Assembly (NCBI GenBank): GCA_009746045.1
Contig: RPFO01000188.1
Location: 961,220-1,025,219, forward strand
Length of the DNA: 64,000 nt
Origin: Mesostigma viride
Taxonomy: Eukaryota; Streptophyta; Mesostigmatophyceae; Mesostigmatales; Mesostigmataceae
Direction: 5' to 3'
The notes under the pieces were generated by a model. The model had not been told where the DNA came from and did not search any database. It worked only from the letters and a program-made list of their open reading frames with translations. Positions 1 to 64,000 of this stretch are shown here, one piece after another. How positions within the stretch are numbered: the first letter of the stretch is position 1; every line of letters starts with the position of its first letter. The translations under genes were made by a program, and so were the position numbers.

Positions 1-298
1 ATAAGCTTCCCCAATTCTGGCGAACCTAACGGTTCTTCCGAAAATGGGCTCCGCCTGATTATCTAGCTTCTCTTTCACACTCAGCAGTAGTCATGAGCCG
101 TAGTCGTTGTCATGCCGCCGCATCTCCTCAAATGCAGGCCATGTGCTCAAATCACGTCGCATCTGCCCTCATGTTGAGCCTCTACGTGAACCTGATCGTG
201 ACGGCCAGCCGTCGTAGTCATAAGCCTCCTCGCAACCGACCACTGGTCACGAATCCGTTTGCGACGAATCCGTTACCTGTTTGGTCGCCTGGACGCAG

Positions 299-430
299 GC
301 CGTTCTGAGCTTCTGCATGAAGGTGGTGGTGACAGCGTCCAGCTTCAGCAGCCCGGTCTTCGCCATGGTCATCCCCCGCATGTTCCTCTTTGTGATGGGC
401 ATGCTCACGCAGCTCAGCGGCATCGGCAAG
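299..430 (+). CDS. Exon 1 (visible) of coiled-coil gene
   Basis: Acceptor GACGCAG at 292-298 and donor AAG/gtgagc at 430/431; 44 codons in phase 0. Hydrophobic content (for example FAMVIPRMFLFVMGMLTQLS) suggests an amphipathic or membrane-associated helix. Whether it belongs to the same gene as the exon at 2521 rests only on strand and phase. Confidence 0.55.
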
Positions 431-3400
431 GTGAGCAAATACAGCAAACCTGTAGGGGCGAGGTTTTCGGATGTGGCTCAGGGGCATCGGCAAGGTGAGC
501 ACCCGTGTCACTCTGCCGACGAGCAAGCATCAGCATGCATCGGCAAGCGCATCAGCATGCATCGGCAAGCTGAGTGCTCGTGTCGACTGGCAAGGCGGGT
601 ATTAATGTTGACCGGCATATGGAAGTGACTCGTGACGGTGACCGGCATCGGCACGGTGAGCAAATATAGCCCACTGGTAGGGGCGAGGCGATTGCATGTG
701 GCCTGGCGGCATGGGCAGGGTGACTAGCAACTAGCATTTGCCAAGCAGCACGGGCAAGGGATGCTTGTGGCCTAGTGGCATGGGCCAATCAGGGGAGAAA
801 GAGTGGACTGCAGTGGAAAGTAGAGTTCAGTGAACATGGAGCATTTCGTTGCGCCATCGGCAATGTGAATTGATGCTTAGGAGCTGCCGCCGCCGATCTG
901 ATCAGCCATCTAAGCACATGGCACTAGTGGACGCGAAAATCCATGGGCAAGGGCAAGTGGAGCGATACGTGCTTCTGGCGGAATGGCGTGAGCCTGCGTT
1001 GGCAAGTACGTGTACGGGGTAAATTTTGTCAAGACGGGAGTACAGCAAGGTGGCTCGCAACCAGCGTGTTATGAGCAGCATGGGCAACGTGGGTGTGCGT
1101 GCCCTACTGGCGTGAGCAAGATGGTTCCCTACGACAAGCAATAGATGGAGTGAGCAGCCGTGAGCGAGCGGCATTGGCAAGGCATCGGCATCGCCAGGCA
1201 TGTGGGTATGCGGCATTAGAATGTGTGGGAGAAGTGAGCATTCATGGAGCTATGATAAGGTGAGCTTTAGGGGCCTAGCGGCGTTCGCAAGATCAGCGTT
1301 GTGGAGCAAGTGGCATTTGTGGTAAGGGGCAATCCTGGCATCCCGGGAACACCCCTGGATCAGTATCACACCACCTTCTGAGTGGACCGCCATCGTTGGA
1401 CCATTGTAGTGGGGGGGTGGACCGCCATGGTTGGACCATCGTAGTGGGGGGGTGGACCGCCAACGTTGGACCATCGTAGTGGGGGGGTGGACCGCCATCG
1501 TTGGACCATCGTAGTGGGGGGTGGACCGCCATCGTTGGACCATCGTAGTGGGGGGTGGACCGCCATCATTGGACCATCGTAGTGGGGGGGTGGACCGCCA
1601 TCGTTGGACCATCGTAGTGGGGGGGTGGACCGCCATCGTTGGACCATCGTAGTGGGGGGTGGACCGCCATCATTGGACCATCGTAGTGGGGGGGTGGACC
1701 GCCATCGTTGGACCATCGTAGTGGGGGGGTGGACCGCCATCGTTGGACCATCGTAGTGGGGGGGTGGACCGCCATCATTGGACCATCGTAGTGGGGGGGT
1801 GGACCGCCATCGTTGGACCTTCTTAGTACCACACCAGTGTGCATGGGCCCATCATCCCCTGTTTCTGGTATGCTGGCACCAAGCACCGGATATCTTATCC
1901 CATGTTCTATTTCTACTATGTCACGAGGACTATGTTCTCCATGACTACGTGCTCCATGGCTCTGCGCTCCATGACTATCCCATGACAATACTTGTTTTGT
2001 TGGCACAGAGTAAGACTGTCCACCTAGATGCATGCCCTTCTGCCAATGTAACGAGCCTCCAGGAGCTATGTAATGAGCCGCGCACCGTGTCTTATCTGAG
2101 CAATTAACAAGACACTATCTAATGACCCCAATCCCGTACTGTGTCCATGCGCCTGCCCTCTTGCCTGCAAAGGATCTGTGCCATGCGCTGCACACAAGTG
2201 TCGGTAACTCTGTATCGAAGGCATCAATCATCCACGCATGTGCCTCTCTCCTGGGCCGTATGGCCTTCTACTCAGGAGCTGTGCAGTGCGATACTGGCGC
2301 AACAACACCTTGCGAAAAAAAAAATAAAATGGAAAGTTGTGTAGTAAATTCAGAATATATAAATTCTCTCTGCCCAAAGTCCCTCTCTTCCCCTGCCCTC
2401 TCGCCTATCACGCACAAGTTGTGCAACAAGCTGCACACAAGTATTAAGTGAACACAGCCCTACCTGATGAACCTAAAAATGAACCCTGTCTGTATGCCTG
2501 CCTGTTTTTGGGTGCCCCAGGAGCTGTGCAACGAGCTGCACGCGACGGTGGAGGAGCTGATCAGCGAGCGTGAGTTCACGCTGCACCGCTTCAAGGAGAA
2601 AGAGGACCGGCTGCTGCGGCGAATAGCGGCGCTGGAAAAGACCGAGGCGGTGTGTGCTCTATAACCATAGACGTCGTTGTGTCACATTATCGGCGCTATT
2701 GCGGCACATTATCGGCGCTATTGCGGCACATTATAGGGGCTATTGCGGCACATTATGGGGGCTATTGCGGCACATTATGGGGGCTATTGCGGCACATTAT
2801 GGGGGCTATTGCGGCACCTTATAGGGGCTATTGCGGCACCTTATAGGCGCTATTGCGGCACCTTATAGGGGCTGTTGCGGCACATTATAGGGGCTATTGC
2901 GGCACATTATAGGGGCTATTGCGGCACATTATAGGGGCTATTGCGGCACATTATGGGGGCTATTGCGGCACATTATAGGGGCTATTGCAGCACATTATAG
3001 GGGCTATTGCGGCACATTATAGGGGCTATTGCGGCACATTATAGGCGCTATTGCGGCACATTATAGGGGCTATTGCGGCACATTATAGGCGCTATTGCGG
3101 CACATTATAGGGGCTATTGCGGCACAGTATAGGGGCTATTGCGGCACGTGATAGACGCCTTGCGGCACATTATATTACAGCGCACCCGGCATTCGAGAGG
3201 ACCGAGGCGACGTGCCCTGGTCACTCACGCTTGCCATGTAACCACTGGATCCGTGCCAGCACCAGGGAAGTAGTGGGAACCGGCTGCTGCGGCGCATGGC
3301 AGCACTCGAGAAAGTTGAGGCCGTGCTTGGGATCTAACGATAGTCATTGCTGCGGCAACCATAGTCATTGCTGCGGCAACCATAGTCATTGCTGCGGCAA

Positions 3401-6400
3401 CCATAGTCATTGCTGCGGCAACCATAGTCATTGCTGCGGCAACCATAGTCATTGTTGCGGCAACCATAGTCATTGCTGCGGCAGCCATTGCCATTGTTGC
3501 GGCAGCCGTAATCATGGCGCGTGGCCGCATGAGGGAAGACCGAGGCGGTGCGTGCCTGGGCGCTTGCCAGTTGGTCACTTGATCTAGGCTAGTATGTAGT
3601 GAAGTAGTAGTAACCAGTTGTTTTGGCACGTGTTGCTGCGCAGGGGGATACCAAGGCGCGGCGTGCCTGGGCGCTGGTGATTGACGTGGTGGTGGGGATG
3701 TGCCAGGGATCCATCGCTACACTTTTTAGGCGAGCTTGCGGCATCATCAGCCCTCGGTGTAGACGACTTAAGACGATGTTGAATGGCCAACATGCAGCCT
3801 TGGCATGCTATGGTAGCATATGCCTCTGTGTACAGTGGCTGTGACTCCGTTGTTTTCGCGAATTCTATGCATGATTTCCCTCGCCATTCGCACCTTCCGG
3901 GCTTTCCCTCAGTCCCTCAAAAGAGATCTCCTTGTGCGCTTCGCCTCAACATATGGTGACCTGCTGGACCCAGTGGTTGTGACCAAACAGCCGTGCCATG
4001 ACAAAACGGTGTTTTCTGGGGGTTAAGAAAGATGCATCGGGAGTTTTTACCTGTTTCGTATAGTAGTATGTAGTGTGTAACTTTCGAGTTATACCTTGGA
4101 TATACCCTAAAAAGTTCTAGTCATAGTAGTACTATGGTTATAGTAAAGTTCTAGTTATAGTAGTACTATAGTTATAGTGGTATTATTCAAGCTGACGTAT
4201 ATGACAAGGCCTACAATCTACAGCATGGAACTCACGAGTTGCGGGATGTCCAGAACGGGTGGGGATGGATGGACGGTGTGTGGGGGGGGGAGGGAGTTGC
4301 TGGGGATGAGGGGAATGGGGCGTGGCGGATGTGTGTGATGTGAGCATGTTTGTGTGTGCGTACGACAGAATTTGGAGTCACTGCTGAAGAAGAACATGCA
4401 GGAGAGGAGGGCTGCATCGGAGGAGGCCGGCAAGGAGGCGAATCAGGAGATTGCGTACTTGGAAGGTGGGTTGGTTGCCTACTTGGAGACCCCCTACTGG
4501 GACGGTGGGTTGGTTGCCTATCTGGAGACCCCTACTGGGAAGGTGGGTCGGGTGCCTACTTGGAGGTCGTCTAGTTGCAAGATGGGACCTGCCAGGTGTC
4601 AGAGCGATCGGGAGCCATGGAGCAAGCGAGTGTCTGCAAGTATTAAATCATTAATGGCAGTACAGTGGTGAAGGTGTGACGTGCGATAGGGCTGCGCTGT
4701 GATGGCGAAGTAGTGGACGGTGGTGGCTGCGAATGTTTACATAGTAGTGCCACGAATCAGGGTTTCGTGGTACGAGTCATTCGAGGGAAGTTTGCCGCCT
4801 GAAATTATTTGTGACTGGCTCGTTTTTTTTCCTTTCTAATGCATGCACACAGCCGGTTGTGCGTGCCTTGTAGCTGGTAACCGACAGCTAACACCTTTAT
4901 CATTTGGCTCGCAAAGCTATGTTCAGTAGTTGGGTGTTAAGGTTTCTTTTGGTCAGTTTTTTCAGTTGGCTAATTGAAGGGTGATGGCGGGCTTCCCAAC
5001 TCACCGGATGCTTTTGCTGTTGGCATGAAACTGGCAGGGAAATTAGTGAAATGGTGATATTTTTAAGGCGGAGATGTTAAATTGAGAGTTCTTGTAGATT
5101 TCGGACAGGACCAGCCGCATTTCTTTGACGCTTTGGCCCTGCTTGTGGGCCCTGCTTTGACTCCAATATGTGGGGTGGTTGTCATGCAGACGAGATCGCC
5201 CGGCTAGCCCAGGAAAATGCGACACTAAAGATGGAGATGGCACACCTGGTGGGTTTGTTGTAGGGCTAGTGACCCCTGCCGCGTAATTGTACAGGCTAAC
5301 CACGCTTGTTCCTATGTATCGGCTTTAGTGGGATCTCCTCCTGCTTTCCGTTCACTTTTCTGTCATTACGTTGGCATATCTCGCAAGTGTTACAAAGAAA
5401 ATCTCACCTAGAACCGCCGCGTAAAGGTTGAAGGGAGCACCTTTCTAGCACAGCATTGAGGTTTCAATACACTCAATTTAACACATGCTATTTGACGAAC
5501 CAGGTCACGACATTGTGGTGGATTAGAGGAGGCAAAGAACTAGAGGAAAGGGACACTATGATGGATTAGAGGAGTCAAGGCACACTCACCAAGGACACAC
5601 CATTGAGACGGGCAAAGAATGCGACTAGAAACAACACTCCAGGTCTGTTGTTTTTTTTTTGCATTCTCGACTTTACCTCGCTCCTACCTCATGACTTAAA
5701 AGGGTTTCTAGCTTCTGGCTTCTCGGACAATACAGCGCCAGCCTCTGGCTTTTCTGCCGGATTTTGTTTGCCTTTTGCGAGAAATTGTGCGAACTAATCC
5801 TGGACGTAGCAGCTATCCCACTGGCTAGGGCGTAGGGCCCTTTCCTCCGTACGTCCTAGACCACTGCAACATACTTTATTCTAGCATACTTGATTCTATT
5901 TCTAATTACTTAACATACTTTATTCTAGCATACTTGATTCTATTTCTAATTACTTAACATACTTTATTCTAGCATACTTGATTCTATTTCTAGTTACTTA
6001 ACATACTTTATTCTAGCATACTTGATTCTATTTCTAATTACTTAACATACTTTATTCTAGCATACTTGATTCTATTTCTAATTACTTAACATACTTTATT
6101 CTAGCATACTTGATTCTATTTCTAATTACTTAACATACTTTATTCTAGCATACTTGATTCTATTTCTAATTACTTAGTTGTTCCACTACTGTTTGTGAAT
6201 GCCTTGCTTTTACCAATGTGCCCCAACTTCCCTGCAGATGGACACAGAAGCTGGCGCCGTCTATGAATCCATCAACACGGTGAGCTTGTGTGCGGCACGG
6301 CACCCTTTGCAAAATACTGCTGCCAGCGTAGTACTCGAAGGAATCATATGGCCATCGAAGTGCAGCTGATCCAAAGGTTAACAAATCTACGAAGGCTAAA

Positions 6401-9400
6401 GTCTGAACTAGATGCTTCTGGTCACCAAATAGGTTGGTCGACGAATTCCATGCTCCTGGTTGAAACTTTGGTAAGCTTTGTACAAAATAGCTTTTCTTTT
6501 TTTAGGGCGGGGGGGGGGGGGGAGGAGGATGGACTGAAGCTTCCATTCGCTGCCATTGAGTTCCCCTTCGCGTTTGTATGCTTGCAATCTTCCATGTGCC
6601 TTTTATTGCTGTTCAATCAATGGCAAAACGTGGTCTATCCCTACGGCTTTGCACGGCAACCCCTCTTGGAAGGTGTTCGGATCGTGAAAATGCTCTCGGG
6701 CATGGCCCCCCTTTGGCCGAGCACACTACTCGATGGACATGTCATGCATGGAACTTGGTACACGGGTTGTGTTTGCCCCGCCACAGGGTGTGGCCATGGA
6801 CGTGCTCATCAACGACATGGAGAAAGAGCACCAGGAGCGCGGCCAGCTGCTCACCCAGTACCAGCGGGTCAACAAGATTCTTGACCGCCCGCCCCACCGC
6901 CACGCCGCCGTGCAGGTGAGCGGTCTAGATACGTGTGCCGATTAGCCCTCTAATACATAAACCGTGCCGCCGGTGGAGGTGATCACGATAAACATTCCGA
7001 TCACGTCACCGAACAGGTGTCTGGGGGTCCAGCATGTACTACCCGCGCTGAATTTAGAACCCACGATGCTGTGCAGGTGAGCGTGCAGCTGTAATTCGGA
7101 ACTCATGCTGCTGGTACAGGTGTGCACGTTCAGTGTGGAACCAAGTCCATCAGCGTTGCAGCATGGAGCGGTGGCGATGTAGGGCAAGGTGGCTAGAGGA
7201 CAACGTGGCGATAGGGCAAGGTGGCTACAGGACAAGGTGGCGATAGGGCAAGGTGGCTACAGGACAAGGTGGCGATAGGGCAAGGTGGCTACAGGACAAG
7301 GCGATATTAGAGAATGTGGCTCAAATCGTTTTGTGAATTTGCAGTGTCACCTGCCCAGGTGAACCAGCTGTCCGGGCAAGCCATAGCTTGCATGTGGAAT
7401 CTGTGATATCCGGAGGTGGAGTAGTAGTGTGTGAATAATGTGACATCGGTGGCTTGTTCCAGAGGTGGAGTAGTAGTGTGTGAATTATGTGACATCGGTG
7501 GCTTGTGACGGAGGTGGAGTAGTAGTGTGTGAATAATGTGATATCGGTGGCTTGTGATATCCTAGAATGGATTGATAGCGTAACCCGCCTACCTTAGTCA
7601 GCTTTTGCCGATCCCAAAGTGGAGCTATGGCTTGGCAAGGCAACCGCTATGATATAAGCAACCCCTACAATAAGTGCCCCTGTATGTGGAACACGTGCTC
7701 GTTCGACATCCACTGTCCATCAGCTCACTGCTCACACACTGGCTGCCACCTGGCAGTGGCACATGGCAAAGTGGCCGAGCGAGCCCATAGAGTTTTTAAT
7801 TGCCAGAGCAGAGCCATTTGTGGTGGGACGGAGCGCCTGCATGTGTCAATAAGGAGACGCCTGCGCATGATTTTCGGAGACGATATTACCCATTAGGTGT
7901 TATATTAGGTGGAAAGCTACCAGGTAGTGTAGTAAGAAAAAGAATTACTACCCTTACAGAAATGACAGTCTGCGACGCAAAAGCACGCCCTTTGCCCTCT
8001 CTCCCCTGTTGTGACTGTCATACATATCATGCCTTCGCTTCTTTCCCCCCCCCGTCAGGTGTGCGAGGAATGCCTGTGTGGCATGTGCGGGGACCCCCGG
8101 CCGCAGGCGGGAAGGATCTCCGCGGTATGTGCCCAATAACCAAACCGTGGCGAAGGTGGAGACCTTTTGCATGTGAATCGACCCAACAAGGTTGGAAACC
8201 AAGTTAAACAGCCCGTTTTGCGTTCCGAAGCCACAGCATGATTCTTATCCCGGATTGCAGGCGGGCAAGTTTTCCGTGGTACATGCCCAGTAACCAGCCT
8301 CATTTCTTGGTGCCGCTTTGCATCTGTGGTATTTGAATCAAGCCGCTTCATGCCAGGGAAGTCATGCGTTGCTAGGCATCCCCCCCCATTTATATATCCA
8401 TGCCCTTGGGGTTTCCATCTCCGCCTTTATACTTCGGCGCTCTCCAGCTACGTATAATTGCGGATCAGCAGCTGGGATAAAGGAAACTAGGTGGCTGCGC
8501 GTGGTTGTGTCTGTGCATAGTAAGATCTGCCCCATGTCCGACACAGTGTCCGTCATGACATGTGGCCAATCGGTTTCTGTAGGCAGCCAAATGTCCACGT
8601 CAAACACCTTCAGAGGTAAGATCGGCTGACAACCCTCAGGGTCAGCAAGGAACCATCATGTCCTTCCAAGTTCTCCTCCTTGCCTCTTGGCTTTACCGGA
8701 GATATCGACACAGCTTAGCAGTGGCGCATCACGTCTTAGGGTGTCGTAGGGTGTTTGTTTGGTACTGTTAATACTGTTCAAATACTACTACATTACCAAT
8801 CGGAGGCGCCAAGTGTCTGCCCTGCGCAGCAGCTTAACTCCCGAGCTGAGGTATACAAGTAATAGTTTTAAGGGAATACAAACACGACTCAACTTCATAA
8901 CTAGTAGGTGGCGCCCTGTGAAGGTCGCCGCAGGAGCGCGTCTCCAATAGCTATCTATAGGCCTTAATTCGATCACTTATAGAAGACCCAAAATGACTGT
9001 CCTGCGCAGGAGCGCGTCTCCAAGGCCAAGAGAGCCGAGCTCAAGGAGGCGCTCAGCGCCAAGGAGGGGTCCCCCAGGGACCACCGCCTGCGCAAGTCGG
9101 GCTTCTGGGAGCTGTGCATGCCCAAGGTCATGCGGGCGTTCATCGATGACCATCTACAGGAGGTGGGTGTCCACGTGCGCAAGGCCGCCTGCCCTCTTTA
9201 GATGGCCTGTATTTTAATATAACACCTGTCTTTTTACATAACGCCTGCGTAGGGCAGGCTGCTGGCGTCAGAGGGAACCCCCACAGGGGAGCTCCCCCTG
9301 CTTTGTCCATGTGACCCCTAAATGAAAGACCCCGCGCTGTTGGCATGTAATGGCTTGAATGGAACGCAAGACCCCGAGCTTTTGGCGTGTAATCGCTTGA

Positions 9401-12400
9401 ATAAAAGTTGCCTTGGATTGGCACGTTGAGTAAGAATTGCCTTCTGTTACCATGGTGCTGCGTACACAAGCTCGCTTGCTTTCACTACTGCCTGCGTGCA
9501 TAAAGCCACCCGTCATGTGCATGTAACTAGATTTACAAGACGGTCTTTATCCTTGCAACGTTTCCACATCCTGCATGTACCAGGATGTTGTCTTCTAGCA
9601 TACGCCAATGCATACTCATGAAGCTGTTTTTTGAGCGCCCTTTCTCATAGCCGTCCCCTCTGGTGAAAGATCTGTTTCGCTTCCCATATCTTTGAGTCGT
9701 CATCCCCATGTACGGTGAATAGCACACCCATAACTCCACACCTTGCGCCCAAACACTGTACCCTAAGTTCAGCCCAGGGGGTTGCATTGCGAAGCCGTTG
9801 TTGCACTTTACACCTTACACCCTTAGAACTTTGAAAGCAAATCATACACCCTCACGCGGCCTTCTGCGGCCTATACCAAGCATCTTACACCTCACACCCT
9901 TGCACCCCACACAGTGCACGCTGTGCGCTCATCCCTAATTAACCTACTCCCACCCACGCTTAGCTCTCGATGCAGGACATGCTACACGCTCATACCTTAC
10001 CAAGCCACGCCCTGATCAAGCTGCACACTAATCAAGCCACTCCCCTCCACATGCATGGGCTCGCAGGACATGCGTGCGGACCAGCTGGGCGAGGCCATGC
10101 TGGCATCCCTGATGGACACCCTGGTGTCGGGCAAACACGAGGACGACGTGCGCCGCATGTGCCGCAACGAGCCCAGCGTGACATTTGCAGAATACGTGAT
10201 CAACTACTTTTGCAAGGTGGGGGTGCAGAGTACGTGGCCGACTACTTTTGCAAGCTGGGGGTGCAGAGTACGTGGTCAGCTACTTTTGCAAGGTGGGGGT
10301 GCAGAGTACGTGGCCGACTACTTTTGCAAGCTGGGGGTGCAGAGTACGTGGTCAGCTACTTTTGCAAGGTGGGGGTGCAGAGTACGTGGCCGACTACTTT
10401 TGCAAGCTGGGGGTGCAGAGTACGTGGCCGACTACTTTTGCAAGGTGGGGGTGCAGAGTACGTGGTTGACTACTTTTGCAAGCTGGGGGTGCAGAGTACG
10501 TGGCCGACTACTTTTGCAAGCTGGGGGTGCAGAGTACGTGGCCGACTACTTTTGCAAGGTGGGGGTGCAGAGTACGTGGCCGACTACTTTTGCAAGGTGG
10601 GGGTGCAGAGTACGTGGCCGACTACTTTTGCAAGCTGGGGTGCAGAGTACGTGGCCGACTACTTTTGCAATGTGGGGGTGCAGAGTACGTGGCCGACTAC
10701 TTTTGCAAGCTGGGGGTGCAGAGTACGTGGTCAGCTACTTTTGCAAGGTGGGGGTGCAGAGTACGTGGCCGACTACTTTTGCAAGCTGGGGGTGCAGAGT
10801 ACGTGGTCAGCTACTTTTGCAAGGTGGGGGTGCAGAGTACGTGGCCGACTACTTTTGCAAGCTGGGGGTGCAGAGTACGTGGCCGACTACTTTTGCAAGG
10901 TGGGGGTGCAGAGTACGTGGTTGACTACTTTTGCAAGCTGGGGGTGCAGAGTACGTGGCCGACTACTTTTGCAAGCTGGGGGTGCAGAGTACGTGGCCGA
11001 CTACTTTTGCAAGGTGGGGTGCAGAGTACGTGGCCGACTACTTTTGCAAGGTGGGGGTGCAGAGTACGTGGCCGACTACTTTTGCAAGCTGGGGGTGCAG
11101 AGTACGTGGCCGACTACTTTTGCAATGTGGGGGTGCAGAGTACGTGGCCGACTACTTTTGCAATGTGGGGGTGCAGAGTACGTGGCCGACTACTTTTGCA
11201 AGCTGGGGGTGCAGAGTACGTGGCCGACTACTTTTGCAAGGTGGGGGTGCAGAGTACGTGGCCGACTACTTTTGCAAGCTGGGGGTGCAGAGTACGTGGT
11301 TGACTACTTTTGCAAGGTGGGGGTGCAGAGTACGTGGCCGACTACTTTTGCAAGCTGGGGGTGCAGAGTACGTGGCCGACTACTTTTGCAAGGTGGGGGT
11401 GCAGAGTACGTGGCCGACTACTTTTGCAAGGTGGGGGTGCAGAGTACGTGGCCGACTACTTTTGCAAGGTGGGGGTGCAGAGTACGTGGCCGACTACTTT
11501 TGCAAGGTGGGGGTGCAGAGTACGTGGCCGACTACTTTTGCAAGGTGGGGGTGCAGAGTACGTGGCCGACTACTTTTGCAAGCTGGGGGTGCAGAGTACG
11601 TGGTTGACTACTTTTGCAAGCTGGGGGTGCAGAGTACGTGGTTGACTACTTGTCCAATGTGGGGGTGCAGAGTACGTGGCCGACTACTTTTGCAAGCTGG
11701 GGGTGCAGAGTACGTGGTTGACTACTTGTCCAATGTGGGGGTGCAGAGTACGTGGCCGACTACTTGTGCAAGCTGGGGGTGCAGAGTACGTGGTTGACTA
11801 CTTTTGCAAGCTGGGGGTGCAGAGTACGTGGTTGACTACTTGTCCAATGTGGGGGTGCAGAGTACGTGGCCGACTACTTTTGCAAGCTGGGGGTGCAGAG
11901 TACGTGGTTGACTACTTGTCCAATGTGGGGGTGCAGAGTACGTGGCCGACTACTTGTGCAAGCTGGGGGTGCAGAGTACGTGGTCAGCTACTTGTGCAAG
12001 GTTGGGGTGCAGAGTAGGTGGTCAACTACTTTTGCAAGGTGGTAGTGCAGAGTAGGTGGTCAACTACTTGTGCAAGGTGGGGGTGCACAGTACTCTAGCT
12101 CTTTTGGGTTTGTGTATAATGCCCACCACGGCAAGGTGGTCATGGCACGTGCAATGCCCGCACCCGCCACCAGGTCTCGGAAGGCAACCGACCGGAAGCC
12201 GCCCAAAAGCTTCTCTCCATGGTCAGCTCCCTCGCTGGCAAGTTTGAGGGCCGTCCAAAGATGGAGGTCTTCAGCGCGATGCTGGGGGCAGGGCGCCCTG
12301 AGATGGAGCCTGCGGGAGTCGGTGAGCTGGACTTAGAGAGGGAAATGTGTGAGCCTGGTTGGAAGCAGTTCAAGTTCAGGTTTAAGCGTTTTCCTTTCAC

Positions 12401-14567
12401 CCTTTTATTCCTTCCCCTAAGAACTGTGGAGGTACAGAAGCTGTTTTTTTGTGAAGAGGAACGAGGAGCATGATGCCAGGCAAGCAGGTACTCTAATTAA
12501 TGAGCATGAACTATTTGTTTTTTCTTTCCTTGCTTTGTTGCATTTGAAGGCGATTCCACTCTGTGTTGTGTAGCATTGTGAATAGGCTATGGCAGTTGGT
12601 AGTTTAGTTAGGAGCAGGACCTAATCAGCGCTAGGAAGCAGTCTGCGTCGGCTGAATCACGCGTATTGGGGGGAACTATACAAGGGCCTCTGTCATTGGA
12701 ACGGCTACCCGGATCCAACAGAAGGGCAAAGGAGAATCTTTTCACTCGCCGGTGGGTGTCATGCCACAGAATCCGGATCTGTGTCGGCATCATCCCAAAT
12801 CTGCGTTGCACTAGCATCAAGACACTCGTTCAGTCCTCTTTATAAAGCCCAGGTTATCGCGACAAGGCTTGTGTTCATCCCGCCTTTTTGTTTACGTGGT
12901 CGTGCGCTTATTAAGACGTGGTCGTGCGCTTATTAAGACGTGGTCGTGCGCTTATTAAGACGTGGTCGTGCACTTATTAAGACGTGGTCGTGCGCTTATT
13001 AAGAAGTGGTCGTGCGCTTATTAAGACGTGGTCGTGCGCTTATTAAGACGTGGTCGTGCGCTTATTAAGACGTGGTCGTGCGCTTATTAAGACGTGGTCG
13101 TGCGCTTATTAAGACGTTGCAGTAGTGCCACATCACAGCTCTGGCTCAGCGTTGTGCTTCTATCACTCGAAGAAACTGCGTACACTGCAGCAGCATCTTC
13201 CTTCTTACTTAGGGCTCGGGCACTCCCAACAACAATATACGAACTGCTTTGTAGTAAACAAATAACAACCAACAGCGTGGAGTAGCCTTGAGTTTTGCCT
13301 GGCTCCAACGTGAGGCTAATGGCACGACTTGCGCTTGCCTGTCTCGCGCAGACATCTGCGTTCGGCTCAAATCCTTCTTCAAGGAAAAGAAGGCGGAGGA
13401 AGGTGTCGTCTGGGGCGACGACGGCTCCTGCGCGATCGCCATGGCGAGCGCGGAGCGGCTGATGCAGGAGTTTGCCACGCGGGGGCTGGTGACGCGCGCG
13501 GCTTGTGAGGCGGTGCTTGCCAGCATGCCCGAGAAGCCGCCAGCAGTGCCGGTCACGATGGAGCGGCAGGTACATGTGGCGCGGCATGCATATGGGATGT
13601 AGGGTCAGAGGGTTCCTGTATTGGTACTCGCGTGACACAGTCTACGTGATCATTAATTAAGGGACAACGTTTGATGGGGTCAGAGGGCTCCTGTATTGGT
13701 ACCCACGTGACGCAGTCTTCGTGCTTTGATGAGTTATGCATGTGAGGTAGACGTGGCGTGGCATGTATGTGGCATAGACGGGGGGCGCCATGCATATGCT
13801 CCTCCAGGGTGGGTGGCTGTCCCAAGGCAAACTTATGTGCACAGGTGACAGTATTCTGAATCAGTTTCTTTGTTCCTATTTGCAGTATTGGGCGAAATGG
13901 AAGCATATGTTATGCAGTCACTAGTAGGAGAGCGGCTGCTAGCTAGTGCCTACTGGCTCATTCCACCTTGCAGTTTTTGCTTCCTGTCAGCTGTTACGTA
14001 CGTGACATCGATGCCCCTCGTGCATTGGAAACAAGCTTCTTTTGGGTTAACAAGCTGCTCACTGGCTAAGCATATATCCCTGCAGACACCAGCAAATTCT
14101 ACTTCAAAACTGCTGCCCTTGAAAGATTGTAACAATGGGCATACAATTTTGCATTCTCATGCCCGTGCTCACCCTGTCCTGTGGTCTATCAGGTTTCCCA
14201 CATATCCAGGGCAGCCAGCTTTGCTGAGCCGCCGCCGCTGCCGCCCCCCGCAACGATTTCCTTGGATGAGCTCATGCACGCGGTTGTTCACCCACGCATA
14301 ATGGCTAGTGAGGGGAACCCAGGCTTGCTAGTGCGGCCCACCAGCCGACGGCGCCGGAAGAGCAGTGCCACCAACCCAAATCGACCGGGCACAGGGGGAG
14401 CTCGCGTCCCCAGCGGGCGGAAGAGCCCATCGCAGGCCCGGCCAGGTACTTCTTCTCGCAAGAGTCCCGTGGGGCAGCCTTCGCAGGGCCGGCCAGGCAG
14501 TTCCGCACGGAAGAGTCCGGTGGGGCAGCCTTCATCTGCGGGGCAAGCTGCTAAGCCTTCTGGGTGA
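299..14567 (+). CDS. Coiled-coil protein gene, 3' part, 12 exons
   Basis: I do not recognise this gene. Exons can be chained at 299-430, 2521-2649, 4369-4465, 5190-5248, 6238-6279, 6787-6915, 8059-8124, 9010-9162, 10067-10216, 12174-12321, 13352-13569 and 14193-14567. Every junction is AG/GT and phases agree throughout (mostly phase 0; phase 1 after exons 3 and 10). They encode about 565 residues ending at a TGA. Order: a hydrophobic-rich helical stretch, charged coiled-coil segments (about residues 45-190), a short Cys-rich exon (CEECLCGMCGD), alpha-helical segments, and a Ser/Pro/Arg-rich C-terminal tail with RKSP repeats. The 5' end lies outside the window or is unrecognised. The coiled coil and the ciliary gene nearby make a ciliary or centriolar role conceivable, but that is only inference. 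Introns are unusually rich in minisatellites, many copied from the exon edges. Confidence 0.7.
430..1310 (+). repeat. Decayed copies of the exon 1 donor junction
   Basis: The exon end plus donor at 421-470 recurs downstream: at 484-500 almost perfectly and at 646-698 including intron sequence (the shared gtgagcaaata and taggggcgagg blocks), then as ever weaker GGCAtnGGCAAG-like pieces to about 1300. Reads as an old, repeatedly duplicated exon-intron junction. Confidence 0.6.
1383..1826 (+). repeat. 35-bp minisatellite, about 12 copies
   Basis: Tandem units of 34-35 bp containing GTGGACCGCCATCGTTGGACC followed by ATCGTAGTGGGGGG. Copies differ mainly in G-run length and single bases (catcgttgg versus catcattgg). 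Lies in the intron between 430 and 2521. Confidence 0.9.
2057..2450 (+). repeat. Decayed copies of the exon 2 acceptor junction
   Basis: Upstream of the true exon start (AG/GAGCTGTGCAACGAGCTGCA at 2521), degenerate versions occur at about 2063, 2173, 2275 and 2417, spaced roughly 100-140 bp. Several keep CTGTGCAACnAGCTGCAC-like blocks and a preceding AG. They look like tandem duplications of the exon start with its acceptor. Confidence 0.55.
2521..2649 (+). CDS. Exon 2 of coiled-coil gene
   Basis: Acceptor tgccccag at 2513-2520, donor GAGGCG/gtgtgt at 2649/2650; 43 codons. Encodes a heptad-like charged helix (EELISEREFTLHRFKEKEDR) typical of coiled coils. Confidence 0.7.
2669..3170 (+). repeat. 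22-bp minisatellite, about 22 copies
   Basis: Units read GGGGCTATTGCGGCACATTATA with small variants (ggcgct, cacctt). The CTGCGGCGAATAGCGGCGCTGG block of the preceding exon resembles the gcggc/ggcgct core, so the array may have grown from the exon 2 end, but this link is weaker than for other arrays. Confidence 0.9.
3279..3345 (+). repeat. Duplicate of the exon 2 3' end
   Basis: This stretch aligns with 2608-2665: the exon block ACCGGCTGCTGCGGCG, a diverged GCACTCGAGAAAGTTGAGGCC, the donor position, and a following tctaacgatag versus ctataaccatag. It lies about 670 bp downstream of the original, beyond the 22-bp array. Translation still reads NRLLRRMAALEKVEA. It could be a decoy or alternative exon. 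Confidence 0.7.
3347..3515 (+). repeat. 21-bp minisatellite, about 8 copies
   Basis: Units of CATAGTCATTGCTGCGGCAAC in tandem with few changes. Being a multiple of three it reads through as SHCCGNH-type peptide, but no coding role is supported; it sits in an intron. Confidence 0.85.
3516..4368 (+). other. Intron remainder with no supported gene
   Basis: Holds further weak echoes of the exon 2 end (gaccgaggcggtgcgtgcc at about 3539; ccaaggcgcggcgtgcc at about 3650). An open stretch at 3820-4026 lacks recognisable similarity. AT-rich gttatagtagtac repeats lie at 4120-4180. Confidence 0.4.
4369..4465 (+). CDS. Exon 3 of coiled-coil gene
   Basis: Acceptor acgacag at 4362-4368; donor GAAG/gtgggt at 4465/4466, leaving phase 1, which matches the next exon. 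Encodes coiled-coil sequence NLESLLKKNMQERRAASEEA and onward to IAYLE. Confidence 0.65.
4453..4585 (+). repeat. Tandem copies of the exon 3 donor junction
   Basis: The exon end GCGTACTTGGAAGgtgggtt is followed by three near copies of about 45 bp in the intron (gcctacttggag, gcctatctggag, gcctacttggagg), each flanked by gacggtgggttgg or aaggtgggtcgg. Donor-like GTGGGT recurs in each. Confidence 0.75.
5190..5248 (+). CDS. Exon 4 of coiled-coil gene
   Basis: Acceptor gtcatgcag at 5181-5189; donor CACCTG/gtgggt at 5248/5249. The two leading bases complete the phase-1 codon of exon 3 to give DEIARLAQENATLKMEMAHL, a clean heptad pattern. Confidence 0.65.
5868..6176 (+). repeat. 44-bp AT-rich minisatellite, 7 copies
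   Basis: Seven nearly perfect 44-bp units beginning ACATACTTTATTCTAGCATA and ending TAATTACTTA. It lies just upstream of the exon 5 acceptor, in the 5249-6237 intron. Its high identity suggests recent expansion. Confidence 0.95.
6238..6279 (+). CDS. Exon 5 of coiled-coil gene
   Basis: Small 14-codon exon between acceptor ccctgcag (6230-6237) and donor ACG/gtgagc (6279/6280), phase 0, reading MDTEAGAVYESINT. It is short, so its inclusion rests on good splice sites and phase. Confidence 0.5.
6787..6915 (+). CDS. Exon 6 of coiled-coil gene
   Basis: Acceptor cgccacag ending 6786, donor GTGCAG/gtgagc at 6915/6916; 43 codons, phase 0. Encodes the charged helix NDMEKEHQERGQLLTQYQRV. A weaker copy of the donor junction (gctgtgcaggtgagcg) sits at about 7070-7085 in the next intron. 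Confidence 0.7.
7190..7305 (+). repeat. 32-bp minisatellite, about 3.5 copies
   Basis: Units alternate GGTGGCGATAGGGCAA and GGTGGCTACAGGACAA, giving a 32-bp composite period inside the intron after exon 6. Confidence 0.85.
7405..7560 (+). repeat. About 50-bp minisatellite, 3 copies
   Basis: Three units carry GGAGGTGGAGTAGTAGTGTG then TGAATAATGTGACATCGGTGG and cttgt, spaced 49-50 bp. Intronic. Confidence 0.85.
8059..8124 (+). CDS. Exon 7 of coiled-coil gene (Cys-rich)
   Basis: Acceptor cccgtcag ending 8058 after a C-run, donor TCCGCG/gtatgt at 8124/8125; 22 codons, phase 0, reading VCEECLCGMCGDPRPQ and onward. Four close cysteines could bind a metal, but no known zinc-binding fold is claimed. 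Confidence 0.55.
8255..8302 (+). repeat. Duplicate of the exon 7 donor junction
   Basis: GCAGGCGGGcAAGttTtCCGtGgta and the following catgcccagtaacca match the exon 7 end (GCAGGCGGGAAGGATCTCCG) and its intron start (gtatgtgcccaataacca) at 8104-8142. One decayed copy of exon end plus donor, about 150 bp downstream. Confidence 0.7.
8926..8951 (+). repeat. Duplicate of the exon 8 acceptor junction
   Basis: GCAGGAGCGCGTCTCCAA here is identical to the acceptor plus exon start at 9006-9023, about 80 bp upstream of the real exon. The copy then runs into stop-containing sequence. Confidence 0.75.
9010..9162 (+). CDS. Exon 8 of coiled-coil gene
   Basis: Acceptor cctgcgcag ending 9009, donor CAGGAG/gtgggt at 9162/9163; 51 codons, phase 0. 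Lys/Glu-rich start (ERVSKAKRAELKEALSAKEG) then a hydrophobic helix with FWELCMPKVMRAFIDDHLQE. Confidence 0.7.
10067..10216 (+). CDS. Exon 9 of coiled-coil gene
   Basis: Acceptor gctcgcag ending 10066, donor TGCAAG/gtgggg at 10216/10217; 50 codons, phase 0, ending EYVINYFCK. An echo of its acceptor (gcaggacatg) sits at about 9972. The last bases of this exon seed the large array that follows. Confidence 0.7.
10188..12095 (+). repeat. 38-bp junction-derived array, about 50 copies
   Basis: Each unit comprises GTGGGGGTGCAG plus AGTACGTGGCCGACTACTTT and TGCAAG. The last 26 bases of exon 9 plus its donor form the founding unit. Units thus carry an acceptor-like GTGCAG, a 26-base exon copy and a donor position that is GT in some copies and CT in many others (AAGgtgggg versus AAGctgggg; also AATgtgggg). 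Because 38 is not a multiple of three, all three plus frames stay open for hundreds of codons. The 3' copies diverge (TTGACTACTTGTCCAATG). Confidence 0.95.
12174..12321 (+). CDS. Exon 10 of coiled-coil gene
   Basis: Acceptor cgccaccag ending 12173; the chosen donor GTCG/gtgagc at 12321/12322 leaves phase 1, which fits the next exon. Includes LLSMVSSLAGKFEGRPKMEV. Read-through continues open, so the donor is the less certain edge. Confidence 0.6.
12895..13117 (+). repeat. 22-bp minisatellite, 10 copies
   Basis: Tandem GTGGTCGTGCGCTTATTAAGAC with two single-base variants, in the intron between 12322 and 13351. Confidence 0.95.
13352..13569 (+). CDS. Exon 11 of coiled-coil gene
   Basis: Acceptor tctcgcgcag ending 13351, donor CGGCAG/gtacat at 13569/13570. 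The first two bases complete the phase-1 codon of exon 10. Encodes ICVRLKSFFKEKKAEEG, then a helical segment including AERLMQEFATRGLVTRAACE. Confidence 0.7.
13570..13800 (+). repeat. Junction echo and local direct repeats
   Basis: Intron start gtacatgtggcgcggcatgc is echoed at about 13748-13770 (gtagacgtggcgtggcatg) and 13790. A block starting GGTCAGAGGGTTCCTGTATT with TACTCGCGTGACACAGTCT at 13602-13643 is repeated at 13679-13720. Confidence 0.6.
14193..14567 (+). CDS. Last exon of coiled-coil gene
   Basis: Acceptor gtctatcag ending 14192, phase 0, stop TGA at 14565-14567. After a short ordered segment (ISLDELMHAVVHPRIM) the tail is Ser/Pro/Arg-rich with RKSPVGQPS and RPGTSSRKSP repeats, a likely disordered basic tail with possible proline-directed phosphosites. 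Confidence 0.7.
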   Translation, partial: VSHISRAASFAEPPPLPPPATISLDELMHAVVHPRIMASEGNPGLLVRPTSRRRRKSSATNPNRPGTGGARVPSGRKSPSQARPGTSSRKSPVGQPSQGRPGSSARKSPVGQPSSAGQAAKPSG

Positions 14568-14648
14568 TTGCGTAGTCTACAGGCCCCTGAGGAAATGGCG
14601 GTTGGTTCTTCATGGCACTTTTTCTAGTATGAAAAGGGGCGGCTGGAA

Positions 14649-14653
14649 TGTAA
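14649..14653 (+). terminator. TGTAA poly(A) signal
   Basis: TGTAA, the usual poly(A) signal of chlorophycean green algae, lies 82 bases after the coiled-coil gene's stop codon. Confidence 0.6.
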
Positions 14654-14889
14654 AGTATGTGCGAAGCTTGCAAATCCCGCAAAGCCACCGTGTCATTGTG
14701 AATACCTCATATTCTCCACAGGTATCCATGTCGTAATGAAAAACTTTGCAATAAAAGTACTACTATATCATGAATTCATTTACACATAACTGCGTCACGT
14801 GAGCGCAAGTCCTCAGGAAATGAATATGGGTTGGGGTGGATGGATGTAGCTATGTCTAGCTAGTTCCTAGTTGCAGGGTTGCGGGCACC

Positions 14890-16215
14890 ACGGCCCGAAT
14901 CGCTATACATGCATGCCAAACTTAGTCACACGCGGAGGCTCCACTGACTGGGTGGCGGTGGCCTTCATTACTGTCCGCCACCTATCTTTACGCGTCATCT
15001 GCCTCCATATAACAGACAAACCAGGGGCCTCCCCGGGCATGAGCCCTCCCCGTCGAGGGTAGCACATCGCCATGCCTAGCCTATCACGGAAAGTCCACGG
15101 ATGGCGGCCCAGGCGGCGCGCGCGCAGCCTGGGGCATGCCACGTGAGGACAAAACGCCCGGGCTGTGCGGGCTTGGTGCCAGCTAGTCGGTCTGATGTAT
15201 CTACCTGATCTGTGCGGGCCAGGTGCCCGGCTAGGCCCAGGCGCCTGTGCCTTGAGAATGTGGGAAACATATGGTAAATCAGCGTACAAATCCCAGTTAC
15301 TAATGTGCAAACGAAAGGGGATAAATTAAGTGCCTTGCACAGCATCTTGGTGACGATGCCGTCGAGCCGTTCCTCCAGCTCCTGCGTCAGCGCGTCCACG
15401 TCTTGATCGGCCCCATAGGTCAGCGGGATCGTCAGAATGACGACCTTGAACAGGTCGCGCTTGACGTACATACAAGCCAGGGCAGGGTGGGGTTGCTCCA
15501 CCGGCGACGGTGCTCGTGGAGTTGCCCCTACGCCACGCGGATCCGGGTTGTCATGTCGTCCTCGCAGTGGGGAAGCAAACTGCCTAGCTAGCAGCTTGAA
15601 GCGGCCTGCATGAAGCAGGGAAGTTTTATTACCGTGGTGTACGTTGTCTAAGAGGTGGAGCTCAGGCGGGGGGCCGGCCGGGCCATGCCAAGGGCCATGG
15701 CCTCTGTTTTGGGGCAGATTTCTGGACCAACAGCACGTACGCGGGCCTCGAGCGCCAGGCAGTCCAGCCAAAGTTGGGCAGAATCCGCGGCTTCTCAATG
15801 AGCGTGATCGAGGTCGTCGGAATAAATGAGGTCAGTGAGTAAATTCTGCTGGTTTGTCGGCCCCCCCTCTCCAGGCTCATTCTTACTTAATCGCTAGCTA
15901 GGCCAGGTTTGCGGCCACGGTGACAGGATGCAACCTTGCCAGACGCGGCGGTCTGCAGTGGACGCGGCGGTCTGCAGTGGACATGGCGGGGTAATGCCGT
16001 GTTGATTGCGCACCGAGCTAGGTGGTCAACCCTCCATACAGCATGCGGATGACAGCAATCAGGGGGTACGTGGGTACGCGAGAGCCAGCGAGGCCAGCCC
16101 ATAGAGCTGCCCAGCGGACAGAATCAAAAGCCTTGATGAAGTCGATGAAGATCAGGATGGCAGGAAAGTATATCATTTCGTAGGCGAGCAGAACATTATT
16201 CACTTCAATGACTTC

Positions 16216-16240
<25 letters not shown>
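14890..16240 (-). mobile_element. Decayed non-LTR retrotransposon ORF2 (LINE)
   Basis: Read on the minus strand, frameshifted pieces appear in the order expected for a LINE reverse transcriptase: FIDFIKAFDSVRW with an RT catalytic-motif look (about 16160-16085); EICPKTEAMALGMARP (about 15720-15670); DDMTTRIRVA (about 15565); a thumb/C-terminal piece LFKVVILTIPLTYGADQDVD; RRLGLAGHLARTDQ (about 15260-15220); and LSVIWRQMTRKDRW (about 15025-14980). Stops and frameshifts make it inactive. The last motif also occurs in other copies at 34.8 kb. Confidence 0.75.

Positions 16241-16249
<9 letters not shown>
16216..16249 (+). repeat. (AAT)n microsatellite
   Basis: About 11 ATA/AAT units lie at the 5' side of the LINE ORF2 fragment. 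Confidence 0.9.
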
Positions 16250-16250
<1 letters not shown>

Positions 16251-16554
16251 CTCATCACACAAAATTGAACACTAATTGAATCTAGAACACGGGGGCAAAC
16301 AGGAAATAGAAAACTAAATGCTGCCGAATAGCTAGTATATAACTACCGCGGGAAAGTACCGCGAAAAATTCAGCATATAGCGCTCCGTAGCGTAGCTCTA
16401 GCGCTCATTTCAAACTAGGATCTCAGGCATATAAATTCCGCGGCCTTAGGCGGCTCCTATCTAATCCAAAGGCATCAGGACTATATACTTTATCAAAGCG
16501 AAAACCGGCGCAGGCCAGAAATCTGGAAGAAATTATCAAGGAGACGATCGACCA

Positions 16555-16775
16555 CTGCGGAGGCCAGAATTCGGGATCCGAATCCGCACCATGGTGGTAG
16601 CTCGAGCCTGCCGTTAATATCTTGTCCGTGTTAACGAGTCGTTCAGGATGATGAACATGAATGGATATGGATATGTGCAGCCTTGTTCATTGAAATTATG
16701 GCTGGCTTACGTGAAGAGCGAGTAGATGACCTAGACGGTGTTGCCGAAAGCAGCTTGCTTGATTGAGGGTACCTG
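16555..16775. repeat. Dispersed repeat, copy 1
   Basis: Shares long blocks with 55740-55965: CACCATGGtgGTAGCTCGAGCC, TTATCTTGTCCG, GAGTCGTT, AGGATGATGAA, TATGGCTGGCTTACGTG and GATGACCTAGACGGTG, with indels between. A moderately old dispersed repeat, probably transposon-derived; no coding potential seen. Confidence 0.7.
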
Positions 16776-17779
16776 CGGTTGTAAATGACTCGGCGTGTGT
16801 GTTCTGGGTGTGGCCGGGCGAGTGGAGTTGGTAAGCGACAAATGTTTGCGCTGACATAAGCGCCGGAGGCGATGTAAAGTATGGTAATCCTTGCAGTGAT
16901 ATGGTTGTGGCGCTGGGTGATGCGACGACGCTTCAGCCATTCCTCTGAGGAGAAACGATAGGGGAGCTGCCTGGAAATAGCAGTGTACTTCCGGTAATCC
17001 ATGCCATTAGATTGCCGTATTCTGTGGAGGGTAATCTTGAGCGTGCCAGAAAGTAATAAGGTTTCTCATGTTGATTCCAATGCACTGAGAGCTAATACAT
17101 CAAACCTAGAACTGCAGAGCGGAGCATTATTATATTGAGGTCAGTCAATATTGACACTGCGTAACTTTGTTACGCAATACTAGCGGTGGCGATCCCTGCA
17201 TGTCTGTGATGTATCTCCCCGAGGCAGGATGTGGCTAACAACATTGTCAGCTGAAAGGACTTGGAACATGTTTATTCCCGGTGACTGCATGAGTCAGTGT
17301 GGGCGGGGGGCTGTCAAAATTATGGCATGATAATTGACACCACTTCCCTGTAACGAAAAGACTTCCCTTCTTCATGTTCCAGATGAGTCACTGTGCTCCT
17401 GCCTTTGTGTTTTTAATTTGGCTTTTGTGAAGCGATCGGGTAGGGTAGACAAAAGCAAAGGCTGATATTGCCGTGGGGGGGGCCTTACCATTGGTTAGAC
17501 TCTCACATGCCCACGTACAGAAAAACACGCGAGTAGCACACACAGAGGGCAGCCCAGCCAGCCTAGCTCCCTCAGTAAAAAAATAATAATAATAACCAGA
17601 ACAGCGAAATAAACAAGAACAAAAACAAACACAAACACGTAGTGCCAGGTGAGTGGAAGGTGAGCGGAATGATGGAGGAAGGTGAGAAGGGGTAATCGTA
17701 TTGAATGTGTAGGCATTAAGGCAGCTGAAGCGTCCCATCCCCGGGTACATTCGTGGCTTGCAAAAAAGCCACATGAATA
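16776..17779. other. Gene-poor stretch
   Basis: Open reading frames here are short and on mixed strands with no recognisable motif. I see no supported gene or repeat apart from an (AAT)-rich patch at 17578-17595. Confidence 0.4.
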
Positions 17780-17997
17780 TGAATGAAATGGGTGAATGAA
17801 TGAATGAATGAATGAATGAATGAATGAATGAATGAATGAATGAATGAATGAATGAATGAATGAATGAATGAATGAATGAATGAATGAATGAATGAATGAA
17901 TGAATGAATGAATGAATGAATGAATGAATGAATGAATGAATGAATGAATGAATGAATGAATGAATGAATGAATGAATGAATGAATGAATGAATGAAT
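17780..17997 (+). repeat. (GAAT)n array, about 54 copies
   Basis: A nearly perfect GAAT tetranucleotide array directly abutting the first copy of the tandem element that begins cggtgttctctg. Its phase matches the GAAT tail of the element at 19787. Confidence 0.95.
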
Positions 17998-19376
17998 CGG
18001 TGTTCTCTGAACGTAGTTTCTTTATAACAGATGAGAATGAACGCCGCTATGTGAGTGGTACTACGGGACGGTGGGCCTTGGGCTGGACCGGTTCCATGAG
18101 TTAGAATTAGTTGGCCAGTTTTGTATGGCCATTTCTAGTTCGTTAAGTTAAGTAGCAATTAAGTTACTGTTGCTGACGGCTCATGAGGCGAGCCCGGGCT
18201 ACGCCGCCCTAAAGTGCCAATTGCACGATGTTCTAGGTCTCTTTTTCTTGTAATCGGATGTATGGGGTATGGGTATGGCGGATTACAAGAAATTTAATGC
18301 TGCCCTAATCGCGTCAGCCTTTTGGCTGGCGGTGGCCGATTAGAGATGGCGCGTGACTGACATAGCTTGAACAGTCACGTGACTGTGAAAAAGAAATTAA
18401 TTACCCTCGTCGGTTTTCTCCCCGCAGCTGGGTTCTTGGCCGACGAGAGACTATAAAATACTTCGCGTTTGCCTGCGCGTGGCACCTGTACGGAACTCTG
18501 AAACCATGAGTAAGATTTCCGTGCCACGCTGCAGTGCCTACCGCTTTGCTGCGGAATGTCGCAGCAGGGTTGCAGTTCCTGACTACTGACTGCCGAAGGA
18601 AGGGTGGTCGGGTTACTTTCAGTGGGCATTGTGATGGACGACAAGTCTGTCGGCCCTCGCGTAAGTAGAAAAATATTTACCAGCATCCGCTCTTATGGGT
18701 GCGTGAGGTCTCGGGAATGTGGTGGGGACGAATTCCGGAATTATGCAATATTTCGATTCAGACCGAGACTTAAGGGGCCAGTTTAACAGACGGACCTGGG
18801 CCGGGCAGGACCAAATATTTTGGCCGGCCCAGTTGCGCTTGCGCTTTATCGGCCGCTGGGGTGTGTGATGAGAGCCTGCTCATCAACTAAAACCTGAAAT
18901 ATGGAAAGTTACTCCCCCAGGTGACAACGTTGACAGTAATCGAGATATGGTGGCATCGGGTGACGTCCTACAAGTTGTCGTCACGTTAGGGCGGCACTGG
19001 CCTTTGAGGGAGGTCCGTGATCGTTAAACGAGGCGTCTTCTTCCTTGTCTTTGCGTGCACATTCAACACCCTCTTTTACTGGCCGAGGGTGGAAGGCTGG
19101 GGGGGCCCTGCGAAGGGTTATCGTGCATGAGGCTCGCTACAGCCGCCGGCGATTGTAATGGTCGTGACCGTTGCGGCAGGGCAGCCTCGAGAGCCACTGA
19201 GCGAAAGTGGTTGGCGGAGCTTTGGAGATAAAGCACCAGGAAAGGGGGGTTGGGTAACGAGAACTACAATCAATCATGAAATGGGTGCAGCGTGGCAGGC
19301 TCACTCATGGGTTCTGTAATTGCCCACTTATTGTTTTAATCAAATGTTGGTGGATTGGTAATAGTGGGAATAGAAT
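17998..19376 (+). mobile_element. GAAT-tailed element, long copy
   Basis: A 1,379-bp unit: a 254-bp head (17998-18251), a 1,000-bp middle and a 125-bp end (19252-19376) finishing in agaat. Head and end recur in the next unit. No long open frame was found, so it looks non-autonomous. The simple-repeat tail and head-to-tail arrangement suggest a non-LTR retroelement. Confidence 0.6.
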
Positions 19377-19790
19377 CGGTGTTCTCTGAACGTAGTTTCT
19401 TTATAACAGATGAGAATGAACGCCGCTATGTGAGTGGTACTACGGGACGGTGGGCCTTGGGCTGGACCGGTTCCATGAGTTAGAATTAGTTGGCCAGTTT
19501 TGTATGGCCATTTCTAGTTCGTTAAGTTAAGTAGCAATTAAGTTACTGTTGCTGACGGCTCATGAGGCGAGCCCGGGCTACGCCGCCCTAAAGTGCCAAT
19601 TGCACGATGTTCTAGGTCTCTTTTTCTTGTCCCGCCCCCCCTCCCTCTTCTTGTGTTTGTTTCTAGGGTAACGAGAACTACAATCAATCATGAAATGGGT
19701 GCAGCGTGGCAGGCTCACTCATGGGTTCTGTAATTGCCCACTTATTGTTTTAATCAAATGTTGGTGGATTGGTAATAGTGGGAATAGAAT
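19377..19790 (+). mobile_element. GAAT-tailed element, short copy
   Basis: Directly follows the long copy. It has the same 254-bp head (19377-19630) and 125-bp end (19666-19790), identical by eye, but only a 35-bp C/T-rich filler (19631-19665) where the long copy has 1,000 bp. It ends in gaat, continuing into the array. Confidence 0.65.
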
Positions 19791-19918
19791 GAATGAATGA
19801 ATGAATGAATGAATGAATGAATGAATGAATGAATGAATGAATGAATGAATGAATGAATGAATGAATGAATGAATGAATGAAGGAATGAAGGAATGAATGA
19901 ATGAAGGAAGGAATGAGT
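19787..19918 (+). repeat. (GAAT)n array, second
   Basis: GAAT array with a few GAAG variants at its right end, forming the tail of the short copy of the element. Confidence 0.95.
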
Positions 19919-19959
19919 CAATTTAGCCCCCAAGGACCATGCATGCTGCCCACATCAGG

Positions 19960-20440
19960 GACGGGAGGTACATAACCATGCGACATGCGTCCGTACCTGG
20001 GTCGATCTGGCACACGCTTTTATAGTCACCGCCATATGCAGTCCCTGGGTCCCATTTGCCATCGACGGATTTTCGGAAGTAAACGTTGTCGGCTTCGTCA
20101 CTGTTTCCGCCGAAGAAGTTGGTGTCTGTTGCCACGGTGCCGTCGTGCCACTTCCATACGCCCTCGGTTTCCGCGTCCGTGAGACTGATGTGGCAATAAA
20201 ATCCCACACAAATGGCCTTCACGGCATTGTTTACGTCGCTGCTGGTGATCTTTGCCAGGTGGCCAATGTTGCCCAGGGGGAACCGGAGGGATACCCGCGG
20301 CACATGTAGTAACCCGGGTGGGAAAGTCGCCTGCACCAGATCGGTATAACCTGTAGACTGACACCCGGCTTTGTCATTAGAGCCAGTCCATTCCCTCGGG
20401 CAGCCATTGATACAAGCACTGCACGGACACCCGCAGTATC
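19960..20440 (-). CDS. C-type-lectin-like domain, partial
   Basis: Minus-strand frame reads, from 20440 down, a Cys-rich stretch (CGCPCSACINGC, then GSNDKAGC), then a C-type lectin-like fold: GHLAKITSSDVNNAVKAIC, then the hallmark ISLTDAETEGVWKWHDGT, NVYFRKSVDGKWDPG and a closing YKSVCQI. The WND-type calcium-site sequence is not preserved (GKWDPG). One expected disulphide cysteine appears lost (EADNVYF where C is usual). No start methionine or signal peptide is visible in this frame, so it is an internal or terminal exon or a decaying gene. It would be extracellular by family rule. Confidence 0.6.
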
Positions 20441-20834
20441 GGAAGAAAACACATGCGCATGCACATGTTCGCAGCAGGGCACACGGTTGCTTGAATCAAC
20501 CCAAGGGAGGCTGCAGCGGCACTTTCCGGGCGACAACTGGTGCCGTTACCTATACTGGCACATGCACCTATGCCACCTTGGGGGAATGGAACAGGTCCCT
20601 ACTGGCACATGCACCGATGCCACCACGCGATCTGCAGCATAATAACAATTAATTGCCACAATTTAACGAACTGCCGCACAGCACAAACGCACCGGTGCAG
20701 ATGTTGCCGATGCATGCATGCCTCGTTGGAAGCACAGTCAGTCAACAGCTGAGTGCACGCTTCTGCTTGGTCGATCGGTTTATGCGACAAGGGCCGTCAG
20801 GTCACAAACACATACACACAGGCAGGCAGCACGA

Positions 20835-21115
20835 GCAATGCAACAAGAAGGGAGCAGGCAGCGAGAAGGGGGTCAGCGGTGGCGAGTACAACTGCACAAG
20901 AGCAAGGAGAAGAGAAGGGGGGCAGCGGGGGCGAGTACAAGTGCACAAGAGCAAGGAGACGATATCGAGAAGCGGGGCAGCGGGGGCGAGTACTAGCACT
21001 TGCACAAGAGCAAGCTAGGAGACGAGGAGGGGTCGGCGGTGGCGAGTATATATAACTGTACTGCAAGAGCAAGGAGACGAGGATCGAGGGGGTCGTCGTC
21101 GGCGAGTAAGTCAGT
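20835..21115 (+). repeat. Purine-rich degenerate minisatellite
   Basis: About five degenerate units of roughly 50 bp carry CAAGAGCAAGGAGA, GGGGGCGAGTAC or GGCGGTGGCGAGTA blocks. Confidence 0.7.
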
Positions 21116-24040
21116 AAGACCTCATCCATGTCTGGATTGCCACACAACCACACATCCCTCAGTCACTTTCCAGTGAGGCAGTCCCCCTTTGACCGCTTGG
21201 TAATTAGAGCTAATCTAGAAGCGCAACTGCTTTAGTGTCATTTAGTACTTTAGTAGCACTTGAGTACCATTTATGCACTCCCATAGCAATCGTAAGCATC
21301 TTGGCAGCTTCAACTGGGGTCGAGCAGTTCATGTGGCAGTCATCCTAGTTACCCGGCCTACCACTGCTAGGTGATAGGAGCATAATCAACCATGATTGTC
21401 CTCTAAGATCCTTGTCTTCCATGCATTAATGAAGCCACATCAAGGATACGCACTTGGGATAGCTAGGATACCCGGCAGTCATAGGTGCGAAAGGAGAGGT
21501 GTGCACAACAATTAATTAATTGGAGTCACTTCCTGTTGATGGTAGACAACTATATATTTGGACAACACGCAGAACAGAAGACCGAACAACACTAAGAATT
21601 TATCGGAATTTTCTGAAAAGGGTTGCTGGATCACCACCACCCGGAAGGGAATCGCAAGAATGCCAAAACGTATGCTGTAGTAAGCCCGGGCTGCGCACGT
21701 CCATAGTTCTAGAAGCACGTCTTTTAACCCATGGTCCGCCAAGCCATTTTAGGCACTTTCAGACCCCTGAAAATAAAAAAAATCATAACTCATAGGCCAC
21801 AACTCCAAATACCCCCAACCAAGATGCTACGAGTATCTACACTTCAAGGGCTTTCAGAATATGCACTAATATCATGAGTCTAATGAGTATTTTGGATGAT
21901 AAATTAAGTCAAAGTGAGCCAAAAGACGATCATTTTGTGCCACAGAAAAAGTATATCCCCCCATTTTTTTCAGGGGAGGGTCAGAAACCTCAAACCCAAC
22001 ATTGGACAATTTAGTTGGATAGTCCAATGGTGCTTTCCTTTGGTCAAACCACCCGGATAGCCCATTTGACCCATACAATGCCCGCGTTTACATGTGTGGC
22101 TTACGCGCACACAAACAGCCTACTATGCCATATCATACAATGAGGCAATATAATTGACCACGATTGACTGCCAAATATGCTGGAATACAATTATGACGCC
22201 ACCTTGCACTCACTGAACGGTATCCCGCCAAGAAATGCCCCAAAATGTGCAATATAATGGCTAAAACACCTCCTTGAGCAGGCATGGAAAGCTGTTGCAA
22301 TTACCACTAATGTATCCACCATGAGACATGTATAAATGTACGAGTTTCCATTCAAACAACACGAAAACGAATTGCCGTACCTGCCTCGATCATGACCTGG
22401 CCGGGTTCCGCTGGCCGATATGCTCATACGTCACGGATTCTAATGCTAGTGGCAGAGGCGGCCACAGCTGCTGTATCCATGCATCCATCACCATTACCAT
22501 GTTGATCATCTATGCAAAGATGACGTCTAACGCGTCGACGTTCCCAGCAGATCCTGCAGCGGACTTCCGTAAAACAATGGAAGGCCCAGGCAGACGCAAG
22601 CTACCAAGAAACCAAAAAGAAGCCGGCGATACCAACTGGGACTTCTTGTCTGATGGTGACGACCAATACAGAGGTAATAACCACTGCGCATTTCCCCAGT
22701 TCCGTGAATATGATCATTCTTGACGTACCAAAATAATGCATCATCGTTCAGGGGTCATCATCTGACCCATTTCAAGCTGCGGAACCCAAAATTTTCACCA
22801 AAATGGCACGTTGACAGCCATATCTCGTATACGCGCGCTCAACGGTAAAAAATGTTAGCAAAAGTCACGTGACAGCTCTATGATGCACGTGGTATTTACT
22901 GGGCTATGGCGCAGTTACCTGCCCGACCTTGACATTTTCATTCATGTTGGGTCTGCCCTGGACCGTCGGACCAATTTACGTTACGTCACTTACGGCGGAG
23001 ATCACGGATTTACGCGGTATAGTTACGTGACGCGGGTTGCTATGCAAATGCATAGCATCGGCGGACCATGGGTTAATGGCTACAAGGGCGCCATGCCGCA
23101 GCTCACTCCCGGTAAAGATCGACTAGATAATAAACGGGTTGCAGAAACATGCTCGGGTTGCTAGCACTTTGCATCGCCCGGGCAATTTGATACTAAAGTC
23201 GACGTAATCACCTCCAGCAGCGTCTACCGAGGACTGACAACGACAAAATAACAGATACCACGCCGGTTGAGGGCAGCTAGAGCAAAACTGCTCAAGAAGT
23301 GCCTCATCGTCATGATCCAGAGCGAGATTTTCCAAGCTGGGGGAACACTAGGTCACGTGCTCTTGGATTGAAGCGACCGCGAGCGAGCGCGTAATGCAGA
23401 TTACCGACAGCCGCGTGTACGAGAAATTAAACCTTTAAAAATTAAATATCTATGTCAATTATTAGCTGGTCAGTTCTCTCTACTATCAGGCGTGAACCAA
23501 CTTGTGCAACACAACTAATTCACTGTGCAACACAATTTGTGCAACACTTGTTCGTCCCTCAACGAAGAATGGGGAAAAAGAAAACTCAACCGGCCGTGAA
23601 CTCACGCTGCAAAGTACGAGCCTGCAAGCACTCGGGGTTCGGGCATGAGCGTTGATCGCGCGCGATGGCGCTAATTACGTATACTATCCACACGCCGGTG
23701 AGCGGCGCTTGCGCGACCATGCAGACCGAGGCATTGAAATTGGCTTAAAACATTTTAAGGCATGGCACCGGTACTCACAGGTCAAAATCGAACGCAATTC
23801 GCTCAACATAAAGTTTATTTATTTTGTGGGCATCGCCCTTCAAATTCGATGCACCTTTTACTTACAGAGTTTGCATTGCAATACAGTGATAATTCAGTGC
23901 GTTTTGCGTTTAATAGAAATGTGCAGCTTTGTCAGACTCGGTGGGCTGTCAGGCGTCAGCCCACCGGTGGAGTGTCAGGTCTTTGCATACACAAATCACA
24001 GATAATCACTAATAATCAGACATTTCAGACTCGCGGTGAC
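21116..24040. other. Gene-poor stretch
   Basis: No confident gene. A frame at 22520-22673 on plus (starting ATGACGTCTAACGCG, ending before a GTAATA donor-like site) looks mildly exon-like but matches nothing I know. Composition is AT-richer than the gene regions. Confidence 0.3.
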
Positions 24041-24048
24041 GGTCTTGG

Positions 24049-24238
24049 CATACACCGCCGCCAGCCTCACGTTTACGGTTCTCAGGTTTAAGATCATGAG
24101 CCCCTGGATTTGACCTCTACTAGTAGTATAAATGTAGTAGAATGTAGTAGAACTTAGTAGAATCGAATCACAGTAGTAAGGTTCATGAGCCCTGGATTGG
24201 CCGGACCCCAATCTTAAACGTGAGGCTGGCGGTGTATG
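24049..24238. mobile_element. Short inverted-repeat element (MITE-like)
   Basis: About 190 bp with long inverted ends: left CATACACCGCCGCCAGCCTC followed by ACGTTTA, right TAAACGTGAGGCTGGCGG followed by TGTATG, continuing inwards (atcatgagcccctggat versus catgagccctggat). The centre is a tagtag/gtagaa repeat. No coding capacity. Confidence 0.65.
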
Positions 24239-24498
24239 TACCTCATCATTACCGCGCGAAGTTGCGTTTTTAAAGGTTGCGTTACCGCGTTAAGTTGCGA
24301 CGCCGAAGTTTGTGCGGCGACCGCAACTTAAAGCATCGGTGCAAGGGCAAAGTAACGCGGTAAGGACTAGTCAATTTGTAGGTGTCAGCCAAGGGTTCAG
24401 GTTATTTTATCTGTGGGAGGAACATGGAATATTGGCACTTCTGGCAGGCTTCTGGCATTACATTTACCTGGTATTTAGGTAAAACAGGTTGTGGGTAA

Positions 24499-25172
24499 GG
24501 GCTAACTCACACGGGTCGCGATCCGCAGTTCGTGAGCACTCTTGTCATGCGTGGCAGGAATCTTCTCACGGCGTCGGCAGATAGTGCCGGAAAACGGGCA
24601 TGGTTCGCGACCCGACTTTGTGGTTCGCGGGAAATCGTATCGCGACCCATGTTCGCGAGAGAAAAGTCCACGTGTCCGTGAATCGAACCTGACAAGTGCG
24701 AAAAAGACCTGAAAGTACGGGAATTAATGGTACGAATTCAGTCGGCATAGAACCAGTACGGCAGGGTGCTGAAGAAAACTGGACAGCTTCGATCCAGCGA
24801 AGCCGGTCTCGCCAGGTAGAATTTAGTATCGTCCAGTAAAGACAAATAATCACTGGATACACCCGAATAATCAGAACACGATATCGTAGATATCCCGCTG
24901 TATGTGTAAATCCAAGGACAGGTGGCGACAACGAGGAGATTGAGGAGGAGTGCGGAAAAGAGCGGAAAGTGCGGAAACGCCAGAAAAAAAGGTACTGTGA
25001 ACCAATCTTTATCTATCTGAACAATCCGAACGCCCGCGACCCGCCGTGTGAGTGCGACCGGTTCGTCAACCAATTTCTGTTCCACGTGGCAGAAAGTTCG
25101 ATGCCACTCGGCAAAGCGGTTCGCGAACCATGACCGTACGAACCACGGATCGCGACCCGTGTGAGTTGGCCC
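24499..25172. mobile_element. 674-bp TIR element, possibly Harbinger-type
   Basis: Left end GGGCTAACTCACACGGGTCG plus CGATCCG is the inverted complement of the right end CGGATCGCGACCCGTGTGAG plus TTGGCCC, with one mismatch in that span. Flanks are TAA on the left and TTA on the right, close to the 3-bp TWA target-site duplication of PIF/Harbinger elements but not identical. Several inner TTCGCGACCC-like motifs recur. No transposase frame, so non-autonomous. Confidence 0.7.
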
Positions 25173-25412
25173 TTATAAGATTGGGCGACAGCTTACTCCA
25201 GTATGGCGGAATAGCTACATTCAATTTTAAAAAATGGCGCAAGGTCGTTAAGATTGCTGAGAGTAAGCGCGCTTTTACGTTTCTACCGGAGAGTCCAAGA
25301 TGCATGATAGGGAGGGGAGGAAAAATACTGGGTTGTGCTTAATCGGCAACTCTCGCTGTGGTTAACATCGCTAGAATGCCAAGGGTGGAATAATGTCACA
25401 GTGGTGACGCAG

Positions 25413-26291
25413 ATAATGCGCCGCCACTACACGCTCGGCGCGGATCAAATCGAAGTGTGCTTGGATGGAGGTGGCAGCCGGGCCCCCTTGCCATCTGCGC
25501 GCCTGCGCAATGCCAATGTTTCCTGGCACCCTGGGCTGGACGCACCCGCGCCTAGTCCTCCCTTCCTCTCCCCGCCTCCATGGGAGATTCTCTCGCTTGC
25601 ACGCGCGCCACTGACGGACCCCCTTCACAGCAGCAGCCATCCACAAGACAGGGACGGTGACTGCAGCAAGGACCAAGTATTGGACTGTTACCATCCCTCA
25701 TGGGCACGCAGCGTCCGCGCGCGTCAGCCCAAAGTCTCTGCTGCTTCCACTCTGGAGGGCGGTATAGCTTCTAGTGCTTCGCAAGGCAACCTCCGTCAAG
25801 GCGTCAGGTTCCAAGAATGTAGTCACGGGCACCCCCATCAAGCGTCTGTCCGTCAGGGTGGTGAACATGGGGCGGACGCCAGTAGTACACAAGGTGGCGA
25901 GCTTGGGACGGATGCCAGCGGAATACTCGTGCAAGCCGACGAGCTCACGCTCTCTGCCGACGGTTCCTGGAAGGCCACGCGCGTGCGGGTGTCGCCGACA
26001 CGCGCAGCCGCCACCAGGGCGCCCAATGTGACCCAGGGACCCTGCCTCCGGGCCGCCTTGGGGGAGTTCCACCCTGTGTCATCAAGCGCATCTTCAAGTG
26101 CGTTATCTCCAACTGGGGGCAACGCGGTGGAGGGGACGCTCCGGCTGTCCCGGTCCACGGTCGCATTGGGGTCCGTCCGGCTGCCCCTGCCAGGGTGCTC
26201 CGTGGACATCGGGGCGGATGGCAGCACGGTGAAGGTGGCGCCACCCTGGCTGGGCTACGACGGGGTGTGCCGGGGGGGTGTCTTCCTGCAG
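25413..26291 (+). CDS. Exon A of the unknown large protein
   Basis: Ends CTGCAG/gtgcgc in phase 0. The open frame extends upstream to at least 25335, so the 5' edge is not settled. The last 100 codons look most protein-like, with alternating hydrophobic beta-type pattern. Confidence 0.5.
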
Positions 26292-29200
26292 GTGCGCATC
26301 CGAGGGAGGGTTTTGAAGCCTAGTTGGGGTTTACCATCTCGCAAGGCAACCCCTAATAAATCATGTTGGGTGTTCATGCCTGCACCAGGTGTGGTGTGGG
26401 GGGCCAGGTCTGTGTGCGCTGTGGGCAGTTCACGCCTGCATGAGTGTGTTTGGGGGGGGCGCGTCTGTGTGCATTTTGTGTTACGGGAGCCGCAAGTCTT
26501 GTAGGTAGATTGAAGACAATTTATAATAGAATATAAGACAGATAAAATAGCAATTTATAATAGAACATATAATTGGTCATCTGCATCTGGGTGGCGGACT
26601 GCGGTCCGTGGTTTTGTTCAAGGCGACCGCGTTGTGCCGTGCAAGGGGTGGGCTGGTTTGGCGCACGCCACATGCTTGTCGCGTGTTGGTTCGCCATGTG
26701 TGCATGGGACTTGTGGGTCAATTCCTACTAAATAGACTAGGTGCAAAATCATGTAGCGTGACCTGTGCATGCAGCGCTGTAGCCTTGTGGGTCAATTCCT
26801 ACTAAATAGACTAGGTGCAAAGTCATGTAGCGTGACGTGTGCATGCAGCGCTGTAGCCTTGTGGGTGAATTCCTCATGAGCATGCAATAATAGTGTGACA
26901 TCAAGAGAAGAAACTCTCAATTTAGTTGGCCTTGCCTCATGAGCAGCTAGTTGTAGGTCATTGGTTGCTTATTCGTGTCCCAGTGGAGATCACAATGCAA
27001 TACAATGCTCCTTGGGTATGGGTATTGTGATGTGTGTTCGCTGTCACATCGAATGCAACGTGTGCCGCCCGTTCATGCTACCATGCGGTTGCAGCGCAGG
27101 TTACGTATTCCCTTCCCTTCATATATATATTCATTCATGTATATATATTTATCCGTGTGCATTGGTATGCAACCAAGCACGACCACCACAGATGCACCAA
27201 TGATGACCACCTAGTGACACAATAAACCCATGAACCCATGGATGCCACCAACCTCACCCACCCACATCCATGCCACCAACCACACCCACACACATCCATG
27301 CCACCAACCGCACCCTCCCACATCCACACCACCACCAACACCTCTGCGTGCGCAGGTACCCAAGTCCCTGTGCTCGCTGGACGGCGTGGCGCCAGGTGGC
27401 ACGTCCTGGGTGCTCGAGGCCCGGCCGCAGCTGCTGCTGCAGCACGGGATCCAAGCAAGCGTACCAACTGCGAGGAGGCCTGCAGCCAAGGCTTCGGCTT
27501 TGCAAGGCACCGCCCTCAAGGCTGCGAGGGGAGCGAGCGGTTTACCAGATACTGGTGACGACGGTGCCAGCCGCCAGCTGGACACTGGTGGCAATGCATC
27601 CTCGCCAGTGACTAGACTAGGCATGCAAGCTGAGGGTGGCACTCTGCGGCAACACTGCCGTCCCAGCGCATGTGATCGTGAGCGGGATCGAGCGGCATCC
27701 TCATCAGCAGCAGCATGCGCTGTATCACACTTCGTGAGCGCTGCGGGGGATGGGAGCCGCCTTCCCGGCTCCCCCCCGCCTGCCATCCGCAGCGGCTACC
27801 CCCCTGAGGGCATTAACCCTCCCCGTCCTGAGGACATTAACCCTCCCCGTCTTGAGGACATTAACCCTCCCCGTCCTGAGGGCATCAGTCCTACCCGTCC
27901 GGAGGAGGGTGGCCCGATACACCCGGGCCCTTGGGTCGTGCCTCTAACCGACGCGCTGCGCCAGCTGTGCTCCCTGCACAACCTGGCCCTGCGCGCCAGG
28001 TGTCACCTGCAGATGCCGCTGTCCCGCGCCGCCGCCTCCGATAGCCCCGCGGGTGCCATGTGGCACGACGAGGGAGGCAGTCGGACTTCGGCTGGTGCCT
28101 GTGGTGAATCAACGACATCCACAGGGGGTCCCAGGGAAGTGCCTGGCACTGTAGTTGCAGCAGGGCAGCGCGCGGACGCCCCGATGTGGGCAGGAGCAGG
28201 TCGATACGGTGGCGGGCCGCCTAGCCAGCGCCGGCCAGCACCGGCAAGGCTGGATGTGACGGCCTATTTGGACTTGCTGCCGCTGTCATCACTGCTGCAC
28301 AGGCCGTCGGGGTACTCACTGGGGAGGGAACCGCCTGCAGCCGTAGCAGCCGGTGTGGATGGCGGCGTGGGGAGCCACTTTGCGGCGGTGAACCGCCGCG
28401 AATGCTGCAATGGTGAGGACAGGGTCCCTGGGGGGAGGGGCCATGTGGCGCATGCCAGCGTGAGCGTGAGGGTGGGCGCCCAGGGTCAAGCCCAGTCGCG
28501 GCTCCCATCGTGGAGCCTCCGTCTGAACGCGTGTGAGGCAAGGCACTTCCTGGGTGGGTCACGGGGGCCAGAGACAGGGTGTTCCTGCAATCCTCTGACC
28601 AGTTGCTCCTGCGATCCTCTGGCCTGTCGTTCCTGTGGGGTCCTTGGGAGCGATGGGCGAGCAAGCGGTCCCTCCGATCGTCCTGGAGGGAGCACGTGTG
28701 GTGGCAGCACGTGCGGGCCGAGTAGCGGCCCATGCAGTGTTGACCCACCCGGGCCGAGTGGCGACCCGTGTGAACGGGGCCCCATGGGCCGTGAGGACCC
28801 GGGCGACCATGCGGCGCTTTCAGCCCACGCGCGTGCCGCCGGTGAGGAGGGACTGAATCCAAACGCCTCGTCAGACAGCGACCTGGGAAGGGCCATACCA
28901 GCACGCCCGGCCATGCCTGCACCGGCAGTCCCAATGGGTCATGGCCACGGGCTTCTAGCCTCATCGGACAGAAGCGGCCCAGATCATGATGGGATTGCAT
29001 ACCCATCGGGGTTGGTCACTGGCATTCCCCACCGGCGGGGCGAGCTGGTCGGCGAGCTGGCGTCCGGCGTACCCTGGGTCCCTGGCTGCCGGGTCCATGC
29101 GGCGGCAAGGGTCGCCACATCGTGCGTGGGCACAGGGGGCATTAGGTCTTGGCAGCCAGGCGCAGGGTCTCCCTCCCAGCGTGCGCAGGCTCCCATGCGT

Positions 29201-30475
29201 GCGCAGGCTCCCATGCGTGCGCAGGCTACTGCGGGCGAGTCGCTGGTATTAACGGCTGTGAGAGGAGGTTTGGTGGCCAGAGGCTCTGATGGCACGCGTA
29301 AAGGGGACAGCTTGGACGCTGCGAGCACGCGAGGGAGGGAAGCTGATGGTGGGACCGTCGGATCTCCCCTTGCCTGTGCTCCTGGCGTCGGACATGCCAG
29401 GGATCTCGCCAGCTTGGACTGTGTCGCCACCTCTGACGGCATGGGTGTCTCTGCGGCAAGCGTGATGGGGCAAGGCAGGTCGCACAATCAAGGCAGCTCG
29501 CCCCATCAAGGCAGCTCGCCTTATCCCCGTCCCGGTGTCACCGTTGCCAGCAGTGATCTCCCCGGGCGGGACCAGGGTCACGGCGCCATTGCCGCGAGAG
29601 CGGATGCCAGCGGGGCCTCCCCCCCAGGGGACACCCCGCATCCCGGCCGCCCTACCGTGGGCCTGTGGGCATCGGTGTGCCACTGGGGAACACTGTGGAA
29701 GGGCACGCGAGGGGACATCTGCAGCGTGGCGGCCGACGGCCCATGGCCGGGCTTGGCTCGCCGCAGACCCCCGCCCGGTGTGGACTTGGATGGGCCTGGC
29801 TCTTCGCTGCTGGCGGATGCCCCTCTGGGGCTGGTGAGCACGACAGGTATGCCCGGTGGCGGGCAAAATGGGGCGGTCGATGTGAAAGGTGGGGGGCACG
29901 GGCCCGCTGCCTCCCGGGTTCCCTTCGCTGCCGAGTCCTGGGAAGTCATCGTGCCCTATGTGCGTGGGGGGGCTGGGGTCGGGGCGGGGTGCGAGGTGGG
30001 CCCGCAGGGTGCCAGCCTGCTGGTGTCCACAGGGCTGGGTGTGGAGGGGCAGGTGGGCCGCCATCGTCGCAAAATGCTCAGCTATGCTGCGTGGAGCGTC
30101 AGGGCCTTACAGTTGAGCTCGTTGCCTGTCATGCCGGCTGGTGTTCTTCAGGGCCCGAGCGTCTCTGTCTGCACCAACGGTAGCAGGCCCCATGTAACTG
30201 TGAAGCCTAGGGGCAAACGAAGTTTGCCTGGGTGCCGGGTTTTACAGGGCTCACTGGTGCAACAGATCTGGGGGTCGTGGCTTGGAGGTGTGGGTTTCAT
30301 GCTCGTTTCGGGCACACCCCTCTCGGACAAGCCTACTGGCCGTGGTGCACGGGATGATGGGACTCGCTTGCGGCTGACAACAAAGTATTTTGTGGAGTGG
30401 CATGCCAGGTTGGTGCGAGTAGTGCTCCATCTCAGGCCAGCCCAAAGATCTGTAAATTTGGAAATACAGATCTAG
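25413..30475 (+). CDS. Large unknown protein, two long exons
   Basis: Exon 25413-26291 (start uncertain; acceptor gtgacgcag ending 25412) and exon 27356-30475 join in phase 0 through GT-AG ends (CTGCAG/gtgcgc and gcgcag/GTACCC) to give about 1,330 residues, stop TAG, then TGTAA 12 bases later. More ordered blocks (LTLSADGSWKATRVRVSP, SRSTVALGSVRLPL, GGTSWVLEARPQLLLQHGI, DALRQLCSLHNLALRARC, EVIVPYVRGG) are separated by long low-complexity, Gly/Ala/Pro-rich stretches, as common in chlorophyte proteins. I cannot assign a family. Antisense frames of 260-270 codons are open here too because of high GC, so coding status rests on splice phase and the poly(A) signal. Confidence 0.5.
26709..26885 (+). 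repeat. 75-bp direct repeat, 2.3 copies
   Basis: A 75-bp unit starting CTTGTGGGTCAATTCCTACT and ending GCAGCGCTGTAGC occurs at about 26709 and 26784, with a third truncated copy at about 26859. Lies in the intron. Confidence 0.85.
27240..27345 (+). repeat. Degenerate CCACATCCATGCCACCAACC repeat
   Basis: About four degenerate units of roughly 28 bp just upstream of the exon B acceptor, giving a C/A-rich tract before the splice site. Confidence 0.7.
27356..30475 (+). CDS. Exon B of the unknown large protein
   Basis: A 1,040-codon exon from acceptor gtgcgcag to TAG at 30473-30475. Carries an in-frame 24-bp repeat (PEDINPPR, four copies at about 27800-27895) and three copies of MRAQAP (29180-29230). 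Hidden introns inside cannot be excluded. Confidence 0.5.
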   Translation, partial: VPKSLCSLDGVAPGGTSWVLEARPQLLLQHGIQASVPTARRPAAKASALQGTALKAARGASGLPDTGDDGASRQLDTGGNASSPVTRLGMQAEGGTLRQHCRPSACDRERDRAASSSAAACAVSHFVSAAGDGSRLPGSPPPAIRSGYPPEGINPPRPEDINPPRLEDINPPRPEGISPTRPEEGGPIHPGPWVVPLTDALRQLCSLHNLALRARCHLQMPLSRAAASDSPAGAMWHDEGGSRTSAGACGESTTSTGGPREVPGTVVAAGQRADAPMWAGAGRYGGGPPSQRRPAPARLDVTAYLDLLPLSSLLHRPSGYSLGREPPAAVAAGVDGGVGSHFAAVNRRECCNGEDRVPGGRGHVAHASVSVRVGAQGQAQSRLPSWSLRLNACEARHFLGGSRGPETGCSCNPLTSCSCDPLACRSCGVLGSDGRASGPSDRPGGSTCGGSTCGPSSGPCSVDPPGPSGDPCERGPMGREDPGDHAALSAHARAAGEEGLNPNASSDSDLGRAIPARPAMPAPAVPMGHGHGLLASSDRSGPDHDGIAYPSGLVTGIPHRRGELVGELASGVPWVPGCRVHAAARVATSCVGTGGIRSWQPGAGSPSQRAQAPMRAQAPMRAQATAGESLVLTAVRGGLVARGSDGTRKGDSLDAASTRGREADGGTVGSPLACAPGVGHARDLASLDCVATSDGMGVSAASVMGQGRSHNQGSSPHQGSSPYPRPGVTVASSDLPGRDQGHGAIAARADASGASPPGDTPHPGRPTVGLWASVCHWGTLWKGTRGDICSVAADGPWPGLARRRPPPGVDLDGPGSSLLADAPLGLVSTTGMPGGGQNGAVDVKGGGHGPAASRVPFAAESWEVIVPYVRGGAGVGAGCEVGPQGASLLVSTGLGVEGQVGRHRRKMLSYAAWSVRALQLSSLPVMPAGVLQGPSVSVCTNGSRPHVTVKPRGKRSLPGCRVLQGSLVQQIWGSWLGGVGFMLVSGTPLSDKPTGRGARDDGTRLRLTTKYFVEWHARLVRVVLHLRPAQRSVNLEIQI

Positions 30476-30486
30476 CTGGCTGCACC

Positions 30487-30491
30487 TGTAA
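30487..30491 (+). terminator. TGTAA poly(A) signal
   Basis: TGTAA 12 bases after the stop of the large unknown gene; supports the frame and strand chosen. Confidence 0.5.
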
Positions 30492-30674
30492 TCCCTTTGA
30501 CTTCGCCAGTTATATAAGTAAGACAACTATTACTATCTGTGCATGGTTTTGTCATGTTCCACACACATCTACCTACCGCCCTTCTTTCGTTCGCTAATTA
30601 CATAAAGAAAGAGGTCATTGCTGGAATATGGTGAGGCATAGGCAATGTTGGATTTTGGGTTACTTAGTCTGCTT

Positions 30675-30770
30675 AACTTGTGTGTAATTATTTTCCTAAT
30701 GAGATTAGCATAATACTCCGTGGCATGCCTACGTGCATGACACGCAAGTACTGTACTTACTTGGGTTTTG
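30675..30770 (+). mobile_element. 3' end of TTAC-tailed LINE, copy 1
   Basis: Carries the family block TGTGTAATTATTTTCCTAAT, GAGATTAGCAT, ACTCCGTGGCATGCC and CATGACACGCAAGTACT, then a short TTAC tail. The same block recurs at 34.3 kb, 35.7 kb (reversed) and 57.7 kb. Confidence 0.8.
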
Positions 30771-31029
30771 GGTCAGGAGTCCGATATTTCAGCGCCCATG
30801 GAACCCAACAGGGTCAATGCCTCGTGTCCAGCTCACTCAATTGGGAAAAAGTGCAACGCGAAAGGGTGTAGGCAGTGAAAAAAAAAAAAGCGTTCATCAC
30901 ACTCTCTCCTTCCATGCAGGTCTTTGTAAAGACAGCTACGCAGCCTCTGCGGTTAATTAATTAGACTTGTGATCCCATTGGGGAGTCACGGAGTATCAAT
31001 TGGCCCCGAAAGAGCTATTACGCAATGTT

Positions 31030-32945
31030 ATGACGAGCAAACGCTCCTCCACGCAACGCAGCCTGGCGGCTGCGCTAAGCCCTGAAAATTCGTCTGCAGC
31101 CCCGGCTGTGCACAGCTTCGCCCTCAGGCCCGGAAGGCAGCGGTGCCACTAGCTAGCCGATCAAGCACTGGTGGTCGCCCAGCCCCCCCCGCGGGATTGC
31201 CTCGCCATCTGCATCGCCCGAGCCCAAACGCAGCCGCCCTGAGGAATCGCCCCAGGCTGCCGAGCCGAGCTGGACTGAAGTCGACTTTGACGTGACCTCA
31301 GCCACATGGTGGACAAGCTGTCAAGCCGATCCGGCCAGCCTCTTTATGCACGCCCTGTTCCACGGGGCGCGCACCTCGCTTCTTGCCCTGTGCCAGCACC
31401 TTTTCGTCCATTATCGCCTCATTCCGCCTGGCCGCTTGGTCAGTGCTTACATGCAGGATCTGCCCAGCCTCCCTCGCCCCCGCCTTCAGCTCATCGCCCT
31501 CTGCTCCCTCCTCGGGCGCTATGTCGCCGAGATCTGTGCCCCCACTTCCATGTCTCCGAAATCCGCTCCATCATCAACAAGGCCCTCGTGCAGCACGTGA
31601 CATCCCTCGCCGCAGATGTGGCGGCCATGCATGGGCGGCACGCTGACTGCCGAGCTTCCCCTCCTCTCCTCCACCACCACCGCCACCTCCAAGCTCCTCG
31701 CCTCCGGCCACCGCCACCACCACCGACGCCCTAGCTCACTGCCCAGCTCCTTGCCATCAACAAGCGCGCGCCTCCAGGACAATGCCATCGCCATCGAATG
31801 CCTGCAAAACACCGCAGGCATCACAGTCTGCCCAGGCGCGGTGAAGGACATCACCGGCGCCCGCCCAGCCCCTGCTGGCCCTGCCGGGGATGCACCTCCC
31901 ACCCAGACCTGCATGGCAGCCATGCTGATGAACCACACCACCACCACCACCTCCGCCATCGCCGCCCAGCTCAAGCAGCAGATGCTCGACCTCCGCGACC
32001 TCGGAGGCCGAGCTCCACAAGCGCAGCCTTATGAACGTCATCGTCAAGTGACTTCGACCAGCTGCGGGACGAGACCTCCGAGACCCTTGCCATGGCGTTT
32101 GAGAACAAAATCCTTGTCCCTGGCATGGCTCTCACTGGTAAGGGCAAGCCGCAGGGGGTGACCCGCCTTCCCCGCTCGCGGGGTAAGGCTGGACCCTCCC
32201 CATTGCTCCTCGCCTTTGACACTCGTGGCGGATAAGATGGAGTTCCTCAAGCATCGCAAGCGGCTTGGGGGGACCTCCTACTGTCACGCTGGATCGATAA
32301 CGACTTGACCTTGACGCAGCAACAACGGCGACGGGAGCTATATGGCCGACCTAGACCTCCAGCTCCGGCAGACGGCAGGGAAGAAGCCGGTCTACTACTG
32401 CATGGGGGCGGGACATCGATCTACGTCGCCCACAAGCCCTGGCAGGCGACCCCTGCCGCCACACCCACCCCAGCCACCCCAGCCTAGGGGACTACATAGC
32501 AGTAGTGTAGACTAGAAAAGCTTAGCGACGTGGCCATGTATGCCTGCGTGATGGGCCCACACTCACCCATGCACTAGCTGTAGACATTTTGAGTCACGAG
32601 CTTTGCCCAATGATGCAGAGAGTTACTCTCTGCTGAGATGCCATGCACCAGCTTTAGTCCTAGCCATAATCATCTTCCACCGCATATGTCATGCAGGCCT
32701 TCTTTTTGGCCATCTCCCCATGTCGCACCGTGCGAGCATGATCGGGATCATGATCCATCATGGTGGTGCAGGTGCATATTGTGCACTTCGAGCAGGTGGC
32801 AGTTTACACATCCTCCCGTCCGGCCCCTGCACAGTCTGAGGTTGTAGCCCAGACGTACTGTATTAAAAACCGATATGCCCCTTCTCAGGCCATACGTGTT
32901 ACATATGCTCCCCACGGAGCTATGTTCTTAATTAGTGAATTAATT
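31030..32945 (+). mobile_element. ORF1-only non-LTR element (half-LINE), copy 1
   Basis: Degenerate ORF1 with frameshifts: a Ser/Pro-rich N-part (SPEPKRSRPEESPQAAE), then ATWWTSCQADPASLFMHALF, and at 32200-32487 an L1-ORF1-like RNA-binding end (DKMEFLKHRKRLGG, then LTQQQRRREL and IYVAHKPWQATPA). A 3' UTR (32488-32945) follows directly with the shared ATATGCCCCTTCTCAGG block and a TTAA tail. No endonuclease or reverse transcriptase lies between ORF1 and tail. Confidence 0.7.
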
Positions 32946-33135
32946 AATTGACCCGGCCGAATCCCGATGGCCGGATCGATGGATGGATGGGTGCACACAA
33001 TCCCACCGGGCTGTTCCGTGTCTAGATGCATGTATAGCCATACCCTAGCGATCCTTCCTGGCATCCTTCCCATAGGTGCAAATAAGCTTCTTCCCCACAG
33101 CATGGGGGGTCATTGTCTTCTACTACCTGGGCCCA

Positions 33136-33590
33136 CTAGTAGGTCTTAATTGTCCTGCATAGGGTTAATTCGATCCAAATCACGGAGCTCAGGCCTAGCC
33201 CCCCCAACTCCTCTACCAGTTGCTCTTTGAATGTGCAGCCGGGCCTTGCAGCGTCTAACACACGCGATCGCTGGGCCCCTCGCGCGGGCCACGTGAGGAT
33301 TGAGGTGCCTGCCCGGCTGAGCGGGCCACAGGCTGCCCTGCGAATGGGCCAGGAGAAGTGTCTCACCTGGTTGGTATGAGTTGAAGTGCGCTTCTAGTTG
33401 CCGCATCTGCGCTGCTTGATGGTGAGCTAGTGTCAATGAGTGGCATGCCCGCCAATACAAGTCCTCCTTGCGGATGTGGGTGGCATAGCCCACACGAAAT
33501 ATTGACCGCAGCATATTGGTAACACTGTCAGCTAGATGCACGTCGCGGGGCCCAACCGCAGGGCTGCGGCCCGCATGCACAGCCAGGTAC
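33136..33590 (-). mobile_element. LINE ORF2 C-terminal fragment
   Basis: Minus-strand frames give TFKEQLVEELGGLGL, a frameshift, then upstream FNSYQPGETLLLAHSQGSLW and FRVGYATHIRKEDLYWRACH. The TFKEQLVE block matches the plus-strand fragment at 34.77 kb (TFKEQLVEDMGGLGLSVIW), showing a common family. Confidence 0.65.
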
Positions 33591-33654
33591 TAGGCACCTC
33601 CTTACGTAGGGCGGGCCCACATGGCCAGCGATCTGACCCGCCGGGAGCCCTGCC

Positions 33655-33800
33655 CCCTCGTTCAAGGAGAAGCTAGAAGAGGGGCTCAGGCCGCTCCGTG
33701 ATATGGAAAAGGATGCAGAATAAGGCCATCTGGGCCCGGGTGGTAGAGGACAACGATCCCCCCCCAGTGGGGAAGGGGTGCGTCACCCGTCATGGGAAGA
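33655..33800 (+). mobile_element. LINE ORF2 end, short copy
   Basis: GTTCAAGGAGAAGCTAGAAG through GTAGAGGACAACGATCCCC parallels 34770-34890 (TTCAAAGAACAGCTAGTAGA through ATAGAGGACAACGAGCCCC) with an internal stop. A decayed fragment. Confidence 0.65.
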
Positions 33801-33954
33801 ATGCACCTACCGCTATCTGAGAGCTTGGCACTACTGCTACGTTGCATGTCCCTTGGTTTGTTGGTTTAGGCATTATATGATATATAGAATATTTAGATCT
33901 AGACCCGGTAGAATTGTTTGTCCATGCATATTCATCCATCCATCCATCCATTGG

Positions 33955-34376
33955 GGTTAATTTACTCCGTGACTCCCAAACGGAATTACCGGGGAGCACG
34001 TAGTAACCTGTATGGGAGCACATACATTTGTAACCGCACCATCTGCAGCTTTTCAGTTCTCGAGGTCGACTGTGAGGGTCCACGTCTCGGCGCTAAATGT
34101 GAGAACCGGGAGTACCAGGACCTTTTATAACAGGTCCTGCTTCTCGCTCTTGCTAAGGGGCTTGCACCAGAGGGCTCTACATTGGCATTTATACTGCCAT
34201 TACAGTAGAGGACAGCTCGGATGAGGATTACATCCCCATCTAGAGTGCTTAACGATTGGGGGATGATGCAGACGATATTTGTTTTAACTTTTGTGTAATT
34301 ATTTTTCTAATGAGATTAGCATAGTACTCCGGGGCATGCCTTTGCGCATGACACGCAAGTACTTACTTACTTACTT
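33955..34376 (+). mobile_element. 3' end of TTAC-tailed LINE, copy 2
   Basis: A frame ends AITVEDSSDEDYIPI with TAG at 34241-34243, then a 3' UTR with GGGGGATGATGCAGACGATA, the shared ATTTTTCTAATGAGATTAGC block and a TTAC tail at 34360-34376. The acidic C-terminus recurs at 57.6 kb and on minus at 35.96 kb. Confidence 0.75.
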
Positions 34377-34485
34377 GCTACATTGGCGGGCTAGCGCGTG
34401 CCAGGCAATTGGGAGATGCGGTGGTCAATGTCGGCCTCACAGCTGGGGAGCAAACTGCCCAGCAGCCTAATGCTGGACCGGTATA
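34377..34485 (-). mobile_element. LINE reverse transcriptase fragment
   Basis: Minus frame reads LLGSLLPSCEADIDHRISQL, resembling the strand-connecting part of LINE reverse transcriptases that ends in a DI/RI motif; the copy at 15.56 kb has the parallel EDDMTTRIRV. Confidence 0.55.
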
Positions 34486-34490
34486 AGTAA

Positions 34491-34637
<147 letters not shown>

Positions 34638-34639
34638 GG

Positions 34640-35085
34640 CGCCTAGCTCGCACCAACCAGGTAGACACCTCACGTGCCCCCCCCGCACTGAGGACTGCGA
34701 CCAGCCCAGCCTGGCCGGCACCTCCTGACGTGCACTGGGCCCAGTGATGTTAGACGCCGCAAGGCCCGCACCTTCAAAGAACAGCTAGTAGAGGACATGG
34801 GGGGCCTAGGCCTCTCCGTGATTTGGAAGAAGATGATGGACAAGGCCAAGTGGGCCCAGGTCATAGAGGACAACGAGCCCCCCCCAGTGGGGAAGCGCCC
34901 GCGTGCCGGTGCGATCCCGCGGGAGGCACGCCAGATAGCTCCCCCTAGGGCAGCGTGCGGCTGCCTAGATAGATCGATGTTGTAGTTAGAATGCTGTTAG
35001 ATAGATGTAGTATGTAGCCAAGGTAGATATATTAGACCGGTAGGAATGTTTGCACCCATCCATCCATTAATTAATTAATTAATTA
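34640..35085 (+). mobile_element. LINE ORF2 C-terminal fragment
   Basis: Plus frame reads RRKARTFKEQLVEDMGGLGL, SVIWKKMMDKAKWAQVIEDN and EPPPVGKRPRAG, the same terminal block seen on minus at 14.98-15.03 kb (LSVIWRQMTRKDRW). Followed by a 3' UTR and TTAA units at 35066-35090. Confidence 0.7.
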
Positions 35086-35090
35086 ATTAA

Positions 35091-35240
35091 TTAGAAACAT
35101 AACTCCGTTGGGAGTACATGTAGCACATATCCCTGAGAAGGGGCATATGGCTTTAAATACATTCTGGGCTACTTCCTGCAAGGGTGGGAATGTAAGCGAC
35201 CCTTGCTCTAGGTGCACCAGGGCACCTGCACCCTCATAAT
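35091..35240 (-). mobile_element. TTAA-tailed 3' UTR fragment (reversed)
   Basis: Reverse complement of the 3' end found at 58.7 and 59.2 kb: AACATAACTCCGTTGGGAGT, ACATGTAGCACATATCCCTG and AGAAGGGGCATATGG; its TTAA tail lies at 35066-35093. Confidence 0.75.
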
Positions 35241-35339
35241 CTTCACACTATGCCCAGCTAAGGGGGAGTATGTTATGTGGGGGAAGATCATCATAACTAT
35301 ACACGAGTGTCTGATCAGAATACACGAGCTATCCATCCA

Positions 35340-35404
35340 TCAATCGGGGTTAATGCTCCGTGACTCCCCAACGGGAGCACGAGTCTAATTAATTAATTAA
35401 TTAA
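35340..35404 (+). mobile_element. TTAA-tailed 3' end fragment
   Basis: GCTCCGTGACTCCCCAACGG, GAGCACGAGT and a TTAA tail. The same terminal block is reversed at 48.63 kb and 57.08 kb. The tail abuts the TAAG array of the next element. Confidence 0.75.
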
Positions 35405-35640
<236 letters not shown>

Positions 35641-36210
35641 TTGCGTGTCATGCGCATGGGCATGCCACGGAGTACTATGCTAATCTCATTAGAAAAAAAA
35701 ATACACGAAAGTAACAAATACAGTCTGCATCATCAATTAATTAGTTAATTAATTAAGAACATACCTGCTGGTTGTCTCCTTGATACCTCCGTGGGGAGGA
35801 TATGTAACACATTTCCCTGAGAAGACGCAGTCACGTGTCTATTAATTAATTAATTAATTTATTTATTTATCCCTGAGAAGGGGCATATGGGGCATAAGGG
35901 GACATTCTAGGCGACTCCCTGCAGGTCTGCATCGTGCCCCGACCATATAGACGCTAGAGGGGGATATAATCCTCATTTGAGCTGTCCTCTACTGTACATA
36001 ATGGCAGTACGTCCTCTGCTGTAATGGGCCGGTAAAACGTCTGGACCGGTAAGGGACGCGCCGGAGCCATCAACGAGAGAGGTCTGGCGGTATGTGGTTG
36101 AGCCCGACTGCGCCAGGGCCTCTGTCTTCTTGCTGACATTGAGCCCCACCGCGCGCTCGGGCCTCAATTGCCAGGCAGTCGATCGCGAGCCACATGTGTC
36201 TGTATACATG
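35641..36210 (-). mobile_element. TTAC-tailed LINE fragment with nested insertion
   Basis: On minus: RT-like GLNVSKKTEALAQSG at about 36130-36085, a frameshift, then VEDSSNEDYIPL with TAG at 35954-35956, a 3' UTR, and the terminal block (35635-35700) with tail. Within the UTR, 35745-35880 carries TTAA-type terminal sequence (aagaacatacctg, acacatttccctgagaag), so a second element is nested. Internally deleted and inactive. Confidence 0.7.
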
Positions 36211-37012
36211 CATGCTCGATCCGTGCCCTCAAAGAGGGTGGTGTCCTGGCGCAGCGTGCATGAATCATTTGCGCTTTACTTATCTCCGCGTGGATCGTCA
36301 GCGCCCCACCGTGCCAGTACCGGTTGGCTACCTGCACCCCGGGGTCCCTACCCACGTACAATGCGAGCAAACCGAACTGCGCGCCTGACTCATTACGTAG
36401 TCAACCACAACAACTAATGGACAGGTATGGTGAGAGCACGCAGCCCTGCCTCTACGCCTTTCCTTTCGGACAACTGCTCTAGTCCTTACACAACGTTGGA
36501 ACGCCATGCGTCCATGAATAGTCGTTAATTGTTGTTGTTATTATTATTATCATTATTATTATTATTATTATTGGGGGCATCCGCGGGTTGGCTATGGTGA
36601 CAAACAGGCAATGCTTTTGTCTCGATCCTTCGACAAAAGGAATCCCGGCAATGCAATCCAACAGGCCTCAGCCAATTAGTACACATTAATTAATTAATTA
36701 ATTAATAGACACGTGACTGCGCGTGTTAGAACACATACCAACCGGTAAGGTTCTCTCTAGATATACTCCGCACCCCGAAGATCCTAACTGACATCAGTCA
36801 GATTACTTGTAATAGATTCCAAGGTAATGTCCCGTACCGTCCAGGGCCCAACCAAGGACCATTGAAAGGGTACACCGCACATACCTGTCCCAAAAGTCAA
36901 GTCAGGCCAGCAATCATTTCATTTTGGCCGTACAAAGGTTTCAGCCGTCAACACTTAAACCAGAATCCCGTCCACTTGGATGTACTAGTATCCACACTGT
37001 CAGAAAATACTG
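36211..37012. other. Gene-poor stretch, downstream of CFAP gene
   Basis: Contains a TTA/TTG microsatellite (36530-36572) and a TTAATTAA run (36687-36708). No supported gene. Confidence 0.4.
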
Positions 37013-37017
37013 TTACA
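37013..37017 (-). terminator. TGTAA poly(A) signal of CFAP gene
   Basis: TTACA on plus, TGTAA on minus, about 107 bases past the CFAP gene's stop codon. Confidence 0.5.
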
Positions 37018-37123
37018 CTGTGTACAGCCATCACAACGATCACTACACAAACTACCTTTCTCGTTGCGACCGGTAGATGCCCAGACAATAAAATTTTAAA
37101 ACATGAATGGGAGTAAATCGGCA

Positions 37124-37393
37124 TCAGACAATGCGCACATCTGGGCCAAGTATGCGCCGTTCCTGCTGCGGCTTTAGCACTGGGAACGTGCGGTCCTTGA
37201 GCCGCTTCAGCTCGCGCTGCAGCTCGGCCATCTCCTGCTTCTGGTTGGACACAATCTCCCGCAGCTTGTGGTTGGTGGTGATCGACCGGAACACGGCCGC
37301 GTGGCGCCGCGGCTCTTCCTGCAGCGACCGTTGGCGCATACGCAGGATCTTCTGCGGCTCCACCATTGCAGACTCGATGATCGTGGTCTTCTC
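37124..37393 (-). CDS. CFAP43: CFAP43-like exon 8 (last)
   Basis: Residues 2181-2269, from acceptor tatcggcag to TGA at 37126-37124. Coiled coil (LREIVSNQKQEMAELQRELK) ending LGPDVRIV. Confidence 0.8.
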   Translation of the reverse strand, partial: EKTTIIESAMVEPQKILRMRQRSLQEEPRRHAAVFRSITTNHKLREIVSNQKQEMAELQRELKRLKDRTFPVLKPQQERRILGPDVRIV

Positions 37394-40300
37394 CTGCCGA
37401 TACCAAGGGGCAAAGGATGGTATTAGCAGGATAGCAATAGGATTGTTTTAGTATTTTTGTTCATCAGTATATATAAAATGGGGGAGCAGTCCGGGGCAAA
37501 GGGACCGAGCGGGATGTAGGGATCGGGGAAGGGAGGAAGGCACAAGAGGCCAATCAGGACAGGTCGCCTCAAGAGGAAACCCGCATGTGCTTACCCACGA
37601 CCCCGTGATTGATTCAGGCCACTCTCACGCTTGGGCCCGGAACCAATTTTTTTTAGGGGTACCACCTATTTCCCGAAGTTCCTCTCATGCTTGGCCGAAA
37701 TTCACCCTGTTTCGGCTCCGTCCTCTCACGCTTGGCCGACATAGGTTCCTACTTCCAAAGTGGATCGGCGCGGCGCCCTGCTGTTTGGCTGGGAGTCACC
37801 AATTTCAGCTTGTCCCAGCTCCTGGCTTGGGACAAGGACGAAATTGGTTAATAGGACTGCTCTGAACGTGTACTGAACAAAAGTCGTGCGTCCTGCGGAA
37901 TGTACCGTACCTAGTACGTAGTTTTGAGTCCGATGTATTAAGTTTATGATCAGCTGCGCATGTCCTTCCCACACGTGCCATAGCTTAACGACGACAAGTT
38001 AAGGAATTGGACCCGAAAAAGGAATTCGGTCACCTGGATTTGGCTACGGAAAAGGTGCTTGTCCCGGGCATAAAAAAAAACTGGGACAAGGAGGGGACGA
38101 ATCCCAAAAACCAATACGTTCCGGGCGCTCAAGCGTGAGAGTGGCCTAAGAAATGGCGCACGATGACCCCTCATTACTAATCAATCGATGCAGAGTACAC
38201 GCGCGTGCATACTCATACAACAACCCCTCATTACTAATCAATCGATGCAGAGTACACGCGCGTGTACACTCGTACAACAACCCCTCATTACTAATCAATC
38301 GATGCAGAGTACACGCACGTGCACACTCGTACAACAACCCCTCATTACTAATCAATCGATGCAGAGTACACGCACGTGCACACTCGTACAACAACCCCTC
38401 ATTACTAATCAATCGATGCAGAGTACACGCGCGTGCACACTCGTACAACAACCCCTCATTACTAATCAATCGATGCAGAGTACACGCGCGTGCATACTCG
38501 TACAACAACCCCTCATTACTAATCAATCGATGCAGAGTACACGCGCGTGCACACTCGTACAACAACCCCTCATTACTAATCAATCAATGCAGAGTACACG
38601 CGCGTGCAAACTCGTACAACAACCCCTCATTACTAATCAATCGATGCAGAGTACACGCGCGTGCACACTCGTACAACAACCCCTCATTACTAATCAATCG
38701 ATGCAGAGTACACGCGTACTCGCGCATACACCCCCTGATTCCAACGCTCGACATTACTAATCCCTGTTGACACTTACAGGGTTGTACTTGTACCCCTATA
38801 CCCACATCAGTGTACGCACACCTAACGAGTTCACGATGTTATCTTCAAGTGCTCCAAGGTAATTATGTCGCTAAATAAACGGTGGCATTCGCTCGCCCAG
38901 AACCCAGCGGCACCCCCGCCCCGGCCCAACCCCCACCCCAACCCCAGCCCATTCCACCCCGGATGAAACTGAACCGACTTAACACACGAGTAGAGAAGCC
39001 AATGGACTGAGCGACTCACGTGGATGTCAGCGTTCTCCGCCGCCTTGTCCTGCGCCTTGTCCTCCACGGCGGCGGCCCGGCGCGCCATGCTGGACACGTT
39101 GTCAGCGTGGAACTTGGCCATCGCCTGCAGGCGCGCGCTGAGTGCTGCCTCCTCGATCGCGCTGGGTACTTTGCTCTCGTCCTTGAGCGCGGCCTGCAGG
39201 TCCTTGGTGACGCGCAGCAGCTGCAGCTCCTTGATCTTCGAGATGAGGTCATCGATGGTGAGATCCCTCTGCTGACACTCCCACTGGAGCGTGTAGATGT
39301 CACGCCGGCCGTCACGGAACTGACCCTGTTTGGGGCAAGAGAGGGGGGGAGGGCGAAGGGAAGGGGAAGGAAGAAAAGGGAAAGGGGGGAGAAGGGAAGG
39401 GGAAGGGCAAAAAGAAAAAGGAAAGGGGTAAAAGTTGAGGGGTGAGGGGTAAGGGTGAGGGTTGAGGGGTAACGGATAGGGGATAGGACGTAGGAGGGTC
39501 ACATAGAGGGCTTACTTGGCTGCTTAGGTTTCCTACTACTACCCTCGCCCTCTGTTGCTACACACTTGCTACTCTGGTTCGATAGATTAACATGATCGCT
39601 AGTAATAGCTGTATATCTACTGATAGCGCCTTCATTTATATGCTGGCGACTCTTGAAAGATTCCTAGTCAACCATTGATATGACTTCAACAGTAGTGGCG
39701 TCCCAGGGATTTCATACCAGTGTGTCCAGCTTGCCCTCCCCGTTTGGTATAGGATTTGCAGATAATAGTATATATACAGTAGCGACGCTATTTGAATATC
39801 ATACCAGTATGTCCAGCTTCTGCTTGCCGTGTGCCAGGATCGAAGCATTCAGCTTGTGGATCTCCCCCCGGTGCATGAGCACGGCCTCGCCATAATCCGT
39901 GACCACCGACGCCTGCGGGACCTCCACCTGGCCCTGCTTGAGCGTCAGCGAGACATCCATGTCCAACCCGAGCCGTGCCGCGTCCTTCTTTAACGCGTCT
40001 AGCGTCCGCAGCGACGCCTCGATCGTCGCCCGTGCGTGCTCATCCGCGTCCGCCAGCTCACCAAGCTCCCGCAAGTTCCCGCCCAGCACCGCCGCCAGCT
40101 CATAGATCTCCCGCTCCTTGGCCAGTTTCGCGTCGCGGAACTCCCCCAGCTTCTCCCACACCCAGCCTTCCAGCCCATCCGGCAAATTCTCTGTTGACAG
40201 CGCGGTCCGGCTCGCCGCGCCGTCGCGCTGGACATGGCGAATCAAGTCGGAGAGACGGTATGGATCCAACGACGCCTCGGCCGCGCGCAACTCCGCCAGC

Positions 40301-43300
40301 AAGGCGGCACTCTCTGCTGCCGTCATGCACAGTGTGCCCCCGGGGCCTGCACCCCCGCCACCCCCGCCGGCACTAGGGGACAAACCCACCGGAGGGGATA
40401 ACGACGCCCCCCCCGCTTGCGATGACCGCAAACCCTTTGGCCCCGGCCGGGCGGATCCTGGTTTGCTAGCATCTCCCAGTGAGGCCTCGGCCCCGCCCGG
40501 CTTGGTGGAATCGGTGGCGGCAGCATCGGCACGGGTGCCCACGGGGGCGGTACTCGCCCGTGAACCCCCCCCCCCAACGGCCGCGCCCATGCCGCCCTGC
40601 TCCGAGCCCCCCATGTGTTCATCCCAGTGCTTGAGAGCGAGATCGGGCCCCATGCAGGGTAGGGGCGCGCCGGGCGCCCTCGCGGCCCTTGCGGCGGCGG
40701 AGACGGCCTGCAGGCTCAACGGCCGGCTGCGGAAGAGCCTCAGCAGGTCCTCGACATACTCCTCATGCTCGCTGAAGTCCCGTCGGAACGCCTTGTCCAG
40801 CTGGCGGTCCTCAGTCACCAGCGCATCGTGCGCCGCCCGCTGCGCCTCCACCTCGCGGCGCAGCGACGCTAGTGCCGACTGCCGCGCCGCTTTCGTGAGC
40901 TTGAGCCCCTCAAGCTGCCCCCCCACGGCCGCCGACTGCCGGCCCATGTCGTCCAGCCCCTGCATGATCAGCGACAGCTGTACGATCTGCAGCTCGCGGA
41001 GCGCCACGTCCTCGTCCACTTGGAGCCGCGTCAGGAACAGCTTCTTCAACTTTGCATCAAAGTTTGTCGTGAGCGTGTCCACCTCGGCGCGCAGCTGCCT
41101 CAGCTCGGCCTCGAGGATCTTCCGGGCCTTCTCCTTCTCTTCCAGGTACGCGGCCAGCTTGGCCTGGTACTCGGCCAGCCGCTTGGTCTGCTCGTCGCTC
41201 AACGTCTCCGCGGGCTGGTCCATCCATGGCTCTCGCTCCGACTCCAGGTCCCGCTCGCGTTTCCCTGCCAGGGACCCGCCCATCATCATGCGGAGCGCGC
41301 GCGCACGGGCCTCGTCCATCGCGCTGAGTCGCTGACGCTCCTCCTCCGCCTTGTCGCGCTCCTCCTTGAGCTTGCGCTCGGCCTGGGGGGGGGGGCCCGG
41401 CGGGGAGGAGGCAGGGGCCAGAAGAAAACGCCGCAATCATAGTGAGACGCCGTGATAACGCCGCAATCATAGTGAGACGCTGTGCTGACATGCCGTGATC
41501 CCGTGCGGTGATCCAACGCGGTAACCAGACAGGTCGAGGAAGGGGGGAGGGGGGAGGGAGGGAGGGAGGGGGAGGGGGGGGGGAGGGGAGGGGGGAGGGG
41601 GAGGGGGGAGGGGGAGGGGGGAGGGGGAGGGGGGGGGGGAGGGGGGGAGGGGGAGGGGGAGGGGAGGGGGAGGGGGAGGGGGAGGGGGAGGGGGAGGGGG
41701 GGGGGGGAGGGGGGGGAGGGGGGAGGGGGGAGGGGAGGGGGAGGGGGAGGGGGAGGGGGAGGGGGAGGGGGGAGGGGGAGGGGGGAGGGGGAGGGGGGAG
41801 GGGGAAGGGGGGGAGGGAAGGACGAGCATGGCAACGGCCATGTCTGGTTCGTAGAAAGAGAGGGGAAGGGGCACAGAAAGCAAAGGGGCAAAAGGATACA
41901 CCGTCCGCATTGGTAGGTATACTAAATAATTATGAGGCTGGGCACGATAAATAAAACAAAAGAATTTTAATTATCTAATTCCCGAGTGTACTGAACTGTA
42001 GTTTTTGAAGCTACCAAACAAACAAAGAAAGTGTAAATAAATATTATTTTCCTGTCACGTGTGCAGCTTTCTCGCTAACAAACAAAGAAATATTAAATCT
42101 CTGGCTGAAAAATGTGCTTTTCCTAGCCGTCAGAGCAGTGCATCCGGCTGGGTTATACAGAACAAAGTCAACAAAAAAAGAATTATTGAACTTCGCAGCC
42201 AGTTCAATGGTTGTTCGGTAACCAAACAAACAAACTAATAATTAATTAATTGGGCGGGCACAGTAGCACTTTCAACCAATAAAACGCTATGGTCTAATTC
42301 CGAAGGGCCTTTCGGCTGAACCGAATTAAAACTACCAATGCGGACGGTGTACGGAAAGGATACGTCCAGGCCAGTTTTACCTGATTGGTAAACCAGGAGA
42401 ACAAAAGGAATTTTTTTGTCCTTCCTGTTACTTATCATCCTCACCTCAGCCAGGTACTTCTCCACCAACAGCCTCCTTGTCCTCCACCAACGGACCAGGG
42501 AGCACCTGCAACATCCTTAATACCCTTGTCCTTACGGCATCCTTTATAATTTCACTAACAGTTCAAATGAATATTATTTTAAGATGGATAATTTTATACT
42601 AACCCACTCACCGCGGTTAGGTACTTCTCCACCTTGATCTCCTTGTCATCCACCACAAGGAACGCGTCGGGCGTCTCACTCCCCGCCAGCTGCGGCGCGG
42701 GCAACTCCGGCGGCAACACCAGCTCCCTGCTGATCTCCGCCATCCGCTTCTGCTTGTCCTCCACCACCTCGATCACATCCCCTTTCTCCTTGAGCAGTGC
42801 CGCAGCGTCCTCGTTGAATGCGAGCCGCCGCCGCCGGATGTCTGCGTGGAGGAACAAGACCTGCAGCCGCCGCCGGTGGCTCGTGAACAGCTCCAACGCG
42901 TGGTACTGGGGGGACGCCGGGTCATAGGGGGGCAGCACAGGGAGTGCCGTGGGGGGGGCTTCCTGCATGGTCACCCGCCGACTGCTCGCCGGGGGTACCC
43001 CCCGTGGGTTCAGCGATGCCGCGAATCGCGCTGACCCGTAGGAAGGCTCCGACAAACCATCGGCATCTTCTGCGATCCCGGAGGCCTCGGGGGTGGGGGT
43101 CGCCCCGCGGGACACACCCGTGGGCCGGGCGCTGGGGGCCCGGGACCCTGGTCCGGCCGGCGCAGGGTCTGCCGCGACGCGGGGCAGCGAGGCGCTGCTC
43201 TCCTCCGGGAGCGCCCCCGTGTCGTTGTCGTGATGGTGCTGACTGGACTTGGGCCGTGCCGCATGGCGCAGGAAGAGCGCGGAGAGCATGGGGCCAAACT

Positions 43301-46300
43301 GGCCCTCGGCGGCGAGCGCCTCGGTCTCGGCGCGCGCCACCTGGCGCAGGTAGGTCGCGTGGCGCAGCGTGCCGAGCTCGGGGTCGGCGCGGCGGCGGAT
43401 CGGGTAGTTGGGGACCTCGACCTGGTCGCGGCCGGCGGTGGCGTGGCGCAGCACGCGCAGCGTGAGACCTTTGGCCTCCATGGGCGCTACGCACTGGTGG
43501 CGGAGGAGCTCGCGGAGCGCCTCACGGCGCCACATCTCCGCCATCATGCTGCAGCGAACCTGGGGAGGTGGAGGGAGAGTGGGGGGAGGAGAAGGGAGGA
43601 GGAAGGGAGCAGGACAACACGGGAGGGAAGCAAGGGAGGGTCGGAAAGAAGAGAAGACGGGGCGGGGAGGGGGAAAGGAGAGGATCATTGGGTGGGTGGG
43701 TGGGTGGGGGGGAGAAGAGGGGGGAATGAATGAGGAATGCGGGCAAGAGAGAAGAACAGGAGGTGAGGAGCGAGAGAAGAAAGATGAGGGGAAGGGGGTG
43801 ATGTGGCGTAAACAATTGGCAACATGAATCAGCAGCGGTGGTCAAGGTGGCAGGGGCACCGCCACCGCCGCCACTGCTGCTGCTGCTGAACGTATACTAA
43901 TGAATACCGCACCGGCATGCTGATGGATGAACATTGACACTGCATGCAGATCATCTGGACAATGCTTCCTATGCTACTGAAGTAAATGATCTATAGTACA
44001 TGAATCTAGCGAAGTTCCGCACCCCACCTGCTCCACACGCGTGTGACCTGCTTCTCCAGCATTCATACAGCCACATTTGTACCACATCTGTCTTATGCTC
44101 TCATTTTTCATGCATTTGTGCAATGCTGCGTGTCCTGCATAAGATACAAACCACCCCCAAACTGCTCCATGCGCTCCGCCTGCTTCTCAAGCAACGCCCC
44201 GTGCAGCTGCACGTCCACCACAAAACATATCATGTAATTAGCATGGCACACATCTACTGGTCTAGTAGTACTACTAGACAAACCACCCCCCACGTGCTCC
44301 ACGCGCTCCGCCTGCTTCTCCAGCAACGCCCCGTGCAGCTCCCCGTCCACCACACACAAAATATATAGTAGTACATATATGTATAATTCGATTGGCACAG
44401 ATCTACTAGTCTAGTAGTACTACTAGACAAACCACCCCCCACCTGCTCCACACGCTCCGCCTGCTTCTCCAGCAGCGCCCCGTGCAGCTCCGTGTCCACC
44501 ACAAAATCTGCCCCATGCAGCCGCTCTGCCTCCTCGGCACGGTCGTTCCTCGCCTTCAGGTCCAGCAGCCGCGCGCCCAGCTCCCTCACACGCCTGCGCA
44601 TGCCGTCCCGCAGCCGCTCGCGCTCCGCCTCCCGCCCTGCGTCCATCTCCGCCTCCAGCTTGGCCAGGTACCCTGGCAGGCCCTCGTACACGCCGCCGGG
44701 GCCTCTCCTCTCAGGCACTGATGAGTTGGGAGCCGCGCCCTCGAGGGCCATGATCGCAGCCAGCGCCGCGACGTCCAGGCTTTTGCTAGATCCCTTGTCG
44801 AGGCTACGGTTAGACCCCTTGTCCGCCGCCGTCGGGGCCGCTTTATCCCCAGGCTCGCCCGACCCCGTTACACGCCGACTCGGACCCCGGCTGTTGCGGC
44901 CCGGGCCCGATCCCGCCACGCCCGCGCTGTTTCCTGCGGTCGCGCCCCCTTTCCCACCCCCCTCAGCGCCTTCCCCCAACGCGCCGGCACCGCTGGCGTC
45001 CGCCCCCTCGTCACCACCAGGGAGGATCATCTCTTCCATCGCCACGGCGCATATGCTGGCCGCGTCGGGCGCCCCGTCCTCGCCCGCGACCACCGAATGC
45101 TGCATCGAGTGGCGTCCCCGCTCCCCGCTCTGTCTCCGATGGCCGGACTCGTGCAGGTTGACGGGCCGGGTCGACCCCGCCAGCGCTGCCAGCCGGTACG
45201 CGTCCTCGAATCTCACATTCTCCCAACCCCCGTGCGGGTGACCCGCGCTCCCACTCTTATGCTGACCGCTGGCACCTGGCGGGGTACTTCCAGGGCCCGA
45301 CTTGGCGGATCCCCCCGTGTGCTGCCCCCCTGGGAGGGAGAAGCGGATCAGGCGGACAACGCCGTCCCGCCCGGCGGTCGCGAGCCCCTCCGCCATCCAG
45401 GCCAACGCCGCGACGCCACCTGTCGCGTGCTCATGCAGCACCCACTTGGCGAGCTGCTGGAGGTCACCCGCGGTCCACAGGCACACCCACCCGTCGGCGC
45501 CGCCCGTGGCCACGACCGCGCGCGAGGGGGAGAGCGCCATGCAGGTGGCCGGCTTGTTGTGGCCCATCGACGCCAGTGTCTCGATTGTCGGGCTCAAGTA
45601 GATCGTGTCCATCTTGCCAGGCCCCATGGCCCGAATCGGTCCCATCCCGCCCGCCCCCGCGCTGATGCTGCCGCGCGCGCCGGCCGCCAAGTTGCTCACG
45701 CTGCTGCGCTCGCTCGCATCCGCGATCAGCCCGCGGAGCGCCGTAGGGAACTCCATCAGGTCCGGCGTGACAAGGAACTTGCGCAGCACATGGTCGCTCC
45801 CCAGCGCCAGCAGCTCATGTGACCCCTGGCCCACCGCCGCGCAGCCCGTGGGGAGGAACGCCTCATCCGGCTGCGGTGTGCAACCCTGGGGTGTATCCGC
45901 GCCGTACGCCTGGAGCACGAGGATCGCGTCCGCGGGCCAGTGCATGGAGACCACCACCCGGCAGAGCCATTCGTCAGGGACACGGAGGCCTGACGGGCGA
46001 GGCCCGGACGCGTTCGGGGCGGGGGGCATGAGGAACATGAGCTCCCCGTTGGACAGCGCGAGCACGAGCTGGGGCCGTTGGCGGCCGTCCAGGGACCAGG
46101 CCAGGGACGTGGGCCGCACGCCCGAGTAGCGCCCGAGGGGCAGGCCCGGGGAGCGCAGCGGCGCAACGTCGCAGTAGCCGAGCACGCACACCTTGGCGGG
46201 GTCTTTGACCTGGCGTACGTCACGCGAGCATTATCGGGGGTCGTTGATGAATTAAAAAGCATCGGGGGGTCGTGCGAGACGTTGTCAGGTCCCACGCGAG

Positions 46301-49300
46301 CAAAATATCACCATGTTGCATGACAGGGGCGGAATACATCCCACGGAGTACGAATGAGGCAACCAGCGCAGGCCACAAGTATGTATGCCCTCACCTCACC
46401 TGTTAAAGTAAAGATTTTAATGTAATATATCGACCTGCACCTTCGCCTACTGCAGTAGTAATATGACACCTCATGAATATATAATACATGAATATATAAT
46501 ATATGAATATATGTCATACCATTGCGTATGACATCCGCTGAACCTCCTACTACAGTCTAGAGCTCCCTGTGGCAGCATCCTCTCTGCGGCTCTCCCCTTG
46601 TGGACTCACGTACAGGAACACGTGGAAGACGGCGCGTTCCTTCTTTTTTGGGGGGGAACACATATTGGAAAACATTTAGGACTCACGTACAGGAACACGT
46701 GGAAGACGGCGCGTTCCTTCTTTTTGGGGGGGGGAACACATATTGGAAAACACTTAGGACTCACGCATCGGAGCACGCATAGGAACACGTAGAGGACTCA
46801 CGCATCGGAGCACGCATAGGGACACGTAGAGGACTCACGCATCGGAGCACGCATAGGGACACGTAGAGGACTCACGCATCGGAGCACGCATAGGGACACG
46901 TAGAGGACTCACGCATCGGAGCACGCATAGGAACACGTAGAGGACTCACGCATCGGAGCACGCATAGGGACACGTAGAGGACTCACGCATCGGAGCACGC
47001 ATAGGGACACGTAGAGGACTCACGCATCGGAGCACGCATAGGAACACGTAGAGGACTCACGCATCGGAGCACGCATAGGGACACGTAGAGGACTCACGCA
47101 TCGGAGCACGCATAGGGACACGTAGAGGACTCACGCATCGGAGCACGCATAGGGACACGTAGAGGACTCACGCATCGGAGCACGCATAGGAACACGTAGA
47201 GGACTCACGCATCGGAGCACGCATAGGGACACGTAGAGGACTCACGCATCGGAGCACGCATAGGGACACGTAGAGGACTCACGCATCGGAGCACGCATAG
47301 GAACACGTAGAGGACTCACGCATCGGAGCACGCATAGGGACACGTAGAGGACTCACGCATCGGAGCACGCATAGGAACACGTAGAGGACTCACGCATCGG
47401 AGCACGCATAGGGACACGTAGAGGACTCACGCATCGGAGCACGCATACGACTCACGCATAGGGACATGGCAGCACACCCCTTCCTGTGGACTCAAATATA
47501 AGAACACACCTACGTACATAGGACTCACGTACAGGAACATGTCTAAACCTCACAAATAGGGACATGGCGCGCCCCTCCCTTCTGTGGACTCTCTTATAGA
47601 TGGAACACTCTTATAGATGGAACACTCTTACATATAGAACATGCTTAGGACTCACGTACAGGGACACGTAGAGGACTCACATATAGGAACACGACGCGGC
47701 CGTCCGCTTGGTCCGCACACGAGGCGCAGATCGAGCCATCCATGGCGATGGCCAGCGCGTGCACCCGCGTCCAGTGCAGGCGTGCCCGAAACACGACAGC
47801 GCTCTCTGGTGTCACCCGCGCACCCGCCACGCCCGCGCCGTCGTCCCGCGCGCCAGTAGACAGCACAAGGATCTCGCCCGCGCTCGTCCCCGCGACCACC
47901 AGCGCCCCAGATGGGTGGGCCACCATGCAGCTGAACCCTGGCTTGGGGGGGCTGGGGGGGGGTGAGAGGGGTCCGGCCCGGTGGTCCTTGTGTAGGCGTA
48001 GTACAGACGAGGGGTGGACCTCGCCACTCGCCAGAAACCAGCTGGTGGGGTTGTGCACGGGTGAGTGGGTGAACGCATACGGGGCCATCAGCCAGAGACG
48101 ATGAGAAGAGGAGCCTCTCACCCCACTCGCTGCCCCCCAGTTACCAAAGGGTTACTGTATGGGGTGCGCGCATAGGGAACCCTGGGCCACATAGGACGAG
48201 AAGAGCGGGAGACAAAGGCAGAAGATAAACCTCTCACCCCACCTGCTCCCCCACATCCCGATAGAATTTACTATCAGTGGAGAGTGCTCGGTGGTCTCCC
48301 ATGGATGATCCACGAGCGCAGGTACTACCCTAATATACAATCCTTTAATTAGCTCATTAGGCAATGCCCTGGTTATGGATGCAATCCTTTCGTTAGCTCA
48401 TTAAGCTACCAGTCGAGAGTGCTTGGTGGTGATCCTCCATAGGGCCATCCACGTGAGCACGCACTACCTTATTGACCAATCCTTTATTTAGCTCATTAGG
48501 CAATCCCCTGGTTGCCCACCGTCACAGCTGCCAGCGTATGCTGTCGCTGTCACAGCTTATCATGTGGCGCCCTACAGACGCTTCCACCAGAGGAGCCTCA
48601 CGCACGCATTAATTAATTAATTAAACTCGTGCTCCCGTTGGGGAGTCACGGAGCACCGAAGTGCTTTTAATCCCTGTGTGTGCACTACAGGAGAAAGGGC
48701 AGAGACCCCCAGTCTCCTTCATGCCAAAGGCATGCCACAGCTGCAATCGGGCGCGGCTAGCTAAAAGGACAGGCTAACGATCCGGCAAACTGTGGGTGCA
48801 ATAAGACCCATGTGAGCATATCATAGCAAGGAGCGTGGGCAAGTAATCTGAACATAGCCAGGGCGTAGCATGGCTGTACTAGGACTAGGCTATGGCTGGT
48901 TGTGTACCGTGCGTTGGCGGCACGTGACTAGGTGTGTTGGCACAGCTAGGCAACATTCTAGGCATGGCTGCCTTAGCGGCAGTGACGCCAATGGTTACAA
49001 GCTAGGGCTATTGCTATTCTAGCCCGCTGGGGGCGTCCACATCTTGTGGTTGATCATCAGGTCCCCGCCCCTCCAGTACACCTTGGGCTTCTGGGGGTCC
49101 TGCTTATGGCGGAGGTATTCCGGCCACAGGTCGCGTCGCTGCTGTTGCTGAGCGGGGGTGAGGTCGTCATCCAGCGTCCAGGTGAGGTCGTGCAACCGCT
49201 TGCGACGAGAGAGGAACCGCTGCTTATCCTCAGGGGAGGAGAAGGTGAGTAGGACTGGTGGGGGAGCCGCCTTGTCCCGTGAGTGGGGAAGGCGGTGGCA

Positions 49301-51725
49301 CCCACGCAGTTCTACCTCACCTACCAGGCCCATGAGGGTAAGAAGCTGGTTCTTGAGCTCGTCAGCAAGAGAGGTTGACGTCTCACCTGGCTTCTGGGGG
49401 AAGCGCACGCATTGCTTGCCTGCTTGCCTGCCTGCCTGCCTGCCTGCTTTAGTGCATGAATGAATGAATGATGAATGAATTGATGGGTGGGTGGGTGGGT
49501 GGGTGGGTGGGTGGGTGGGTGGGTGGGTGGGTGGGTGGGTGGGTGGGTGGGTAGGTGGGTGGGTGGGTGGGTGGGTGGGTGGGTGGGTGGGTGGGTGGGT
49601 GGGTGGGCGGGTGGGTGGGTGGGTGGGTGGGTGGGTGGGTGGGTGGGTGGGTGGGTGGATGGATGGATGGATGAGCGAATGCACGATGATCAAACCATTG
49701 AACGTGGCTGCCCACCTGCGAAACGCCCCCCCGTCGCAGCCCGTGAACACGAGCGAGCGCCCAGGGTCCCCCTCGGCCCCAACAGCGACCACCGCAAGTG
49801 CCGCCAGGGGGGCATCGTGGTAACTAGCCAGTGCCGCCACCGCCACGCTTATACCGGCCTCTGCCTCGCGGTCCCCCGTCGCCGGCTCCTCCTCCCCCCC
49901 AGGGTGCGCCAGTGCGTGGGCCATGTGGATGGAGCCCCGCGCACCCTGGGAGGACCCCGAGCGCTTCCCCTTGGCGACAGACCCGGCGCGCCCCGCCGCG
50001 GGGGTGATGGCTGCGGAACGGGACTCGATGGTTGGGGGGGGGATCGTGACGGATGCCTGCAGGATGAAGCGGCCGTGGGCGGTCAGCGCGGCCAGTGACT
50101 GGAGCTCGGGGGAGATGGACACCCTGCCGGGGGGTGGTGAGATGGAGAGGGCGGGGGGTTGCAGGCGACGCGTGGGGACCGGAATGCGATGGAAATTAGT
50201 AAATAAGCTTGACTTTGGGGAGAGACTACCATTCGCAGAACACGGCTCTCAGAATTCTTCCACTAGTAAGCGCTCCGTGAATTCTTTCTCAGAAACTCAG
50301 GACATGCACAACAGCCTTGCAGCCTGTCTGTGGAAGCCTGGCGTCGGCTTCCGGATCAAAAGCCACCACAGATCAATCCTGGCAACAGATAAAGTCACCA
50401 GCGTTTCAACACACAGACAAGAACAGAGCACCACATTTGACCCCCCACGAAAAGATGCATTACCTGAGCAGGCTCGTCCCCAGATTCGTCCGGAACTTGA
50501 GCTCCATGCCCGCGACCGGTGACAGCGTGCCCTGCCTGGGCTCCCCCCCCAGCGAATAGAACAGCAGATCCCCCTCCTCGGTGGCCACCATGAGGAAGGA
50601 GCTGGAGACCATGATGCTGATGATTGCCGCGCCACCCACGGCGACCGCCTCTTCGCGCAGCGTGGCCGCCTGGGCGGGGTTGTGCCAGGGTACGGTCGCC
50701 AGCAACAGGTCCCCCCAGCTCGTGCCCAGCCACAGGCCGCCGCCCATCTTCCAACAATAGGCAGTGATGCGGCAGTCCACGGGGGGCCGCCGCCTTTTCT
50801 GCGCGACGTGGTGACCGCGATGGTGGTGGTGGTGGGGCGTGTGGTGGTGAGTGTGGTCCGGCGCATGCCCTTCGGAGGCACCGTTACGGCCATCAGAATG
50901 ATGGGAAGGGGTTGACGACGACGACCCCTGGTTGGAGGAGGAGGACCCGTCCGGATGATCGCCTGTGGCCGCCGAATGTGCGGACTCGGAGCCACTTGCC
51001 GGGGGGACAGGTGGCGCCGCCACGATGCTTGATGCATTGAGCGCGGCCACGAGGGGAGATTCATCCGGCGTCCAGGGGGGGAAGCTCAGCCACTGGGCAC
51101 CCTCGGCTTTGTCGGGCGTGGGCCCCTTGGGTTCCGCGGGGCCCACAGGAAGGACGCACGGGGTCAGCGTGTGCTGCCCCATGCTCTTCCCGATGTAGTA
51201 CTCCTTGGCGTGGTGCTGGCCGACAAGGGCCAGGGTGTCGCCCATGGACCCTGGGTAGAACTCGGCGTGGCAGAAGAGGGGGCGGCCGCCGCACACGTCC
51301 TTCCCCTCGGCGCGCACGAGCGCCTGCCCCGTCATCGTGTCCCATATCGTCAGCGTGCAGTCCGGCTCGTCGGCTAGGGACACGAGCCGGTGGCCCATGC
51401 GAGAGAACGCGAGCGCCACGTAACCTAATTCCGCGCCGCCACGCAGCTCAGAGATCACCTGGTCCGTCCGGTCCGCCTTGACCAAGTAGATGGCGTTCTC
51501 GACGCCGTGGTCTGCGTACGCCAGCATACCGTTCAGGGGGCACGCCGCGAAGGCGGACACGCTGCCGCTCCGGCTCCACACGTGCTGCTGCTGGCCCGTG
51601 TGCAGGTTGTGCAGCACGAGCCCGCTGCCCGCGGCATGGCAAATGACACCCTCTTTGCTCCATGCCAAGCCCGGAGGCTGGGCATAGTGGGAAAATCCCA
51701 GGGAGGTTACACCCCCTGCTGTCAT
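37124..51725 (-). CDS. CFAP43: WD40 and coiled-coil ciliary protein, CFAP43-like
   Basis: Eight exons on minus: 51725-50464, 50123-49716, 47951-47681, 46209-44443, 43559-42612, 41382-39805, 39325-39020, 37393-37124. All junctions are GT-AG with consistent phase; the total is 6,810 nt (2,269 residues). Residues 1 to about 900 are WD40-type (CTLTIWDTMTGQALV, ATGGADGWVCLWTAGDL) with a His-rich loop near 290-310; the rest is coiled coil. Family landmarks: VEVPNYPIRRR, DDKEIKVEKYLTA, ALRMMMGGSL, LEEKEKARKILEAELRQL, FDAKLKKLFLTRLQVDEDV and LLRVTKDLQAAL. CFAP43 with CFAP44 forms the tether/tether-head complex holding inner dynein arm f (I1) heads to the axoneme. From memory the MMGG and KVEKYL regions fit CFAP43 better, but CFAP44 is not excluded. 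Longer than animal CFAP43 owing to Gly/Ala/Ser-rich loops. Confidence 0.75.
38157..38725 (+). repeat. 57-bp minisatellite, about 10 copies
   Basis: Units run ATCAATCGATGCAGAGTACA, CGCGCGTGCACACTCGTACA, ACAACCCCTCATTACTA. As 57 is divisible by three, long repeat-peptide frames stay open on both strands, but it lies in CFAP intron 7 and shows no coding support. Confidence 0.95.
39020..39325 (-). CDS. CFAP43: CFAP43-like exon 7
   Basis: Residues 2079-2180. Acceptor cccaaacag, donor ATCCAC/gtgagt, both phase 0. Contains the coiled-coil block ELQLLRVTKDLQAALKDES characteristic of the family's C-terminal part. Confidence 0.8.
39340..39500 (+). repeat. Purine-rich tract (pyrimidine-rich on gene strand)
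   Basis: GGGAAAGG/GAAGGGG-rich on plus. On the CFAP coding strand this is a long polypyrimidine tract immediately upstream of the exon 7 acceptor. Confidence 0.7.
39708..39737 (-). repeat. Duplicate of CFAP exon 6 donor junction
   Basis: On minus GGCAAGCTGGACACACTG/gtatga parallels the true exon 6 end GCAAGCAGAAGCTGGACATA, CTG/gtatga at 39825-39799, about 90 bases further into the intron. Confidence 0.75.
39805..41382 (-). CDS. CFAP43: CFAP43-like exon 6
   Basis: Residues 1553-2078. Acceptor after a C-run (cccccag), donor CATACTG/gtatga. Has RALRMMMGGSLAGKR, WMDQPAE, the LEAELRQL coiled coil, FDAKLKKLFLTRLQVDED, a Gly/Ser/Ala-rich insert near 1850-1920, then further coiled coil. Confidence 0.85.
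41525..41815 (+). repeat. (GGGGGA)n tract, G-quadruplex prone
   Basis: About 290 bp of G4-7 runs separated by single A on plus (CCCCCT on the coding strand), inside CFAP intron 5 about 140 bp upstream of the exon 6 acceptor. Confidence 0.95.
41900..42354. mobile_element. AT-rich TIR element in CFAP intron 5
   Basis: Ends ACACCGTCCGCATTGGTAG (41898-41916) and CTACCAATGCGGACGGTGT (42332-42350) are perfect inverted repeats. AAAGGATAC occurs just outside both ends (41891-41899 and 42355-42363), a likely 9-bp target-site duplication, though the right end carries about 4 extra bases. The interior is much AT-richer than the gene and has repeated accaaacaaacaaa motifs. No transposase. A 9-bp duplication would suit a Mutator-like family. 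Confidence 0.65.
42436..42492 (-). repeat. Duplicate of CFAP exon 5 donor junction
   Basis: On minus, TTGGTGGAGGACAAGGAGG, then GTGGAGAAGTACCTGGCTGA and G/gtgagg parallel the exon 5 end (GTGGATGACAAGGAGATCAA, GTGGAGAAGTACCTAACCGC, G/gtgagt at 42660-42606). A small frameshift inside breaks its reading frame. It lies about 120-170 bp downstream. Confidence 0.8.
42612..43559 (-). CDS. CFAP43: CFAP43-like exon 5
   Basis: Residues 1237-1552. Acceptor cctccccag, donor ACCGCG/gtgagt, phase 0. Contains VLRHATAGRDQVEVPNYPIR, a Pro/Ser-rich insert (about 1325-1420), HALELFTSHRRRLQVLFLHA and the closing VVDDKEIKVEKYLTA. Confidence 0.85.
43565..43810 (+). repeat. Purine-rich tract with GGGT run
   Basis: GGAGGAGAAGGGAGG-type sequence on plus and a GTGGGTGGGTGGG run at 43690-43710; on the coding strand this gives a long pyrimidine tract before the exon 5 acceptor. 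Confidence 0.7.
44015..44355 (-). repeat. Three copies of CFAP exon 4 end and donor
   Basis: The exon 4 end (GAGCTGCACGGGGCGCTGCT, GGAGAAGCAGGCGGAGCGTG, TGGAGCAG/gtgggggg at 44491-44436) recurs on minus at about 44348-44285 (protein frame ELHGALLEKQAERVEH), 44220-44155 (QLHGALLEKQAERMEQ) and, decayed, 44062-44018. Intron sequence with the tagtactactagac palindrome is duplicated too, giving a period of about 130-150 bp. Confidence 0.9.
44443..46209 (-). CDS. CFAP43: CFAP43-like exon 4
   Basis: Residues 648-1236. Acceptor gtacgccag, donor GAGCAG/gtgggg, phase 0. WD40 repeats (LVLALSNGELMFL, HNKPATCMALSPSRAVVATG, VAALAWMAEGLATAGRDGVV), a Gly/Ala/Ser-rich insert near 990-1100, and the start of the coiled coil (YLAKLEAEMDAGREAERERL). 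Confidence 0.85.
46603..46775 (+). repeat. 77-bp duplication, two copies
   Basis: GGACTCACGTACAGGAACAC, GTGGAAGACGGCGCGTTCC, a G-run and AACACATATTGGAAAACA occur twice. The GTGTTCC/GTGAGTCC content on minus matches the exon 3 donor junction. Confidence 0.9.
46760..47455 (-). repeat. 37-bp array derived from exon 3 donor, about 18 copies
   Basis: On the coding strand each unit contains TACGTGTCCCTATGCGTGCT, CCGATGCGTGAGTCCTC. The true exon 3 end is GTGTTCCTATAT/GTGAGTCCTCTACGTG (47691-47664), so the unit carries the exon-end GTGTyCCTAT and a consensus GTGAGT donor. About 18 near-identical decoy donors therefore follow the real one. Variants ggaacacg and gggacacg alternate. Confidence 0.9.
47681..47951 (-). 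CDS. CFAP43: CFAP43-like exon 3
   Basis: Residues 557-647. Acceptor cccccccag within a C/G-run, whose position is fixed by phase 2; donor CTATAT/gtgagt. WD40 pair: GFSCMVAHPSGALVVAGTSA and VHALAIAMDGSICASCADQA. Confidence 0.75.
48605..49470 (-). mobile_element. ORF1-only non-LTR element, copy 2, inside CFAP intron 2
   Basis: On minus, a 5'-truncated but intact-looking ORF1 end: LMGLVGEVELRGCHRLPHSR, PPVLLTFSSPEDKQRFLSRR, LTWTLDDDLTPAQQQQRRDL, VYWRGGDLMINHKMW, TAG at 49021-49019. This resembles the RNA-binding C-terminal half of L1 ORF1-type proteins. The 3' UTR (49018-48626) ends GACTCCCCAACGGGAGCACG and a TTAA tail (48608-48625). No ORF2 lies between. Antisense-neutral: it shares the CFAP strand. 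Confidence 0.75.
49478..49660 (+). repeat. (GGGT)n array
   Basis: About 45 GGGT units (CCCA on the CFAP strand), between the ORF1-only element and CFAP exon 2. Confidence 0.95.
49716..50123 (-). CDS. CFAP43: CFAP43-like exon 2
   Basis: Residues 421-556. Acceptor ccccggcag, donor TTTCGCAG/gtgggc, phase 2 at both ends. Starts VSISPELQSLAALTAHGRFI and ends SLVFTGCDGGAFR, a WD40 strand pattern, with a Gly/Ser-rich insert. Confidence 0.75.
50464..51725 (-). CDS. CFAP43: CFAP43-like exon 1
   Basis: Residues 1-420, starting MTAGGVTSLGFSHYAQPPGL. Upstream the frame is open to a TGA about 80 bases away with no other ATG, so this Met is the natural start unless an upstream exon exists. WD40 content: GSGLVLHNLHTGQQQHVW, VALAFSRMGHRLVSLADEPD, WLGTSWGDLLLATVPW. 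Donor CTGCTCAG/gtaatg. Confidence 0.8.
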
Positions 51726-52943
51726 CTTAACGAATTGCGGGTGTCGACTGTTGAGTACTCCCGCCCCTCCGCGCGGCCGGGGGACGTCCGGCTTGGGGGG
51801 GCGGGCAGCTCAGGTGCGCATAAGCCAGCACGTTTGCCGTGCAATGGCAGCGGTTATTAAGCCTGCTGGAGGCGAGCGTGGATACGGCGGTCGTCGAGGA
51901 GTACGCCTAGTCCCTTATAATCAAGGACCGCGTGGCACCACACCGACACGCCCAGATAGAGGGCGTTATTGATTAGGCTCAGCAATAGTCCTTAAGGCAC
52001 AGAACGGCCAGGGTTGCTACCGACGACGAAACGTTGGGATTTGCCATCGTGGCCCAGCTCAACGAGTAACATCGCTAGGCACTTTGCGTTGAAGTGGTAA
52101 CCCAAATCTGTCCTCACTGCTATCAAAAGATTTCTCTGCATACACCATAATTACAACCAGCTGGAACCGTTCCGATCAGGACATATGTGGCATTTGAAGT
52201 GTTCAGTATCACATCATGTGGATGGATCAACATAGGCTCTCGTGTGCGATGCGCGCTACCGACCGGTAACGAATTTACGACACCATAGAAAGTCGTCAAT
52301 TTCTGCAATAACGGGCTGTCGCACAAAAATAGGAATGGCCGGTTCTGTCAGACCTTTTTCCGTCCGTCGTCTACAGTATGTGTGCGGTCTGATACCCTCG
52401 ACAGTCTTCAACTGCAGTAGAAAACTTACAGCGAATCAGCTGGTCATGCATCTCGCACCAACTTTAGCACTAGCGTCGATGCCACGTACACATGGTGACA
52501 CCTGCTGAGTGCTGACACGTACGAACTAGTGCACAGTTCGTACTTGGTGATACGATGCGTAGATAGTAGATACGAAGCCTGCATTGACTGATGACGATGC
52601 TCATCCCCAAATCATTCATGTCACGTATTTGCGACGGCATTTTTCCATGGTGAAGGCATGTCCGGTTGTGCTGTTGGAAGGGTGCTCGAAGAAAATTAGC
52701 CGCCACGTTGAAACTCAAGTTTTGCAAACGGATTACTTACTGGACCGCCTTCTTACGTCATGCGAGTTGACGCCGCCGCTTTCCTCCCGGTGGGCCAAGC
52801 GACAATGCCGTAGTGTATGACAATAAAGTGCATGACGTGATAAAATTGTGTTTTTTCCCGGGTGGCCATTTCAAAGGTCCGGAACACGAATTCTTGCCAT
52901 TTTTTTGAAGCTTTCTGCGGCAGTCAGGGCGGCTCACCGCAAG
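51726..52943. other. Divergent intergenic region CFAP43 / COQ4
   Basis: About 1.2 kb between the CFAP start and the COQ4 start, which point away from each other, so it should hold both promoters. No clear TATA box or known motif was recognised. Confidence 0.4.
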
Positions 52944-53762
52944 ATGGTTCCTGGGTCTGGCTCGGGCATTTGCCGGTCATTGCGGGGCATGCCTTTGAAC
53001 TCGGTAGCCCCGGTGCTAGGATTCGTTCGCCATGTATCCTACACTGCGCCAGATATTGGCCACATGTATCCATCCCACGTGAGTTTGAGTCCATTGCAGC
53101 GAGCTGCAGTCGCTGTTGTATCTGGGATTGGGGCCCTTGTGCAGCCTCGTCGCGCGGATTTCGTTGCTGCTGTAGGCGAGACGACCGGTAGGCTTGCCTT
53201 TGCCAGAATCCAACAACGCATGTCGAGCGATCCTGAGGGCCGCATCATCCTAGCCGAGCGGCCCCGCATCACTATGGAGAGTTTGAGTTCAGCGGGTGTG
53301 TTTGACATGCCGGCCAACACGTTCGGCGGTGCATACGCCCGCTTTATGGGAAAGAGAGGGTTTTCGGCCGACGAGCGGCCGCCTGTCCGTTATATTGATG
53401 ACGTGGACTTGGCGTACGTCGCGGCGCGAGCGCGTGAGGTTCATGATTTGTGGCACGTCTTGTTTGGCCTTAGGACCGACATGATGGGCGAGGTGACCCT
53501 GAAATGGATCGAGCTGTGTCAGACCGGGTTGCCCATGTGTGCGCTGGCCGTCGTGGGCGGGCCGCTGAGGATGCCAAGCGAGCGGCGGAGAGTTTTGAGA
53601 GAAGTGTACCTCCCCTGGGCCACCCAAGCCGCGTTCTCATGTGCTGACCTAATGTGCCTGTACTATGAGAAACATTTCGAGGATGACATCGACGAGCTAA
53701 GGAAGCGGTGGCGAATTCCCAAGGCACCTCCTATGCCGCTGTCATCGCCTGGGACACGATGA
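52944..53762 (+). CDS. COQ4: COQ4, ubiquinone biosynthesis protein, intronless
   Basis: Predicted 272 residues from ATG 52944 to TGA 53760-53762. COQ4 is needed in mitochondria for coenzyme Q biosynthesis; it acts in the CoQ synthome on the quinone ring's C1 position. The family's metal motif HD-x2-H-x11-E is intact: H167, D168, H171, E183 in VHDLWHVLFGLRTDMMGE. Other hallmarks: YPSHVSLSPLQRAAVAVVSG, VGETTGRLAFARIQQRM, FDMPANTFGGAYARFM, CALAVVGGPLR and LYYEKHFEDDIDELRKRWRI. The N-terminus is Arg/Ser-rich without acids, as in a mitochondrial presequence. The frame is also open upstream without ATG. The whole gene is one exon, unlike its intron-rich neighbours. Confidence 0.92.
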   Translation: MVPGSGSGICRSLRGMPLNSVAPVLGFVRHVSYTAPDIGHMYPSHVSLSPLQRAAVAVVSGIGALVQPRRADFVAAVGETTGRLAFARIQQRMSSDPEGRIILAERPRITMESLSSAGVFDMPANTFGGAYARFMGKRGFSADERPPVRYIDDVDLAYVAARAREVHDLWHVLFGLRTDMMGEVTLKWIELCQTGLPMCALAVVGGPLRMPSERRRVLREVYLPWATQAAFSCADLMCLYYEKHFEDDIDELRKRWRIPKAPPMPLSSPGTR

Positions 53763-55735
53763 CGACGGGAAGAGATGTGGGCAGGGTGGTCTTTATCATT
53801 TCCCCTAAATTGTACATAAACATAATTGTCCCCTTGATAGTTGCCTCACTTAATAAACATTTGCAAGCAAGTGCTCCTATTGGTTGGGTACATTGCCCGT
53901 GCTGTGTGTTATAATTTAATTGCCCGTGCTGTACCTGGAGCTTGTTTCCTTCAGCCTGAAGGTTTATTATCACGTTGATGGAAACCAGTTGCGACGGTCA
54001 AAATTGCAGCTATTATTCACCTTGGCTATTATTCACTATTTACTTTGTATCATCAAATTTTAATTAATTTATTTATTAAGAACAGGGTGTGGGCGGGGGT
54101 AGTGGCGCTCGGGGGCCTAAAGACGTAGGCGCAAGGTTGCGGTGACCATGCGGTGAATGGTGATCCGATGCCACACTTGGGGTGGTCATCGTACGGGCAT
54201 CGATGACGGTTCAAGAACGCCAGCACTTGCGCAAAAGTATGTAGTTCAAGCAAACACGTGTACCGTCGGCGGGGGAGCACTGAGCCAGCCGCCCTGCGCG
54301 CGGGGCCCACAAAGGCCGGTCACTAGCGCATCAGGTGGCTTAGCAAATAGCGTATTGGCAGCTGTCAAGTCACCCTCAGTGAGTAGTCGCTCAAGGACTT
54401 AGGGGGCTGTTGGCATTGCTATCGGTTAGGCGCGGCGCGTACATGCAGCCCCCGCGGCCCTCGGGCAGGGTCACATTGGCATTGATCACCAAGATGGCAA
54501 CGATGTATTGACGTGGGATCTGTCGCTCAAGGTCGAGCAACTGGTTGAAAAACGCTGCACAATGGGACCTCAGAGCCCCACCAAAAACGACCATCTCATT
54601 CCGTCACCAAATTGGCGCGAGATCCCGAAAATCTGGTCTGCGGGATGGTGCCGACGAGGCCAAAAGTCACGCAGCACCCATGGCGGCCGTGAAAATCCAG
54701 CTAGTGACGGTTTTGAGAACACATTAAGGAAAGCGAATGCACTTTAAGCCGTCATAACTCATCTGCCTCACGTAGATATTTTTTTATCCTCAAGAAATCG
54801 GCCCATTTTTTCGGGGAAACAGGAAAACTTTCGCGGGCTCGGGTCAGGTCCGCTGCATTTTTCAGCGGACCCCTGAAAAACGTCTCACTGGAAACTTATC
54901 GAACATGGCGATCAATTAGCTCGAGGTAAGCCGCTCGCACAATTCTGTGACTAATTCAAAAATTTTTGACCGAAAAACTTTTTGTTAAAATGACCGCCAT
55001 TGTAAATGCTCGTTGCCGCAGCAGTTGGAACTGCCAGGAGGGTGCGTGCGGGGCTAGCTGATCATGGCCGGCAACACACGTAAAAATATGCCACTCCCTC
55101 GTTTCTTTCATTTTTATCATCCCATTTGCGCAACCTGGGTAGCTGCTCGCGGTGTGGGTGCCGGGGATCGAGGGCCTACTCCCTACCCCGCCGCATGGCC
55201 CTCGGCGAGTCGGCGTGGGGACCTCCCGCGAGGTAACCTGAGATATTGTCCATCATTGCCTTGTCTTTCCACCGCAGCCGCACCTTAAGGCTATACGAAG
55301 ATCTTCGTGCGGTCGATCAGCGAGGGCCTTCTTCGCGTCCTAGCTCCTGTGCCATCCATGCAGCCCGGCCCTTTGGGCGCTAAGCTGCTCCAGGGTCACT
55401 ATCGTCATATGTATTCATTGAGAATGATATCTAGATTACGGAGGTGAGATGGGCATGCAACATAAGAAAAACCCGAAAAGGAGAAGAACCCTGAAGAAAT
55501 TAATTGGAATCTAACACGGACATCCAAGGATCACGCCAGCTGCACAAGGTACAACTAACTATGTACATCACAAAACTACGACACGCAGCAACATCGCTGC
55601 CGGCCCACCACGCAGGCCTGGGAAGGATCTAGACTGCATGGGTCGCGACAATTAGTTGTCATATGTATTGAGGGCCCAACCCAAGCTCCGTGGTAGCTTC
55701 GTCCGGTGTTCCAGAGTATTTAGTGCTTGCCAACG
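53763..55735. other. Gene-poor stretch after COQ4
   Basis: AT-rich 3' flank to about 54080, then mixed sequence. Short frames at 54508-54747 and 55064-55288 have no recognisable similarity. No TGTAA was found near the COQ4 stop. Confidence 0.4.
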
Positions 55736-55965
55736 GCAGCGCAGGCCAGACATGGATTGGGAGAATCCGGACCATGGTAGCTCGAGCCAGCCTGCCATTA
55801 TCTTGTCCGCGAGTCGTTTGCAGGATGATGAATATGAATGCAGATGGAAATGTGTAGCCTTGTGCGTTGAATTAATTATGATTTATGGCTGGCTTACGTG
55901 TAGAGCGACTAGATGACCTAGACGGTGCAGGGCCGGAAAAAGCTTGCTTGCACTGTCAGGGCGTG
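55736..55965. repeat. Dispersed repeat, copy 2
   Basis: Diverged partner of 16555-16775: ACCATGGTAGCTCGAGCC, CATTATCTTGTCCG, GGATGATGAATATGAATG, TATGGCTGGCTTACGTG, GATGACCTAGACGGTGC. Orientation is the same. Confidence 0.7.
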
Positions 55966-57070
55966 TGTTTCGAGCCTAATTACTACTGGCCGGGAGTGTC
56001 TAGTGGTGAGCACCATTGCTGTGATCGCCATCCCACCATTTATATCGAGGAAATACCCGATTGAAAACCACTAAAAGGTCTAGCTAGCCCACTTATTACG
56101 TTAGCCATGCCATTAATTAATATAAATTAGCCATGCCATGTTTCCTGAAACGTTCAAGAACTGCATGCACACGATGCAAAGGCAAAAATCCGAAGTCCTG
56201 ACGGCACTTTCAAGTTTCAAATGTGCAGCGGGAACCAAAAGCCCGCGTATGCCAGAAAACATCGTGTTGCTGCAGCGATGCGATGGCGTGGTGTGGACAA
56301 CGAATCCAGTGCCAAGCTCCGAACGGGCGCAAAGGAGATCTGGCATCACAGGGTTCAGATGTGCGTAATCTACCTACAAAAGCAATCCTACTCTGTGGAT
56401 GCGCATGCGCAGCAGCTCAAGAAGTGAGGCGTAGTAGTCCCCGTAGAAAATGCACTTCATAGCAGGCTGCGCGCGGGGCAATGTTGTACCATTCATAAGT
56501 GTCGACATATGGAAGGAGTAGGGCTTGAAACGCGGGTCGCGTGGAAAGGATCGTGAGCGACTGTGTTTGGGGTCAGGCGATGCCGATGGTGAGGCCCGCG
56601 CGCGGCCGGAGAAGCCGAGTGAACCACTAACGCTTGGCTACTGGGTCACCGCTGCCTGCGAGGCCGGGAGGCGAAACTGCAGCCGAACGGCTGCAGGCCG
56701 TACTGAACATATGTACTTGGCTCATCGCAGCCTCCAAACTGCGATTCGTCGAGTTGCGTTTGCTTGACATAATATTGCGTGATAGCTTCGGGAACATATA
56801 TCAGCGTATGCGTCTTAGATTTCAAGACCAAGGCACGAAGCGATTGTGATATTCACGGCCGAATTTGGGGCCCAAAAGTGAAAGTTATGAGCTCCCGGCG
56901 CCGTCAGTCATGGCTACCTCGTGGCTTGGAACAAATTTAGAGGCGCCGGTTGGGATCGATCGAGAGATCCATCCATCCATTTGGGTTAACTCGTGCTCTG
57001 TGAAGTTCCCCAGCGGGAGCACTCCCCACGGGCCCCGCGGCCCGTTGCTAGCCAGGGTAGAAGTCCGCAG
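55966..57070. other. Gene-poor stretch
   Basis: No supported gene. Short frames at 56138-56368 and 56525-56767 lack known motifs. A decayed TTAA-element end (TGCTCTGTGAAGTTCCCCAG) sits at about 56993-57025. Confidence 0.35.
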
Positions 57071-57072
57071 GT

Positions 57073-57510
57073 GGAGGTTAATTAATTAAACTCGTGCTCC
57101 CGTTGGGGAGTCACGGAGCACCGAAGTGCTTTTAATCCCTGTGTGTGCTCTACAGGAGAAAGGGCAGAGACCCCCAGTCTCCTTCATGCCAAAGGCATGC
57201 CCCAGCTGCATTCGGGCGCGCTAGCTAAACGGACACGCTAACGATCCGGCAGTCTGTGGGTGCAATAGGATCCATGCAGTGAGCATATCATAGCAAAGAG
57301 CGTGGGCAAGTAATCTGAACATAGCCAGGGCGCGTTTTTCCGCGTTTTCCGCGGCCCGGTACTGAACGCAAATGGTTTTCACCTTTGCGGAGTGCCTGAT
57401 CAAATAGCCAGGGCGTAGCATGGCTGTATACTAGGACTAGGCTAAGGCTATGGCTGGTTGTGTACCGTGCGTTGGCGGCACGTGACTAGGTGTGTTGGCA
57501 CAGGTGGAGG
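57073..57510 (-). mobile_element. TTAA-tailed 3' UTR, copy related to 48.6 kb
   Basis: Nearly the same sequence as 48620-48945 (CTCGTGCTCCCGTTGGGGAG through GCAAGTAATCTGAACATAGC and GGCTGGTTGTGTACCGTGCG), interrupted by an extra block of about 80 bp at about 57330-57410 (gcgtttttccgcgttttccgcgg). That block is flanked by repeats of ATAGCCAGGGC, consistent with an insertion or local duplication. Confidence 0.8.
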
Positions 57511-57529
57511 TTATTGGTCCTGAGGATAG

Positions 57530-57735
57530 CCGCTACACTACCGCCTCGTCTGCCATTACAGTAGAGGACAGCTCGGATGAGGATTAAATCCCCATCTAGT
57601 GCTTAACGGTTGGGGGATGATGCAGACGATATTTGCTTAAACTTTTGTGTAATTATTTTTCTAATGAGATAAGCATAGTACTCCGGCCGTGGCATGCCTT
57701 TGCGCATGACACACAAGTACTTACTTACTTACAGC
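57530..57735 (+). mobile_element. 3' end of TTAC-tailed LINE, copy 3
   Basis: Frame ends SSAITVEDSSDED with TAA (premature compared with the YIPI ending at 34.2 kb), then the shared GGGGGATGATGCAGACGATA and CTAATGAGATAAGCATAGTA blocks and a TTAC tail. Confidence 0.8.
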
Positions 57736-57754
57736 GGGAGCACGAGTCTAATTA

Positions 57755-57800
57755 ATTATTAATTAATTATTAATTAATTCTAAATTAATTATAAACTAAT
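57755..57800 (+). repeat. TTAA-rich junction between elements
   Basis: GCGGGAGCACGAGT then TTAA/TTAAT repeats: the very end of another TTAA-tailed copy abutting the TTAC tail. Confidence 0.6.
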
Positions 57801-57899
57801 ACCACGATCGCGACATTCCCCCATTTAAAAATTAATTCCTTCACCCATAGACGCACTGCGTTTATCTTCGATGCACTGTGTTTATATAATGCTCCCATC

Positions 57900-58812
57900 A
57901 CGCAGTACGTCACGTGCTTGGTAAATTACACAGTCCTCATAACGGTGCCAATGAAGCTGCCCCACTTCCATGGGCGCATATATATGACCCCGCTGGCCCG
58001 GCTGGCGATGCTCCTCGCACCCAGCTAGACCGGCCTGGGCGGACATGCTCAAGCAACACACCACCTCCACCACCTCCGCCGTCGCAGCACAGCTCCAGCA
58101 GCAGACGCTTGACCTCCGCGAGGAGGCCGAGCTCTCGCCAAGCGCAGCCTTAACGTCGTCGTCAAGAACTTCGACCTGGTGGAAGGTGGGAATTCCGGGC
58201 TTGCACGGGCGTTTCAAGAGGGAAATCCTTGGTACGTCGCATGGGCCTCATTGGTGAGATCAAGCTGGACGCCCACCGCCTTCCCCGCTCGCGGCGTAAG
58301 GCAGGGGCGCCTCCGCTTCTGCTCATCTTTGAGAAACCGGCGGACAAGATTTCTTATCTCAGACGCCGCAAGCGGCTCGAGAAGACTCGCTACACCCTGG
58401 ACGACGACTTGACCCTGGCGCAGCAACAACGGCGACGGGAGCTATGGCCGACCTACCTCCAGCTCCGGCAGACCGCGGCGGGGAAGCTGGTTTACTGGAA
58501 GGGGGCGGCCATCTACGTCGGCCACAAGCCCTGGCAAGCGACCCCCGCGTCCCCAGCACCTCCAGACACCCCAGCTAAGGGGAATACAGCAGTACTTAGT
58601 AGTGTAGGCATGCTCCCCCCTTACCCGGGCATAGCGTGATAGACCATGAGGGTACAGGTGCCTTGGTGCACCTAGAGCAGGGGTAGCTTACATTCCCACC
58701 CTTGCATGAAGTAGCCTAGAATGTATTAAAAGCCATATGCCCCTTCTCAGGGCTATGTGCTACATCTACTCCCAACGGAGTGATGTTGATAATTAATTAA
58801 TTAATTAATTAG
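57900..58812 (+). mobile_element. ORF1-only non-LTR element, copy 3
   Basis: Plus-strand ORF1 remains: LKQHTTSTTSAVAAQLQQQT near 58045, then an open frame 58229-58639 with MGLIGEIKLDAHRLPRSRRK, PPLLLIFEKPADKISYLRRR, YTLDDDLTLAQQQRRRELW and VYWKGAAIYVGHKPWQATPA. A 3' UTR follows with the CATATGCCCCTTCTCAGGG block and a TTAA tail (58790-58812). No ORF2. The HKPWQATPA ending is shared with the 32.4-kb copy. Confidence 0.75.
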
Positions 58813-58984
58813 TAGTGTAGAATAGTCAGGCCTAGCCACCGCGGCCTTGTACATTAATTAATTAGGCCTTGTACATGTACGCCTACTACAGGCCCCATAC
58901 CAGCTGATGCCTTAGCATTATTTAGCCATGTACATGTGTGCCGGTATGATGTGCACCAGATGATGCCGGCCTAGCTTTATTTAG

Positions 58985-59250
58985 TTATGCTGTGCCCATG
59001 CAGAGAGTTACTCTCTGCTGAGAAGCCATGCCCTAGCCTTTGTATAGCCATGATGATCTTCCCCCCTATGTCCGCGCCCTAGGTGCTGGAATACATAGTG
59101 GTGTGCAGGTGCACTTTGTGCATCCAGAGCAGGTGAAGTTTACACCCTATCCTTGCAGGAAGTAGCCCAGAATGTATTAAAAGCCATATGCCCCTTCTCA
59201 GGGATATGTGCTACATGTACTCCCAACGGAGTTATGTTACAATTCAATTC
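58985..59250 (+). mobile_element. 3' UTR fragment of TTAA/AATTC-tailed element
   Basis: Repeats the 3' UTR of the 58.6-kb element (AGAGTTACTCTCTGCTGAGA, GTAGCCCAGAATGTATTAAA, CATATGCCCCTTCTCAGGGA, ACTCCCAACGGAGTTATGTT) but ends in (AATTC)n, a variant tail. Confidence 0.75.
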
Positions 59251-59807
59251 AATTCAATGCTCCGGTGGAATGGCGCACAACTAAAGATTTAGTAACATAT
59301 ACAGAGTACGGCATGCCACAATCCGGCTCTGAAAAGAAGCTCTGGGACATCACCTCTTCAACTCTTGGTGCAGCAGTCGTCAGTTTCGAAGAAAAATCGC
59401 TAGCTAGCAAGCCAGTTGAGAATTTGGCGCCTAGCTTCATATAAATCAACCTAGGCACCCTCCTGCCTACAGTAGTTGTTGACGAACAAGGACAGTTTCC
59501 TGGCATTCCTCACATAAACGAGCCCTTCTCTCTTCTAGCCTCATCCCTTCAACGTAGCATGCAAAAGGTGGCTAGATGCGTGCGCCAAACAGCACTCTTA
59601 TATACACATGCAACCTTGCATTTTATCATTGCTACATGGCCTCCCACAAATTTGACAAGGTAAGCTTAATTGATAGCTTGGCGTGCCGCCGTGCCCCCCC
59701 GCTACCCCCCCCCCCCTTGCCAAGGAAGGGCAATCAGAGCGCAAAGCATTATTTCTCGCAAAATGACGACCCCAAACCCGGGCGGGGTCAACCTCAAAGA
59801 GCTGTAA
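59251..59807. other. 3' flank of hydrolase gene
   Basis: No supported gene on either strand. A C-run lies at 59700-59716. Confidence 0.35.
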
Positions 59808-60218
59808 CTAGGTAGTGACCTGCTGCGGTGGCGCGGCTGGCTGTCCCAGCGTCGACCGGTGGCTCTCTTGGGACATGCGTTCCCTGAGAGGCCTCGGTGT
59901 GGCCTCCTTGCCCGACCGTGGGGTCGCTTCCTTGCCCGAGCGCGGCGTCGCCTCTTTGCTGGCGACCGACCGGTGGGACCTCGGGGTGGCTTCGCGGTGC
60001 ACCTCCCCCTCCCAATAGGACACGGCGCCGAGGTGCTCCAGCTGCTTGACAAACTTGATAATGGCGGACGTCACGGTGCCGTTGTAGGTGGGCGTCTCGA
60101 GCTCAAAGTGGCCCACCCCCTTGATGACGTGCTGGAACTTTGGGGCCACGGCTTTCGCGAACACGGATGCGAATTGCTTCATGGAGGTGAAGCCGTCCTC
60201 GGAGCCGACGATGAACAG
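59808..60218 (-). CDS. Hydrolase last exon
   Basis: Acceptor aaaccaccag, stop TAG at 59810-59808. Carries the acid and histidine of the catalytic triad, then an octapeptide-repeat tail of KEATPRSG type (60000-59900). Confidence 0.75.
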   Translation of the reverse strand: MFIVGSEDGFTSMKQFASVFAKAVAPKFQHVIKGVGHFELETPTYNGTVTSAIIKFVKQLEHLGAVSYWEGEVHREATPRSHRSVASKEATPRSGKEATPRSGKEATPRPLRERMSQESHRSTLGQPAAPPQQVTT

Positions 60219-62253
60219 CTGGTGGTTTGGCAGGGGCGGCAACGGCGATGTTGATAGGGATGATGGGGATGGGGGTTAGTGGTGACAGCAATGGTGATAG
60301 GGATGATAGGGATGGAGGTTAGTGGTGACAGGGAAGGTCATAGGGTGAGAAAGGTATGATAGGGCGGTCAGAGAGTGAGATAGGAGCAGTGATAGGGACG
60401 AAGACACGAAATCAGGATAGAGATGGGGACAAGGATGGTGACATGGTTGGTTTTAAGGACAGCAGTAGGGATCATGATATGTAGAATACATGATGGTAGA
60501 TTCTGGTAATGAAGGTTAGATGCAAGCATTAATAGAAACAACTGGCGTGACTGGCCATAACAAGAAGACAAACATAACAACTAGGAAACCATCATCACAC
60601 ATGAGAGATTCCGGGAAGTTCGGTCTGACCTTGCCCTTCCCTTAGCTTAAGGGAAGGGTGAGAGCCCAAAATGGTAAGGATGACTCGTTCGAGCAGCCTT
60701 CCGAACACTTTTGACTTCCCGTAACTGACGGCAGGAAGAGTTGAATAAAGTGGCAGCAAAGGCACGCTCGGTTCAGATGTACGCACGAACGGTACGCACC
60801 CTCTTCTTTCAGCCTGTCTTGTGTGCACGCGCCCACGTACCCGCGCCTGCACGGGCAAACCTAAGGGTAATTCCCTTTGGCTTGGCCCTTTTAAGGACAA
60901 AGAAAGTAAGAAAAATCCTTCAGCGGCGGCACTTATCCCTTGTGGTCCATATGGACGGTACGGCTCGACCTTTAAAGGGAAGGGAAATTTCAGTTTGCCC
61001 TTCTCCGGAATCTCTCGACATAACAAGGAACCCGTAAAAGCATACCTTTTCTTGTGGTTGTACAGGCCCTCCCTCCCCCCTCCCCCCTGCCCCCTCCCCC
61101 TTCCCCCTCCCCCCTCCCCCTTCCCCCCACCCCCCTCCCCCCCTCCCCCCTCCCCCTCCCCCCCCTCCCCCCTCCCCCCCTCCCCCCTCCCCCCTCCCCC
61201 CTCCCCCCCCCTCCCCCCTCCCCCTCCCCCCTCCCCCCTCCCCTCCCCCCTCGCCCCCTCGCCCCTCCCCCTCCCCCTCCCCTCCCCCCCCTCCCCCCTC
61301 CCCCCTCCCCCCTCCCCCTCCCCCTCCCCTCCCCCCCTCCCCCCTCCCCCCTCCCCCTCCCCCCTCCCCCCCTCCCCCCCCCCCTCCCCCCTCCCCCCCT
61401 CCCCCTCCCCCCTCCCCCCCTCCCCCCTCCCCCCCTCCCCCCCCTCCCCTCCCCCCTCCCCCCTCCCCCCCTCCCCCCCTCCCCCTCCCCCCTCCCCCCC
61501 TCCCCCCTCCCCCCTCCCCCCCTCCCCCTCCCCCCCCCCCCTCCCCCCCTCCCCCCCCCCTCCCCTCCCCCTCCCCCCTCCCCCCTCCCCCCCTCCCCCT
61601 CGCCCCCTCCCCCCTCCCCCTTCCCCCTCCCCCTCCCCCTCCCCCTCCCCCTCCCCCCTCCCCCTCCCCCCCCCTCCCTCCCTCCCCCTCCCTCGCCCCC
61701 TCCCCCCCTCCCCCCTCGCCCCTCCCCCCCTCCCCCCCTCCCCCCTCCCCTCCCCCCCTCCCCTCCCCCCTCCCCCCCTCGCCCCCTCCCCCCCTCCCCC
61801 CCCTTCCCCACCCTCTCCCCGTTTCTCATCTACAACACCCCCCAACCCCACTCTTGTTCTTTGCCGCCCTCTTGTTTCTCTTTCTTCCTCAGACTTGGCG
61901 CTCGTCCCGAAACCCATCCCCAACCGCAGTACAGCCCCCTTTGTTATATCTTTATTCTTTCCCTTTGTTATATCTTTATTCTTTCCCTTTGTTATATCTT
62001 TATTCTTTCCCTTTGTTATATCCTTATTCTTTCCCTTTGTTATATCTTTATTCTTTCCCTTTGTTATATCTTTCTTTCCAATCTCTCCCCCCTCCTCATC
62101 CCCCCCCTCGTACTCGGCCCTGGCCCCTCACCTTTGGCTTGGTGGAGGTGGCACGTTTTCAAAGTGGCGCCGAAGAAGAGTGAGGCACTGTTGCCAAAGG
62201 GGTAACCGATGCCCACGTAGGCCGCCACGCCTTCCACACCTCCAGCGCGCTGC
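59808..62253 (-). CDS. Alpha/beta hydrolase, C-terminal exons
   Basis: Two minus-strand exons are recognisable: 62253 (or 62249) to 62132, reading VAAYVGIGYPFGNSASLFFG, and 60218-59808, reading LFIVGSEDGFTSMKQFASVF and HVIKGVGHFELETPTYNG. These match the C-terminal half of small alpha/beta-hydrolase-fold proteins: the strand with catalytic Asp (GSEDGFTS) and the catalytic His (GVGHFE). The nucleophile exon must lie further right. The upstream exon's donor (CCAAAG/gtgagg) leaves phase 1 while the last exon starts in phase 0, so a small exon in between is missing from this model or the donor differs. The C-terminus is extended by a Ser/Lys/Arg-rich tail with SGKEATPR repeats. Substrate unknown. 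Confidence 0.7.
60219..61065. other. Hydrolase intron, unique part
   Basis: Contains ATGATAGGGATGG-like degenerate repeats (60240-60440). No supported exon. Confidence 0.4.
61066..61812 (+). repeat. (CCCCCT)n tract, about 750 bp, G4-prone on minus
   Basis: C4-10 runs separated by single T on plus, so the hydrolase pre-mRNA carries about 750 nt of G-runs separated by A. Long frames in both directions are artefacts of the repeat. Confidence 0.95.
61937..62080 (+). repeat. 24-bp minisatellite, 6 copies
   Basis: CTTTGTTATATCTTTATTCT plus TTCC in six near-perfect tandem units, intronic for the hydrolase gene. Confidence 0.95.
62132..62253 (-). CDS. Hydrolase penultimate recognised exon
   Basis: Acceptor gtatgcag (exon from 62253) or, four bases in, gcaggcag (exon from 62249); donor CCAAAG/gtgagg at 62132/62131. 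Encodes the beta strand and loop VAAYVGIGYPFG of the alpha/beta fold. Confidence 0.65.
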
Positions 62254-62284
62254 CTGCATACGATGAATGCATAGAAGTAATAAT

Positions 62285-62595
62285 AAGAGATCAATGAGAC
62301 ACCAGCGCGCTGCCTGCATAGTACATTTCTGGCTCATCATCACAGTTTCTGATTTCATCATTTGCACATACATTTCTGCCTTCTGGCAATGCGCTGGCTG
62401 TCTCATTGATATACATAGGAGCAGAATAACCGTTAACACCTTGAATACAAAGTAGATGAGACAACCGGCACGCTGCCTGCAACCCGCCACATGTTTGAAC
62501 AACTGTGGCTTGATAGTTAGTGCACAGTGGTGTCCCTACAGCATTCGTTGATGGTCATACGCGTGAGACAACCGGCACGCTGCCTGCACCCGGCA
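62285..62595 (-). repeat. Copies of the hydrolase exon acceptor junction
   Basis: The acceptor plus exon start TGCAGGCAGCGCGCTGGaggTG (62258-62236) recurs upstream on minus at about 62320-62295 (TGCAGGCAGCGCGCTGGTG), 62481-62457 (TGCAGGCAGCGTGCCGG) and 62590-62566 (the same). Each is followed by TTGTCTCA or TGTCTCA. Confidence 0.85.
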
Positions 62596-63075
62596 AGTGT
62601 GGGTCACCGTCCTTTGAATAACGCAGACTGAGGATCCAGCCGCCCCCTGACTACCAGAAATGCGTGACCTGGCGTTTTGCCAGCCGTCGACATCCAGGGA
62701 GCCAGGCAGGTTAGGTTGAACAAGCTGGCTTGCAATCACGAGGTGCTAACAGGCGCAGGCTATTTAAGCCATCCTTCTGTCCATATAAACGAACATTAGC
62801 CACCTATCACTTGCAGGTAGGAGTTAAAAAAAAGACATGTGCAGTATGCACGACGACCTATACAAATGGCAGGTTGATCAAACTACATCACCAATTCATA
62901 TGCCACTTTCATATCCACCATCAAGAGTTTCAAAAGAACGTCACAGTTCGGGAATGCTTGAGTAATTCAACCACCATAATGCAACCCACCCCAAACAGCA
63001 ACCAAGCACTGTCCTCGTTTCCGGCGTCCATAAAACTTAAAACAAGAGGGACATGACAAGGCCTGACAGATCAAC
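62596..63075. other. No supported gene
   Basis: A plus frame at 62730-63056 and short minus frames have no recognisable motif; this is probably intron or 5' part of the hydrolase gene. Confidence 0.3.
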
Positions 63076-63084
63076 AATACACAC

Positions 63085-63126
63085 ACACAGACAGAGAGAG
63101 AGAAAGAAGGGGGGGGGGGGGGAGAG

Positions 63127-63207
<81 letters not shown>

Positions 63208-64000
63208 GGAGGAGGGAGGGAGGGAGGGAGGAGGGAGGGAGGGAGGGAGGGAGGGAGGGAGGGAGGGAGGGGAGGGATGGAGGGAGGGAGGGAGGGAGGA
63301 GGGAGGGAGGGAGGGAGGGAGGGAGGGAGGGAGGGAGGGAGGGAGGGAGGAGGGAGGGAGGGAGGGAGGGAGGGAGGGAGGGAGGGAGGGAGGGAGGGAG
63401 GGAGGGAGGGAGGGAGGAGGGAGGGAGGGAGGGAGGGAGGGAGGGAGGGGGGAGGGAGGGGAAGGGAGGGAGGGAGGGAGGGAGGGAGGGAGGGAGGGAG
63501 GGAGGGAGGAGGGAGGGAGGGAGGGAGGGAGGGAGGGAGGGAGGGAGGGAGGGAGGGAGGGAGGGAGGGGAGGGAGGGAGGGGAGGGAGGAGGAGGGAGG
63601 GAGGGAGGGAGGGAGGGAGGGAGGGAGGGAAGGGAGGGAGGGAGGGAGGGAGGGAGGGAGGAGGGAGGGAGGGAGGGAGGGAGGGAGGGAGGGAGGGAGG
63701 GAGGGAGGGAAGGGAGGGAGGAGGGAGGGAGGGAGGAGGGAGGGAGGAGGGAGGAGGGAGGGAGGGAGGAGGGAGGGAGGGAGGAGGGAGGAGGGAGGGA
63801 GGGGAGGGAGGGAGGGAGGGAGGGAGGGAGGGAGGGAGGGAGGGAGGAGGGAGGGAGGGAGGGAGGGAGGGAGGGAGGGAGGGAGGGAGGGAGGAGGGAG
63901 GGAGGAGGGAGGGAGGGAGGGAGGGAGGGAGGGGGGAGGGAGGGAGGGAGGGAGGGAGGGAGGGAGGGAGGAGGGAGGGAGGAGGGAGGAGGAGGGAGGG
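63085..64000 (+). repeat. (GA)n then (GGGA)n array, continues past window
   Basis: A CA/GA run, about 30 AG units (63135-63204), then about 800 bp of GGGA with scattered GGA and GGGGA variants up to the last base. Purine-only on one strand; could form triplex or G-quadruplex structure. Confidence 0.97.

Follow-up and report, generated by a model that had tools for sequence, protein, structure and literature searches.

Tandem duplications of exon-intron boundaries have been described in amphioxus under the name of 'mirages' (PMC3087553). The genes concerned include Adh3, the globins BflGb6 and BflGb9, troponin C and PGBD5, and the passages on BflGb6 report concerted evolution within the repeat cluster, with the edges excluded (PMC3087553; PMC3902484). 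Acceptor-side cases also appear among the mirages described there (PMC3087553). The junction repeats of the streptophyte alga Mesostigma viride analyzed here are a structure of this known kind, so the idea in the earlier note that the pattern might be undescribed does not hold. As in amphioxus, the duplication spans the exon-intron boundary (at 10 of 17 donors and 1 of 18 acceptors, or 2 with a borderline case), many copies carry splice signals, and in the one array tested the inside is homogenised while the edge has diverged. The differences are the algal host, the simultaneous involvement of 10 of 17 donors in two genes and an array of 49 junction copies. Furthermore, mostly donors are affected here, whereas amphioxus shows both boundaries; because few genes are available on either side, this donor bias is not established as a difference between the two. 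No splice-junction repeats in an alga were mentioned in the titles or opening lines of abstracts among open-licence PMC papers, which does not prove priority, and 'splic' occurs 0 times in the main text of the Mesostigma genome paper (PMC6947507). That paper lists 24,431 genes and, if the second 'exons per gene' line of its table refers to introns, 3.81 introns for each gene, which makes roughly 93,000 introns in the genome. What is new is the lineage, the density and the donor bias within the two genes.

A human report of 1995, of IFI6 type, is said by its title to concern a minisatellite with many splice donors in a single transcript. The likeness to the algal repeats lies in the minisatellite with many donors; the human repeats, to judge by the title, give donor sites to the transcript, while in the alga only the outermost donor agrees with the annotated proteins. 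In the intron-gain model of Rogers and Hellsten, a copy of the upstream exon end reportedly comes to lie at the 3' edge of the intron so gained. Intron gain from a duplicated AGGT segment (Hellsten 2011; potato RdRp, PMC4974935) likewise involves local tandem duplication with splice signals, but here existing introns carry the copies, which mostly adjoin the donor, and no new intron is shown.

The window is a stretch of 64,000 nt from Mesostigma viride contig RPFO01000188.1. Two large genes in it have matching proteins in EukProt under the label Mesvir1, which we take to denote Mesostigma viride. The coiled-coil gene (299 to 13602, plus strand) was matched by protein search and then by tblastn on the window to jgi/Mesvir1/9687 Mv12167-RA.2 (1002 aa). 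Its exons lie at 299-430, 2521-2649, 4369-4465, 5190-5248, 6238-6279, 6787-6915, 8059-8124, 9010-9162, 10067-10216, 12174-12321 and 13352-13602; residues ~551-1002 are encoded in the window and the first ~550 upstream of it. Identity by tblastn was 93-100% per exon, with mismatches confined to spots where the match overruns the exon edge into the intron. The CFAP43 gene (37124 to 51725, minus strand; Pfam CC_Cfap43, 1.8e-58) has exons at 51725-50464, 50123-49716, 48041-47681, 46209-44443, 43559-42612, 41382-39805, 39325-39020 and 37393-37124. From residue 67 onward, the model drawn from the sequence (8 exons, 2299 aa) equals all 2233 residues of jgi/Mesvir1/9690 Mv12169-RA.3. An in-frame ATG lies 66 codons upstream of the EukProt protein start (51725-51528, minus strand), and the annotated N-terminus may be short.

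Besides these two genes, the window holds a Coq4 gene as a single open frame (52836-53762) and a putative two-exon hydrolase-like model with a phase mismatch, whose edges (62132, 62253 and 60218) were excluded from the annotated-gene counts. This model contains a 737-bp C-rich (CCCTCCC) tract at 61067-61803, and an AGGG array runs from 63108 to the window end at 64000. Two related protein fragments (49022-49363 on the minus strand and 58238-58549 on the plus strand) have in common the stretch '..TLDDDLT.AQQQ.RR.LWP.YL..' and no Pfam match; they are possibly retroelement remains, one of them within a CFAP43 intron. Nothing in the window reached the Rfam gathering threshold.

Two sets of exon edges were used, one from our first gene models (36 edges) and one from the models that match the EukProt proteins (35 edges). 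The first set served for locating the copies, for the comparison with other introns and for the exon-interior segments, the second for the final shuffle test, the analysis of the 90 donor copies and the intron-only and exon-only windows. The first coiled-coil model lacked two small exons, which tblastn brought to light, and had an extra last exon at 14193-14567. All EukProt protein searches scored the ~8,000 best candidates, and with a short coiled-coil model no match was found among them. The last exon 14193-14567 was rejected because it is absent from the annotated protein, and donor 13569 and acceptor 14193 were dropped with it. The annotated protein continues to a stop near 13602, and a possible alternative last exon at 14193-14567, reached via donor 13569, lies within 13569-14567 on the plus strand.

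For each edge, a junction window of 50 exonic and 12 intronic nt was aligned to the remainder of the edge's own intron, and the score was compared with those from dinucleotide shuffles of that intron. The final test used 1000 shuffles and took in 35 edges, 17 donors and 18 acceptors, all from the two annotated genes; the test on the first models used 300 shuffles and 36 edges (17 donors and 19 acceptors). A junction copy inside the own intron was detected at 10 of the 17 donors, namely 430, 2649, 4465, 6915, 8124, 10216, 39805, 42612, 44443 and 47681, each at 0/1000 shuffles. These comprise all nine donors for which the earlier note had reported copies, and 6915 as a tenth that it lacked. The donors 5248 (14/1000), 6279, 9162, 12321, 50464, 49716 and 39020 did not pass. 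Every significant junction found a better-scoring match in its own intron than 18 other introns could offer. As claimed, the copies lie inside the intron at the matching edge. Scores on the reverse strand were low (the highest was 22), and among 202 exon-interior segments of the first models only one scored at least 30 against the flanking intron.

Copy number varies widely between these introns, from a single relic to 49 copies at score at least 22 with the junction aligned, close to the range of one to about 50 given before. Single copies were found for donor 8124 (8257-8296, plus strand, decayed), donor 42612 (42440-42489, minus strand) and donor 39805 (39709-39732, minus strand). Donor 6915 has two copies (6966-7083, plus strand), and donor 4465 has two in tandem (4495-4565, plus strand), with the copied donors 39 and 77 nt past the real one. 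For donor 430, seven copies at score at least 22, five of them across the junction, occupy 476-1182 (plus strand). Three copies of donor 44443 lie at 44022-44342 (minus strand), where TRF gives a period of 149 and the unit consists of exon end plus intron start. Donor 47681 has 23 copies at 46756-47581 (minus strand), including a 37-bp array of 18.7 copies by TRF at 46756-47447. The largest set belongs to donor 10216, where a 38-bp unit is repeated 50.3 times by TRF over 10186-12093 (plus strand), yielding 49 junction copies; the first unit of this array is made up of the last 31 nt of exon 10067-10216 and its donor. TRF arrays overlap exon ends at 4456-4565, 10186-12093 and 44244-44506.

The copies of donor 2649 (3279-3343 and 3536-3555, plus strand) sit 629 and 886 nt inside the intron, the one at 629 being the best. 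A 22-bp array adjoining this donor was considered as the junction copy and rejected, the actual copies being those two. The relic at 3278-3328 (plus strand), a copy of the edge of exon 2, still encodes RLLRRMAALEKVEA, near the exon's RLLRRIAALEKTEA.

On the acceptor side, the four copies proposed earlier fared unequally. Acceptor 9010 was clearly positive (0/1000), and its best copy (8929-8947, plus strand) is identical over 19 bases, 5 from the intron end and 14 from the exon start; it keeps CGCAG and differs upstream, while a weaker copy covers 19 intron bases. Acceptor 62253 was also positive (0/300), in the putative hydrolase-like model, with three copies at 62302-62588 (minus strand) that keep 5-7 intron bases including AG. 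Acceptor copies are therefore not all devoid of splice signals, as these two cases demonstrate. Acceptor 2521 is borderline (2/1000), with four weak copies of the exon start at score at least 22 (2055-2436, plus strand); the best begins 1 nt inside the exon and shares no intron-side base. The copy before 10067 was rejected (30/1000), its 11-base match being equalled or beaten in 2 of 18 other introns. Strictly counted, 1 of 18 acceptors of the annotated genes has a junction copy. The systematic pattern claimed for exon-intron boundaries in three genes stands mostly for donors and for the two annotated genes; it does not extend to both edges, and the third gene is the putative hydrolase-like model.

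The best copy starts at most 145 nt from the donor in 8 of the 10 introns, and the spacing of copied donors is mostly 37-170 nt. The intron sequence behind the real donor recurs behind the copied one over 148 nt at 44443, 68 nt at 430 (for the copy at intron position 225) and 23 nt at 4465, so exon end and intron start were duplicated there as blocks. In the introns with one or a few copies, little of the intron side is shared, namely 21 nt (gapped) at 2649, 18 at 8124, 9 at 39805, 7 at 6915 and 5 at 42612. Longer stretches around the copies at 8124, 42612, 39805 and 6915, the four tested, did not align as whole units. Overall, the copies have the appearance of tandem duplications that run across exon edges, as had been proposed.

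Many of the copied donors remain intact, in line with the earlier description of strings of decoy splice sites: GT is retained in 64 of the 90 donor copies and the identical 9-mer in 23. These retentions do not amount to 64 independent events, since 72 of the 90 copies sit in the two introns with long arrays. In the 38-bp array at 10216, GT is lost in 22 of the 49 copies (AAGCTGGGG), and past the annotated donor there are 18 copies whose donor 9-mer is the same. Across 48 units of this array, identity is 93.6% between inner units and 87.3% between the exon-edge unit and the inner ones; the array shows turnover inside and a frozen edge. Along 10186-12093, units with intact (G) and lost (C, T) donors follow the pattern GCGCGCGCCGGCTCGCGCGCCGGCTTCG..., which suggests amplification of multi-unit blocks.

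Several explanations could account for such copies, and the one put forward in the earlier note was that duplication is seeded at exon-intron boundaries, the junction itself (through stalled co-transcriptional splicing or the edge of an R-loop) promoting local tandem duplication. Donor junction windows do have more copies than windows from the interiors of the same introns (10 vs. 4.4 expected, simulated P-value = 0.0003), while acceptor windows have no excess (2 vs. 4.5 expected). The comparison is unfair to the interiors because junction windows are mostly conserved exon, which would decay more slowly and keep old duplications readable. In intron-only sequence the donor excess disappears. 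Of the 17 introns, 5 carry a copy of the 40-mer that makes up their first 40 nt, where the interiors lead one to expect 4.2; the duplicated fraction amounts to 0.33 both in the first 200 nt and mid-intron (P-value = 0.75, Wilcoxon test). Because intron-only sequence is equally duplicated at both places, there is no sign of seeding at donors, and the excess may be due to old copies that stay recognisable through their conserved exon half. Seeding thus seems unlikely to us. Somewhat less likely still is a role for the copies, maintained by selection, as alternative 5' splice sites in actual use or as functional decoys. The retained GTs would agree with such a role, as would the 25 of 90 copies that equal or exceed the real donor's score on a small matrix built from 17 donors, but the retentions are non-independent and the large array has lost GT in nearly half of its units. 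Additionally, 27 of the 90 decoy donors, near one third, lie a multiple of 3 nt away from the real one, so there is no frame preference, and the EukProt proteins, whose models may be predictions themselves, fit the outermost junction at all 10 copy-bearing donors.

The relic at 3279, which reads almost like exon 2, and the first two copies at 44443, which score as coding by codon usage, would favour a reading of the copies as alternative or duplicated exons. This reading is improbable, given that the repeats hold the end of the exon and never a whole exon, that by eye no pyrimidine tract with AG stands directly before the 44443 copies, and that no copy is found in the CFAP43 protein or in the mapped part of the coiled-coil protein. 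Of these explanations, the most improbable appears to be that the introns arose when an exonic segment with AGGT was duplicated in tandem. AGGT is present in several of the copied junctions, and cases in potato and fission yeast are described (PMC4974935), but by their positions none of the 10 best copies abuts the acceptor, where this model expects the copy of the upstream exon end, and at 44443 and 430 the copied unit contains intron sequence.

In the two annotated genes, with 17 introns from one sequence, 10 of 17 donors against 1 of 18 acceptors have a junction copy (P-value = 0.0009, Fisher test), and compared per intron, 9 have a copy at the donor only and 0 at the acceptor only (exact P-value = 0.004). 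With the borderline 2521 counted, the acceptors become 2 of 18 (P-value = 0.0045, Fisher test) and the paired comparison 8 to 0 (P-value = 0.008), and with the first, partly wrong models the values were 10 of 17 and 3 of 19 (P-value = 0.014). In intron-only sequence the asymmetry has the same direction, the duplicated fraction being 0.33 for the first and 0.18 for the last 200 nt, but it was not significant there (P-value = 0.33, Wilcoxon test) or in exon-only 40-mers (5 of 17 exon ends and 2 of 18 exon starts, P-value = 0.23, Fisher test).

We consider it probable that these repeats are minisatellites of the mirage type in the nuclear genome, produced by pervasive small tandem duplication in introns and filtered by splicing. 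Small tandem duplications would arise throughout introns, and some would span the 5' splice site, turning one unit of exon end and intron start into two such units in a row. If the 5'-most donor is used, as the annotated proteins suggest, the mRNA would be unchanged and the new copy would simply be extra intron, free to decay to one relic or to grow into an array with as many as 49 junction copies. A duplication at the 3' splice site would instead place an extra acceptor upstream of the true one, and because splicing at the first acceptor would add sequence to the mRNA, such duplications may be removed by selection or survive only where the copy is non-functional. Duplications within exons would be removed by coding constraint, while the conserved exon edge would keep old donor copies recognisable. 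The donor-acceptor asymmetry fits such a splicing filter. Use of the first donor is not universal, since in human DOK7 the downstream, intron-proximal donor, which is stronger as well, is preferred (PMC5585400). As a more tentative extension, which we regard as possible and rather doubtful, splicing might act as a one-way filter, with donors open to duplication and acceptors closed. Introns would then grow inward from their 5' end, gathering intact donors that are ignored, and the ratio of donor to acceptor copies could serve as a genome-wide read-out of splice-site choice (first donor and first acceptor win), obtainable from DNA alone in any repeat-rich eukaryote.

If the pattern is general, introns would lengthen without any change in the protein, and splice-site choice among identical neighbours could be tested from DNA only. 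The array at 10216 already offers a natural experiment in such choice, with its many same-9-mer donors following the annotated one, and repeated junctions of this sort call for caution in gene prediction. With the present case, the range of mirages reaches beyond lancelets to a deep-branching streptophyte alga; since they are found there too, they need not be a lancelet oddity, and their predominance on the donor side in these two genes may be a consequence of the way in which the splicing machinery chooses its sites.
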